Shown: positions 1 through 64,000 of the stretch, one piece after another
Numbering within the stretch: the first letter of the stretch is position 1
Layout: every line of letters begins with the position of its first letter
NCBI GenBank assembly: GCA_029339195.1
Contig: JAPTJF010000071.1
Location: forward strand, 62,001-126,000
Direction: 5' to 3'
From: Micractinium sp. NFX-FRZ
Taxonomy: Eukaryota; Chlorophyta; Trebouxiophyceae; Chlorellales; Chlorellaceae
Length of the DNA stretch: 64,000 bases
Translations under genes and position numbers: made by a program
The notes under the pieces: generated by a model
Database searches by the model: none
Seen by the model: only the letters and a program-made list of their open reading frames with translations
Told to the model about the DNA's origin: nothing

Positions 1-86
1 GCCAGCCTGCCTGCCTGTGCACGCTGCGCCCGCCCGACTCCTGCCGCCCGCTGCTTCCTTGCGGCCCCTCCTCTCCGCCCGAGCAG

Positions 87-1511
87 ATGGGCGGCGCCGG
101 CATGAGCGCTCAGGACATGATCCCGATGCAGGCGTACTACAGCGGCCAGGGGATGATGCCAGCTGGCGCCATGATGGCACCCATGCCAGGTCAGTGGGTG
201 CTGTTAGGAGGAGGGTACTATTTGTGGGGTCAGCAGCGCCACATGTGTGCCTCAGCTGGGAGGCAGCTTGTTAGAGGCCACTTGCTACAGGCCATGTCTC
301 GTGCTCCGACCTGGCCAGACGCACGTGCTTAGATGCCCACCCAGCGCCTTGGCCCCGGCGGCCTCCGATCTGCCCGCCCGCCTCGCTCCGCTCCTCCCCT
401 GTACCGCGTGTGCTCACAACCCGAACTTGCGGTCCGCCTGGCCGCCCTGCCCCGTGCCCTTGCAGGCATGATGTACCAGGCAGCAGGCGGCGGCATGCCC
501 TATGGAATGATGGCCATGGGGCCGTACGGATATGTGCCCATGCGGCCCGGCCAGGTGCGCCAGGTCAGCGGCCCGGCAGCGTGCGGATGCATGCAAAAGG
601 AGCATCAACCGGTGGCCCTGTTGCGTGGGCAGCACACGTGTCACTCTGTGGAATCTCCCGCACAAAACGCGACTACAAGTTGATGTGCTGCCAGCTCGTG
701 CCATCACGTGCGTTCATGCGGCCTGTTCCCCATGCTGCCACGCCATGCTGCCCCCCCCATTCCCCACCCCCCCTGCAGCAAGAGGCCATGATGCAGGCGT
801 ATGCGAGCGGCATGGCGCAGATGGGTTACTCGCCGTACGGCAACCCAGCGGCCGCGGCGGCTGCGGGCGGCATGGGCATGCCGATGAGCCCGGTGTCCGG
901 AATGCAGGTGCGCCTGTGCTCAGATTTACCGGATCGGATGGAAGGGGTACATGAAAAGGAATCATTGGGGCGCGCGAGCGGTTGCAGGATTCACACGATG
1001 GCTGAGCACACATCCTCCCTGCCCTGCCTGCTGCATGGCTTGTGTGCGGCGCGTGACCCTTTGACCGGTGCCCGCCCCGCCTGCCTGCCCTTGCCGTTGC
1101 CGCCTCACCGCGCCCCGCCAAGCGCCTGAGCCCTGCCTGCCCCCACACCAACCAGCCAACCGTGCTGCACCAACCCATGAGCTGCAGAACCCGCTGTCCC
1201 CGGGCGCCGGCGGCGGCCTAGGCCGCCGCTCCTCCAGCGGACGCTACGGAGGCGGCGGCGGCGGCGGCGGCGGCGGCCGGTCCAACAGCAGCGGGCAGCG
1301 CAGCAGCGGGCAGACGCCGCGGGCGGACAGCTCGGGGCACGATCGCCAGATGGCGCCCGCCGTTGCGGCGGCCGCCGCCGCTGCAGCCGCGCAGCAGGCG
1401 CAGGCACAGGCGCAGCAGCAGCAGCATGCGCACGCGTCAGCGCAGCAGCAGCAGCAGCAGCAGCAGGCAGCTCCCCCGCCGGCCGCAGCAGAGGCAGCGG
1501 CTGCGCAGTGA
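87..1511 (+). CDS. Met/Gln/Gly-rich low-complexity protein, C-terminal exons (5' end outside window)
   Basis: Four exons join in phase: 87-189, 466-554, 779-907, 1188-1511, ending in TGA. Bases 1-86 end in a CAG acceptor, so the gene begins to the left of the window. The visible product starts with Met-rich segments (MGGAGMSAQDM, MMYQAAGGGMPYGMMAMG, MMQAYASGMAQMGYS), then a Ser/Arg/Gly block with a Gly run, then Ala and Gln runs to the stop. No globular domain is visible. Met/Gln/Gly-rich tails of this kind occur at the C-termini of eukaryotic RNA-binding proteins, so such a protein is possible, but nothing here proves it. Donors are gtcagt, gtgcgc and gtgcgc. The gene is tail to tail with the cyanase gene. 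Confidence 0.65.
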
Positions 1512-3528
1512 GCGGCGGCGTGCATGGGCTTGCGGCGCCGGGAGGCCCCCGGGAGCCCAGCCCAGCCGTTGCGGCGGGACGACTGGTAGCTGCTGCCCAG
1601 CTCAGCGCCTGGGGCGCCAGTCACTGGAGCATGTGTGGCTCCGGCTCCTAGGCAGGGCACGGTCTGAAGATGTGGCGTACTGCATTGCCGATGTGGCAGC
1701 TGCTGCATGCCAGGCCTTGAATCGCGCTGCCCCCTCGTCCTCTTGTCCCCAACCATCCCCTTCTCGCACCAGTCCCCTTTCATCCCCTTGCTCTACCCAT
1801 ATCGGTTGGCTGCTGCCCTTCAATTGATCGCCGTGCTGCCGCTGCACACTGCGGCGCCTGCTGCGGCCCAGCCCAGCGCTGCTTGCAAGCAGCCCGCCTT
1901 CTTTTGCTCCGGATCGTCTACGCCCCCTTCACACAGCACCCTTGCTCCGCCCGCCTGCCTGGTGCGCGCTCGCGCTGCGGCCCATGCCATGTCAGGCGGG
2001 CCCTTGGTGCCGTGACTGTCCTGCGGGGTGGGAACTGCCCCCACCTGCCCAGCAGATCAGTGCCCCCTCACCTCCCACCGCCTGTGCACCCTCCTCCCCC
2101 CTCTTCACCCCATGCGAGGGGCGGCCCGCCGGTTTTTACCCCGCTCTCCCTTGCAGCCGCACGCTGCTGCAGCCGCCGGCGGGCTCCTCCTCACCACGCC
2201 ACCACTACCGTCCCCTGCCTGCGCACTCCCCGGGCCCCGCCCCGCTGCATTTTCCTGCCACCACATCACGCTGCCGACCGCCGCCGCTCCCACGACGGCC
2301 GGACGCGGCCGGCTGCAGCTGGGCGGGCGCCCAGCCTGCCGCAGCACCAGGCGCACCCGACGCCCACAGCACTGTCGCCCCCTGAACGCACCATGCCCCA
2401 GTCTTATCGCACACAACACGATCTCTTCTTCCCTCGGCGTGCAGACTGCATTCTTTTGTTGTCTCCTCACCGCAGCAGAGCGGCCCGCTCTGGTGCCCCT
2501 GGGCCAGCCCGCTGGCTCCCAGCCCGCCAACGCACTTGAGCGCCGGACCGGTGCCGCCTGCTGCAGCCTCGGCGTCCTGCACTGTTTGCATGCACCGGTC
2601 ATGCCCTCCACTATTGGATTGGATTCACACGCACACACACACGCTCACTCCATGCTTGCAAAGAAACCCTTCAAAGGCAGCAGCACCGAGGGAACGCAGG
2701 CGGGGACGAGAAGAGGATTGCGCAGTGAAAGGCGGGGAGCATTGCATTGCACACTGCAGGCGAGGGGCAGGGTTCAGGGTTAGAAACCCTTACCCCAATG
2801 CTGAGTGCTGCGCTGCAAGCCAGCCACAGGAGCGGGGGGTGCCGAGCAGGTGCAGAGGCAGCGGCCACGGCGGCCGCTCATGCTGCTCATGCTGCGACTG
2901 GTATGGATTGGCTGACATCACTGCGGGCCGCCCTCAGCACAAGCATGGGAGAGCTGCGCTTTACTACATGCTGCACCCGCCTTCAGCCTGGTCAGTCAGT
3001 CGCCCTGGCCACACCCTTCCCGTACGACATAAAGGTGTGCATGCCGTTTTGGGGCGATACATGACATGTGCAGCACACGGTGCCCCCGAGAAATGGCACG
3101 GGCATGTGCCAGTAGCGGCAACAGGTCTCCCAAGGGGGGTGGGGACAGAGCAACAGGAACGACAAGAGAGATCAGCAGAGGAGGAGGAAGCATACACAAG
3201 CGTTCACACACGGATCAAAAAGAAATGCTTGACGGAGGACAGCAGCTGGAGGTGGACGGGCGTCGCAGGCCAAACAACGGCAGGTCGACGCGGTTAACCC
3301 ACTGTCCCGCTCAGGCCTGGCCGGCAAGCCGTGCCTGGGCTGCCAGGCTGCCCTGGGGCCCGGGGGCTTTGCCGGGATGCCCAATCACTTCTGGCCCCGG
3401 AGGGCCGTGTTGTCCTCGGCCCGCTGCTCCACGTGGGGAAGGAACTGCAGGGTGGGGAAAGCCGGCAGGAGGGTGGGCGGCCGGTGGCAAAGCGGGCAGG
3501 AGGGATGGTGCAGCAGAAGAGCAACCAT
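1512..3528. other. 3' UTR and convergent intergenic region
   Basis: About 2 kb lies between the stop codons of two convergent genes. Open frames here are GC-driven and have no recognisable domain or phase-consistent splice pattern. It contains pyrimidine-rich stretches and a short (AC)n tract near 2628-2642. No TGTAA polyadenylation motif was found on the plus strand. I see no gene here. Confidence 0.5.
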
Positions 3529-5911
3529 TCATCCACCCAAGGCCTGGAGCCTGTCTCGCCCAGCAAGCCTGCCCGTGGCTGGCCCTCTCAGGAAGCCCAT
3601 TGCGCGGCCCCACTTCCCCCCTGGACGTGCCTTGCCGTTGAAAGTGATGACCACCCGGTTCTCGCCCTGCTTCCCCTTGACCTTGTCCACGGTGCAGTAA
3701 AAGTCGATGGCTGCATGGAGGGGTGGGACAGGGAGTGATGCAGCGTGTGGCTTGTTTGGGTGGGGGCGGAGGTACACATGCCTATGTGGCTGGGAGCGGA
3801 ATGCCGGGGCAGCCAGGTGCACGTATGAGAGAGGAAGGTGCGTGCTTACTGGATGTGGGAGCGCACGCCGACAGTCTCCACCCCCCTCACTGCCGCTCCC
3901 CACTTCCCACCACCACTCAAACCCCCCCACACCACTCCGCCCCAAGTTGCAGGCACGACCCACCCACCGCTCATGATGCCATCCCCGTGCTGCTCGTTGA
4001 TGATCGCCTTTAGCGCCTCGCCATAGTGGGACACGGCCTGCACAGATTAGACTCTCAGTTAAATGGGTGCAAGCCTGTGATTGATTGCCTTCAGGGCCTC
4101 TCCATAGTGGGACACGGCCTGCAGGGGGCAGGGGGCAGGCAGGGCTCAGAGGACGATAGGTATGTTTCTGGGGCATGGGGCGGCCAGGGAACAGATGATG
4201 ATGGGCACGCGTCCCGGTCAATGGGTGCAAGCCTTCCAGTTGGTTGCTTTCACCGCGTCGCCGTAGCGGGGCACAGCGTGCAAAGGGCAGGGCAGGGGTG
4301 GGGCAAGGGGGCGAAGATAAGGGGATTTGCAGGGATGGGCAATGGGAGGGCACCGTCCACCCCCTTCCCCAGCGTCCCCCACCTCTACCGCCTCTCGACA
4401 TGCTTCCCAGCTGCGCAGCACAAGCTGTGCTGCCCAACTGCCGGCACGCGGCACACCGCGTTTGCATCCGCCCAACTGTGTTGTGCTGCGCTGTGCTGTG
4501 CTGCGCTGCCTGTGCTGTGCCATGCTGTGCCATGCTGTGCCATGATGTGCCCCACCTCCAGCATGCGGTACACGTGTGGCTCCTGGTGCAGCTCGGGGTC
4601 AAACCCCCGCATGGGCGCCTGCTGCATCACAGCCAGGGCCTCGTCGCTGCAGGGGCAGGGCAGGGCAGGGCAAGCCAAGGCATGGGCAGGCTGTGGCGGT
4701 GGGTGCTGATGTCGCAGCGGGCAGGACAGGCTGTAGCGGTGGGTGCTGATGTTGCAGGAGGAAGGGATTTCTGGCGCCAGAGGGGCAAGCTGTGCACCGG
4801 TGCTGTGCAACGCCACGCCTCACACCCCTCCAGCGCCTGCCTGGCAGAGAGGCAGGCCCGTTGCTCACGTGAGTTGCGGCACCGCCGCCTTGAGCTTGCC
4901 CGCCGACTCAGGCTTGAGCTGCGCCTGCACAGCATGGCACAGCATGGCACAGCGTGGCACAGCGCGGAGCAGCGCAGCGTGCGGCACAGAATGTCACGCA
5001 CAGCATGTGTTGTTGGGCAGCCTCCCAGCGCCGGCTGTGTTGCGCACGGCTGGCGAGCACGCGAGGAGCGCCGCTGTGCCTGTGCCGAGCCGCGCCCGTC
5101 GGGAGCGTGCGGCACAGTGTAGCACACCCTTTCCAACGGCCAGCGCCAGTTGTTTTTGCCGGAGGTTCCCTGGCGGTTCCCCTGGCAGAGCACCCACCTG
5201 GTTGAAGAACAGCTGGGCTGTGTAGGCGTTGGTCCACCCGCAGGCGTCTGCGATCTCGTCAAAGCTCTTGCCGCTGGCGGCCTTGGCGGCCAGCAGCTGG
5301 TCCACAAATGCCACCTTGGCTGCAGGAATTTGAACATCAGGCGGAGCGGTTGTGGCCTATAGTTACTGCACTGTCGCTGGCAGCTTTGGCGGCAGCAACT
5401 GGTCAAGTAGCGCCACCTTGGCTGCAGCGAGTGTGGGATATGACAGGCAGGGAGTGGACACATGGCCGGTTTGTCAACTTTGTTGTGGTGGATGCTGGCG
5501 GCCAGCACCTGCCACAGACGCCACACTACCTGCAACGCAATTGTGGCTGTGTTATGAATGACATGTTTATTGTTTATTGGTTGCGCCATCATGGCAGGCT
5601 ATCAGGCTGGCCCACAGATGCCAACTGGGCTGGAGGACGGGGAGTAGTCGGGAGGCGAGGTGAGTTGATTGATTGCGAGACTCGGTAGGTGCTTGATGAT
5701 ATGTAGTTTCATAGGTGTTACGTCGATCCGAGATCCTGTGGAAAGGGGTAGCGGGTGGGGTGCGGTGCGGGCCGTGCCAGGGGGGATGAGCCCAGCGGCC
5801 TGCGTGCGGCGGTGGCCCCTCCGCCGAGCGCGGCCCCCCGCTCAAGGGGCGACCCCTGCGTCACTGCTTCCCTTGGACTCGCTCACCGTCTCTCGTGCGG
5901 GGTGCAAGCAT
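3529..5911 (-). CDS. CYN: Cyanate hydratase (cyanase), plant type
   Basis: Cyanase converts cyanate plus bicarbonate to ammonia and CO2. Six exons on the minus strand join in phase: 5911-5887, 5319-5198, 4924-4869, 4646-4556, 4037-3968, 3710-3529, giving 181 residues (plant cyanases are about 170). The N-terminal helical domain reads DQLLAAKAASGKSFDEIAD and then CGWTNAYTAQLF. The catalytic triad is present: Arg95 and Glu98 in VYRMLE and Ser121 in GDGIMS, close to R96/E99/S122 of the E. coli enzyme. The core ends AIDFYCTVDKVKGKQGENR then VVITFNGK, followed by about 33 extra C-terminal residues. Exon 1 is only 25 bp (MLAPRTRD); it is inferred from phase plus a GTGAGC donor. Introns contain extra copies of exons 2 and 5. 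No signal peptide is seen, so cytosol is inferred. Confidence 0.9.
4069..4282 (-). repeat. Two intronic copies of cyanase exon 5 edge
   Basis: The real exon 5 starts at 4037 with AVSHYGEALKAI. A copy starts at 4118 (81 bp upstream in the gene), keeps the CTGCAG acceptor and reads AVSHYGEALKAI again, but then loses the NEQHGDGIMS active-site part. A second copy starts at 4277, reads AVPRYGDAVKAT and has lost the acceptor AG. The two copies also share flanking sequence (aatgggtgcaagcc at about 4062 and 4220). Without the GDGIMS segment neither could replace the exon. Confidence 0.8.
4687..4757. repeat. 40-bp direct repeat in cyanase intron
   Basis: The unit with core gcggtgggtgctgatg occurs twice about 40 bp apart (near 4695 and 4735), with one or two differences. 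It lies in the intron just upstream of exon 4 (acceptor at 4647). Neighbouring intron sequence is also built of short degenerate repeats such as ctgtgccatg (4510-4550) and catggcacag (4930-4965). Confidence 0.6.
5370..5421 (-). repeat. Intronic copy of cyanase exon 2 start
   Basis: Real exon 2 begins at 5319 after CTGCAG with codons for AKVAFVDQLLAAKAAS. A diverged copy begins at 5421 after its own CTGCAG and would read AKVALLDQLLPPKLPA, 102 bp upstream in the gene. A fainter third echo (VLAAS-like) lies near 5486-5525. Confidence 0.65.
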
Positions 5912-6254
5912 CTTGGCCTGAGTAGCTGTGCGGGTTGTGCTGCGCAGGGCGCGGCGCGGGAGCCGGGCGGCTGGGCAAGGGGCGGGGTGGGTCACAGGGC
6001 TTGTGTGTGAGCTGTTTAATGGTCGGCTATCGCGATGCGCACGTTCAACTGGCGATCGCTTGCCAATTCCCTCTCTTGACACTGTCGAGGGGTGTCGAGC
6101 TGGCAGCGCAAATGAAACACCCCCTGTTCTTCCGGCGTCAACCTGGGACATCCAGCAATCCGGTGCAGCCCTGCAGCATCGTGGACGATCACTTGTAGAG
6201 GTGCCGGCTGGTGATCGCATTCCTATGTTTTGAGCAGGCCGCAGCAGCTCGAGG
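5912..6254. promoter_or_regulatory. Head-to-head intergenic region, cyanase / USP48-like
   Basis: A 343-bp gap separates the two divergent start codons and must hold both 5' UTRs and promoters. It contains the palindrome gcgatcgc near 6053. No convincing TATA box was seen. Promoter function is inferred from gene layout only. Confidence 0.5.
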
Positions 6255-7615
6255 ATGAAGCGGGCACGCGGCACCAAGGCCGCCAAGGGCAAGCCGTCCA
6301 TGGGGGAGGGCCGCGGGGAGGAAGTGGATGGCCAGGAGGCTGCCCGCCTGAAGACCATGATTGAGACGGGCACTGGCGGGCTGGGCGGCCTCTCTTACGG
6401 CGATGTGCTGCGGGTGATCAAGGCAGACAAGCCCTGTGAAGGACTGTACTCCAAGGCCTGCAAGGTGGGAGCCCTGGGCAGCGGCGGCGGGCGGTGGCTG
6501 CAGTGCGCTGCCCGTTCTGCCTCTGCCGCCACAAGCTGCCACAATTGGCTCTACCCTGCTTGGCGAATGTGCTTGCTGGTGCAGTGTGTTTGCGCTTAGC
6601 CGTCAGTCTCGCGCTGCCGCGTGCTGACAGTGGCGGCCCGCTTCCGGCCCTGCCTGCCCGTTCCCCCAACCGACCCTCCAACCACTTCCTGCCTGCACTC
6701 CTGGCTCAGCCTCAGTGCTGCCATCACTATCCAGTCTAACTAAGGTTGGGCCACCTAATTAAACTAATTGGTACTACTCGATGAAATGCAGGGCAAGAGC
6801 AGCGCCAACCCCAACACCTAATTAAACTAATTGGTACTACTCGATGAAATGCAGGGCAAGAGCAGCGCCAACCCCAACTGCATCTGCAACCTGCTGCCGG
6901 CGCCGGGCGGCTACCGCCGGCAGGGGCTGTGGGCCAAGGAGGCGGATGTGGTGGGCACGCTGGGGGCGGACCCGTCGGCCCGGGCACGCAAGGTGCGAGC
7001 GTGCTGTGCCATGCTGTGCTGGCATGTGCTGTGCTGTCTGTGCGCTGTGGAGCCGTGTGCTGGCAATCCCTTAGGTCCCTTATCTCCGCCAGCTGGAGTG
7101 CAGGCTTGGTGTGGCAGGCGCAGGGGCCCCACCTGCCTGCTGGCACACCCAGCCCTGACTCTCCCTGTCCATGCCTCGCTCTTCCTCACCAGTCTACGCT
7201 GCACTCACACAATGCCGCTGTGCCCTGCGCGCACACACTTCCGCTGTGCCCCGCTCGCAGGACCAGAGCAGGCCTGTGGGTTTGAAGAACCTAGGCAACA
7301 CATGCTACGTGAACAGCGTGCTGCAGGTGGGCTGGCTGCTGCTCAGACAGCCCCCTCTTCATCTTGCCGCCCATCCGGCTCTGCTGTTGCATTGCTGCGC
7401 CCTCGCGGCACGTGAACGGTGCTGGTCAGAGAGCCCTGCTTGACGGACATTTTTTGCCACGCTGCTCTGCTGTGTTCTCGCGTTGCTGTGCCCGGCTGCA
7501 CACTGAACGGCGTGCTGCAGGTGTGTGTAGCTGTATGCTTGGGGCAGTGGGCTGGGTTGAGGCGTAAGGGAGTAAGGCGCGAGGGTGGTGCTCGTGTGAT
7601 GACCCTCTTTGTCAG

Positions 7616-7647
<32 letters not shown>

Positions 7648-10600
7648 CCGCCTGGGGGTCCCCCCTGCCCACTGCCTGCCCTCACACGCACCCAATCATA
7701 CACCCTGCCCTCCCGCCCGCAGTGCCTGTTTTCCAACACCGCTTTCCGGCGCGCTGTGTACGCTCTGCGCCCGCCCCTGGTGGATGAACCGATCGTCAAG
7801 GAGCTGCGGTGGGTGGGCCTGGCAAGGTGGAACTCTCTGCCATACATCATTGTGCTGCCGTGGGTGGGCTGCCCAGCTGGTGGCACAATAGTGTGAGTTG
7901 TGCTGTGCAGCGGGGCATGTGGTGCAGGACAAGTTGTGACAGGAGCTGCGGTGGTTGGGTTGGCTCAGGGTAGGCCCTTTTGGCTTGCTTGGCATTACTG
8001 CTGCTACTGGGCAGCGCCAGCCGCTATCAGAGGAGTCGAGTGCGCGTGCTGGGATGCCATGCACCCAGCCACTCTCGATCCCGCCTTACCCCTCATGCTG
8101 TTGCTGCCCCTGCTGCCCCTGCTGCCCCTGCAGGCAGCTGTTCCTGTCGATGGAGTATGCTGCTGCACCCCCGCTGCACAAACACACCCCTCTGTCATGC
8201 ACCCAGCCACTCTCGATCCCGCCTAACCCTCGCTGATGCTGCTCCTGCAGGCAGCCAAGTCCCGCCTTAACCCTCCTGCTGCTGCCGCTGCTGATGCTGC
8301 CGCTGATACTGATGCTGATGCTGATGCCACTCCCGCCGCTCCTGCAGGCAGCTGTTCCTGTCTATGGAGTATGGCTGCACCGCCCCCGTGGACCCAGAGC
8401 CCCTGGCCAAGGCGCTCAACCTAGGTCAGTGGGGTGGGCAGAGGCAGTACATGCTTGTTTGGGGGCGGGCAGGGGGGTGTGCACCAAAGGTTGGGCTGTG
8501 AGTAGATACTTATTTCCTCCTTTGCAGGCCATGATGCAGCAGGCTGGGCAGGGGCTTGTAAGAGGCCTTCCTACGCCACCTTTCTCACTGCTTTCAAACT
8601 GCTTTCTTGTTCGAAAATTTCCCGCCCGCAGACCACGGTGTGCAGCAGGACGGCCAGGAGTTCATGAAGCTCTTCCTCACCCTGCTGGAGGCCAAGTTTG
8701 GGGAGCAGGCCGACCTGCAGGTGGGGGGGGGCGCTGGGGGGGCGGCGGTAGGGCAGAGGGTGGGGGGAGGTGCCCGCGTGGTGGGGTGCAATAGGGTGGC
8801 AAGGGCAGGGCAGCGCGCTGCTGGCAAAGGGGGGGGTGGCGTGCAAAGGGCAGGGCTGGAGCGCGCTGTGGCAGAGGGCGGGGTGGGGTGGGGGTTGGGT
8901 TGCCGGAGGGAGATGAGGAGGCACAGCCTCCGCCTGCCAAGCTGCGTGCACTGCGGCGATGCGCTGTGCAGCGCCGTGTTGCGCGGTGCTGCTGTGTGCA
9001 TCGTGCACTGCGCTGTGCATCGGTGCCGCGCTGACCTGCGCCGTGCTGCGCTGTGCTGTGCCCCGCCCCATCTGCCACAGGGCGTCATCCAGGCTCTGTT
9101 CCGGGGGCAGAGCGGGTACAGCACCACATGCCGCACATGCGGCCGGCAGTCAGGCAAGCCTTCCCCCACTTCCTGCCACCTGACGGCTGTTGCGTTGGAG
9201 CAGCGTGGCTGTCGGCTGCTATCCATGCTAGCGCCAGCTTCCTTGCAGCTGCAGCAGGCCTTTTGGCCCCTGGCCTGCCCCTCACGCCCACGTGCACTGC
9301 ACCGGCCAGGACCCCAGCCCCAACTTGCCCAACCCCTTCTCCTGCTCCTTCTTTCTTTACTGTTTCTTTCTTCCTGCAGAGTCCAGCTCTCGGTCCGACA
9401 ACTTTTACGAGGTGGACGTGCCTGTGAAGGGGCACAAGTCGCTGACGGGTGGGCGGGGCGGGGCAATGCTGACGTGGCATGTTGCAGGCAGCAGCCAGGG
9501 GCTTGCAGCGGCGCCTCGTCAGCCGGTGTAACGGGGGGTCTGTGCAGCAGTTGCTTGCTACAGGACGGGGGCGGCTGCTGTTCCGGCTGGCACACTCAAG
9601 CTGCGGGTCCCTCGCCACCCACCTCCTGCATCTTCCCGCCTGCCTGCCGCGTCTGCTCTCCCCTCCCTCCCTTTTCTACCCTGCAAACTGCAGACCACCG
9701 GGCCCGCCAGGAACGATCACATATGCACATTTCTCAGCAGCCCGGAAGTGCACGACCAGTGTATACATGGGTATTCGAAGTGGGTGTAAGTGTGTGTGTG
9801 TGTGTGTTTTCCTCGCCCCCCGCAGACTCCCTGGCCAGCCTGCTGTTCCCTGAGATGATGGAGGGGGACAACCAGTACCACTGCGACTTCTGCGGCCACA
9901 AGGTGAGGCCCGGCTTCTCTTTGGCACCCCTCTTCTCTGGCTTCCCTCTCCCTCCTACTCTCAGTTTCGTGCCTTCATCATGCCCAGCTGTGTTGCCCAG
10001 CAACGCGTTTTTGCCACGTGCACCTGATTTGCACTGTATTTTTGCCTTTGCTGTGCATTCAGTGCCTAGGCAGCGGTACATCCCCCGGGCTGCTCGAGCT
10101 GCAGTGAACGCAGTGACCCAAATCCTGCCCCCTCCTGGCCCTGCCTGGCTGACCAAATCCTGGCCCCGGCCCATTCTGGCCCACCCTCTCCTGGCTGGCC
10201 CGCAGGTGGACGCCACCCGCCAGCTGGAGCTGCGCAGCCTGCCGCCCATGCTGTGCTTCTCGCTGCAGCGCTTTGTCTTCGACTTTGGGGTGAGGCCAGA
10301 GGGGCGGGAGGGTGGGGCACTCTACGCAGACATGTGGTGTGTGCAGAGGTGGACGTTCTGTAGATCTCCTCGCCTTGTGACTGCGGGGGCTGCAGCCTGA
10401 GGGCCGGGGGGTGCGGTGGGTTTAATTGGGTGCATGACAGGTGTGGATGAACCAGGTTTGCATCAGGTGGGTTGGCCTGGCCGTGGGCTGGCCACCCGCC
10501 CGCCCTCTCTGCCCCGCCCACATCGCCCCACCCTAACCCTCACGCCACCCTCCACCACCCCTCCTCCTTGCTCACCTCTCTGCTTTCCTGTATCTCCACG

Positions 10601-13600
10601 CCTGCAGCGCATGGACCGCGTCAAGGTCAGCGACAAGTTTGCCTTCCCCCTCTCCCTTGACATGGCGCCGATAGTGAACCAGGTGGGGCTGAGTGTGTGG
10701 GTTGGGAAGAGGGGCCGAGGGTTCCTGTCACGTGGGGACGCGGCGCCGCCCCCACTGCCCGCTCATCTCCCTGCCTCCCGGTCCTCCTTGCCTCCCACTC
10801 TGGAGGGTTCCCCACCTGCGCACCCCCTGTGCCATCTGCCCCCTCCCCTGACATCCCCCACGTGCTCCTGTGACCGCCTCCCGCAGGCCAAGATGGAGTG
10901 AATCGAAACCTGGTGATGCTTGCAAGCCTGCCTTACCTCGTTCACAGCGCACTTCCCTCACCTCCTGCCTCTCTGCCCCTCTGCCCTCTCCAACCGTGGC
11001 CGCAGCGTGCCTCGCCATCCACCGATCACGACCTGTGTATCTCCACCCATGTCTGTCCTCGCCCCCCTCTTCCCCCACTCACATCATCCACACTTGCAGC
11101 ACGGCCGCACCGACCTCACTTACGATCTTGAGGCCATCATGGTCCACAAGGGCACCAGCGCACTGGCGGGGCACTACGGTGAGCTGGCTCGGCTGGCTGG
11201 CTGGCTGGCTGGCTGACAGATCACGCACTGCTTGGCTCGGCACGCCCTGGCCTGGCTTAACAGGCTCAACAGGCCCGTGGTGCTCCAGTGCTACGCTGCT
11301 TCACACTGGAAGCCCCCTGCCTGCCCCGCTGCTGGCATCTCACTCTGGCCACTGCGGCCCGGCCGATGCGCGCACGCTCCCTCTTTCACATGGCTCTGCA
11401 GCACCCTCACACGGTGCCCTTGTGCCACATGTTTTGTTGCTTCCCCTCCCATTCTTCTGCAGTGGCCCACATCAAGCTTGAGGGAGCGCCAGGTGGCAGC
11501 AAGGAGGGCAAGGAGGGCAAGGCGGAGGAGGGCGGCGCTGCTGCTGGCGGCAAGGAGGGCGGCGGCAAGCGGGGCGGCAGGGGCAAGAAGGCGGCTGCTG
11601 CAGCGGCGCCTGCCGCGGGTGCCGAAGCTGCAGCCGCTGCAGGCGGCGAGGCGGCGGCCGGTGGCGGCCAGGCGCAACAGCAGCAGCCTGCCTCCAGTTG
11701 GTGGCGATTTGATGACGATTCAGTGACGGAGCTGAAGGGTGGACCCACCAGCAGCACAGACCACGGAGGCGGCGCCGCCAAGGCTGCTGCTGCTGCCAGC
11801 GCTGACGCCAGCAAGGCGGCCTCCGCGGCCGGCGGCGGCGGCGGCAAGAAGGGGCGCGGCGGCGGCGGCGGCCGGGGCGGCCGCGGCGGCCGGGGCGGGC
11901 GTGGTGGGCGCGGCGGGCGGGGCGGGCGGGGGCGCGGCGGCAAGCGGGGCAAGGCGGACAGCAGCGAGGATGAGGAGGAGGAAAGCGTGGGTGCTGATGT
12001 GGATGTGGACGCTGATGATGACCTGCAAGCTGCCCTGGCTGCTTCCCTAGAGAATGGAGGTGCCACTGGTGCAGCAGCAGGTGCCGCGCCTGCCGCCGAT
12101 CAGCAGCAGCAACCGCAGCAGGGGCAGCAGGGGCAGGATGAGATTGTGAGCAGCAATGCGTACCTCCTGGTGTACCGCCAGCGGGGCGCCGCCCTGCCGC
12201 TGGTGCCGCTTGACGGCGAGCAGCAGGCGGCGCTGGCATCTGCGGCGGCAGAGTATGCGGCTGAGCAGGAGCGGGCGGTGGAGGCCTATGCCAGCACCAA
12301 GGAGCAGTTGGTGGCGCGGCAGCAGGCGCGGCAGGCGGAGGTGCGGGGCATCGTGGAGGCGGCGGTGAAGATGGAGGAAGGTGGGCAGGGCGGGGCGGAG
12401 TGGGGGAAAGCGTTTGTGTAAAGTGATTGAGGCTGCAGGTGGGGGGGCGGAGGTGCGGGGGATCACGAGAGCTGCATGCACCCAGTCCCGCCGCTTGCCC
12501 TGCTGCGGCAGGCAACCCCCACCGCCTCTGCATGCAACTTGATCAAACCGGGCCCAACAGCGGCCGCCCCCCGTCACATCTATATGCCAACAACACATGT
12601 GTTGGGGAGCTCTCCCTTGAAATGGGAATTGCAGGCGACCCGGGGCGCTTTGTGTCTGCCGAGTGGCTGGAGAAGTGGGCCAACAGCGGCGTGGAGGCTG
12701 GGCCGCTCGACCCTCTGGACAACGGCCCCCTGCTGTGCCCCCACAGCAAGCTGGACCCCGCCAAGGTGGCAGGTGCGCTGCGCACGCTGTGCTTGCATGC
12801 TGTGCTTGCCAAGCTGCCCGCACTTGCCTGTGCCCCAATGACAAGCCGGACCCTGCCTAGTTGGCAGGTGCGCTGCGCACGCTGTGCAGCGCTGCAATTG
12901 TTTGTGGTTGCCGTGCTGGCATCGCACGCTGTGTATCCGCCAAGCAGGGCCAACATTGCGCCTGGCGCATGCCGTGGGCTCGCCAATCCACACGTCTGGC
13001 GACAGGGCCGCACCATGTTTATTCCTGCCCCCGCTCCTTTCTCCCGCTTGCCCATCCCACCCACCCAACCCCCTTCGCCCCGCCTGCGCCAAACCGAAAA
13101 TTCATCCAACCCCCTCTGCAGCGGCACGGCGCATCAGCACCGCCGCCTGGGAGCAGCTGCGGGAGAGCTGCCGGGGTGGGCCCGAGCTGGGGCCAGGCGA
13201 CGCCTGCCCCGCCTGCCTGGTAGCCCTGCTGGACCACATTGCCGCCAAAGAGGACACTGAGGCAAGCTGAAAGGAGGGTGGGCTGGGCGGGCCGTGGTGC
13301 AGTGCAGGTTGACTGCTGTGCGTTGGAATGGGCTGCCGAGATAGTGTAGCGAGATAGAGGCGAGGGTGGATTTGATGGGCAGAAAAGGGGGGCAGTTGGG
13401 GCGGGGGTCCGAGTGTAGCAGGACATGGTCAGCAGAAGAAGAGGCGAGCAGGGGAGTGCCACCCCTGCTGCTTCTGCGTCTGCTGACCATGTCCTGCTAC
13501 ACTCGGACCCCCGCCTTACCCGCACACCTCTTCCGCCTGTCCGCATGGCTCTCTTTCCTCCTCCACCCGCCCTTCCCCACCCGAGACTGTCTCCCCATTT

Positions 13601-16600
13601 TCCTGGCACCCCTGCGTTTCCCGACCCTCGAGGCAGACAGAGCATCATGCTTGCTTTCAGGAGCTTGCACCCGTGCCTGCCCTGCCCTGCTGGGCCCCCC
13701 GAACCAGCACCGGCACCCGCACCCTGCTGTACTGCCCTTCTGCAGGAGCAGTACGCCCTCTTCCAGGAGGTGGTGGACTCCCGCACCGACACCGCAGCCG
13801 CGCCCTGTACTGCCCCCTATTGCCGCCAAGCAGGAGCAGTACGCCCGCCTCCAGGAGGTGGCCCGCGTGCTGGAGGCCTGTACCGGTACTTACCGCCTCG
13901 CCCTGTACTGCCCCCTGCAGGAGCAGTACGCCCGCTTCCAGGAGGTGGCCCGCGTGCTGGATGAGGGGGAGGGGGAGATATCGGGGCTGGCCCGGGACTT
14001 TTTGGTCAGCCAGGCCTGGATCAAGTGAGTGCGGGGCTTGTTGGTTTGGGGCATGCAGGGTGGGCAGGGTGGGCAGGATGGTCAGGTCAAGCGAGGGCTG
14101 AGCATTTCTTTCTTTGTGTCATGCGTGTGTGTGTTTATTTGGGGCATGCAGGACGGGCGTGTGTCTGCGTGCAGGCGGTCAGCTGATGGGGCGGGACAAT
14201 GGATCGCTTCGTTGTGGGTTGTGAAGCCTGCTGTGCTTTGTCACGTCCTCCAGGGAGTCGTGGAGGACACCCTGCATCCTGATGCCTGCTCAAACAGCTG
14301 ACCAGCTGACGCCTGCCTACTCCCCAGCCCACACATGCCCCCGCCTCCCCGCCCACCCGCTCCTCGCAGGGGTGCTCTGAGGCAGCGCGCCCGACAGGCT
14401 GGCCCAGCAAATCCACCACCTTGTTTGCCCCTGCCTTCACCGCTCATATCTCCCAACCATGCACCCCTGCCTGCGTGTGAATCGCCCCGCAGGGACTTCC
14501 TGAAGAAGCGCGCCCCCGGCACCCTGCCCAGCAAGTCCCCCACCGCCGCCATCACCTGCCCCTGCGGCGCCCTGGCCCCCGAGAGTGCCAAGGAGGCCAA
14601 GCGGGCCGCCATCCCAGCAGACTTTTGGGGATTCCTGCAACGCGCCTGGAAGGCGCAGTGTGCGGAGAAGGCGCTGAAGGAGAGGATGCGGCAGCAGCGC
14701 AAGCAGGGCGGGGGAGGGGCGGCGGGCGCCAGCGGCGTGTGGGACGTGCAGGAGGGCGGGCAGCAGCAGCAGCAAGGTGGGTGGGGCTCCAGGAGGGAGG
14801 GAGGAGGGTTGTGGGAGGTGACCGGGCAGGCTTCAGGCAGGTGTGGGCTTGAAGACCCCTCAACATGCGCTGCGCCATGCCTTGATGCTCTGTGCTGGAC
14901 CCTCCTGTGTGCTGCCGTGTCATGCACTTGCCGCTCGCGCCTGTGTTGTGATCTCTGCGTGTTTTTCGCTTCTTCCTGCCTGCCTGCCTGCCTGCCCATC
15001 ACCCCGCGAGACCCAATGCCCTCCACCTCACCACCGCCCCTCCTGCTCCGTGCAGGCGCTTCAGATGAGGCAGAGGTGATCTGCCTCGACTCAGACGGCA
15101 CCGAGCAGCAGGGTCGAGGGGCGGCAGGGCGGCGGCCGCGCCGTGCGCGCGCCGGCAAGGGCTCCAGCGAGCCACCGTCAGAAGCCCCCCCTGCCGCCGC
15201 AGCCACACAGCAGCAGGAGCGGGAGGGTGAGGAGGGCGACGATGATGATGTGGTGGAGGTGAAGGCAGAGGGGGCAGCTGGAGTGAAGGCAGAGGAGGAT
15301 TCTCCAGACGTCGTTCTTCTAGAGGCGGGAGGAGAGGAGGCTGCCGGCTGTGCGGCGGCAGCGGCAGCAGATGAGCTCCGGGAGTTCCCAGTGGGCTGCC
15401 CGGAGTGCCCCACATGTGCTGGCGACCTGAAAGAGGCCAGCAAGGCGCTCAAGGTGAGCGCTGCAGCTCTGCGTTGCGCATGACGGGGGCTGGTGGGGTT
15501 GGGCAGGGGCTGCTCTTGGGTTGCTAGGGCCTGCTGGGCCTGGTGGGGGCCCTCCCTGTGGTCCCTGCAGGTGCAGCCCGAGTGCTGGGTGGCCCGTTGG
15601 TGGGGGACAGGCGAAGTGCTGGGCTGAACAACCCAACCTGGCAATCTAGCACCAGAGCCCCCGCAGCACCGCCTGCCAGCGCTGCCTGCGGGCCCGCTGA
15701 ACCGCGCCCCCGCCTCAGCCGCTCACATTCTGCACCGCCCATTTGCCACCCCGACCGCCCTTGTGCAGGGCCTGCAAGGCCGGCTGCAAGAGGAGCGGCA
15801 GGACCTGCAGCACCTGCTGCAGCCGCCCCACCTGCGGCCCCGCACGCTGCAGCCGGGCGCCTCCTACCGCCTGGTCCCCGCCGCTTTCATGGATGCTTGG
15901 CGGGGCTACATGGGGCAGGCGGGCAAGCGCACGCTGGCCAAGGGCGCCACGGCAGCTGGGGTGAGGCCAGCTTGAGGGTGTTGCCGGCATGCTGGGCCTG
16001 GGGGGCAGCACCGCCTGCCTGCCATGCCGGCCGTCCTTGACAGGGGCCAGCAGGACAAGGGCAGCGGCTGGGTGCTGGGTGCCGGCAGCATGTCCTAGCA
16101 CAGTCAGAGGGCCTCAACCCGCTCCGCCTCCTGCCCCACGTCGACCCCTCCCGACCCCCGCTCTCTGGCCTGCCCCCCTGGCCTCCCGCAGATTGTGAAG
16201 CCTCCCAGCCTGATGGAGGCGCTGGAGGGAGTGCTGTGCGAGTGCCACCGCAGCTGCAGCAGCGAGGACGCAACTGCCGGCGTGGTCAGTGAGGGAGAGG
16301 ACGCAGCGCACGGCAGCGAGGCGGAGGGCGGCAGCGGCAGTGGCAGCCGGCTCATGCTCGCCTACCCCCCGCCTGCGGTGGTCAACAAGCGTGGCCGCTG
16401 GGTGGTGGAGGACGGCGGCGGCGGCGGCATTGGCGGTGCGGCAGCGACGGCAGCAGCAGCAGGTGGCACGGAGGCCGACGGCATTGGCTATTATGAGCTG
16501 TTGGAAGAGCGGGACTGGCTGGTGCTGACGGCGTACTATGGAGAGGGCTGCGAGGAGGATGGTGGCGAGGGAGGTCGGCGCAAGCGGGCGCGGCGTGCAC

Positions 16601-19234
16601 AGGGCTGGCTGGGCGAGCAGCTGGGGGCGCTGATGGAACGGTGAGCCCAGGGTCGAGGGATTGTGAAGGCGGCGGCTGGCTGCCATCCCGCACATTTAGT
16701 GAGGGTGGTGCTTTTGACGGGCTCCCTGGCCTGCCAGCTGGCTCTTGTAGCGTGGGCACAGCAGGACGTAGCTTGAGACACAGCAGGACCAGCATTGGGA
16801 TTAGACCTGGGGATGTGGAATCAGCGGCTGGGTGGGTGGGTGGGTGGGTTAGGGCCTAGTCAAGAAGGGCCGCCCTTGTGCATGCACCGCATGCCACTAA
16901 TCCCCCGCTTGCCCAGCGCCATCCTTCCCTAGCGCTGTCTGGCCACCTACCCAACTGGATGCCTGCGTCCCGTCTGCTGCAGGGGCATCGCTGCCACGCT
17001 GGTCGTGGAGGGCGGCTCGCACGACGGCGAAGCTCAACAGCAGCAGCAGCAGCAGCAGGGGGCGGCGCCGCCAGCCAACGGTGCGGAGGCAGCAGCGGCC
17101 GAGGCAGCGCCTGCCAACGCCAGCGGGCGGCCGACGCGCGGGCGTGCGGCGGCTCTCATAGCCGAGGACGCGGCGGGCGGGGCGGCCAGCAGCAGCGATG
17201 GGGAGTACGCCCCTGGCAGGGAGCTCATGATCGGGACTGGCAGCAACCCGTACCAAATCAAGCGAAAAGCGGCGGCCCGCCAAGGTGCGCGGCCTGCTGC
17301 AAGACGGCCTTGCAGGTGCTACTGCTATGGTCACCGCTGCCCTGAGCTCTGCCTTCCCTTTCAATGGCCCCTGCTAGCTCGGCGCGGCTGCTCGGGCGGA
17401 ACAGCACTGCTTCACTGCTTTGTTTCTTTAGCCCGCTGCCGCTGTGCCCCTCTTCACCCCGCACGCCGCCGGCGCGGCTGCTGCCCCCGCGCCCTCCCCC
17501 GCTGCAGGCGCCGCCGGCAGCGGCCGCTTGGAGACCGACCCGCCGCTGTGCCAGCAAGCGGTGGCAGCGCGTGCGGCAGTGCTGCGTGCTGCGCGGTTGA
17601 CTTACACAGAGGAGGAAGTAATGGTGGAGCTGGTGGGCAGCGCTGACGAGGCACTTGCGGGCGATGCGGCGGGCGGCGGCGCGGGTGAGGGGTGGCGGTG
17701 CGCAGACCACCAGGGTGGCAGGGATTTGGGGCATTTGGGGACGTGCTGCTGGCCCGACGGAGCTGACTGGGATGAAAACAGCCTGCTGCTTGCAGGCACT
17801 GCTGGCAGAGACGCGCTGCCACGCTGCCCGCCGCCCGCCTGCCCTCGTGGCCCCTCATGCTCATCCACCGCCTTGCCTTGCCACTCCACAGTGGGTGCCT
17901 CCTTTGACTCCCCTTGCATCAACTCGTTCCCTCCCTCCCCCTGTGCTGCCTGCCGCAGAGCGCAAGAGCAAGCGGGCGCGCAAGGGGCGGGCTCCCATCC
18001 GCGTGAGCTCCGACACCACGCTGGAGCAGCTGCGCCTGCTGGTCTTCCAGGAGCTCAGCGTGCACCCCGGCAACGCGCAGCTCTTCCTGCGGTGAGCCTG
18101 CAAGCAAACAGCTTGGCTGAAGCTGGCAGGCAGCTGGCTGAAGCTGGCCCGAAGCTGGCGTGTTTTGGTTTGGAATCTGTGGTGGCGGAGTGAAGTGAGG
18201 CAGGCACCTGGTGCTGCTGTGAGCAAGCAAGCGCCGCAAGCAGCCGGGTGGGACAGCTGCGCGCAGACGGCTAGGCGGCTCCGCAGCCCCGCCTGGCACG
18301 CAGCGCACCTCCTGCAACTGCGCCCCTGTCACCGGCCCGTGGGCTGTTGCTCGAGGGCCTGCCTGCCTGCTACACTTGTGCTTGCCATTTTGTCGGTGCC
18401 CCAGCGCCTGCCTCATGCACCTCCATATGCTGCCATGCTCGCGCCTGCAGGGGGGCGCCGCTGGAGGGCGATGCATCGCTGTCGCTAGCACAGTGCGAGG
18501 TGTTCCCTGGAGACGAAATAAAAGTGGTGCGTGCGGGGTGCGCGCTGGTGCACGCTGGGGCCTGTTTGAAGCATGGCGAAGTGACACTGTGCAGAGAGGC
18601 AGCCGCGCGAATGGGAGCTGCAGAGCGTGTGCATTCCTGCCTTGTGTGTGTGCAACTCCGTGCTCGACCCGGGCTGTGGACCCTTCCCGACCTTCTCTCG
18701 ACCTCTTACGACTCCCCCTCCTTTCCCACACCCCTCCCGTTTGCCATGCATTGATTTTCAAACGACAGGTGGACAGCGGGCTGCACGATGCAAACGACTA
18801 CGCATCAATACTGCCCTTCAGCGCCGCCGGCAAGGGTAAGCAGGGGTTGGCGGGAGAGGCAAGGGGAGGAGCTGGGCCTGGTGCGAGTGCTGCGCCCGCG
18901 ATGCCTGCGTTGCATACCGCAACTCCCATCTGTGTACACTGGCCCTCAATTCACCAGTTAAGTACCCTGTCTTGCCGGCGCAGGCGGGCGGCGGCGCGAG
19001 GCGGAGCGGGGCTTCACTGGCACTGCCCTCACAGGGCTGGTGCCTGCAGCAGCGGTGGGTGGCAGCGCCGACGCCGGCGCCAGCGGGGCAGCCTCGGGGG
19101 ACGACGGCGGCGGCGGCGGCGACGGCCAGGGCGCTGATGGGGAGGGCCCTGGTGGTCAGATGGATGTGGATGCTCAGCTGGCGGCAGCTATGGCGGCAGA
19201 GGAGCAGGGCGGGCTGGCAGAAATGGCCGACTAA
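6255..19234 (+). CDS. USP48: Ubiquitin carboxyl-terminal hydrolase, USP48/UBP26 type
   Basis: Cysteine protease that removes ubiquitin; plant UBP26 acts on histone H2B. Twenty-six exons join in phase (1583 aa): 6255-6464, 6855-6992, 7261-7326, 7723-7808, 8348-8424, 8632-8720, 9081-9153, 9380-9448, 9826-9902, 10206-10289, 10608-10682, 11100-11178, 11463-12380, 12635-12772, 13122-13261, 13921-14024, 14493-14776, 15056-15453, 15769-15960, 16192-16640, 16983-17284, 17508-17684, 17959-18091, 18451-18526, 18769-18835, 18984-19234. Cys box GLKNLGNTCYVNSVLQ has Cys131; QQDGQEF follows; zinc pairs are CRTC and CDFC; His box HKGTSALAGHYVAHIK has His373; WWRFDDD (454-460) carries the Asp. DUSP-like modules lie near 681-726, 775-830 and 1036-1100, and a ubiquitin-like domain near 1420-1483. 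Odd points: an RGG-rich insert of about 135 aa inside the catalytic fold, two GC-AG introns and several duplicated exon edges. The USP48/UBP26 assignment rests on this whole domain order. Confidence 0.93.
6753..6878 (+). repeat. Perfect 63-bp tandem duplication across the USP48 exon 2 acceptor
   Basis: Bases 6753-6815 and 6816-6878 are identical. Each unit contains the end of intron 1 (branch-like ctaatt, gaaatgcag acceptor) and the first 24 bases of exon 2 (GKSSANPN). Use of the first acceptor reads GKSSANPNT and then a TAA stop made at the unit junction. The second acceptor (exon from 6855) gives the conserved NPNC motif of the family. Confidence 0.95.
7310..7523 (+). repeat. Copy of USP48 exon 3 donor edge
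   Basis: The end of exon 3 with its donor (7310-7329) recurs at 7504-7523 with one mismatch in 20 bases, inside intron 3, 194 bp downstream. A similar weaker echo of the exon 4 donor edge (aggagctgcggtgg, 7799) lies near 7940. Confidence 0.65.
7615..7648. repeat. (GCCT)n tetranucleotide microsatellite
   Basis: An uninterrupted GCCT array of about eight units lies in USP48 intron 3. The same tetranucleotide recurs in many introns of this window (for example near 14980 and 25660; reverse complement at 63620-63642), often in the pyrimidine tract before an acceptor. Confidence 0.9.
8059..8375 (+). repeat. Three tandem acceptor copies before USP48 exon 5
   Basis: The acceptor plus exon start ctgcag|gcagctgttcctg of real exon 5 (8348) is present at 8134 with LFLSMEY preserved. 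A shorter version (ctgcag|gcagcc) is at 8251. The upstream block atgcacccagccactctcga also occurs twice (8059 and 8197), so the unit spans intron end and exon start. The 8134 copy then diverges into a CCCCCGCTGC stretch without the PVDPEPLAKAL motif. Confidence 0.8.
12742..12895 (+). repeat. Copy of USP48 exon 14 donor edge with a stop
   Basis: The exon 14 end (HSKLDPAKVAG, donor at 12773) recurs 95 bp downstream as NDKPDPA followed by TAG, then the same ggcaggtgcgctgcgcacgc (12864 onward). The copy keeps a perfect donor context but would terminate translation. Confidence 0.8.
13741..13960 (+). repeat. Triplicated acceptor and exon start, USP48 exon 16
   Basis: The sequence gcaggagcagtacgccc occurs at exon-like starts 13746, 13834 and 13921, spaced 88 and 87 bp. 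They read EQYALFQEVV, EQYARLQEVARVLE and EQYARFQEVARVLDE. Part of the preceding pyrimidine tract (ctgtactgcccc) is copied too. The 13834 and 13921 copies share a reading frame with no stop between them; 13746 is out of frame. The 13921 start best matches the downstream module. Confidence 0.9.
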
Positions 19235-19337
19235 CATATGCAGAGCCCAGCCCGCACTTGCGGCCCTCGCCAGCTGGGCGGCGTGCTTCCCACCCTGACG
19301 TGGGCCTGCCCAATGGAAGCTGCAGCACCCATCTCTG

Positions 19338-19342
19338 TGTAA
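19338..19342 (+). terminator. TGTAA polyadenylation motif of USP48-like gene
   Basis: TGTAA, the usual green-algal near-upstream poly(A) element, lies 104 bases after the stop codon. It is the first on this strand after the gene. Confidence 0.55.
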
Positions 19343-20040
19343 TATGGGGCCATTGCACGTGGCGTGCAGGCGCTTTGGCATGCCACCTCACTTGGGCGAC
19401 ACGGGGTCAACAGTGTTGGGTGCGCACAGCTTTCCGGCCCGCGCGAACCGGCAGAAGCGTCGAGGCGGGCAGCACGCTGTGGTGCAGGCCCAGCAGCGTA
19501 GTGTTGCATTTCGGCATCAAGGCTGGCTCACAGCTGAGCCAGAGGCCAGAGCGCCAAGTGTGGATGCCTATGTGAGGGCTTGGGCCGGAGGGTTGCATGG
19601 GCGACGGCGGCAGGCGTGAAGGGCGGCAAGGGACAGGGTTGGTTAAAGCAACACACGCTGCCGGCTTGCGTGCCCAGGCTCCTGGCTTGTGAACGACGAT
19701 CACCAACAGGCGGCTTGCAACCTGTCGGATGCGCTGGAGGCCCCTGAAACCCTGCCCAGGGGGCGTGAGCACCGTAGGAGGACCGGCAGCGCCTCCGGGC
19801 GCACGGCGCGGGCCCCGACGGCCCCGGTGCGCGGGCCCCGCTTAAGACCATACAGCAAATGCATAGATCCAAATGGGGAGGGGGGAGGGGAGCACAGTTG
19901 CCTGGGTCTCACATTGCAGGCGCCACAGCACGTGGCAGCAGGCTTGCTGCCCTTGCCGCGCTGCCTCCTCCCTGCCTCATTCCACCCTCTGCTACGTTAT
20001 ATCCTCCGGCCTCGTTGCTTCAAAAAGACAGGCGCTCACT
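19343..20040. other. Region between two tandem plus-strand genes
   Basis: About 700 bp follow the USP48 poly(A) motif. An open frame runs from 19689 into the first conserved exon of the next gene, but it has no ATG and is compositionally like intron or UTR. An alternative ATG frame at 19860 is out of frame with the downstream exons. I assign the region to 3' UTR plus promoter/5' UTR. Confidence 0.4.
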
Positions 20041-21159
20041 ATGCACGATCCTTTGCTCGGGCGCAGAATCGAAGTGCGTCATGGGCTCGCCTCCAGGAGC
20101 CCGCTGAGCGTTGTCCTCAGCACGCCGAACCCTACGGGCCTCCCAAGGAGCCTTCTGCCCCCTGCCCACAGCCCACCTGTCCCCCCGCCCTCAACGCGCA
20201 GGTGCTGTGGAAGATTGTGGACGATGAGACGCAGCAGGCCGTGACCAAGGTAGGACGCGGGCTGGCGCGCCGTGGGAGGGGCTGGGGAACTCGCAAGCAG
20301 AGGTGCCTCCCTCCATGACTGTTTGGGCAGCTGAAGCGGTGCCCCTGCCCCCTCCCCTGCAGTGGTGGGGCGCCCTGATCATCAACCGCAACTTCACGCA
20401 GACAGACAGCTTCGGGCGGCCCGTGTATATCCTCAAGTAAGCGCGGCTGTTGGTGGTGCCCGCCCCGGCTCTCCCGGCCCCCTGCGCCCCTGCCGCCCGC
20501 CCCAGCCCCTTTGGCTTTTAAACTTGGGCATCCTGGGCCCGCCTCCGCCCCGCAGATACGACGCCTGGCCGGAGATGGGCTTTGGCGAGGACATGTCGCA
20601 GGTTTCGTTTGTGAGCCAAAGTGAGCCTGATGCGCGGTCCTGGCGGCCCGCTGACGGGCTGGGCTGCTCCCAGCAGCTCTTGAGGGCAACTGGGCAGGCC
20701 AGCAGGCAGCCATGCGCAGGGGCGAGGGCAAGGGAGGAGGCGGGTCCTCGCCTGTTGGTGGCGACGGCGGCCGGCACCTTCCGGCACCGCAAGGGTGGCC
20801 GCTGCATCCTGAACGTCTGCCTGTGGACTGCTACAAGCTAGCACACGCAGTGGCTGGCTGGTTTCTGTGGCGCGCAGCAGCAGCCGTTGTCATGACGCGC
20901 CCGCACGCACGTGGAGGCACGCACGCAAAAGCACACGTGCGCCCCTCGGGCGAGGTGCCTTGACCGCCTTTCACGTCTTGCCTTGCATGCCTGCCCCACT
21001 TCACTCGCCTCTGCAGACGTGCTGCTGGACCTGACCACAGGGCAGGAGCTGGACTGGCGGGTGCCGCAGGTGGTGATGATGGCGCCACCCGCAGCTATGG
21101 CGCCGCAGCAGCCTGCCATGGCGCCCCAGGCGCCGCCGGCAGCCATGCCGCCGCAGTAG
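20041..21159 (+). CDS. Small protein of unknown function
   Basis: Not recognised. Four firm exons join in phase: 20202-20249, 20363-20436, 20556-20620, 21017-21159 (TAG stop). A first exon 20041-20073 (MHDPLLGRRIE, donor gtgcgt) is inferred because it supplies an ATG in the right phase; the start is uncertain. The product would be about 120 aa. It reads VLWKIVDDETQQAVTK, WWGALIINRNFTQTDSFGR, PVYILKYDAWPEMGFGED, then VLLDLTTGQELDWRVP, and ends in a Met/Ala/Pro/Gln tail. The aromatic, beta-rich middle could be a small Tudor/SH3-like barrel, but that is a guess. No signal peptide or membrane segment is seen. It lies in tandem behind the USP48-like gene and tail to tail with the GNAT gene. Confidence 0.6.
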
Positions 21160-22716
21160 TGTGAAGGCGTGCACAGCCGCAGCGGTGGCAGTGCCCTTAC
21201 AATAGCCGCCACCTCTGCAGCAAACCAACTCTTTCATCCAGCCACACCGCAGTGGCAGCAGCAGGAGCACCCACGCGTGTGCGCCACGCGCAAGCGTGCC
21301 CGCCACGGCTTGGACATGGTCGTGGGGGCCCGTGTTGCCCCTTCGTACCTTAGACATGGAGGCGCCAGCGGCCGGCGCCCTTAGCCAGCCTGCATGTGAG
21401 GCTGGAAGAACACATTGCTTGGGGGCCACCCCTCGCTACCGGCCCCCAAGCCACCACCAGTCTAGGCCCCGTCCTGACCTGGCACCCCCAGTGCCCCCTC
21501 CTGACCAGAACTGAACTGACCTATTCGTGCCATGTGTTTTGTGCCGTTCCTTGTGTGTGTCTTTGGGAGTTGCACCCCCGCACGTGCACCCCGCCGTCCC
21601 AATCCTGATGTCATGTCCTCGTACACGTCACCCACTCCACTGTCCATTCACATCTCCTCCCCTTGTGCTCTCTCCACTGAAGCCACCCTCCCCCCCTCCT
21701 CCAACTGCCTTGCCATGCGCCGACGACAGCAAGCAGACAGCACCCATGACATTAGCCCGGGACCACCCCTCCCATGATTTGCCGCACGGCTGCCCGCCGC
21801 CTACACTTGCTGGCCTGACCACGACGCTCTTGCTGTAATTGCATGCCCCAGTGACTGGCCAACGAGCCAGAAGAGCTCTGAAGGAGACGGGCCGGCGTGC
21901 AAGGAATCCAAGTGGTTGACACGGGAGGGAAGCAGCGAGCCCCAAGGGCAGCGAGCCTGCTGCGCCACATGCGGCTGCTGTAATGTGAACTCAGGCAATG
22001 TGCCTCCGTGCCCGCCTCCCTGGCCTGCTCTGCTCGAATGTCAGCCCGTCTGCCTGGCATGTGGCTTACAGGTGGCCCGTTCAATCACAGGCCTGACTGC
22101 AAGCGTCTGCAGAACGCCGGCATCTGCCAGCGTGCTGCAGGGTGGCAGCATGGCTGCCAGCACGGCAGGGAAAGGGAGAGCGCACACGAGCTGAACAGGG
22201 GCTCAGAGAGCCGAGGCGAGCAATAGAGAGGGGGACATACAAAGCAAGCAAGGGAAGGGGCCTGCCTAGCAGCTAGCCTAAGAGGGGGTCACGCAGCCGT
22301 GACAAGAGGGCGTTAGTGAGCAGTCAAAGAGGGGCACAGCGGCACCCTGGAAAGAGGCTGCCAAGGCGGGGTGTGGGTGGCGCCTCAAGAACATGGTGCG
22401 TGTGTGTGCGTGACCAGTCAAGGTACCGTGGCCGGCCGGCGTGCTGCGCCTGTGCACGCCTGGGAAAATGGCGGCAGCCCGGATGGTGCATGGGGCAGTG
22501 GCAGGGCAGCCGCACCGGCTGGGCGACTGTGAGGGACAAAAGCTGCAGCTGGGAGCCTAAGGGAGCACAGGAAGAAAGAGCGGGAAAGGGACGACCTGGG
22601 TGCAGCGCAACAAATCAGCGCCCGTGCCTAAGCGCAGCAGGGCGCCGCTCGCACGGCGTGGGCAGCGCGCCAGCTGGCGGGGAGCAGGCTGCCCTGCTGC
22701 ACGCGCGAGCGGGGGC
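21160..22716. other. Convergent 3' region with poly(A) motifs for both strands
   Basis: This 1.55 kb separates two convergent stop codons. Plus-strand TGTAA motifs lie at 21834-21838 and 21979-21983; a minus-strand TGTAA (ttaca on plus) lies at 22066-22070. The two transcripts may end within about 100-250 bp of each other. No coding exon was found. Confidence 0.45.
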
Positions 22717-25700
22717 TCACCGCTTGCGCGGCCGCTTCTTGGCGGGTTTGCTAGGCTTCTTGGCCACGCCGCGCGCCGCTGCCGCCACCCCATTGGCCAG
22801 CAGCTGAGGCGCGTGGAAGGGCTGCACCTCGCTGCAGGCGGGAGACGGATGGAGGCCGGGGGAGGGGAGGGTGGTGAGGAGGTGCCAAGTGGCGGGAGGG
22901 AGATGAGGAGGTGCTGGTTGAGCTTCGGAAGGAGCGGGCAGGCACGGCAGCGCCAGCGCAGGGATGCTTCCAGGAATTGCACCCACCCGCCAAGACCCGG
23001 TGCCCCCAACCTCCAGCCCTCGCCCCCCACCCAGCGCCGTCTGACCTGGCAGGCAGGTAGTAGAGCCGCTGCTTGAGGTCGCCATGCCGAAGCATGAGGC
23101 TGCGCCAGGGCACCCGTGGCGGCACCTCCTTCACCATCTGCACACACACACACACACACACGTGGCAGGGGGCATTCCAGGTTGATGGGTGCTGTTGGAT
23201 TGAGGCAGGCGTGTGCTGCGATGATGCTGCACCCAGCCAACAACGGCGGCACCCCCTCCACCATCAGCACCCAACAACCAGCGAAAACTACATTCAGGGG
23301 TCGGCAGGCGCTTGGCAGTTGGTGTCTGGCTTGCCCACGTGCAGCTGGAGTCGCTGTGTAAACTACCTGCCTGCCTGTGCACGCTGCAGCCAACCATCCC
23401 CCAAGCCCCACCCCACTGCACTGTGCTGCCCACGCGCAGAGACCCTTGAGGCACACGTACCGCTGACCAGCCCCCGCATGCCCACCAGCCCACACCAGCT
23501 CTCCCGCTTCCATACCACACCCAAGGGCCCCCGCCCGCCCCACCTGCACTGTGTTGTCCATGTGCAGCAGGTCGTGGTGCGTGACGCCGTACCGCTGCAG
23601 CTCTTCTGGTGTGGTGAAGGAGAAGCCCAGGCGCTGCCACGTGGCCTTGGTGCGTGCGTCGTCTGTGGTCGGCGGGTGGGCGTATGGGGGTGCCAAAGGC
23701 GGTGGCGGGGTGAGGCGGGGCGGAGACGGAGCAGGGTGGTTCGGGCGCAGGCCAGTGAGCAGACCAGAAGCAGGCAGCAGGCAGCAGGCGTGGCGGGTGG
23801 GCAGGACTGCTGCACCCAGCCGCCCGCCTCCAGCCCCCAGCCTGCCTGCCTGTGTGCGCCCCCCCGGCGCTACAGCCCCTGGGCGCGCACCTGTGCTGCA
23901 CAGCAGGATGCGTGGGATGCTGAGCGCCCTGCAGATGTCTTCTATCGCCTCCAGCAGCGCCCGCCCGTGGCCTGCAGGCGCCGGGGGTGGGAGCAGGCGT
24001 GGGAGCGGGTGTGTGGCTGAGGGCGGCGGGACAGGGTGCCTCCTGCCCTCCCTCCTCCCTCCACCTTGTTGCCAGAACTGCCGCAGTGCTGAGCCGGGAA
24101 CAACACAGCCACGCGCGGTGCTGCATCGGGCACAGCACAGTCGGGCGGAGGACAGCCACGACGGGGGCTAGAGCCCCCGCTTCCAAGCCAAACGCTGCCA
24201 ACGGCAGTGCTCAGCAGCAATGCCAACAAAACAAATCACAGCAATGCACTCAAGGCACGTAGCGGCAAAGGCTCTCACCCTTGTTGCGCCGCGACTCCTG
24301 CGTCGCGTAGAAGGGCACCTCCATCCAGCCTGGTCCCATGCGGATGGTGGCCGCACAGATGGGCTTCTGATGCGCCTGCGAGCGGGCACAGCGGACATAC
24401 GTTGTGTTTCTTGCATGTACAACACTTGGCTACATGCAGTGCTGTGCAGCAGAGGTGCGCCTGCGAGCGACACATGCACGGAGCAGCACTTGTGCAGGGC
24501 AGGCAGCAGAGGATCAAGGGACGGGGTCAGGGCGACGCACACAAAGCAAACACTGGTGCTGAGAGTGGAGGTGTGCGGGACGGGCATGTGCAGCGGGGAG
24601 CAGGCAGGCCAGCGTACCAGCTGGGTACAGGAATGACTTATCAGCATGCTGAACAGCAGCACACAGTGGGCAGCCTTGCAATGACCTGCCCAGCCCTGAC
24701 TCTGCCCTGCCCTGCCCTGACAACGACCTGCCCTGCAACACTGCCCTGTCTGCCCCTATTTCAACATCTCTGGCTGACGTTCAGCCTTCCCTTCCCCCCC
24801 TCTCCATCACCACCCGTACTCACTGCTAGGATGGGCACTGGCGGCTTGGGCGCACCCATCAGCGTGCCATGCTTCAGGGGCGCCTCATGCGCATAGTCTG
24901 CCTCGGGGCAGTTTGCCGGCGGCGGCGGCGGCCACTGCGGCCGGAACCGCGGCAGCAGCACCACCACTCTAAACCCTCCAAAGTCCTGAAGTGAAATCAA
25001 GAGCACGGGCCAGGTGAGGCGCAGGGTGGGCGGCAAGCACAGGCAGAAGAAGGAGCAATCCATCCAGCAGGCCGGCGGCAGCGCCAGCCTGGACAGAGGC
25101 AGCAGGCTGCACACGGCACACGTGTCGAGTACCCGGCCGCTGGCGCCAGCAAGCTCTCAGACAGGGTGTTCACGTCTGACCACAGGGCATTCGTTCGATT
25201 CTTTTCCCCGCTCTTCCACGTCGGATTGATCCGCTCCCCAGCTGCCCAAAACTCCTCAACCCACTCCTCCTCCACCGCTCAGCACCCCCCGCTGGCGCCA
25301 GCTCAGCACTTGCCAGCTCATCCGGGTCCTCCGCCTCGCTGGCAGTCACCGTCCAGTCGAGGTACTCGTGAATGGTGGCTGCGCGTGGCACCTGCACTTG
25401 ACGAGGACACAATCATGAGGACAGAGGAAGCAGGTTTGAGAAGAGTATACACCCAGCAAGCGGCAGACAGCAAGCGGGACAAGCCAGTGGCAAGGAGAGC
25501 AGCACGCACTAGACACAGGCGGCGCACGCTGGAATGGAGCGCAGGGGTTTGGGGCTCCCCTGCAATTGCCGTGCGCCAGTGAGGATTCCTGAAGCGCCTT
25601 CTCCTGCCATCCACATGCCAGCATCCTGACTGTGCATGCCGTCTCCTGTGCTCTTCGTGCCTGCCTGCCTGCCTGCCTGGTGCCCCAACACCTGGCGCCC

Positions 25701-26986
25701 CTGCAGCCGTTCTTATTCAGGCATGCACATGCAACGTCCCTGCACCCAGCACGCCGTTGCTTTGATCCATTCCTCGTACCTCTGCTTTTTTGGTGCCGGG
25801 ACGCGGCGGCGGCGCCTGCCCCGTCTCGAAAGCTTTGAACATGAAGGGGACGTCGCTGCGTGCTCGCTGCCGCCCCTCTGCCGCATTGGGGACGCTATAG
25901 TTCTTCAGCTGCAGAACCACATTGGGCCTGCAACAACGGGGACAGGCGGGGCAGGCGGCACAGCTTGGGGTGCGATGAAGTGGGGCGTGTGTGGTGGGGG
26001 CAAGAGGCCAACGGGGGGAGAGCAGCGGCAGCGGCTCGGGCGGCGGCACACATAAGAATTGGCAATCAAGGAACGTTCAGAAGAATGCAGTGGCAGTGTG
26101 GGCAGCAGGTGGGAAGCATCAACCACACATGCTGTTGCCATGCTCCTCTGATCCATGCTCCTCTGATCAGGTGCTGTTCAGGTGCTGTTGGTTGGGTGCC
26201 GCCACGACTCGCCGTGCAGCGCCGCCATGCAGTGCCACAGCCGACGTGCTGCCCGCTGGGTGCCCCCGCATCCCCCATCCCCACCACCAATGCCACACCT
26301 CCCTTCCCAGCATTGAGCAGCAGCTTGTGCTGTCCGCTGCACACGGTGGTGGGCGGCGGCGGGCGGCCGACGCACCTGCCGGGAATCTCAAACATGTGGT
26401 CCACCGGCAACTCCGCCAGGGGTTTGCGCGCCTCCCGCAGCACCCTACGACGCGCCTCTCGCTCCGCCCGTTCCTTCTGCCTGTCATGGCCGTGCCAATC
26501 GGCAGCGGCCAACGTCGGGTGAGCGCCTAATGCCGGCAGCGGCACGGCCGTGGGCTCGAGCTTGACGGCCTGGCTGCCCTGGCCGTAGTGGGGCTCTAGA
26601 AGCCCCAGGCCGCCTGACGCCATAATAGGTGCTGCCGGCCGTCACTCCCGCATCGCTTGCCGCCTCTCCCGCTCCCCACAGCTCTTCCCTGTGCGCCTGC
26701 CAATCCGGTGCGCGGTGTCGCAGCGCCGATGCTCCGGAAGCCGTCTACAGTGTCGGATCGACCGCTCCAAAGCAGGCGGCCCAGCACGGCGGAACTGTGA
26801 CCAGAACGGCGCACAGAACGCCCCACTCACAAACCCAAATTGCTCATTGAGTATGCACGGTCCAAAAGGCCGCAATTGGGGTATGTGCACCTTTTTTGCT
26901 GCCCCACTTGCCTCGGCACCTTCGCCGCCTTGCTGCCGCTTGGCAGCCCGCTCATAGACCTCAGGCGACCTTTTCATTGGTTGCAT
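22717..26986 (-). CDS. GNAT-family N-acetyltransferase, probably nuclear
   Basis: Ten exons on the minus strand join in phase (439 aa): 26986-26815, 26631-26376, 25927-25780, 25391-25314, 24985-24824, 24375-24279, 23971-23891, 23662-23544, 23137-23046, 22831-22717. The C-terminal half is a GNAT fold: ATIRMGPGWMEVPFYATQES (strand 4), the acetyl-CoA motif RRNKGHGRALLEAIEDI near residues 300-315, SIPRILLCST, then WQRLGFSFTTPEELQRYG. It ends in a Lys/Arg nuclear signal (KKPSKPAKKRPRKR). The N-terminal half holds a basic helix (RQKERAEREARRRVLREARK) and has no family I recognise. The first exon (MQPMKRSPEVYERAAKRQ) is joined by a GTGCGC donor chosen because it restores phase. The intron after DELD's first three residues uses a GC donor (CTG|GCAAGT). 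Substrate unknown; histone or nuclear protein acetylation is inference. Confidence 0.72.
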
Positions 26987-27107
26987 ATCAACCCTATACC
27001 GATAGAGCAGCAGGCCTGCAGGGCCAGAGGGCAGGTGGTGGCGGCAGCGGCGGCGGCGGCAGCGGCGGCAGCAGCCAGTGGCGAGCTGCACCTGACGGCA
27101 CGCCACC
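26987..27107. promoter_or_regulatory. 121-bp bidirectional promoter region, GNAT / PAP
   Basis: Only 121 bp separate the divergent start codons. The gap is dominated by a GGC/GCA repeat (27041-27080) on the PAP side. The PAP start has the context gccaccATGc, a good eukaryotic initiation site. A bidirectional promoter is inferred from spacing. Confidence 0.55.
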
Positions 27108-30100
27108 ATGCAGCGGGCATCCGCCCTACGGTGCACGCTGCAGCAGCTGGAGGCTGCTGCTTGGCGGGCAGGCACACTCGGGCGGCCGGAGGTTGCGGGG
27201 CTGTCCACCAGCGCCCCTGCCTGTGCCTCACTGTGGCAGTCTGCACGGACCGTGACGGCAGCACTGCTGCCCGGCAGTGCTGGTACCTGTGGCGGCGGCA
27301 GCAGCAGCAGCAGCAGCAGCAATACGTACTTGCCAGCACACATTGTGTGCGGAGCGCAGGAGCAGGCGGCGGTGCCCCGCCGGCACTGGCAGCAGCAGCA
27401 GGTGCGCATGCAGGCTTCCGCGGCAGCAGAGGCAGCCCTGGCTGCTGAGCCAGCGGAATGGCAGGCACCGGGGCACAACAGCAAGCAGCGGCGCAGGCCG
27501 AGGCAGCGGCGGCGGGGTGCCGACCCCAAAGATGCTCCCCCTGAGCGGCAGCACGAGTGGCAGCAGGCGGCTTCTCTGGCGGCAGACATACTGGGTGAGC
27601 AGCAGCAGCAGCAGCCAGCACCGGCATTGCCGCCTCCCGGCAGCGGCGGCGGGGAGCAGGCAGCAGCAGCGGTAGCAGCAGCGCGCGAGACGCGCCTGGG
27701 GGGTGGGACGGATGACGAGGGGGCGGCTTGGACGGCGGATGAAGCCCAGGCTGCCGAGGCAGCAGAGGAGGGCCTGGCTGCTGGCGAGTGCGCGCTGCCG
27801 CCTGCACGCGTCTTGCAGGACGATGCTCACCCCATCAGGGAGGCAGACATCTCCCGCCCAGCCTGGTTTGTGCTGTCCCGCCTGCGGGCCGCAGGTGCGC
27901 GGCGGCTAGTGGGCTGGCCCCCGGCAGGGGTGGTCTGCCTGTCTGCCAGTACACTTCCGTCGGCCATCTGCCAACCGCTCTCCCCACGCTCAAGTCCTGC
28001 CCAAAACCTGCGCACACTCTGCAGCATGCATTGTGGGGCCACTCCACCGCCGACATGCTACTGCCGGCCTGCCAGTCCCCTTTGTGTGCCATGTGTGCAG
28101 GCCACAAGGCATACATCGTGGGTGGGACCACCCGCAACCTGCTGCTTGCCACCCATTGCTCCGCAGCACCCTTCGCCCCGTGTAACTGCGTGCATCTGCC
28201 TATCACGTGTGCAGGCCACGAGGCATACATTGTGGGCGGCACCATCCGTGACCTGCTGCTGGGGGGCACCCCCAGGGACTACGACATCCTGTCTTCAGCC
28301 GAGCTGCACCAGGTGGGCAGCACGCTGGTGCATGCTGCGCTCTGTGGGGCCGCCGCATCCACCGTGTTTTGACATGCTGCGCTAAAGGTCGGACCTTGTG
28401 AGTTGGCCATGCCTGCTGCCGATGCCGTTGATGCCGCTTGCCGCCTGCCATTCTGGCACCCTCTCCCTGCTGCTTGCCGCACCCTCACGCACACAACTGT
28501 CTGGTCCAACTAGCTGGGCTACTGCCCAGCCCAAGAGCTGCGTGCCTGGTCTGTGCCCCTCTTGCCTGCCGTCCCATCGGCCTGCCCGCGCATCCTGCCC
28601 GGCGTCCACCGCCTGCCTGCAGATCAAGCGCCTCTTCTCCCGCTGCATCATCGTGGGGCGCTCTTTCCCGGTGTGCCAGGTGTACACCGAGGGGACGATG
28701 ATCGAGGTGGGCCTGTTCACACAGCTTACATTTGGCTGTGAGGGCGCAACAGTGAAGCCTGTGAATCTGCCAGCTCACAGCACTTGTATGTGGGGACTTG
28801 CAGGGCTGGAGTATAATGGCATCTTTGAATAAATTGCACCTCTAGTAAAACGCTGCCTCCATCCTGAAGCAGGGTGCCCGCTCCTCTTCTTCCCTGCCCC
28901 TGTCTGTGCGCAGGTCAGCAGCTTCAGCACGCACGCCGACTCCCGCCTCATCCCTGCCGATGCATCCTCACACATGATCGGGCGGCAGAAGCCAAAGGTG
29001 GGTGGGCAGGGGTTGAGCGCGTGGCCAGCTACACAGGGCGGCTGCAGGCAGGCAGGGTTAGTGCAATTTTGGGTGAGGAACCGCCATGTCATTGACAGCT
29101 TCCCCCCTTGTTTGTTTGCGCTCCCCAGGGCGGGATGAGGGTGAGGTATAGCTGCAAGGGTGAGCGGTTGAGCCTGGCAGTGTGCGCCCGCCCGCCTGCT
29201 CTCCGCTTGGAAGCTTCCCAGGCAGCCAGGGCAGAGGGCTCCGCACTGACCCCCGCCCCGCCGGCCCGGCACGCCCCGCTGCCGCCGTCTGCTGCTGCAG
29301 CGGTGGAGCCACGAGGGCGCCACCTGGGCGGAGGCTCGTGCACGCAACGCTGCGCGCAGAGACTTCACCGTCAATGGGCTGCTGTATGAGCCATTCAGGT
29401 GAGCCGTTCAAGAGGTGCCAATCCTGGTTTGAATCTGATCGATTGGTTGACTCGTGCGTTGGCTATGACGTGCTGGCCTGCTTGTTGCAGCCTGCTCTAT
29501 GGCCCCCACAAACCACTGGGTGCCCGCGGCATTGGGATGCATTGCTGGCTGGCTGCTGCTTGTGCCAGCAAGCAGTCGGCTGGCTGGCGGTGGCACTGGC
29601 AGCTGTTCTTTGCTGTGGCCGGCCGCGCCCATGCGCACGTGTTTGAGTGACAGGTGGGCATCGTATCAATGTGGCGCTGCGCCTCTGCCCCGTGCCACCT
29701 CTTTGCGCTGGCTTCTGCTGAGCGCCCCGCACCCTCCCGCTGCCCCACACGCCACCGCCCCTGCAGCCGGCTGCTGTTTGATGCCGTGGGCGGGGTGGCA
29801 GACTGCCAGGCACGCCGCCTGCGCACCATCTGCGACCCCGGAGAGTCGTTCAGGGCGGACCCGGCTCGCATCCTGCGGGGCGTGCGCCTGGCGGCACGCG
29901 CAGGTGAGCGCACCCGCCTGCTGAGGCGTGCTGGCTGGCTGGCTGGTTGGTTTGGCGGGGTGGTTGCTTGATGCACCCACTTGTGCGCCCGCCTGCTGAG
30001 ATGCCACGGCTGGCTGGACGGTTGGCTGCTGGATAGCCGGCTGGGTGGGTGGCCGAGGCGTGCATGCGTGCTTGCAGGGGTGAACGCGTGGTTTGTTTGG

Positions 30101-32501
30101 TATTCTTGTTGATAATTGCAGGCACCCACCCACTGGTGCCCCTCGTCCGCAGGGCTGGAGGTGCACCCCGCCCATGATGCATGCCGCCCCATCCCACCTT
30201 GCTGCCCCCCAACCCTGCCCCTCTGCGCCCCCTTCGTCCGCAGGGCTGGAGGTTGACGCCGCCACCGCCGCCGCCATGGAGGGCCATGCCGCCGCCATCG
30301 GGCAGCTGCCCCAGGGGCGGCTGCAGATGGAGCTGGGCAGCCTGCTGGCGCACGGGGCGTCCCAGGCCTCGCTGGCGCTGATGTGGCGGCTGGGGCTGCT
30401 TGACATGCTGCTGCCACAGCAGGCGCTGTACATGAGGGTGAGGACTGGCGGGGGTGGAGCGGTGGATCAAGATGGTATGGGGGGCGGGGCTCATTGGACA
30501 GGGCGCGCTTTCACGGTTGGATTGGGTGGGGTTGGATGCTGCCGCCTGCGCGCGAGGGCAGTGCATGCCCCAGCATGCGAGCACCGTGCACGCTCTTTTG
30601 CTGCTGCAAACGACCCCTGTTCAGGCGCCCAGTGCTTGCGTGCTCATCTGCCGCGGCCCACGCTGTTCCCTGCCATCTCCCCCCCCGCCCGCCCGTGCCC
30701 GCAGCGCCACCGCGTGCCGCGGGCACCCCGCACCGCCACACCCACCCCCTCCGCCACCCGGCGGGTCAACAAGCCGCGCAGCAACCTGCTATTTGACCTG
30801 GCAGCTGAGCTGGACAGCCACGTGCACCCGCAGGCAAGATGTCTTGTGACTGTTGGTGTGCTGCAGGCTAGCTGCCGGCCGGCCTGCTCGGCCGCCCTGC
30901 TGCCCTGCGGGGGGCGCAGTGGCAGCCCCGCTGCCGCCTGCACCCGGCAGCAGACAGCCCCCTCGCAGCATCATCTTACGTCTTGCCGCCTCTCCTGCCC
31001 GCCCCTCCCACCACTTGCCGTCAACCCCGCAACCAGCCTGGCGTGCGCTCACTTTTGGTGCGGTCGCTCCTGGTGGTCCCTGTGCAGAAACCGGTGGACC
31101 CAGCTGTGTGGGTGGCGCTGCTGGCGGCGCCCCTGGTGGCCGACGCGTGCGCTGCCATGGTGAAGCGGCACCAGAAGCAGCTGCGGCAGCTGCGGTGGCG
31201 TCAGCAGCAGGATGCAGCGGCAGCGGCAGCAGGGGCGGTGTCGGAAGGAGAGGCGGGGGAGGTAGCGGCGCTGCAGGCAGAGGATGCTTCCAGATCTGGG
31301 GCGCTGGAAATCGATTCTGCTGCAGCAGAAGCACACGGGGAGGAGGCCCTGCACAGCCTGCTGCGAGGTGGCAGGAGCGGGAGCAGCAGCGGGAGCAGCA
31401 GCCTAGACCAGCGGTCCGAGAAGGAGCAGCAGCAGCGGCAGCAGCAAGAGGAGCTACAGGGGTGGGTGAGCCCCGACAAGGCAGAACGGCAGCAGTACCG
31501 GGAGCAGTACAGCCAGGTGGTGACAAATGTACTGGATACCATGCTGCAGGTGGGTGCTGTGAGTGTGTGGTACGCGCACCCAGGGCAGGGGCAGTGCAGG
31601 GGCAGGGGCACGGGCAGGCAGAGGAGGGAGCCGGCAATTTGCCCCCGTCAGCTACCGCTGGCATGCTTCGCGCCCGGTCATTTCAACCATCATGCTGCCT
31701 CACCCCTCTGCCTGCTCATTTATGAATGTGACCGGGCATCATCATGCTAGCGGCAGCTGCATGCCGCTTGCTGCCAGAGCATTCAGTGGTGGGGACGCAC
31801 TGGGCCCCCCTCCTCCGAGCAAGCCTCCCCTTGCCTCCCAACGGAATGGCTGGCGCCCGCCCATCTTTCGTGCCCCCCTGCAGGCGCTCGACGCTTCTGT
31901 GATGCAGTCTCTGGGCCGCCAAGCGCGCAAGCACCGCGAGCAGCTGGAGCAAACGGGGTCCGGGCGGCGGCGGCGGGGGGGCGCGCAGGCAGCAGCGCCT
32001 GCCGCGGGGGCGGCGCAGCAGGGCGGCGGGCGGGCGGCCGAGCAGGCCGACCGCCCTCTGCTGCCGTGCGTGCTGCCGCGGCATGCTGTGGACAGAGCAG
32101 CGGCAATGCTGCTTCTAGAAGCAGACCTGCGAGGGCGGCCGGAGCTGCAGGTGCTCCTCAATAAGAGCAGCTGGCCAGGCACGGCAGATGAACAGCAGCA
32201 GCAGCAGCAGCTGGGGCGGCACAACGAGCAGCACGCGCTCTGGCAGCGGCTGGAGCGCGCGACGGCGCGTGTGTCTGGCGACGCATCCGCCACCGCCGCG
32301 CCTGCCAGCGAGGCCGCCGATGCGCCTGCAGAGCGGGGGCCCGAGCAGGAGGAAGGCGGCGCAGGTGCTGAGCTGGCAGGGCGGAAGTTGAAGAGGCACC
32401 GGCAGGGGCGCCAGCTCAGCGCCGAGGAGCGGCTGGTGTTGGGTATCCTGAGTGACCCTAAATTTGAGTTTGCTGCCAGGACGGCGCTGCTGCCGCTGTG
32501 A
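27108..32501 (+). CDS. Bacterial-type poly(A) polymerase / tRNA nucleotidyltransferase (class II), probably organellar
   Basis: Ten exons join in phase (896 aa): 27108-27894, 28215-28312, 28623-28706, 28914-28997, 29301-29398, 29767-29903, 30244-30437, 30705-30833, 31088-31549, 31884-32501. The nucleotidyltransferase core begins near residue 263: AYIVGGTIRDLLLGGTPRDYD with metal-binding Asp284 and Asp286. CIIVGRSFPVCQVY and MIEVSSFSTH follow, as in bacterial PcnB. Then RRDFTVNGLLYEP, DPARILRGVRLAARAGLEV and PQGRLQMELGSLL match the neck and ATP-binding regions. The first 260 residues are Arg/Ala/Ser/Gln-rich and look like an organelle transit peptide plus linker. The C-terminus is low-complexity and basic. 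The match to PcnB rather than CCA enzymes favours RNA 3' polyadenylation in chloroplast or mitochondrion; this is inference. One intron is GC-AG (30834). Confidence 0.85.
28086..28275 (+). repeat. Extra in-frame copy of the PAP catalytic exon start
   Basis: The real exon starts at 28215 (HEAYIVGGTIRDLLLGGT). A copy starting at 28101 after the same gtgtgcag acceptor reads HKAYIVGGTTRNLLLATH. The spacing of 114 bp is 38 codons with no stop, so the upstream acceptor would add 38 residues in frame. The copy has Asn for the conserved Asp of RDLLLG and lacks the RDYD metal site. Confidence 0.85.
30139..30262 (+). repeat. Copy of PAP exon 7 acceptor edge
   Basis: cgtccgcag|ggctggaggt occurs at 30153 and at the real exon start 30244 (GLEVDAATAAAM). 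Spacing is 91 bp, so use of the first acceptor would shift the frame. Confidence 0.8.
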
Positions 32502-33452
32502 GCGCTGCGATGCAGGGTTGAGGCCGCAGCAGCAGCTGCAGCCGGTCGGAGGCAGTCACGTGGCGCCCACGGATTAGACCACCCTGATTTTTGATTTCAT
32601 TACAATTCTTCCTGGTTCTTCTTAATCCCTCATGTGATGGTGTGATGTGACTTTTGAACAAGGCGCAAATTTAGGGCAACAGAGTTTGAACGAATCAGTT
32701 TGATCGAATCATTAGTATACCATATTGGAATGGAACGAAGATGGGAACGCAGGGACGGGCGCCGCCTGTATGCTGGCATGCCAGCCAGGAGGCCAGAAAG
32801 AAGAGCAGTTCAAAGCAAGGCTTTGGGAAATGTGATCGAGACGATGCCGGGGACCCAGTGCGTTCAAGTGCTGTCAGCGGGAGGAATGAGAGAATCAAGC
32901 AGAAACGTTGGAAACAGAGCGTGCCGGATGGACGGGGCCTGCTTGCACAGCAGGGGGGCGCGGTGCAGTTGCGTTGCAGCAGACGACTACGAGGGGAATA
33001 CAAACCGTGCTGGGGAGAGGGTTATCGCACAGGGATGGCAGGTCTTCTACTATCCGGTGATTGCGTCACACTCAGGCTCGTGGCGGGAGCGGCGGGAGCA
33101 GCGTTGCGGCAGTGTGGAGTGACGGCGCCAGGCGCAGCGAAAGCAGTGCGCAAAGTGGCGCACCATGCCATCAACTACACGACTAAGTTCAGGAATGCAC
33201 GCAAGAAGCTGTATAAGCTACAGGGTAGCGACCCACCAGACCCAGGGTAGGACGGATGTGGCGAGGTGGGGTGGGTTCGGCGGCAGGCTTTCCTGCCGCC
33301 GGCGCATCCCCCCCAAAGTCACCCGCTGTGTGTCATGTCTTCTTCTTCTTCTTCTTCCTGCCGGCTCATATGATCAGTGGTCACCATATATACTTGAATT
33401 GAGCATTGAAGGGCTCTGTTCACACACAGGCAGCAGACAGAGGTGCTGCGCA
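32502..33452. other. AT-richer 3' UTR/intergenic region with a TATA-like element
   Basis: The stretch 32575-32740 is clearly less GC-rich than its surroundings. Overlapping open frames between 32700 and 33250 lack domains and splice support. A TATA-like catatata lies near 33383-33390, about 65 bp before the ATG of the next gene, and is the clearest core-promoter candidate in the window. No TGTAA was found for the upstream gene. Confidence 0.45.
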
Positions 33453-34748
33453 ATGGCGCAGCCCGCTATGCAGCCCCTCTTAGGCCGCCCTGCTGCCGGC
33501 AAAGGCGGCAAAGCGTCGGTGCCGGGCCGGGTAGAAGCGGCCCTGCTCATGTAAGCCCCGCCCGCAAGTGAGCCCTTCGCTGGTGGTCCCGCCTTCTCCC
33601 TGCGTCTTCCTCCTGACAGTGTCTCTGTGCGTGCTCCAATTGTCATTTTCGGCGTTAGTTTGCGATAGGAGCGCACAGCGCCACCTCCTGCACATACACC
33701 GCCGGCTGTGCGCTGCCGCCGCCACGGCAGGGTCCTCACTGGTCGCGGTGGTGGGTGGGAGGACCCCCTTGTGCTGGACCAGCATGGCTGTGATAGCAGG
33801 CGGATCAGCTGGCTATGTACTGTCACTGGCCTGGGCTGAGCCGCACTCACGGCATTCCCTGCCACCGCAGAGCGCTCATGCTGGCGGGCTTCTGGCACGG
33901 CGTGCACGCGCTGCAGGTGACTGTCTGAAGCTCCCCCTAGCCCTGCGCCACAATGCAGTCCACTGCTTTCCCCTCGCAAGCCCTGCCTGTGCTCGCGAAC
34001 CCTGCAGTGCACTTGTCCCCCGACCTGACGCTGCTGCCTGCCCCCCCTCCGACCCCTCCCATCCCTCCCCGCCCTCTTGCCGCCCCCCGCAGCATGCCAT
34101 CCACACGCACCCCGCCTTCACCGTCCTCTTCCCGCTGTTTGGGGCCACCGGCCTGGCCCTGCTCCTCCCGCCCATCCTGTACCTCAGCTTTGCTTCCGAG
34201 TTTGCGGCGCTGCACCCGGCGTGGCCGCCCCACTACCTCTTCCTCACCCGCCGCCTCCTGCGCGCCCTCTCAAGCAGCGGGCAGCTCAAGGTGCGTGGGA
34301 GGTGGTGAGGGCGGCACCAGGACCAGTCTTAGGGGGGCGCTTCCGGCACATGGCGTGCGGGCATAGCAGGGTTCGGTGCAGCAGCAGCAGCAGCAGCCAG
34401 CAGCCAGCGGCTGGGCAGCTCGTGCCTGCACTGCTGAAGGGACCCTGCCCACCTGGCCAATCAAACCGCTGGCATGCTGCAGGTAACTGCAAAGGAGCTC
34501 TAGAGCAGCTGGCAGGCACGGCATGGCCACCAACGCCGCCAATACATGGCCGGGCCGGCGTGGCCTTGCTTGCACCCCCAGCCAGCCAACACATGGCCGC
34601 GCGCCCAAGAAACAACCACACCCCTTGCTTGGCACCCTGTGCCCGCCGCACCCCGGCGCGGCAGCCTTGGGAGGCGGCGCCTGTTCCGCCTCAGTTAATC
34701 TCTTTCCTCCTGCTTACGCTGCTCCTGCCTCTCGTCCACCAAACCTAA
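33453..34748 (+). CDS. Small polytopic membrane protein of unknown function
   Basis: Not recognised. Four exons join in phase (131 aa): 33453-33550, 33871-33916, 34093-34290, 34695-34748 (TAA). The N-terminus is short and basic (GRPAAGKGGKASVPGR). Hydrophobic segments follow: ALLIALMLAGFWHGVHAL, FTVLFPLFGATGLALLLPP with ILYLSFA, and a C-terminal LISFLLLTLLLPLV. A Trp/His-rich loop and HPAWPPHYLFLTRRLLRAL lie between them. The last exon encodes almost only the final membrane helix. The structure suggests three or four transmembrane spans. Its stop is 438 bp from that of the SR/RGG gene on the other strand. Confidence 0.65.
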
Positions 34749-34786
34749 ACTTCACTGTTGTATCTTGCAACAATGGTGACGGGCCA

Positions 34787-34791
34787 TTTAC
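34787..34791 (-). terminator. TGTAA polyadenylation motif of the SR/RGG gene
   Basis: ttaca on the plus strand is TGTAA on the minus strand, 395 bases after the stop of the minus-strand gene. It sits about 40 bp beyond the stop of the convergent membrane-protein gene, so the two 3' UTRs probably overlap. Confidence 0.45.
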
Positions 34792-35185
34792 ACTTCCATC
34801 GGCCACCGGCAGGTCACACATCATCACACAGGGCAGTCGGGAGCGGGTGGGAGGCAATGCAGGAGAGCAGGCGGCATGCAGAGGGAGGAGAGCAGGCGCC
34901 GGCATGAATGGCAGGCGGGCAGGCAGGCAGGCGGGCGGGTGCACAGAGGCAGGCAAAGTAAGCGTGCTGCCAAAGCCACCCACAGCTCAGGGTGGCACAC
35001 CACCACACATTCTTCCAAGCGTACCAGGAGCAGAGCAGCTTGCAGCCAGCCCCCACCTTGTGCTGCCTCCAGTAACTGCCGTGCATCGTTGGGCCGATCT
35101 GCTCGGCACCGTCTGGCTGCTGCACGGTGATTCGGGTGATTTGAGCCACAGCTAAATACCTCCTAGGCTGTGCTTAGCAGCGACT

Positions 35186-38100
35186 TCAGTACCTGCGGCC
35201 GTAGTCGCGGTCCCGCCTGTCGTCATAGTACCGGTCGCCGCCGCCGCCACCAGAGTAGCCGCCGCGGTCGCCCCTGCAGAGCGATGCGGCATTTGGAGAT
35301 GACGGCGGGTGTGGGTGGGGAGGACACATGCGCCAGATGCAAACGGGGAAGCATGCAAGCAGGCGGACGGGCGACGGGTCGCAGAGAGAAGAGTGTCAAG
35401 TCATCCCCTTCTGAGGGGGAGCTCCATTCTCCGCCTACCTGTCGTCCCGGTAGCCGCCGCCGCCGCCGTAGCCGCCACCACCGCCTCCGTAGCCGCCGCC
35501 GCCGTAGCCACCGCCGCCGTACCCGCCGCCACCGCGGGGCGGGCCACCGTAGCGGTCGCCGCCGCCGTAGCCACCGCCGCCATAGCCGCCGCGATCATGG
35601 CCTGCAAGAAGTCGGGCGATGCGAGCGCAAAGGTAAGGGTCAGGGCAGGGGTGGAAGGGCGGATATGGCTGCTGTCGGCATCGCTGCACAGCTAGAGTGG
35701 GCAGAAAGTTGAGAGAGGGAATCTGGGCCGATGCATCGGGGCATAGAGAGACACGGACATACACATGCAATGCATCGCAGGCACAGGCAGCGCACGGCCT
35801 ATCAGGCAGCAACAGCAAAGGAGCCTGCAGCGCGCACGCACCGCCGCCACCGCCGCCGTAGCCGCCGCCACCATAGCCGCCGCCGCCACCGCCGCGGGGC
35901 GCACCACCAAAGCGGTCCTCCTCGAGCACCTTCTTGATGATGCCCATCTGTTGCGGAAAAGTGGGGAGGGGAGGCAGGCGTCGGGTAAGAGGGTTTGCGG
36001 GCGCAAACCTCCCCTGCAGTGGACGTGTGCAGGTGCGATTGCGTGCGCCGCCACGCAACCGGGCCTCCCCCCCACGCGTCTAAAGCGGACCCTACCGCAA
36101 CCTCCCAACGAGCCAGGCCCGCGCTTACCCTGCGTGCCCACACGTACGCCCCGCGCTTGCCCTGAACCCCCGGTGGATATCAACAAGCAAGGGCACCCCG
36201 TGCAACTCCCGCCCCACGCCCCACGCCTGCTCGCCAAGCAGCCCAACCCTGCTGCCTCTCTTCCCCGCCTGCCCGCCTGCTCACCATGAAGCCCTGGCAG
36301 ATACCAACACCCTCCCACCGTGCAGCCCTGCCCGGCTGCCTCTCTTTGCCTCCCGGCCGCCCGCCTGCTCACCATGAAGCCTTGGCGGTTGCGCACGTGG
36401 TCGTCCAGCGAGCGGCAGTAGCGCGTCACCGCCTCCTCCGCCAGGTGGGCGGGCATGTCGGCCAGGGCGCGCACCATGCGCTGGTCCACCTCGTCGCGAG
36501 TGATCTTGCGCTGCAATGCCGGGGAGAAGGGGGGAGGGGGGAAAGAGGCTGAGAGGAGGTGGGAGGCGCACCGCGGGGCAGAAATGAAGCAGGCTGGGGT
36601 GCAGGGGCGTGCACGCTAGCGTGCTGCCCGATGCCTGTGGCAGCTTGCATCCACACAGTTCCCCCCTCAGCCCACACCACCCACACACGCTACTCTACTT
36701 AGCCCACCCTCCTCTCCATACAAGGCAGGGCCCTTAGAAGGACACCAGTTTCTCACGTCGTCGATGGCGTCCTCGATGCGGTGGCGCACCGAGCGCGGCA
36801 GCATGTCGACCTTGCCGGCGCCGCGGTCAGGTCCATCCAGGCGCACGCGCTTGATGATGCCGGCAATGAAGCCGTTAGGGTTGCGGATGCGCCTGCACAA
36901 GGGGGAGGCAGCAACAGCAGATGAGTCAACAGAGGTGCCCAGGTGCCAGTGACTTGCACAAGTGCCGATAAACCTGCTTGATAACACCCGAGGTTAAGCC
37001 CTTGGACGGACGGATGCGACTGCAGGTGTGGCAAAACCAGAGTGTCTCTAGTGGAGCTGCAGGAGCACAGAAGACAGCTTCCAATTGCTGCCGCCTGACG
37101 GCTAATAAAGGGGGTGTGGGTGGGTGGGGTGCCCCTCGTTCTCCTCTTCGCGCCTGCCCCCTGCCCTCATCCCTCATACCCCACCCAGCCCAGCCCAGCC
37201 CAGCCCAGCCCAGCCCACTTCAGCCCAGCCCAGCCCAACCCAGCCCATCCCAGCACTCACTCCAAGTTGGCCTCGGTCAGGCGGTCCACCACACACGTCG
37301 CCTCCTCGTTGCTCAGCTCTGAAGGCAGGCGGGCGAGACGGGCAGGCAGGCAGGCAGGCAAGTGAGGCAAGCGGACAGGCACGTGAGACAACAGGCAGAC
37401 AGGCTGATGGATGAGGCAGCACCCAATAAACTGTGCCCAGGGCTGCCAGCAGCACAGCAGCTCTCCTCCGAGCCCCTCCTGCCCTCTGGACAGCAGCGCA
37501 GCACCTTCTTCGATGTCTCGCAACAGTGCATGCCCCAGCCAGGCACCTGCCAGCCCCATCCGCTTCCCCGCCACGAAGCCCGTCCACTGTTCCACCTGCC
37601 CGTCGCAAACCAAGCCACACTCACTCTCAATGTCGTCCAGCAGCACCTGGTCAATCTCGGTCTTGCGCAGGAGCCCCTTGTCAAACAGGCGGTCCAGCTT
37701 GGGCTGCAGCAGGGATGCAGTTTGGTGCATGTGTTAGAGAGAGCAGGGTTTGGGAACCCTTGTCAAAGGGGAAGGCAAGGGGAAGGCTGGGCAGAACATA
37801 TGCATTAGGCATGTTCCCCTGGTCCACCCGAGGGGAACTGAGCACAAAGGGCAGGCAGAGGGGGTGCTGGGAACGGACGCGACGGCTGAGCGGCAGGCAA
37901 AGTAAGACAGGCGACTGAGCAAACATGGGCAACACTGGGCCCAGCCTCCCGCTGCCGCGCTGCAGACAGCTCACCCGCCACTCGGCGGCACCGCCGGCGC
38001 GGCCGCCAGAGCGGCTGCGTGAGCGGCGCGGGGAGCGGCTGCGCGAGTCGCGGCGCGGCGAGCGGCTGTCCTTGGAGCCTGCGGGCAGAAGGGTGGAGGC

Positions 38101-38934
38101 GGGGAAGGGAGCAAGGCAAGGCAGGGAAGGATCAGACACTGCAGGGAAGGGCTGGGAAGAGGGCAGCGGAGCGGTAGGGACGGGCGCGGTTGGGTGAGTG
38201 ATGTTGCGGCAGCAAGTGTGGCTGGTGCCCGGGTCATGGCGCACAGAGGATCCACGGCGGAGGGGCAGCAGCAATGAAGGGACAAGAATGGGACGTCTTC
38301 TTGGCTGTGCGCCTGGGGGGAGCAGCAGGGGCACAAGCGGGGTGGGCCGGGGGACGAAGGGGGCACAGCAGCGGCAGCGGGCGGGTGCCAAACCTGAGTG
38401 CCAGCCGTCCAGCCTGCAACGCAACAGCGACAAAACTGGCCGGGCAGCTGCTGCGGTGCAAAGCCGGGCCGTGCAGCCGTGCAAGCAGGGGCCGAAGGCC
38501 GGGGCGCGTGCAGGGCAGGTAGCGGCCGCGTGCCGCTTGGTGCGGCCGCACTGCCGGCGCGGTGGCTGGCCGGCCGGGTGCGGTGTTTTATGAGGGCCGA
38601 GGCAAGAGCTGGAAGCGCGGTGAGGCCAGGTGCAGGCTGCTGTGCGGCTAGCTGTTCAGCGCGGTGGCCGTGCGGGCACGGCGGCGGCGGCAGCTGCAGC
38701 GGCGGCGGCGGCGCACGCACGGCTGCGGCTCTTGGTCCTGGAGCGGTCACGGCTTGGGCTCCTGCTGCGACTGCGCCCGCGTGGACTGGGGCTCCTGCTC
38801 TTGTCATCCCTGCACCAGGAGGAGAAGTGGGTGAGCGCCCGAGCAGGACAGTGATGCAGGCTGCTGCGCACGCCACAGGGCCCCCATTCCCACCTCATCG
38901 GCGAGGCACCAGGGCTGCCCCCGTTGTCAGACAT
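35186..38934 (-). CDS. SR/RGG protein with two hnRNP-Q-type acidic domains and no RRM
   Basis: Ten exons on the minus strand join in phase (333 aa): 38934-38894, 38809-38721, 38078-37975, 37703-37625, 37318-37261, 36892-36757, 36510-36373, 35947-35842, 35601-35439, 35273-35186. After MSDNGGSPGASPM comes an Arg/Ser domain of about 60 residues. Two similar helical modules follow. The first is LDRLFDKGLLRKTEID through EKLSNEEATCVVDRLTEANL to RIRNPNGFIAGIIKRVR. The second is EVDQRMVRALADMPAHLAEE to HVRNRQGFMMGIIKKV. Both resemble the acidic N-terminal domain of hnRNP Q/R (pattern VQNKSAFLCGVMK). The C-terminus is Gly/Tyr-rich (GGYGGGGYGGG repeats, then DRYYDDRRDRDYGRRY). No RNA-recognition motif is visible. 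RNA or splicing-related binding in the nucleus is inferred from the RS and RGG parts. Confidence 0.8.
36283..36390 (-). repeat. Copy of SR/RGG exon 7 donor edge
   Basis: The exon 7 end and donor (complement of caccatgaagcc, 36371-36382) recur 88 bp further into the intron at 36283-36294. The following gcaggcgggcggg-like intron start is also copied. The duplicated unit therefore spans the exon-intron boundary. Confidence 0.75.
36961..37022 (-). repeat. Copy of SR/RGG exon 6 acceptor edge
   Basis: Real exon 6 starts at 36892 and reads RIRNPNGFIAGIIKRVR. A diverged copy starts at 37019 after CTGCAG and would read RIRPSKGLTSGVIKQVYR, 127 bp upstream in the gene. About half the residues are kept. 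Confidence 0.8.
37185..37256 (-). repeat. (CTGGG)n pentanucleotide array at a donor site
   Basis: On the plus strand cccag units repeat from about 37185 to 37255 with a few variants. On the gene strand this is a (CTGGG)n array beginning just inside the GTGAGT donor of exon 5. G-runs next to donors can act as splicing enhancers in other eukaryotes; relevance here is not shown. Confidence 0.8.
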
Positions 38935-39264
38935 GGCGGCAGGCCGGGGGCTCAGGCACGGACAAAACACGGAGGACAGTAGGGATCGAGGGTGCCGGGA
39001 GCGCACGGCTACCGTGGGGCTGATAGATCCACGTGCGGTGCCCTCCAATGTGCGAAGGCAGCCCGGCTGGCTCAATTGAGCCTCGCCAGGGGGGCGCGCA
39101 GCACGCATTCCACCCCTGCTTGACTGCCTGTCCGTGCCTTGTTCCTCCAATTGGCGCGGTGCTCCATCCACACGACACACCTGCAGTCTCACGACGCCCC
39201 TCCAAGGCGCGGTCAAGCCCCGCCCCGCAACTCCGGCTCCAGGCCGGCAGGGCGGCGCAGCGGA
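38935..39264. promoter_or_regulatory. Head-to-head intergenic region, SR/RGG / ODA10-like
   Basis: A 330-bp gap lies between divergent start codons. No TATA box was seen. Shared promoter function is inferred from layout. Confidence 0.45.
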
Positions 39265-42200
39265 ATGAAGAAGTCCACGCTGCGTTTGCCCAAGCTCAAG
39301 ACGCGGGATGAGCTGCTGCGCACGGCGCCCGAGCTGGGGCGCTTTCTGGCGTCTGGTGACGGCGACAGCGCGCCCCACTCCGCCGTCGGCCGGACGGCCT
39401 CGCCCCTGACCAAGCCGCGCAGTCCCGTGGGCAAGCCGCGTGCTGCCAGCCCACGCCGGATAGGCGGTGCCGTGGGCCACAGAATCAGCGATGATGAGAT
39501 CACAGAGGAGGAGCGCGTGGTGCGTGGGCTGGCCTGCGGGCAGGGGACTGGGTGCGCCGTGGAACGGCGGTTGGGGTTGCAGGGCTCAGCAGGCTGAATG
39601 CACCCAGCCTTCATCAGTGTCAGACAGCACAGGTGCATAGTCCCTGTTGCTTTAGCTGCCTCCACATCTCCAGGAATGCCATTTCTGGCGGGCCCCCAAC
39701 TGCCCTGCGCAGCAACCCTCCTCGCACGCACGCCTGCCTCCCACACGCGCCCTCCTGCAGCGCGCCGAGCTGGAGCGCGTCAAGTCTGAGCGGGCTGTGC
39801 TGCTGGACTCGCTGGCCAAGCTGCGCAACGACGCGGGCAAGTCTGGTGGCGAGCTGCAGCAAGAGGACATCAAGCTGCTGCGGCGCGAGATTGAGGCCAA
39901 GAAGGAGAAGCTGAACGAGCTGCGGCGCTCCACGCGGGCGCTGGACGAAACGTGGGTGCTGGGCAGGGCGCACTTGCTAGGAGAAGTTGTGGGTGCTTGG
40001 CTTTTGTAGCTGTGCTGGCAGTTTGCAGTCCCAGCTTGACGCGCGCATCAGCGAACACTATGGGTGTCTGCCCGTCTGCTTGCACATTCCCCAGCTTGCC
40101 ACGCTTTGCATCGTCCCAGCACATGCAATGCCACAGCGGTCCTCCAACTGCTCACCGCACTGTGCGTCATACCACCCCGCTGCCCTGCCCGCCCGCCGCA
40201 GGCTCGAGCAGCTGGACACGACGAGCCGCGACTGTGAGCAGCTGATGCCTCAGGCGCAGGAGGGCCTGCAGGGGCGGCTGGCGACGCTCACGAGCGAGCT
40301 GGCGGTGGTGGAGCAGGACATCCTGGAGGCGGAGGCCAAGCATGAGCTGTACAAGCTGCTGGAGATCCGCACCAGGTGGGTTGGTGCAGGGGTAGGGGAG
40401 GGACTGATGCACAAGTGCAGGCACGTGGCAGGGAGGGAAGGTGGGTGCTAGCCCAGTGGACGCTTGTGATGCCCAAGCTGCTGGCACGCACACACAGCCT
40501 GCAGCAATTGCGGCCCACATCCTGCACATGTCGTGCCCCCTGACCCCGCCTGCCTCGCTCGCCTCCACCCCCTGCAGGCGCGACCACGCCGCCAGCGAGG
40601 CGCGCATGCGCGAGGCGCGTGCGCTCAAGGAGGGTGCCACCGACGACTTCACCACCCTCAACAAGCAGATGCACGAGATGCGGGCGGCCAAGGAGGACGC
40701 TGAGCGCGAGCTGGGAGGCGTGGTGGCCATGTACGACCAAGTGAAGGGTGACTGGCAGAAGAAGCTCAAGGACAGGCGCAAGGAGGTGGGCGGGTTGGGG
40801 CGGTGGGCTGGGGCCGAAGCACGGGGCGGAGGACGGAGAAACTGGCGAGTGGGTGCCATGGCTAGACATTCGGGCCGACAAGCCAGGTGATTCAGGTGTC
40901 CACCGCATGTGCGGCTGGGTGATTGAGCCCACAGGGCCTGCTCTTGCTTCATTTTGCTGGATCCCTGCTGCCTGCCTGCCCCTGCCTGACGCCTGCCTGC
41001 CTGCCTTTGGTGTGCTACAGGTGCGGGAGCTAGAGCGCCGCAAGGCTGAGGAGGCGCAGCGCAAGGCACAGCAGATGGCAATAGCAGCAGAGAAGGCGCG
41101 CATTGAGCAGGAGAAGACAGCCAAGAACAAGTGAGGGGGTCAGGCTGGCAGGGTACTAGGTTGTTTGCTGATGAAGGCAGCAGCAGCTGGGAGCTGCGGC
41201 AATGGGGGACGACAGGACTGTGTGTGCAGCGCCATGCAGCATGCATGGTTGCGTTCCTGAGCAGCTAAGACATGCATGCCTGACCGCCCTCAAGTGAGCA
41301 CTGGTGGCCTGACCCCTCCTGGTGGGCATCTCGCCTGCAGGTCAGAGCGCGATGCCGCCAACGCACGTCTCTCAGCCGTGGTGCCAGAGCTGGAAGCGCT
41401 GGAGGCCACCTGGGCGCGCCTGCACGGCATCTGCGGCGCCAGCACTGCTGAGGACCTCATTGCCTTCTGGCGGGGTGAGTGGGGTGCGGCAGCATGCATG
41501 CATGCATGCGAGTTCCTGTGCTCTGCACCAAAGACCGATGTGCAGCACCTTGGCTTCGGCAGCATGTACTAGCAGAGCAGTGCACCGCCCTCACTCTGGG
41601 GCACTTTGCCAAACAGCGTTTGCATGGAAGGAGCTCAGCTAGGCATCCAACCAGCCCTGCCCAATCTCCGTGCGCCCGCCTTGCCGTCCCCCGCCGTTGG
41701 CAACCCCTGCAGAGCTCAAGGCCAAGGAGGCCAACATGCGTGAGCTGGTGCGGCTGGCAGAGGTGCGGGAGACGCGTGCCAAGGAGGAGATGGCGGCGTT
41801 GCTGGCGGAGCGGGCAGAAGTGTTTGACACCGACACCGCGCGGGGCGCGCGGCGCCAGCAGGAGCTGGAGCAGCTGATGGGGCTGGCCCAGCCGGCGGAG
41901 CAGCAGCAGCAGCAGCAGCAGCCTACGGGGCATCCCGAGGCTGGTGAGGAGCAGCAGCACACGGCAGAGGCGCAAGCGTCCTCTGACTCGCCGCCGGGCT
42001 CGGAGCAGGTGCAGCAGCTGGCAGACATGGAGGCAGAGGGTGATGGCAGTTTTGCTGCTGCTGCTGCAGAAGGTTCAGTGCAGGGCAGCGAGTCAGCTGA
42101 TGCCTCAACCGAGGCTGCCACTGAGGCTGGCACCCAGCAGAGCGCCGCAGCAGATGCCACTGATGGCCCTACAAGCAGCGCTTCCCCCACTGCTGCTGCT

Positions 42201-44274
42201 GCTGCTGCCTCGCCAGAAGCTGCCGTGGAGCACCTGCTGCGTGAGAAGCAGCTGGCAATTGCAGAGGCGCGCCGGCGCAAGGCAGCCGCCAAGGACAAGT
42301 TCAGCAAGCTGAGCCAAGTGTGTGTGGCGGCTGATCAGGTGCGAGCAAGCACTGGACCTCATGTCGTTGGTCCAGAGGCGGGTGTTGGGTAGCAGAGTGT
42401 GTGCGCTACTGCGGAAGCAGCGCTGCCTACCGTGTGTGTGCATGTGTGCGCTCGCGGGCGCGGTGACAGTTGGTGCCCCTCACTGGGTCGCCCTGCCTTC
42501 CTCACCGCAGGGCTTGCACCTCCTGGCGCTGCGCCTCAAGGCGGCGACAGAGGTTTCTGCCGATGCTGATGCTGGACCGCGTCGCTTCACAGCAGCAGGC
42601 AGCCGCCGCGTGACCAGCATGAACCGCCGCACCACAGGGCAGCACCAGATCCGGCGCATCAGCGCTCAGAGCCTGATGGAGCGCCGCGCCAGCACGCAGC
42701 TGCTGCCAGCCCCAGAAGGTTAGTGGGGCGATGTGCAGGGGAGTTTAGGAGAAAGTGTGGGATATGTTGTCTTATGTGGGTGTGGGCCAGCAGGCCCTGA
42801 CCTGGCAGCAGGCCTGGTCGTTTGCTCAGGCAGCATTGGCAGGAGGCATCCATGCCTGCCTCTCCGTGCTACGCTCTGCCGCAGCAGATGCATGCTCCTT
42901 TTCCATGGTGCACCAACCGCCTCTTAAGCATCTGATACGCCTGTTTCGCCCACCCTCCCCCCTGCAGATGCCAGCCCCCGCATGCCCGCGGGCACGAGCA
43001 TCTACGACAAGGACTTCTTCCCAGAGCTGCCCAACACACTGTCCGATGTGCGCGGCCGCCTGAGCCGCCTCATGAGCCTGGTGGACCAACTAGAGGTGGC
43101 TGCTGTGGCCGCTGCCGATTCTGCCGCAGCCGCAGAGTACCAGGCAGCAGAGGCAGCAACGCTGAGCGCAGACGGCAGCAGCCTGGAGTCTAGCGAGTTT
43201 AGCGAGGCGCCGGTTGTGGCGCCGCCCAGCCAGCGTGTGGTGTCCAACAAGAAGCTGCAGTGGGCTGACAAGGGGGACAGGCAGCCCATGCCGCGAGTGG
43301 ATGGGCAGCTTGAAGGCGAGGAGGCAGAGGAGGGGGCAGAGGAGGAGGGCAGCAATGAGGACGCGGCGGCAGCGGCGGCAGAGGGCGAGAAGTCGCTGCG
43401 CAAGGGCTTCCGCCGGCGCACCTGGGCGGGGCCTGCCTGGCTGGACGCTGTGGGTGCGGGGAAGGTGAGAGCGCTGCTGACGACATTTCTGCTGCTGCTG
43501 CTGCCGCTGCTGCGAGTGTTGGCGGAGGGAGTTGGGGAGGAATGCAGGCAGCATAGCACAGCATGGCACCGCACAGACAGTGCACTGGAGCAGGTGTTGT
43601 CTGAGGTGGCTGAGGTTCAGTGCTCAACTAACTTAGCATTGCCCCTGTTCTGCCTGTGTGCAGCCACTTACCGCGGCACTGATGCGCAAGCAGTCGGGCT
43701 TGGGCAGCCCCTCTGCTGGCGGCTCAGCGGCAGCGCTGAAGCGCATTGTGGGGTATGTGGAGGATCCCGAGAGCGGGGACGAGGATGTGCGCGGGCCTGG
43801 CGCCAACCCTTTCGACCTGGGCAGCAGCGAGGATGAGATGGAGGAGCAGGGAGACATGGTTGTGGACAGGTGGGTGCAGGGAGAGGGAGCCGTGGGTGCT
43901 GGCAGGGCAGGTGGAGATGCTGCTCATGTACTTAAGCCACAACAACATTTAACTACCTGCCCACCGTCTTTGGATGCTGCTGCTGTTGTGCTGTAGTGAG
44001 GGGAGTTGAGAGAGGGCGCGTTGGATGCATAGGGAACCCATGTGGCCCACCACTTCCCCACAGCCTCCCCACTCATGTTGTACCCTTTAGAGCGCCCAAC
44101 CTGGCAAGTTTGTGACTTGCTGAGAGCTGCCGGGTGCCAACCCATGCCGCCTGCAGGCAGTACCTGAAGCACCGCGCCCACAAGCTGACCAACCCAAAGT
44201 CCCACGGCAAGCACAGCGGGGCTGCAAGCGGCGGCAATGCCACCAGCCCCACAATCCAGGTGGACACGCGATAA
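39265..44274 (+). CDS. ODA10: Coiled-coil protein, CCDC151/ODA10-like (outer dynein arm docking)
   Basis: Eleven exons join in phase (908 aa): 39265-39519, 39761-39951, 40202-40375, 40578-40785, 41021-41130, 41341-41474, 41713-42338, 42511-42718, 42968-43464, 43664-43869, 44157-44274. Most of the protein is long coiled coil (for example LLRREIEAKKEKLNELRRST, MREARALKEGATDDFTTLNK). Three segments resemble animal CCDC151/ODAD3. GICGASTAEDLIAFW leads into a heptad region. FFPELPNTLSDVRGRLSRLM matches the short domain before the tail. The tail has acidic SSEDEMEEQGDMVVDR followed by basic YLKHRAHKLTNPK, like EESEEEDNEVV...RASLKIRSQKL. Low-complexity Gln/Ala/Ser insertions (near 41900-42230 and 43120-43400) make it longer than the animal protein. 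ODA10 is needed to assemble outer dynein arms in motile cilia. The family call is from remembered similarity and needs a profile search. Confidence 0.6.
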
Positions 44275-44947
44275 TGGTACAGGCCTGGGCAGATCGTAAC
44301 GCCGTGATCAGTCAGTCCATCTTCACGGGCGATGGACGCAGTGCCAGTCGCAGGCTGGCGCAGGCTGCCTACCTGGCAGGCGCTAGCTGGCAGCGACGCC
44401 GCTGTGTGGATTTTGACAGCAAGGTGGTGTGACATGTTGTGTGCTCCAAAAGTCGTGTAACAGGGAGGGGTGTCGCGCTCATATCAAACTAAAGGCACGC
44501 AAAGAAACCAAAGCATGCTAATCAAAACGAAGCGGTGTGGTGTGGGTGTGGAGTGGTGCGGTGAGGCGAGGTGCGGTGCGCTGCGGTGCGTTGCGGTGTG
44601 GTGCAATGATCTTGGAGCAGTGCAGACCAGCAGCAAGAAGTTTTTCCAAGAAGCACACGGTGAAATCAAAGTACGCTAGGAGCAAAAGCAGGTAGGTCAG
44701 TCGCAAGGAACACTAGTTCGAAAAACAAAGACACTAGGAGCAGTGCAGGCGGGTCTGTCGCACACACCAGACCACCACTCTGCATCTCAAATGAAGACAA
44801 ACAGTGCAGTGGCGCAAAAACACTACTCAGGGATGAAGAATAGAAAGGAGGTAACGCAAGGGCAAGCATTGGCAGGACCCACAGAATTGTACGAAAATCA
44901 ATTTCCCACCTCTTTCCCACTTCCCTTGTTGCGCTGGGAGGGGCCTT
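44275..44947. other. Convergent 3' region, AT-richer, with TGTAA at 44456-44460
   Basis: TGTAA lies 182 bases after the ODA10-like stop. A run of gcggt/gtgcg-type short repeats spans about 44532-44606. The section 44640-44920 is AT-richer with repeated aggagca motifs (44678, 44732). No coding exon was found, and no minus-strand TGTAA was seen for the B3 gene. Confidence 0.5.
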
Positions 44948-46122
44948 TCAAATGAGGAATGAAGGAGAGGTAGCGGTGGAAGGGGACAGGGGCGATGCTG
45001 CCTCCATGTGCTGCAGCTGCTGCTGCCGCTGCCCCAGCTGCTGCTGCTCTCCAGGGGCTAGCTGCACTGCACCGCTCGCAGGCGCTGCACCCGCTGGCGG
45101 GCCGGGCGTCACGCTACCGGCCTGCGATGTTGCCGTGGCCTGCTGCCCCCGCACTGCAGTCACAGGATCTTGTGCGACCTGCTGGTCCAGAAGCAGCATT
45201 GCAGCCGCCATCTGGAAGGGCAGCTGCAGGCCTGGCAGGGCGCCAGGCCGCAGCGGCAGCGGCGGCGGCGGCGGCATGTGCTGCTGGGCTGCTGGGGCCT
45301 GCAGCACCATTGGCATGGAGGCGGCCAATGATGCCACAGCCGCCGCTGCTGCACGGGCTGCTTGCGAAGCCTCCGACGGCTGGCCCGATGCCACATCTGC
45401 CAGCACCTGCTGCCTGGCCGTCAGAGGCTTGCTGGGCGGCTGCTGAGCTGGCGGCGCTGCTGCCTGCACGCCGGGCGGCTGCTGAGCTGGCAAAGATGCG
45501 TGCATGCTGGGCTGCTGCTGAGCTGTCAGAGCTGCTGCCTGCACGCTGGGCGGCTGCTGAGCTGGCAGCGCTGCCTGCACCCTGGGCTGCTGCAGGCCTG
45601 GCAGCGGTGCTGCCTGCACGGTGGCCTGCTGCTGAGCTAACTGCGCAGCCGCCTGCCCGTTGTCCGGCTGCGGGCCTGGCGTGGCAGCTGCCTTCACGCT
45701 GGGCAGCTGCTGAGCTGGCTGTGCTGCCTGCGTGGCAGCTGCCTGCACGCTGGGCTGCTGCGGGCCTTGGCCCGCCAGTGTCTGCACCCGAGAAGGCAGC
45801 GCCGCTGCTCCTGCGAACAGGTGCTGCTGTGGGACCAAGGGAGGCTGCAGGCAGACCTGCAGAGGAGCCTTCAGCTGTGCCTGCAGCTGTGGCGGCCGTG
45901 GTTGCAGCTGCAGCTGTGCCACCGGCTGCTGCGGCGCTGAAGGTTTTGGTGCCATTGCTCCCAGTGGCAGGGCCAATGGCTGCGGCGCCACAGCGACAGC
46001 TGGCAGCGATGCAGCCTGCAGCTGAGCTGGCAGTGCTCCGAGAGGCTGCGCTGGAGGCTGCTGCTGCACGCTGCCCAGCGCTTGCGCCTCGATCTGCTGC
46101 GGGGCTGCTTGCAGAGGCTGTG

Positions 46123-46169
<47 letters not shown>

Positions 46170-49100
46170 GCCCCCAAGAGCCGCATCTGAGGCTGCCCTG
46201 CCGCCAAAGGAGGCCAGGTCGCAAAGCGGGGCACCGATGGGGCAGCATACACCTGCTGCTGCTGCTGCAGCGCAGCCGCCCCGGTGCCAATGCTTGGCAC
46301 GCCAGCGACACCGCCCACCCCCGGCAGCGTTGGCACGCTGCTGCTGTGGGGCAGAGCAGGCATGCTGCACACTTTGGGCAGAGCCGGCACGCTGCCTAGG
46401 GCGGGCAACCCGCCCCCGGCTGCCGGAGCGCTGCTGACGTGAGGCAGCATGCCGCCTGCAGGCGGCTGCTGGCTGGCACCCAGATCAATCATTGCCTGCT
46501 GCGCCTGCTCAGCGGCAGCCACTGCCATGGCCAGCACAGGCTGGCGGGGCTGGCCAGCTGGTGCGGAGACAGGGGGTGCTGCTGCCTGCTGCACTGCCGT
46601 GTGCTGCACGCTGCCGGCGCCTGCTCGGGGCTGCCCATCTTCAGCTTGCGTCGTGGCCTGCTGCCCAGCGGAAGGCTGCATGCTGACCACTCCAGGCTTA
46701 GCATGCACAGCAGGGCCCTGTGCCGGCTGGGACGGCTGATGCAGGGCGCCTTGGGCAGCTGCCACCTCACCCCGCTGACGGGGCAGCTGCAGCGCCAGCC
46801 CTGGCGGCCACAGCGTGGCGCCACCCCCTGCCGCTTGCATGGCCGCAACAGCAGGCTGGCGGCCTGCTGCCGCAGCACTCGGCACGTGCTGCTGCGCTGC
46901 CACGGGCGGCCGGGCCGTTGCGGCAGGTGCCGTCATCACGGCTGCTTTCCAGGGCTGCACCCGCTGTCCCACGCGCTGATGCTGCTGTGAAGCGGGGCGT
47001 CGGCGAGAGCCGCTGCTGCCGCTGGGGGAGCGCTGTGCCTGCAGCCGCTGGCTGCGCCGCGGCTCACCGTCCTGCCGCTGCTGCTGAGCGCGAGCCGGCG
47101 CTCCTGCACCCAGAGGCGGCTTGCCTGCTGCCGCCACCGCTGGTGCCTGCGGCTGGCAGGCAGCTTGAAGGCCTGCTGCCGCAGCCTGCATGCCATCAGA
47201 TGCCTGCAAGCGCCAGGGGGTCGCATGGGGGTCGTCTGTGGTCAGTGCAACTCCCAAGGAATCAGTGCAATCCGCCAAGAAAGAGCGGCACCTCCAAACA
47301 GCGGTGCAGTCTGAGGTGGCTCCCCTGCTCTGCATGCAGCCACCCAGAGGCTGTCCCTGGCAGCCTGCCCATCACCCAACACACCTGCTGCTGCGGCTGC
47401 TGCTGCTGCGGCTGCTGCTGCTGCTGCGGCGGCGGCGGCTGGGGCTGGGGCGCCAGAGGCACGCCCAGCTGCTCCTGCTGCTGCCGCTCCTGCTCCTGCC
47501 GCTCCCGCCGCTGCTTCTTCTGCTGCTCTTGCTGCTCCAGCTGCTGCTGCTGCCGCTCCCGTCGCTGCTGCTCTTGCTGCTCGCGCTGCTGCCGCTCCTG
47601 CCACTCCCGCCGCTGCTTCTCTTGCTGCTCTTGCTGCTCCCGCTGCCGCTGCTGCTGCCGCTCCTGCAGCTGCTGCTGCTCCTGCTGCTCCTGCTGCTGG
47701 AGGAACTCATCCAGCGACATCAAGCCGCTGCCCAGCTGCAGCCCTCCAGCCTGCCCCGCTCCTGCCAGCACATCCCCCGCCGACCCAAGGTCTATCACAG
47801 CAATCCCACCCTCCTCCTCCTCCTCCGCGGCCTCCCCCTCCTCCTCTGTTTGCACGCACTCCTCCATCGCCCCTTGCACAAGCATCCCTGGCTGCCCGCA
47901 CTGCCCATCCTGCTGCTGCTGCTGGCCCGCCTCCTCCTCCTGCTCCTGCTGTCGCAGCTCCAAATGGTGCGGCGCTGAGGCGGTGCGCCGCGGCGCCGCC
48001 TGCCGCCTGCCGCGCTTCCTGCTGCCGCCGGCGGGGGCGCGGCCGCACACCAGGTCGGCGTCGGAGGCTGAGCGCTTGGCGCTAGATCCCTGCTGAGCAA
48101 GCAAGTGAGGCAGGCCGGGTGATGCAGGGCAGTTGAGCATCCAGTGGGTGGCAAAGAAGGGAAGCGACACAGATGCTGTTGCGGCGGCTTAAAGTGAGAC
48201 AAAGGTTGATGCAACGGCTTGTAGTGCAGGCAGAGGCAAGGGGCCAGCACATTCAGACAGGGCATTCAGACGTAGAAAGACCATGCACGGAACACATGGC
48301 AGCCCAAGCAACAGCGCAGCGTGACCTCACCTTGCGGCCGCTCTTGCCCTTGCTCTTGCCCTTGCCCTTCCCCCCGCCGCCAGCACTGGCGTCGCTGCCC
48401 CGCCGCCCAGCCAGCACGAAGCCAGCACCGCCGCCAGTGCTGGTAGATGCAGCAGCCTGGGCAAACACGAGGTGGTCTCCAGGGCGTAGGCCGTACTGCT
48501 GCATCAGGGCAGCGGTACCCTCTAACACATACATCCTGAGGCAGGGAGGGGCAGGGAGGGGCAGGGAGGGGCAGAGGGCAGAGGTCACAGGCGGTCCGCC
48601 GTGGATGCACAGAAAGAGGGCAGCGGGGGTGGCAGGCACCACACTACAGCCAGCTCCAGTGCCAGAAACCCAGAAGTGTACACCAGCACATCAATGCCAG
48701 AAAGTATGCGGTCTGCGCCGCCCTGCCCCACGCCCTGCGCACTTGTTCTCCCCTGCCGTGTGCCTCCCCGACCGCGCACCTGCCGCCCCCGCTGCTCTGG
48801 TTGGCCCAAAATCTGAAGCGCAGGGAGTGGCGCTGCCCGCTCAAGTCCGCCACCTCCAGCCCAGTCCCCGTCTGCTGGGACAGCGCAGGCAGGTGGTCCT
48901 CAGCGTGCCGCTGCAAACCAGGGAGCGGCAGGAAATACGTGTGACAGGTGGGGCAGAGGTGCGGCTCACGCGTGCCGCGGCGGCCAGCTGGCGGCAGGCG
49001 GCTGGGCGGCAGGCACGCGGGTGGCTGCTTGGGCGTGCAGGCTGCGAGGCCAGTGCAGCAAAGCACGCAGCAGGCCAGTGGAGAGGGGAGCTGAGAGCTG

Positions 49101-50185
49101 TGCATCCCGGCCAAGGGCTGCAGATCCACGGCCTACAATGCATGGCCTGCTGGCGTCTGTCGCTCAGGCCACTAGCAGATGGCAGCGCCCACCTACCAAC
49201 AGGGCACTGGCCGCTGCCACCAAGCACCACGCCACCGGTTGCCAGCAGTTGTCGCCTAGCAGCAGGCCACTGGGTGCTGGCAGCTGCCCGGAAGCTGGCG
49301 GGGGCGCACCTTGGGTATGACGATTCGGTCCCCTGGGATCCTGCCGCCAAACACGTCTGTGCTGCTCAGCGCCTGCACGGGCGCCAGGCGGGGTGCAGGT
49401 TGAGGGTTGGGTGGGAGCTGGCCGGTAGCCCATGCCTAGTGAGCAAAGCCTTTTGAGCGCAGGGCCCCTTGCGCAAAGCCTCTTGATTGCAGTCTTTTGA
49501 GTGGGCAGCTGGCTGGCTCGGAGGCTGGGTTGCTGGGCGCAGGAGCGGCGGCAGCTGGGCGCCGATACCCAAGCCTCCCCCACCCACGCAGCCCTGGTTG
49601 GTGCATGGAGCGGCAGCCGGCCGTGAGCGGCGGTGCAGACGCGCAGCTAAGTGCAGCCCGCAACAACTATCACCGCACCCACCTGCCCAGTCACCTGCCC
49701 AGCCAACCCCCACCCACCTTTTCAAACAACACCACGGCTCCCAGCTCCCGCAGCCGCGCCTCCACCTGCGCACCCTCTGGCGGCAGTCCATCGCCCGCAG
49801 GCTCCGTCTCGCCCTCTGCTGCCGGTAGCAGCGCATGCTCGGCCACAGCTGCAGCCTGGCTGGCGGGACTCGATGCAGGAGCCTGCGGCTGCGCTGAGGG
49901 AGCGCGCGGCGGCAGGGGCGGCAGCGACGGGGGCAGCCGAAGCTGCTGGCCAGCGGCGGCCGCGGCGGCGGCGGCGGGCGGCGGCTGGGTGGCGGGGCCG
50001 GCTGCAATGGTGGCAGGCGCAGCTCCAGCCCCCTGCTGCTGGCCTCCCTGGTGCAGCAGCAGTGTCTGAATGCCTGCCGGCGGCTGCAGCTGCTGGGGGT
50101 GCTGCAGAGCTGCAAGGTCCCCGGTGGAACCTAGGACGCCCCCCACCCCGCTCCCCTGGGGAGGCCCTGGCTGCAGCTCCTGCAT
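44948..50185 (-). CDS. B3-domain transcription factor (VAL/HSI2-like B3) with very long Gln/Ala/Pro-rich tail
   Basis: Six exons on the minus strand join in phase (1275 aa): 50185-49718, 49372-49310, 48910-48780, 48535-48331, 48089-47385, 47203-44948. Residues about 148-265 form a B3 DNA-binding domain: AVVLFEKALSSTDVFGG, RIVIPKRHAEDHLPALS, GLEVADLSGQRHSLRFRFW, ANQSSGGGRMYVLEGTAALM and LRPGDHLVFAQ, then GAGFVLAG. The order and the RMYVLEG motif match VAL/ABI3-type B3 domains of plants. A Lys/Gly-rich basic stretch (GKGKGKSKGKSGRK) follows, then SKRSASDADLV, an acidic segment, and Gln/Arg-rich coiled-coil-like sequence. The last exon alone encodes 752 residues of Gln/Ala/Pro low complexity, as in activation domains. 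No zinc-finger CW or EAR motif was seen. The ATG at 50185 is the first in frame, but an upstream exon cannot be excluded. Confidence 0.82.
46124..46168 (-). repeat. (CAG)15 coding triplet repeat in B3 gene
   Basis: Fifteen uninterrupted CTG units on the plus strand encode a poly-Gln run on the minus strand. It is the longest pure triplet array in the window. Shorter CAG tracts occur throughout the same exon. Confidence 0.95.
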
Positions 50186-50581
50186 GGCTCCAGGATGGCG
50201 CCCAAGGCGGGAGCGGGGCGCCTCCAGGCGAGTGACTACCAAGTTACCAAACGGTGCGGGTTCAGCCCTCGTGTCTTGACGCAGTGCAATGAGTAGTTGC
50301 TATGTCCAGGGTGATGGATCGCAAACAGCCTGCCGATCTACTAAGGCTGGGGGGTTGTCCTGCCGTACGTCAGGAATTTGGTTGGGCCCATCGCGGCCTC
50401 GCAACCCCTTGGTACCATCGCCAATAACCGTTAAACGCACCGGGTGCCATCTAAGCACCAGGAGGCCCTGCAGCCCACCCGCAAGTTGTTCCTCCCTGCC
50501 TTCCTGCCCCCCAGCAAGCTGGCGCGTTTCTCGCGCAGTGTCACTTTGTGACAGTATAGCATAGCTCCAGTAAGGGTGCAG
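50186..50581. promoter_or_regulatory. Head-to-head region, B3 factor / nucleotide-sugar transporter
   Basis: The 396 bp between the B3 ATG and the first resolved transporter exon must contain both promoters and the unresolved first transporter exon. The exon must end in phase 1 (one base of an Ala codon). An ATG at 50289 followed by seven codons and a weak donor gtgatg would fit, but support is poor. Confidence 0.35.
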
Positions 50582-53500
50582 CCGCCAAAACGCCGACCTC
50601 CAGCCCCCGCAAGCCGGTGCAGCAATGGATTGAGGCGGCCTCCGGCGGGCACGCCAACGGCACAAACGGGGCGCGCGGCATGCTGGGAGAGCAGGATGGC
50701 CGGCACTATGCCGGCGGCGGCGGCGGCGGCAGCACCGGCGGCAGCAACGGCGACCTGCCGCCGCTGAGGCTGCTCCCCGGGCGCCGCACCTCGGCAGGCA
50801 CCTTTTATGGCGCCAATGGCGGCACCAGCACCAATGGCGGCGTCATGCTGCAGGTGTTGGAGGCGGCGCAGTATGCCAGCGACCGCGGCGGCGTGCTGGT
50901 CAGCGGCGCCCACACCCCGATGCCTGCAGCTGGGCACCACTCTGCCCTGGCGCAGCAGTTTGACAAGTACGAGGCGCAGTACGAGCAGCAGCAACGGTTC
51001 GTCGTCGACCCGGAAGGGGGCCGGGGCCGGGGCCGCGCCGGCGACAGCGGGTCGGCCAAAGCGGCGGCCGCGGCTGGCGGCGCCGTTGCCCAGCCGTCGA
51101 CGCCGGCGACGCTGCGCCGCAACTCGCGGCTCGCGCTGCTCTCCATGCTGCTGCTGGTGTTTCAGGGCACGGCGCTTTCCATCATGCTGCGCTACTCGCG
51201 GGCACGCGCGGGGCAGCCATACCTGGCATCTGTGTCGGGTGAGCCTAAGGGCATGGGGGGGCAAGTGGCTACAGTAGCGGGCCGCCAGAGGGGCCACAGT
51301 GCAGGCCCACCCCTTGCATGCACCCTGCGGCCCGGCATTCGTGGGCAAACCCTTCCCCTCCCTGCCCCTATCTCTCCACCCTCGCCGCCCCTGCCTCTGC
51401 CCCACACGGTCGGCCTGCCCCCGCCAGCATAGCACACCCACGGTCACCGCTCATTCCTCGCTCCTCCTGTGCCCCTGGCCCTGCCCTCCACAAAACACCC
51501 ATTCTGACAGCGAAGATTGCATTGACATGCCAACTATACCTCCCGCCCCCCTGCTCCCTGTGGTGCAGTGATCTTCACGGAGGTCATCAAGCTCGTCATC
51601 TGCCTGTTCATGCAGTACCGTGCGGTGGTCGCTGAGGTGGCAGCCGCCAGCAGGGCCAGCGGCGGCAGCCAGCAGCGCTCGCTGGCGCTGGCGCGGGAGC
51701 TGCGCAGGCAGGCCAAGGACATTGCCTCCAAAAGCCTGCCCATGCTGCTGCCTGCGGCAATGTTTGTGATGCAGCAGGTGGGGCGGGGGGGCTTTGTGGC
51801 TGTGTGTGTGGATGTAGATGGTGCAAGTGCTGTGCTGGGGTGGGGTGGGAGCGGGCACCGGAGGCTTGATGCAGCGGGCGGGCCGGCGGGTGGGACCGTG
51901 CGGGCGGTTGGGTTGGTGCCTGGGCTGGGGTGGCCGGGTGCGGGCGTGCCTGTGAGATGCAATGCAGATTCCGAAGTGTTCAGGGGCGCATGTGGGCTGG
52001 CGCGGGGGTCGGTGCCATGTCTGGGTGCCGCGGCCTTCCCCTCTTGCTGGCAGGTCCTGCTGCTCATCGCTGCTACTCATCTGGATGTGGTTGCCTCTCT
52101 GCTCTGGCTCCCATTCCTGACTGCCACCTGTCCAACCCTCCCTCCCTCCCTCTTTCCCTCCCTCTTTCCTTGCAGGTGGTGCTGAACACTGCCGCCACTG
52201 CGCGCCGCGCCTGGGTGCGGTCGCCGCCTTCAAAAACCTGATCCCGTTGTTATGCGTCTCTCGCTGCTCCTGTTCTCTCTGTGTGCAGGTGCTGCTGATC
52301 ATTGCTGCCACCCACCTGGATGCCGTCGCCTTCCAAATCTTTAGCCAGTCATTCAAGCTCGTCCCCACCGCCCTCTTTGCCTACTGGCTGCTGGGCCAGA
52401 TGCTGGAGCCGGTGCAGGTGGGGGCGGGGGCGGGGAGCGGTGGGGCGGGGCAGGGGTTACTGCGCAGGTGGGGGCGGCGGAAGGGACCGATGGGGTGGGG
52501 CAGGGGTACTGCGCAAGTGGGGGCGGGGGCGGGGAGCGGTGGGGCGGGGCAGACGTCTGCACCGTCACTCGGTAAGCTTACATCAGCGCACAGAACTACA
52601 AACAGGACTGCCGACGCAGGTGGGGGCGGCAGGTGCCGGCGGTGGGCGGTTGGTGGGGGATGGCGGGCGTAAGGCGGGCCCTCCCTGCCCGCCGCCACTC
52701 CTGCACGTATGGCAACCATAGGCTGCCCTCTGCCCGCTGCCCGCTGCCCACTGCTCTCTCCCATCCACCCTCTGCCCTGCAGTGGGCCTCTATCCCTGTG
52801 CTGGCTGTGGGCGTGGTGCTGGTGACGGTGAACAACGGGCCGGCGGTGGGCAGCCACCGGTCGGCGGCGGCGGTGGCGGCCATGAGCCGCAGCCATGGGC
52901 TGGATTATGTGGCGGGCATGGTGGCCTGCTCCATCAGCGGCCTGAGCTCCGCCTACGCAGGTTGGTGCAGGGGCAGGTTGGGGCGGGCTGGATGGGTGCG
53001 AGGGTGGCAGGCGGGAGACCCAGTTGTGATGTCCATGCCATGCCACGCCCTGGCTCGGCGGGCGGCGCAGAATGATACCTCTTGTGGGCGCCCTTGCCCT
53101 GCCGTGGTGCGCAGGCAGGGAGCGCGGATCCTGGTATGCATGCCACAGCAGCCCCCGCAGGCGTGTGCTTTGAGAGCCATGTCAACGAAACAACATAACC
53201 AGCATCCCACTACCTCCCCCTGTGCAGGTGTATACTTTGAAAAGTACGTCAAGGGGAAGCACGCCGCCTCGCTGTGGGTGCGAAACATACAGCTGGGGCT
53301 GTACGGCGTGCCGCTCAGGTGGGTTGGGCGGGGCGGGGCGGGCACCAAGGGGGTGCGGGTGCCTTTAGCCTTGGCGTGCGGGGAAATGAGAACGCACCGG
53401 CTGCTGCCCCGCACGCTCGCTGCCTCACACGCGGTGCTGCTCCTGCTGGCCCCTGCTGTGGTCTGCCGGGCCTCCGGTACCACGCCCGCTGTGTGGCGTC

Positions 53501-55528
53501 AGACCGAGTGTTCGGTGGGGTTTGCTCACCCCCACAGCCTGCCGCTGTTTGCCCACCCCCACACCCCGCCCGCTGTTTGCCCACATACGCAGCCTGCCTG
53601 TTCTCCGCCCCCTCGCGGCCTGCCTGCTCCGCGCTCCCTGGCAGCCTGCCCCGCTGTCCACTCCCTCACATCCCGCCCCCCTCGGCCTGCGCCCCCTGCT
53701 GCGCCCTGCTGCAGCACGGCATACGCGCTGCTCAAGGACGGCTGGCAGATACACACGGGCGGGGTGATGCAGGGCTTTGATTCCGCCACGTGGATTGTCA
53801 TCGCCCTGCAGGCAAGGGGCAGAGGCCGCCCGCCTGCAATGTCACCCAGCCCGCGCGCCAGCCTGCCCGCCAGCCAGCCTGCCCTCTTGCAGCCGGCTGG
53901 CCACGCTTGCCACCTGCCCTCCGGGAGTTCAGGAGATACTGCCTGCCTTGTCCCACTCACCTTCTCCCATTCTCCCCGCGCCACTCCCCTCGCCGCCCGC
54001 CCCTGCTCCCCCTCGCTCCTCCTCCCGACCCAGCGGGGTGTTTGGCGGCCTGGTGACGGGCATGGTGGTCAACTGCTGCAAAACCCTTGTGAAAAATGTG
54101 CTGCCCCCCCCACTGTCCTGGCAGGTGTTTGGCGGCCTGGTGACGGGCATGGTGGTCAAGTACTGCGACAACATCCTGAAAAACTTTGCGCTGGCCATCT
54201 CTGTCATCCTCACAGTGCTGGTGGCCATTCCCCTGTTTGGACAGGTGGGACCAGTAGGGGAGAGGGGAGAGTTGTGGGGGGGCGGGGCGGGGAGCGGGGC
54301 GGGGAGAGATGGCTACGGGTGTCATCCTCACAGTGCCGGTCGCCATACCCCTGTTTGGGCAGGTGGGCCGGGTGCGGTGGGGGGCAGAGGAACCCGGGGG
54401 GAGAGTGGGGCGGGGAGCGGGGCGGGGAGAGGTCGCTGCCTGACGCGTTTTTACGTGCTGGTGGCCATCCCGCTGGTTTGGGCAGGTGGTGGCGTTGTGC
54501 AGCGCGCAGGTTGTTTCTGGGGGGCAGGCGGGAGGGGCAGGGGCGTGCCAAGGCCGTGACATTTCCTCACGGCGTCTTGCTGGCACCATCTCAGCTTCGT
54601 TGCGCCCACCAATGCTGCCCCCGCCCCGCCCGCCCGGCTCCGCCCTGCCCTGCCCCATCATCCTGATTTGAGCTGGGGCAGGGCGTGGCGCTGCGTGCCG
54701 CCTCAACACCATTCACTGCATGCCCCTCCCCTTACCCCCATCCCGCTGCCTCGCCTCCTGACCTGGCCTCTCACCCCTTGCCCGCCCAATCGCCCCGCCT
54801 GCCCCTGCCTGCAGTGGCCCAGCCCAATCTTCCTGGCTGGGGTGGGCCTGGTGCTGCTGTCGGTCTTCATGTATGGGCGGGCCTTGGACGCGCGCAAGGT
54901 GCAGCTGCTGTGGCAGCGGGGGCGCAAGGTGAGGCGGGGGAGGAGGGGGAAGATGGGGGAGCGGGTGTGGCGGCGGGAGGGCGGGCGGCATGCACGTGGT
55001 GGGGGAGGAGGAGACCAGCAGGGGCGGGGCAGGGACGGGGAAGGTAGCAGGTGAGGCGGCACTGGGTGTGGGGCAAATTCTTGATTGCAGCCAAACCGGC
55101 GTGCAGCGGAGCTCCCCAGAAAGCTTGCCCTGCTGGTGAGCCTGCCTCCCTGCACCGCTCAGCTTGGGGCACTGACGATGTCCTTATGTCCTTGCTCTGC
55201 CTCGCGGCCCTTCCCTGATCCCCGTGCCTGTCCCGCCCCCTCCCGCCCGCCCAACCGCAGCGCTGGCAAGATGTTGGCGGCAGCCGCGGGCGCGGGTTGG
55301 TGCTGCTCCTGCTGCTGGCCGGCACTGGCGCAGTCGGCGTGCTGCTGCTGGCTGGCGGCATGCCTGGCGGCAAGCAGCTGACGCGCAACGGCGGCAGCAG
55401 CACCCGTGGTGGCCGGTTGACTGCCGCTGACATAGCTGGCATTGGGCGTGAGGGAGCCGCAGGCACCGTGCTGTCGAGAGGCAGAGGCGGCGGTGGCGGC
55501 ACAGGGCGGCGCAAAGCAGGCGGCGGGG

Positions 55529-55569
<41 letters not shown>

Positions 55570-55623
55570 GGCGGCAGGCGCAGGCAGCAGGGCCAACGCC
55601 AGCAGCCAAAGGGCCGGTTGTAG
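50582..55623 (+). CDS. Nucleotide-sugar transporter, SLC35A/CMP-sialic acid transporter-like family
   Basis: Golgi/ER antiporter that exchanges nucleotide sugar for nucleoside monophosphate. Ten exons join in phase: 50582-51238, 51569-51777, 52289-52417, 52783-52960, 53228-53318, 53715-53811, 54125-54244, 54815-54928, 55091-55135, 55261-55623 (TAG). A short first exon with the ATG is unresolved. Family motifs: IFTEVIKLVICLFMQYR, HLDAVAFQIFSQSFKLVPTA, the SLC35A signature GVYFEKYVKGKHAASLWVRN followed by IQLGLYG, then VFGGLVTGMVVKYCDNILKN, FALAISVILTVLVAIPLFGQ and IFLAGVGLVLLSVFMYG. Unusual are about 190 low-complexity residues before the first helix and a C-terminal extension with an added hydrophobic helix (GLVLLLLLAGTGAVGVLLLA) and a 12-Gln run. 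One intron is GC-AG (donor at 53812). The sugar cannot be deduced; in plants this branch includes UDP-sugar transporters. Confidence 0.87.
52051..52335 (+). repeat. Two extra copies of transporter exon 3 start
   Basis: Real exon 3 starts at 52289 (VLLIIAATHLDAVAFQ). A copy at 52054 reads VLLLIAATHLDVVAS, and a more decayed one at 52176 begins VVLNTAAT. All three follow a gcag acceptor; spacings are 122 and 113 bp. Confidence 0.88.
54031..54244 (+). repeat. Extra copy of transporter exon 7 start
   Basis: Real exon 7 starts at 54125 (VFGGLVTGMVVKYCDNILKN). A copy starting at 54038 reads VFGGLVTGMVVNCCKTLVKN, 87 bp (29 codons) upstream and open into the real exon. Its nearest acceptor is cag at 54033, which places CGGG between AG and GTG, so exact in-frame use is doubtful. 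Confidence 0.88.
54203..54484 (+). repeat. Two extra copies of transporter exon 7 donor end
   Basis: The 42-bp exon end with donor (54203-54244, VILTVLVAIPLFGQ) recurs at 54321-54362 (VILTVPVAIPLFGQ) and partly at 54455-54484 (VLVAIPL...). Each is followed by gcag|gtgg. The intervening G-rich intron block (ggggcggggagcggggcggg) is copied too. Exon 7 thus has extra copies on both sides. Confidence 0.88.
55531..55566 (+). repeat. (CAG)12 coding triplet repeat
   Basis: Twelve pure CAG units encode poly-Gln near the C-terminus of the transporter, after a Gly-rich stretch. Confidence 0.95.
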
Positions 55624-57388
55624 CAGCACAATGCCCTATAATGCTGCCTCCCGTGCCGGTTGCCAACTTCAAAACCTGGCAGGGGCACGCCCGTTTTTTC
55701 CGCTATTCATCCGCCCTGCCCAGCACTTGACATTTCCCGCACAGCAGGCAGCGCAGCACCGACCCCACTTGACGACGCCCATCTCCCACTACTGCTTATT
55801 TAGGTACACGGTGTGAGCTTGCTGGCACCAGGCATGCGCCCTTTTTGTGTGGCGCCTGCAGCGCACACACACGTGTGCACCCGCCCGCCGCGGCGAGCCC
55901 ACAATCCCTCGCCTGCCCCCTTCCGGTGCCCCCCGCTCGCCTGTTTGGCGCATTTTTCGCTCACTTGCGTGAGCATTTTGTGACACCTCCAGTGGACCCC
56001 AGATGGCTACCTGTGCTGCGGCTGCCTGGGGCCTGCCAGAGGCTGCGATCCAGGGCCCAGAGATCCAGAGATCCAGAGATCCAGAGATTGCGTGGGTGTC
56101 ATGCACCCAGAGATTGCGTGTATGTCGTGCTGCAGCATGGGTCGTTGTGTGTCAAGCCGTGCGTCAAGCCCGAGGCGATCGACACCTCTGCCGGCACCTC
56201 TGGAGCAGGTGGGGATGGATGCCCTTGGTGCACAGCGGCGCCAGCCAGCCCAGTAGCTCAGGCAGGCGCCCGTGTGCGGCGACCTGTCGCCTCCTTCTGT
56301 CGACCTGGGCAGCACCCAAAAAGCGCCCCGCTTCAAGGGACACAGCTTGCTTGCTGGGATGTTGGCATCAGTGATGCTCCGACTTGGTGCAGCCTACTGC
56401 AACAGGCATCAGGCTGGTGGCAGTGTCTGAAGGTGGACTGAGCCCTGGCAGGCCTCCAGTGTAAGCCTTGTGCAGGTACCTCCCGGACAAAAGCACCCAG
56501 CTGCGCCCAGGCCGCGTGGCAAGCCCCGCCGGCCCAAAGTTGCAGGATGCAAGGCCACTAATTGGCGGCAGCGGCGACCTGGCAGGCGGCGGCAGCGGTG
56601 GTTGTGTGGTGGTTGGGCCAAGATCCTGCACCCCTCCGGCTGCCACCGCCCTTCGCAACGATTCAAATTGGTGTTCAAGCTTCTGAGCCCCCGCTTCGCT
56701 GCGAATACTGCGACTTGGCTGTAGTGGCAGCAAGGGCTTGCTGCCGTCCAACTCGTCCAATGGGCGCGCACTGCGGCCCACCGGCCCCCTGTCTGCCCTC
56801 TCCGGTAACCATCAGCTCAGCTGCAGCCAGGGACAACCTCTGTGCATAACCCCATAGGCGTGGGTGGATGAGCGGGGTGGGGGTGAAAAGGCCTCCACTC
56901 CGCCAGGGCGACGGAGGCGGCAGTTGGCGGCAGTTGGCGGCGCCGCCAGGCCGGGCCGTCCCAGGCTGCCCCGGCCACGCTCGGAGCTTTCGCAGTCTGT
57001 GCAGAGGCTCTGCATGCCCGCAACACTTCGAATACTGCGTCCCCGACTGTAGTGGCAGCAAGGGCTAGCTGGTGGCCACCCGCCCTCCGCTCACAAGGCT
57101 CCCACTGCAGCCACCCCGTCTGTCTGCTATCGATGTGCGAAGCAGTCAAACCCGATGCCTGACAAGGTCCGGCGCCATCCGGGCAGGCCGGCGGCTTGCG
57201 GCTGTCTGACGGGCGCAGCTGCACTACAAACTCTGGTCGGGCGGCCAGATTTGGATGGCACATAAGGCCGTCCTCCTGCTCCAGTCCCATCCATTCGCTA
57301 CCGTGCTCGCCTCCGCTCTCCAATCGGCGCCCGCCCCCTCGACACCCTTGCTGCCCCAGCCCACCCCCTGCCGCCGTCCACCATCATC
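55624..57388. other. Gene-poor region with degenerate duplications
   Basis: No phase-consistent exon set was found in 1.76 kb. It holds an atccagag tandem (56060-56090) followed by a repeated cccagagattgcgtg element (56086 and 56107). A block related to cgaatactgcg...ctgtagtggcagcaaggg occurs at about 56702-56740 and 57030-57065, 328 bp apart. It may be UTR, decayed gene copies or an unrecognised noncoding gene. Confidence 0.5.
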
Positions 57389-58512
57389 ATGACTGCCCGC
57401 CGCTCCTCCCTGGCCCTGCTGCTGCTGGGCCTGGCCGCCCTGGCAGTGTGCGCCGAGGCCACCAAGAAGGGCGACGGCACCGCCTACTCTGGTGGGTGCA
57501 GCACGCCCGCATCAGCACCGCCTGCCCGCGCCATCCCAAGATGGTAGCGCACGCGTGCGACACACTGCCCCGGCTGGGTTCAGCCTGAGCCATCATGCTG
57601 CCCCCACACTGTTTGGCAACTCATTACGCCAGCAAGGCGGGCAACGCTGTGCCACTCACTCAGCCCCTAGTCAACACCCCACCGCCACCCGACTAGCAAA
57701 TGACCCACCGCCCACCCTCCTCCCACTCGCCCCCCTGCAGGCAAGAACCAGAAGAATAAGACTGGCTTCAACTCCTGCCAGTTCGGCAAGCTGGACAGCA
57801 CGTGGGAGAAGATGTATGCAGCGCTGCCCAGCCAGGTGTTTGACTATGAGGCCGACTGCGGCACGTGCATCCGCGTGCGTGGCACCGAGAAGGACGCGCC
57901 CGGCGACTGGGTCACGGTGAGCGCACACCCCTGAACGCCTGTGGGGCAGGCTGGCATAGGCGGCAACGGCGCTGCTGCTTGGCTTGGTGACTGGCCATCT
58001 CCGACCCGCACACTGTCCCCTGCTCACCAGCCTGCCCCGCTTGCCTCCCCCACGCTTCAGGTCATGATTCTCGATGAATGTGCCTCGTGCAAGGGCGACG
58101 GTGACGTCGACTTCTCAATCGACGCCCTGAAGGCAATCACTGGTGAGCCTCAGCCGCCGGGGGGCAGCATCAAGTGAAGGCAACAGCTTTGCGGGGTAAC
58201 TTCAGCTGCAGGCAGCAGCTGTGGGGGGCAATGGCAAATTGCAGGCAGCAGCTGGCAGGAGCAGCAGCACGTGCCAGTTGCACGCGCTGCCCGCTTGTGC
58301 GCGTGTCGCTGCCCCCCGCCCTCACCCCCGGTGCTGCCTGCTGACGTCACACCCTGCCCTCCCTCCCCACCTTCTCATACCCCTGTGCAGGCTACTCTTG
58401 GGACCGCAAGAGCATTGAGTGGGAGCCCGTGGACTGTGCTGAGGACACCAAGAAGGCGCTTGCCACCTGGGGCAAGAAGGACCGCCGCCTGCTCTCCCAC
58501 GCCCGTGCGTGA
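57389..58512 (+). CDS. Small secreted double-psi beta-barrel (expansin/EG45-like) protein
   Basis: Four exons join in phase (160 aa): 57389-57491, 57741-57916, 58061-58142, 58391-58512 (TGA). A clear signal peptide (MTARRSSLALLLLGLAAL, cleavage near CAEA) is followed by one double-psi barrel: GDGTAYSGKNQKNKTGFNSC, DCGTCIRVRGTE, VMILDECASCKGDGDVDFS and IDALKAITGYSW. Five or six cysteines and the D-x-D-F/L-S motif with the catalytic-type Asp are as in expansin domain 1 and EG45-like/PNP proteins. There is no second (pollen-allergen) domain, so it is a single-domain relative. A wall or extracellular matrix role is inferred. Donors are gtgggt, gtgagc and gtgagc. Confidence 0.85.
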
Positions 58513-60049
58513 GCCCTTGTCGGCAGCAGCAGCGTCCTGCACGCGCGCCCCCCTTGCCCCCCTGTTATGCTAGCCACGCTTTAGGTCGCTCACTCCTCAA
58601 ATAGAACAGTGAAGACAGACAACCGCATGACGCCACCTCCCCCCGCCCTGCCCCCTTTTATGTGCCGCCCCCTTGCCCTGGCCTGCCAGCCAGCCCCGCA
58701 GGGCACTCCGCCCCCGGTTTTCTTTCATTGGGGCCCGCTCTCCGCAAACCCCCATTGGGCCCTCCTCCGCTCCGCACTGCCAAAGCCTATTCCCCTATTC
58801 CCCTATTCCTGCCATCCCTTGCTCCCGTCACATCCCCTGCCCTCGCTTTCTTAGACCCACGGCCCCGTCCCTCCATGAACACACGCGGCGATGCGAGCAC
58901 GCCCTAGGCACGCCCTTGCTCCCAGCTGCCTGCATGCTCACATCGCCCCTCCCTCGACATGCTGTGCACATAAGTTTACATAAGTTTACCACTCTGTACC
59001 CCAAACCACAAGGCCCTCCCACCCACCAACATTTTGTGCCTGTGCTGCCTTCTTCGACGCTGTCCCCCATTCATCCCCCATTGATCCGCACGTCTGCACA
59101 TGTGCATGCGTCCCTCCTATCAATGTTGCCTCCTCACAGGCCCTGCCACGCCTGTGCACACAGCTGTCAACCACAAGCAGCTGCCATGTCACATAACACA
59201 AGGAAACAGACAATCAGCGTCAACGCCAGCTGGGTCAAGTCATAGCTGCTTTTGGGTGTTGGGTGTTTGGCAGCAGCACATTTAGCTGCCTGCCTGCCCC
59301 TTGGTGCCGCAGCCCATGGAGGCACCCTAGTGCCTCGGGTCACCCCGTGCGGTACGTACTGGCTGAGTATGCTGCTCTACCAACAGCAGCAGCAGCGGTG
59401 ATGGCTCCAGCTTGCTGCTCCGCCTTGGCTGCGCCCTGATGCGCCGTCACTTGTGACCTCTCGCTTGGGCCTTCTCCTGGCTTTACCCCCTGACCTTTAA
59501 CTGATGGAGTGAACTGTTACGACTTATTTGCCTGCCTAGCACCCCTGGGGTGCAACAGGTGTGGGAGCATTGAACAAGCTCTGCCGGTGCTTGGGGCACG
59601 CAAGGGCGCAGTGTGGTTTGCCGTGTGAGAATGCGACTGGGATGGGTGCAAGTGCGCACGTGAAAGGAGCGCGTGAAGGGACGGCAGCGAAGAGATAGAA
59701 AGAGAGAAGGGCAGGTGCTACAAATGCTGGGCAGTGCGGTGCAAGAGAAGAGGGGTGGGCATTGGCATGGGGCAAGCGGAGCAAGGCTTGAGTTACCAGA
59801 GGGCCTTGACAGAGGGTATACAGAGGCGGCTATGCGTGCGCAGCGCACGAGTGCTGTGTGCATCTGCTGGCAGCCTGGCTGGCAGCGGCTAAGAACACAA
59901 CAGTTGCGGGCAACAGCGGCAGCGACATGCACGCCTGCCCCAGCGGGGAGCAACGAACACGGACAGAAAAGGGGCTTATTTGTTGCGGTTGGCAGACGAA
60001 CGGTTGCCGGACCGAAGACAGACAAAGGCGGCGCAGGGCTGAGGGGGTG
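58513..60049. other. Convergent 3' region
   Basis: About 1.5 kb between convergent stops. It holds short direct repeats only: ttcccctattcccctattcc near 58787 and cataagtttacataagttta near 58969. No TGTAA was seen on either strand and no coding exon was found. Confidence 0.45.
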
Positions 60050-63000
60050 CTAGGTGGGAGGAGGCGGCCGCCTGGCTGGCGAGCGCTTGGGCGGCGGCTG
60101 CGGAGCCGGCGGGCGCGGCGGCGCCGGGCGCGGCGGTGGAGGGGCTGCGGGCGAGGGCCGCTGGAATGCCACGCTGCTGACCGTTGCGCCCGCGCCGTAC
60201 TCATCCACCAGCCAACCGGGGCCACCCGCCGTTAGCCTTAGGTACAGCTTCTTCTGTGCCTGCACGTCTTCCTGCCCAAACTGCACCTCTGTGTCCACCA
60301 GGATGTCCGCCACGTCAGCACCTTGCGCCAGGTGGCGCCTGAGCTGGCGCCGGCGACTGCCAGCTGGCGTGACCGACAGCACGCGCACGAAGAAGGGTGC
60401 CTCTACGTCTCCCACCTGCACTTGCTCGGCCACCAGCGCCTGGTACCTGGAGGTCACAAACAGGTCTGCTGCCAGTGGAAGCCTTGCCAGGAAGCGCACC
60501 GCCGTCTGGCCGGGGCCGGCGGCTGGGGCAGGCGGCCTGCGGGCGGCACAGGGGGTGGGGCGGGGGGCGGGGGAGGCGTGAGGTGGGGGAGGACCAGGGG
60601 CTGCCTACTGATACTAGCTCATTCATAAAGTGTCCACAAAGGGCGCCAGCGGTACTTGTTCGTGCAGTGCTGCATGTGTTGCAATGATAAGGTTGAAGGA
60701 GCGCTGTGCTGGAAGGAAGGGGCAAAGGGAGGGAGGTAGGGGTGTGCCAGGCAACAAGGGGTGAAGCAGCAGGGACTTACGGTGGTGAGGGAGGCCTGGG
60801 CCTGGGCGGTGGCGGCCTTGGGCGGGGCGGCGGAGGCGGCGGGGGGCTGGGCGGCAATGGCGGGGGCGGGGGTGGGCGTGGGGGAGGAGGAGACGGTGGG
60901 GTAGGGCTTGGGGGAGGAGGCGACGGTGGGGATGGGCGTGGGGGAGGGGGAGATGGTGGGGAAGGGCTTGGGGGTGGAGGTGACGGTGGGGGTGGGCTTG
61001 GGGGAGGGGGCGAGGGGTTGGGGGGTGGAGGGGGAGACGGAGAGGGTGGGCGAGGCGGCGGGGGAGATGGAGGGCGGGGGGGTGGAGGGCGGGGGCGAGG
61101 GGGAGATGGCAGGGGCGGGCGCGGCGGGCGGGGCCTGGGTTTGGGGGGTGGGGGCATGGGGGAGCGCCGGGGAGGAGAGCGGGAGGGCCTGGGCCTAGGA
61201 GGTGGGGGTGATGGGCGCAGGGGAGGACGCGGCGAGGGTGGAGGTTGGGGAGGTGAAGGGCTGGGCGGGGGAGGTGGGGGTGAAGGCTTTGGCGGGGGTG
61301 AGGGGTGGGGGGAAGGGGGCGGCGGCGAGGGCCTGGGGGGTGGAGGCGAGGGTTTGGGGGGTGGCGGGGATGGTCTGGGTGGGGGTGGTGGGGACGGTCT
61401 GGGAGGTGTCGGGGGCGGTGACGGCCTGGGAGGTGGGGGTGGTGGAGGCGACAAGGGAGGTGGGGATGGCGGGGATGGGGAGGGAGGACGAGGCGGTGAG
61501 GGGCTGGGCGGTGGCGATGGGCTGGGCGGCGGTGGCAGGCTGGGCGGCTTGGGGGAGGGAGGAGGGGGTTGCGGTGTAGGGTTGGGTGGCGGCGGCGGGC
61601 TGGGCGGCTTGGGGGAGGGAGGAAGGGGAGGCAGTGAAGGGCTGGGCGGCTTGGGGGAGGGAGGAGATGGTGGCGGTGAAGGGCTGGGCGGCTTGGGGGA
61701 GGGAGGAGAGGGTGGCGGTGACGGGCCGGGCGGCGGTGGCAGGCTGGGCGGCTTGGGGGAGGGGGGAGGGGGTGGCGGCGATGGGCTGGGCGGCGGTGGC
61801 AGGCTGGGCGGCTTGGGGGAGGGAGGAGGGGGAGGCGGCGACGGGCCGGGCGGCGGTGGCAGGCTGGGCGGCTTGGGGGAGGGGGGAGGGGGTGGCGGCG
61901 GTGGGCTGGGCGGCTTGGGGGAGGGAGGAGGGGGTGGCGGTGGGCTGGGCGGAGGCGGCGGGCTGGGTGAGGGAGGAGGGGGAGGCGGCCTGGGGCTGGG
62001 AGGTTTAGGGGAGGGGCTGGGCGGCGGCGGAGCCGGGCTGGGTGGTGGTGGAGCGGGGCTGGGCGGTGGTGGCCTCGGGCTGGGCGGCGGGGGCCTTGGG
62101 CTGGGCGGTGGAGGCCTTGGGCTGGGCGGTGGGGGCGGGGGGCTGGGCAGCACAGGCGACGCTTCCGTGGGCGGAGCAGGCATCTTTTGTGCGGAGCAGG
62201 CGCTGCTTTGAGGGAACTGGCTCTCCACTACGCCGGATGAGTCAACCCACAAGCAGCTGCCTCTCTTGACTCCAATAGTCTGGTACCTGCGGGACCGGCG
62301 GGGGAGGAGGCAGAAGTGCGGTGAAATCGAGCTGGTCTGCCGGCGTGTGGAGGAGTCAGCTGCCAGGCATGCGGCAGCCCTGGTGGCAGCAGGCCTGTCT
62401 ACGCCGGAACACCTAACACAGTGTTTCTGCCGGCGGTACTGCGCTCCCCCCCCCCCCCTACTCACGGAAAGCTGACGGCAAAGTTGCACCAGGCCGTGAT
62501 TTCGCAGCTGCAGGCGGTGCAAGAAGGGGGGGCAGCAGGTGCTCAGCAGGCTGGGCTCGGGGGTATAGAAACGAGCTACGAAAATGCCGCCTGGCTGGTG
62601 CCCCCGGCTGGCCCCGTCCTGCTGACATCACCTCCCGTCCTTCCCTCCCTTTGGGGACCGTGGGGCCTGGCTGGCGCCCTTGCTACACCCCTGCTACCCC
62701 CCTGGCCTGCCGCCCCACCTCGCCAGGCAGTCCTCGGCGCTGGCGTTGAACAGGCTCCATTGCGACCACAGCAGGGAGTCGGCGCTGAACTCGAACTTCA
62801 CGTCCTCAGTCTCTCCCCAGGAGTCTGCAGTGGAGGGTGCGGGGGAGGTAAGAGGTGGGGGAGGTAAAGGTGGGGAGGTAGAGGTGGGGGAGGCAGAGGT
62901 GGGGCAGGCAGAGGTGAGGGAGGTAGAGGTGGGGCAGGCAGTGAGGGGGTGAGGCGTCGGCACTGCTTGCTTGAATCAAGCTGCAGGCCCTCAGCTTGCA

Positions 63001-63932
63001 GCAGTGAAGAGGGGAGGACTCGCCACTGTGTTTGGATTAAGAGGCGGGGGGGAGTAATTGAGGAAATCTACCAGCAAAGGAATGGCTCATCTTCAGCCTT
63101 GGCCACAAGGGTCTCTGGCAAGGCGGGAGGAGGGGCCCCGGAGGCAGGGCTGGGAACATGTGCGACGGGCGGCGCGACAGCGGCGGTCTCTGGGGCAAGC
63201 AGCAGCAAGGCCACAAGGTGCACTGTGTTTTGGCAGGTAGCGGGGGGGATGGCAGAGAGGAGGTGCAAGCTGATACGGCACTCACACACGCGTGCTGTGG
63301 CGACGGCGGGCAGAGGCTCTCCTTGCAGCGCTGCCAGCGCTCGTGCCACGTTCAGCTGCCCCCCGGTGGACACCTTGCCCGCCAGCTGGGCAACAGGGTC
63401 CACAGAACCGAGCAGCGCCGTCCTGCAGGTCGGCGAGTACGCAGGCAGGCAGCACGCTTCAAAACTATGCTGGCACAAAAGTGATGCGCCCAGGCTGGCA
63501 GGCAGGCAGGCAGCGAGCGGGCAGCAAGCAACGTGTGTCACAAAACTGCCTGTGATGCAGCAGACTTCCCCGTCGAGCAGGGGGGTGGTGCTGGGGCTTT
63601 GCAGACAGCTGTGCGCGCAAACAGGCAGGCAGGCAGGCAGGCAGGGCAGCCCACCAAGCGGGCCCTACCCCAGCCCTCGACCACCCCCCTTCCCCACATC
63701 TGCCCGCCTCACCTGACTTCAGCCGCCGTGGCGCCGGGTTTGGCTGCAAACAGCAGGGCTGCCGCGCCGCTCACGACCGCGCATGCCTGGGAGGTTCCGC
63801 TAGCCCATGCATAGTCGGAATCCCCGGTGGCAGCAGGGCCCCGGATGCTGACCCCGGGCGCTGCCAGGTGGACAGAAATGGCTCCCAGGTTGGAGAACGG
63901 GGCCAGCTCTCCTGAGGGCCGAGCCGCTGCCA
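60050..63932 (-). CDS. Subtilisin-like serine protease (S8) with long proline-rich linker, 5' end outside window
   Basis: Six exons on the minus strand join in phase: 63932-63713, 63422-63286, 62824-62719, 62507-62466, 62286-60781, 60536-60050. The first visible exon holds the end of the catalytic domain: FSNLGAISVHLAAPGVSI, then WASGTSQACAVVSGAAAL with the nucleophile Ser in SGTSQA. STGGQLNVARAL closes the S8 fold. The catalytic Asp and His should lie to the right of the window. A Cys-containing segment (CEITAWCNFAVSFP, GVKRGSCLWVDSSG) is followed by about 450 residues of SPPPP/PSPRPP repeats, typical of hydroxyproline-rich algal wall proteins. A C-terminal globular part ends in another proline-rich tail. 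Secretion is expected. Similar proteases digest mother or sporangial walls in green algae; that role is only an inference. The join 63286/62824 is the least certain. Confidence 0.82.
60781..62180 (-). repeat. Proline-rich (SPPPP/SPKPPS) coding repeat array
   Basis: About 1.4 kb of the protease exon is a degenerate coding repeat. Within 61540-61930 a higher-order unit reading PSPKPPSLPPPP recurs about eight times at 60-75 bp intervals. The opposite strand is an open Gly-rich frame by composition only. Confidence 0.9.
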
Positions 63933-64000
63933 CTGCAAAAAGTAGAGTGGCCGTAGGCAGGCAGGCAGGTGGTGGGCAATGGGCAGGGGGCAGGGGCAGG

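Follow-up and report, generated by a model that had tools for sequence, protein, structure and literature searches.

Short tandem duplications recur across splice junctions in a Micractinium genome and probably lengthen its introns

Introduction

To our knowledge, the growth of introns without transposons is poorly known. Minisatellites offer a general likeness, in that they consist of head-to-tail copies and expand once a repeat exists. Internal gene duplication together with intron creation was reportedly described by Gao and Lynch in 2009, the duplicated parts being whole introns and stretches of coding sequence. For the RdRp gene of potato, one tandem duplication across an intron-exon border has been described, in which a cryptic donor gave rise to a new intron (PMC4974935). 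In the Rogers model, an exonic segment with AGGT is duplicated in tandem and the new intron equals the duplicated unit, which is a known mechanism of intron gain (PMC3443670). Introners (PMC9860276) are dispersed families that change intron content on a large scale and are present in green algae.

Here, we analyze a window of 64,000 nts (contig JAPTJF010000071.1) from Micractinium sp. NFX-FRZ, a relative of Chlorella and Micractinium among the green algae, along with other places of its genome. A first-pass annotation of this window had proposed that exon edges are recurrently duplicated into introns, at a density for which we recognised no description in an alga among openly licensed papers.

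Materials and Methods

We sampled the 66-Mb genome at 13 places, the window included, for a total of 304 kb. Exons were taken from a self-trained gene finder, which miscalled some copies as mini-exons and fused some neighbouring genes. In the window, 17 edges (16 to cover the annotated cases and one extra) were compared with a null of 3000 random intron stretches of equal length; the SR and transporter exon numbers of the first-pass annotation may be off by one in our mapping. In the sample, each exon-only edge was compared with its own adjacent intron, and length-matched introns of other genes, drawn in five rounds, served as control. Exons shorter than 25 nt, low-complexity or >30% masked queries, and introns longer than 2000 bases were left out beforehand, leaving 1118 edges. 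About 3 of the 64 resulting events are expected by chance, and the count misses some true events (the PAP gene has zero there and two in the window edge test).

Frame preference was counted for offsets of 60-180 only (58 of the 64 events), and the intron part of the unit for the same offsets with similarity starting ≤10 nt from the junction (47 of 64). Splice dinucleotides were counted where similarity starts ≤2 nt from the junction (40 of 64). Five short events were left out of the second-copy test, which covered 59 edges, and the GC3 test was confined to genes with at least four introns (37 genes). An over-strict complexity filter, which gave 12 events only (codon-position mismatches of 19/15/21), was superseded by the 64-event set. 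The genome search with positions 6700-6900 skipped simple repeats and common words and concerned this one locus.

Results

Exon-edge copies in the window

Thirteen of the 17 window edges have an intronic copy that beats all 3000 null stretches (0/3000 below). On the minus strand, the head of cyanase exon 5 with its acceptor (exon-attached copy, 3998..4042) is identical at 41 of 45 positions to a first intronic copy at 4078..4123 (0/3000), and all four differences within 37 aligned exon bases (4/4) fall at third codon positions; a second, more diverged copy at 4241..4282 (identity 73-74%) has lost the acceptor AG. The edge of cyanase exon 2 (5272-5325) is copied at 5375..5427 (45/53; 0/3000).

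The USP48-like gene, on the plus strand, contains a clean, perfect tandem duplication at 6752..6878, where the exon 2 acceptor lies in two identical, AT-rich 63-bp units (40 nt of intron and 23 nt of exon; 100% over 64; better than all 3000 null stretches). Its exon 5 acceptor edge (8335-8380) is copied at 8121..8168 (43/46; 0/3000), and its exon 14 donor edge (12733-12785) at 12828..12880 (45/53; 0/3000), the latter copy having an internal stop codon. The exon 16 acceptor is present in three tandem copies, the last being the exon itself, at 13742..13961 (spacing 88 and 87; better than all 3000 null stretches). There, the gene finder called mini-exons at 13746-13769 and 13834-13857; in protein P0121 of Micractinium conductrix, the segment occurs a single time.

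An acceptor edge absent from the first-pass annotation is copied at 23221..23270 on the minus strand (38/50; 0/3000), in a gene which we take to be acetyltransferase-like. In the PAP gene (plus strand), the edges of exon 2 (28207-28260) and of the exon 7 acceptor (30230-30263) are copied at 28093..28146 (47/54; 0/3000) and 30139..30172 (30/34; 0/3000), respectively. The SR/RGG gene (minus strand) has a weak match at 36280..36326 to the edge 36368-36416 (34/47; 0/3000, score 17.8 vs a null maximum of 15.3). In the transporter gene (plus strand), the acceptor edge of exon 52289-52417 is copied at 52050..52096 (38/47; 0/3000), where the copy reads WQVLLLIAATHLDVVA and the real edge QVLLIIAATHLDAVA. 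Both ends of transporter exon 7 are copied, the acceptor edge (54124-54183) at 54037..54096 (52/60; 0/3000) and the donor edge (54202-54249) at 54320..54367 (44/48; 0/3000); the protein of exon 54125-54244 is 100% identical to M. tetrahymenae P0151.

Four of the 17 edges did not beat the null: the USP48-like exon 3 donor (14/3000), the donor of transporter exon 52289-52417 in G-rich DNA (209/3000), and two further SR edges (673/3000 and 2986/3000). The number of affected genes, previously given as five, is at least six, with SR/RGG among them by its weak match.

Frequency of edge copies across the genome sample

Over the 13 places (304 kb), 64/1118 exon-only edges matched their own adjacent intron, compared with a mean of 3.4/1118 over the control rounds; inverted copies were found at 2/1118 edges. 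Outside the window, the counts were 54/919 and 3.0/919. An edge copy is present in 61 of the 609 sampled introns, about one in ten, and every place has at least one match (two places have only one). Together with the window edges, these counts confirm the copies as real and genome-wide. In a comparison with mid-exon controls, as the first-pass annotation had proposed, with equal 45-nt queries at score ≥16, own introns were matched by 47/820 edges, other introns by 0/820 edges and own introns by 0/134 mid-exon pieces. When the search range was widened, 1/105 mid-exon windows vs 45/733 edges matched at score ≥16; at score ≥14, mid-exon windows gave 6/105 and their control 1.

Ungapped self-pairs (score ≥22) formed 111 clusters at offsets of 20-499 in the 304 kb, and the same search at distant offsets gave 2 clusters at 1500-1979 and 3 at 3000-3479. 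Offsets of 81-133 account for 44 of the 60 edge clusters, and clusters with offsets ≤60 (n=31) include 22 purely noncoding and 2 edge clusters. The exon copies are <90% identical in 48/64 pairs, and the wide identity range and more than one copy per edge are as annotated. Exon-edge copying into introns is far above chance, spread in age and not peculiar to the window.

The duplicated unit and intron length

A typical event is a tandem duplication of ~105 bp, of which ~40 nt come from the exon edge and 60-75 nt from the intron, and it affects donors and acceptors alike. The unit spans the edge of the exon together with the splice site and the adjoining intron, is repeated head to tail, and leaves the unattached copy inside the intron. 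Offsets have a median of 108.5 (IQR 97.5-124.75; 58 events), and the intron part (offset minus exon part) ranges from 23 to 136 nt (47/64 events). A second copy was found at 18/59 edges vs 1/59 in the null, with the nearer copy being the better one in 14/18 by score (p 0.03) and 12/18 by identity (p 0.24), a weak sign of serial growth.

Introns with an event have a median length of 334 nt, compared with 238 nt for those without, a gap of about one unit that agrees with the earlier suggestion of intron growth by boundary duplication. The share of introns with events is 2/31 under 100 nt and 12/37 at 400-499 nt; the length difference alone is no proof of growth, because longer introns give copies more room.

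We favor the explanation, with a probability of roughly 0.72, that short tandem duplications, mostly of 80-130 bp, recur across splice junctions and lengthen the intron in a nearly neutral way. These duplications may originate from replication slippage, nick repair or unequal exchange. Splicing would stay with the exon-attached junction, as the reading frame and the proteins of relatives suggest; the mRNA would then be unchanged, so that the extra unit would be a nearly neutral intron extension. Once a first repeat is present, further ones would arise easily.

Are splice borders preferred?

A narrower form of this explanation does without any border preference: duplication would strike everywhere alike, with the conserved exon keeping edge events recognisable and exonic ones being purged. 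We rate it at somewhat less than even odds. Duplications deep in introns do exist (14/358 mid-intron pieces with 45-nt queries; 143/3751 deep windows), which means that edges are not the only sites of the process, and 20/35 intron-only pairs lie >10 nt from a junction. The remaining 15/35 (43%) abut one within 10 nt, compared with 12% by random placement, which proves nothing alone because junction-straddling units are expected to abut. In the stricter intron-only comparison the excess is 1.4-1.9 fold and not significant (p 0.06-0.38 over six simulated settings), and we do not make a firm claim of splice-border bias on this account. The event rate also climbs with GC3 (15/320, 18/167 and 26/106 introns), as expected if conserved genes hold the signal longer.

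On the other side, exon-based detection at offsets of 60-180 gave 50/65 edge clusters, whereas the simulation predicts 50% (p 1.6e-5), and outside the window 39/50 (p 9e-5). An age-matched simulation predicted 51-90 deep pairs per 64 edges, but only 20 were observed, and the edge excess is 2.5-5 fold in one simulated comparison. Abutting pairs, too, are fewer than this simulation predicts (20-41 predicted, 15 observed), which makes its counts of deep pairs probably too high.

A stronger proposal, which we consider unlikely, makes junctions hot spots for ~105-bp tandem duplication, with breakpoints mostly 20-60 nt into the exon and 40-100 nt into the intron. Introns would then grow outward in serial steps from exon borders, and much intron sequence would consist of decayed edge copies. 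This would imply a mutational process linked to the chromatin of splice junctions, to R-loops or to transcription.

Coding and splice-site tests of the copies

The copies might instead be functional, as parts of alternative or mutually exclusive exons or as regulatory decoy splice sites, which appears quite improbable. The near copy of cyanase exon 5 differs from the exon at four third positions only, the 16 events with identity ≥0.9 have 7/4/17 mismatches by codon position, and AG or GT is retained in many copies. The hint of coding constraint in cyanase is gone over all 64 events, in which mismatches are 110/120/130 of 795/800/794 sites at positions 1/2/3, and mutually exclusive exons under coding constraint are thus not what was found. 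The third-position bias of the 16 closest events fits a conserved exon with a young neutral copy, and also some constraint.

Offsets modulo 3 are distributed 20/20/18 (58 events), without frame preference, and each checked edge occurs once in relatives' proteins. Given these results and the flat codon-position counts, a role as a source of alternative exons, one of the first-pass suggestions, is unsupported. Another, toxic mis-splicing, is likewise unsupported, since copied splice dinucleotides are neither purged nor retained beyond the neutral rate (AG 12/15 and GT 17/25; neutral expectations 0.77 and 0.74). Taken together, the copies decay like neutral DNA, without coding constraint.

Intron gain, introners and assembly

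Intron gain of the AGGT type is very improbable here. The copies contain intron sequence and the splice site, with 23-136 intron nts in 47/64 events and 40 in the unit at 6752, so that the unit is not wholly exonic, and event introns (median 334) are far longer than the offset (median 108.5) to which a gained intron should be equal. Homologous flanks were not seen either: exon tail plus intron head resembles intron tail plus exon head at a mean of 16.98/61 positions vs 16.97 in the control, with a maximum of 30 (control 31) and no intron at ≥36/61.

An introner or mobile element was considered for the AT-rich unit at 6752 and rejected, as the genome search with 6700-6900 matched its own place only. 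Edges match other sampled introns at background level only, with no sign of dispersed similar introns. An assembly artefact, suggested by the one 100% identical pair (6752-6878), is hardly credible, as 48/64 pairs are <90% identical and matches occur in all 13 places.

Discussion

In these introns, the conserved exon edge acts as a ruler by which old duplications can still be recognised and dated. If the rate of 61/609 introns in 304 kb holds for the 66 Mb, the genome would contain many thousands of events of differing ages. These would allow direct measurement of the mutation spectrum, of splice-site choice and of how far duplicated splice sites are tolerated. For gene annotation, the copies are a warning, as they are readily miscalled as false mini-exons, as happened with the gene finder used here.

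Among known systems, the potato RdRp gene is the closest case (PMC4974935), since there also an intron tail and exon head were doubled head to tail across the border. It differs in being a single event that gave a new intron, while here the duplications involve 61/609 sampled introns, occur at both donors and acceptors, and apparently result in a longer intron. AGGT-type gain, including Hellsten et al. 2011 as cited in PMC4974935, shares a short intragenic tandem duplication tolerated via splicing; here, part of the unit is intronic, and there is no sign of a new intron as long as the unit. Introners (PMC9860276) share the large-scale change of introns, but the copies found here are local rather than dispersed.

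Like minisatellites, these copies run head to tail and probably expand once a repeat exists, although they are few, ~105 bp in size and placed across a splice junction. The duplications reported by Gao and Lynch are said to be internal and tandem within genes, as they are here, with the difference that in Micractinium sp. NFX-FRZ partial exon edges turn intronic.

Frequency of exon-edge copies across the sampled genome

We analyzed a sample of the 66.07-Mb genome (838 contigs) that consists of the window, which spans 62001-126000 of contig C71, and 12 further places of 20 kb, giving 304 kb in 13 places. Exons and introns were defined by a two-strand HMM gene finder trained on all 304 kb, which yielded 609 introns (median 244) and 656 exons (median 112), with 35% of the sequence coding. 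The predicted proteins look sensible, and the known faults of the models are fused adjacent genes and some intronic copies called as mini-exons (13746-13769, 13834-13857, 28101-28121 and 8134-8154 in the window). Real annotations of such genomes may likewise carry intronic copies as false mini-exons.

Each exon edge was compared with its own adjacent intron and with length-matched introns of other genes. The queries, at most 75 nt long, were edges made up of exon sequence alone, which keeps the intronic side of the splice consensus out of the comparison. At a score of at least 15, 64 of the 1118 edges (27/567 acceptors and 37/551 donors) matched their own intron, compared with a mean of 3.4/1118 in control introns over five rounds and 8/1118 in one separate round. 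At a score of at least 18, 45 edges matched their own intron versus 0.2 in control introns. Outside the window, 54/919 edges matched at a score of at least 15 versus 3.0 in the control, and all 13 places contained at least one matching edge, with just one each in the sampled places L003L004 and L009L010. Inverted copies were found for 2/1118 edges. With 45-nt queries and a score of at least 16, 47/820 edges matched their own intron and 0/820 other introns, while the values were 0/134 for mid-exon pieces and 14/358 for mid-intron pieces against their own intron. Mid-exon windows searched over a wider range gave 1/105 at a score of at least 16 and 6/105 at a score of at least 14 (control 1). The first-pass annotation had claimed recurrent duplication of exon edges into the introns of window genes, and the comparison with these controls bears it out over the 304 kb.

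Copies within the window

Ungapped self-comparison of the window at a score of at least 20 revealed 12 local pairs at offsets of 40-399, and none at offsets of 3000-3359 or 6000-6359. Among 17 window edges tested, 16 of them selected to represent the cases of the first-pass annotation, 13 have an adjacent-intron copy that beats all 3000 random intron stretches, and four do not. The cleanest case, at 6752-6878, is a 63-bp unit duplicated perfectly in tandem, with 40 intron nt and 23 exon nt; when 6700-6900 was searched against the genome, no match besides its own place was returned. The intron part of this unit (6752-6791) is A+T-rich within a region of roughly 63% GC. Other repeats in the window include a large G-rich array with many periods (60857-62182; 299 overlapping self-matches), located in what is predicted to be an intron of the protease-like gene, and a tandem array of ~39 bp, a multiple of three, at 45431-45787, where coding sequence of the B3-like gene is predicted.

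The USP and transporter names of window genes are supported by protein matches, the transporter being nearest to Micractinium tetrahymenae (82%), followed by M. conductrix (76%) and Chlorella vulgaris (76%). The names cyanase, PAP and SR/RGG were taken over from the earlier reading, and those of the presumed acetyltransferase-like gene and the other genes are our assumptions.

Anatomy of the duplicated unit

For 58 events with an offset of 60-180, the median offset was 108.5 (IQR 97.5-124.75). The two parts of the unit were measured in the 47 events with similarity beginning no more than 10 nt away from the junction. The exon part had a median of 44 for acceptors and 37.5 for donors and exceeded 60 nt in three, while the intron part had a median of 60 for acceptors and 74 for donors and fell below 38 nt in three. 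If the intron part has a lower bound, this would agree, for acceptors, with an exon-attached site that requires a branch point and tract of its own. Gapped alignments displayed for 16 events show the intron part duplicated too in several of them; about half overlap themselves and are hence uninformative.

At 18/59 edges the intron contains a second copy, versus 1/59 in the null. The nearer of the two copies was the better one by score in 14/18 cases (p 0.03) and by identity in 12/18 (p 0.24), both of which may be biased by hit selection. In introns of at least 150 nt in the 304 kb, G-rich sequence follows the donor and C-rich sequence precedes the acceptor. Intron head and tail could thus pair, and a hairpin is a possible, candidate route to duplication.

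Possible preference for splice borders

Local duplication is not exclusive to exon edges. In introns of at least 240 nt, a partner 60-180 bp away was found for 143/3751 deep windows versus 39/547 exon-edge windows, and for 76/3120 deep windows in introns of this size without an edge event. When ungapped self-pairs at distances of 60-180 were grouped into clusters, 50 were edge and 15 noncoding (39 and 11 outside the window); a simulation of uniform duplication with constrained exons and neutral introns predicted 50% edge (p 1.6e-5 for all, 9e-5 outside the window). Identity-matched simulations predicted 51-90 deep pairs per 64 edges, and flat ages 63-107, versus 20 observed. For intron-only pairs abutting a junction, 20-41 were predicted by identity-matched simulations and 34-51 by flat ages versus 15 observed; therefore, the simulations over-predict intron pairs in general. 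The gap rate measured in the copies, 0.078 per mismatch, is below the 0.12-0.30 that they assumed. Considering intron-only pairs alone, 15/35 abut a junction versus 28-35% predicted, a 1.4-1.9-fold excess (p 0.06-0.38). In view of these results, a bias of duplication toward splice borders is possible: the exon-based figures favour it and the intron-based figures do not prove it.

Genes that carry events

Events are clustered by gene (chi-square 77 versus a permutation mean of 45, p 0.008), and their rate climbs with GC3 (15/320, 18/167 and 26/106 introns; Spearman 0.55, p 5e-4, for 37 genes with at least four introns). Events of identity at least 0.9 follow the same trend in small counts (5/330, 5/173 and 6/106 introns). 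The trend fits better preservation in conserved genes, and it also fits higher mutation in highly expressed genes. Versus a mean of 10%, events occur in 8/20 introns of an NADH dehydrogenase-like gene (~10706-18669 of the sampled place L007L008) and in 8/24 introns of a gene that we take to be K+/H+ antiporter-like (~1041-11692 of the sampled place L019L020). The former name is backed by protein matches, the top two at 91% and 75% and the best named one from Chlorella variabilis (67%).

Fate of the copies

Introns with events have a median of 334 versus 238 in the others, a difference of about one unit, with the caveat that longer introns give a copy more room. Mismatches between exon and copy are spread over codon positions 1, 2 and 3 as 110/795, 120/800 and 130/794 sites, and as 7, 4 and 17 in the 16 events with identity of at least 0.9; distances modulo 3 count 20, 20 and 18. 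AG is retained in 12/15 copied acceptors and GT in 17/25 copied donors; both shares lie close to the squared identity (0.77 and 0.74, respectively).

In relatives' proteins, each checked edge is present once. Within the NADH dehydrogenase gene, two of them, P0001 and P0002, match the exon as well as the copy, and the P0001 gene is probably intron-free, since its 652 aa are encoded on contigs no longer than 2908 bases. Eight of nine copy-like matches of these two proteins, placed by eye, lie at exon ends, and one starts five residues inside. The same pattern was seen in the window with P0121 (M. conductrix), P0151 (M. tetrahymenae) and P0153.

Comparison with known systems

Tandem genomic duplication of exonic AGGT segments is an accepted route to intron gain (PMC3443670). 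Its marks are absent here, and of the intron growth or gain suggested earlier, an apparent lengthening is supported while gain of this type is not. In potato RdRp, a single duplication crossing an intron-exon border gave rise to a new intron (PMC4974935). The algal events belong to this type of border-crossing mutation. In contrast to that one event, they occur at high density, at donors and acceptors alike, with longer introns as the apparent outcome.
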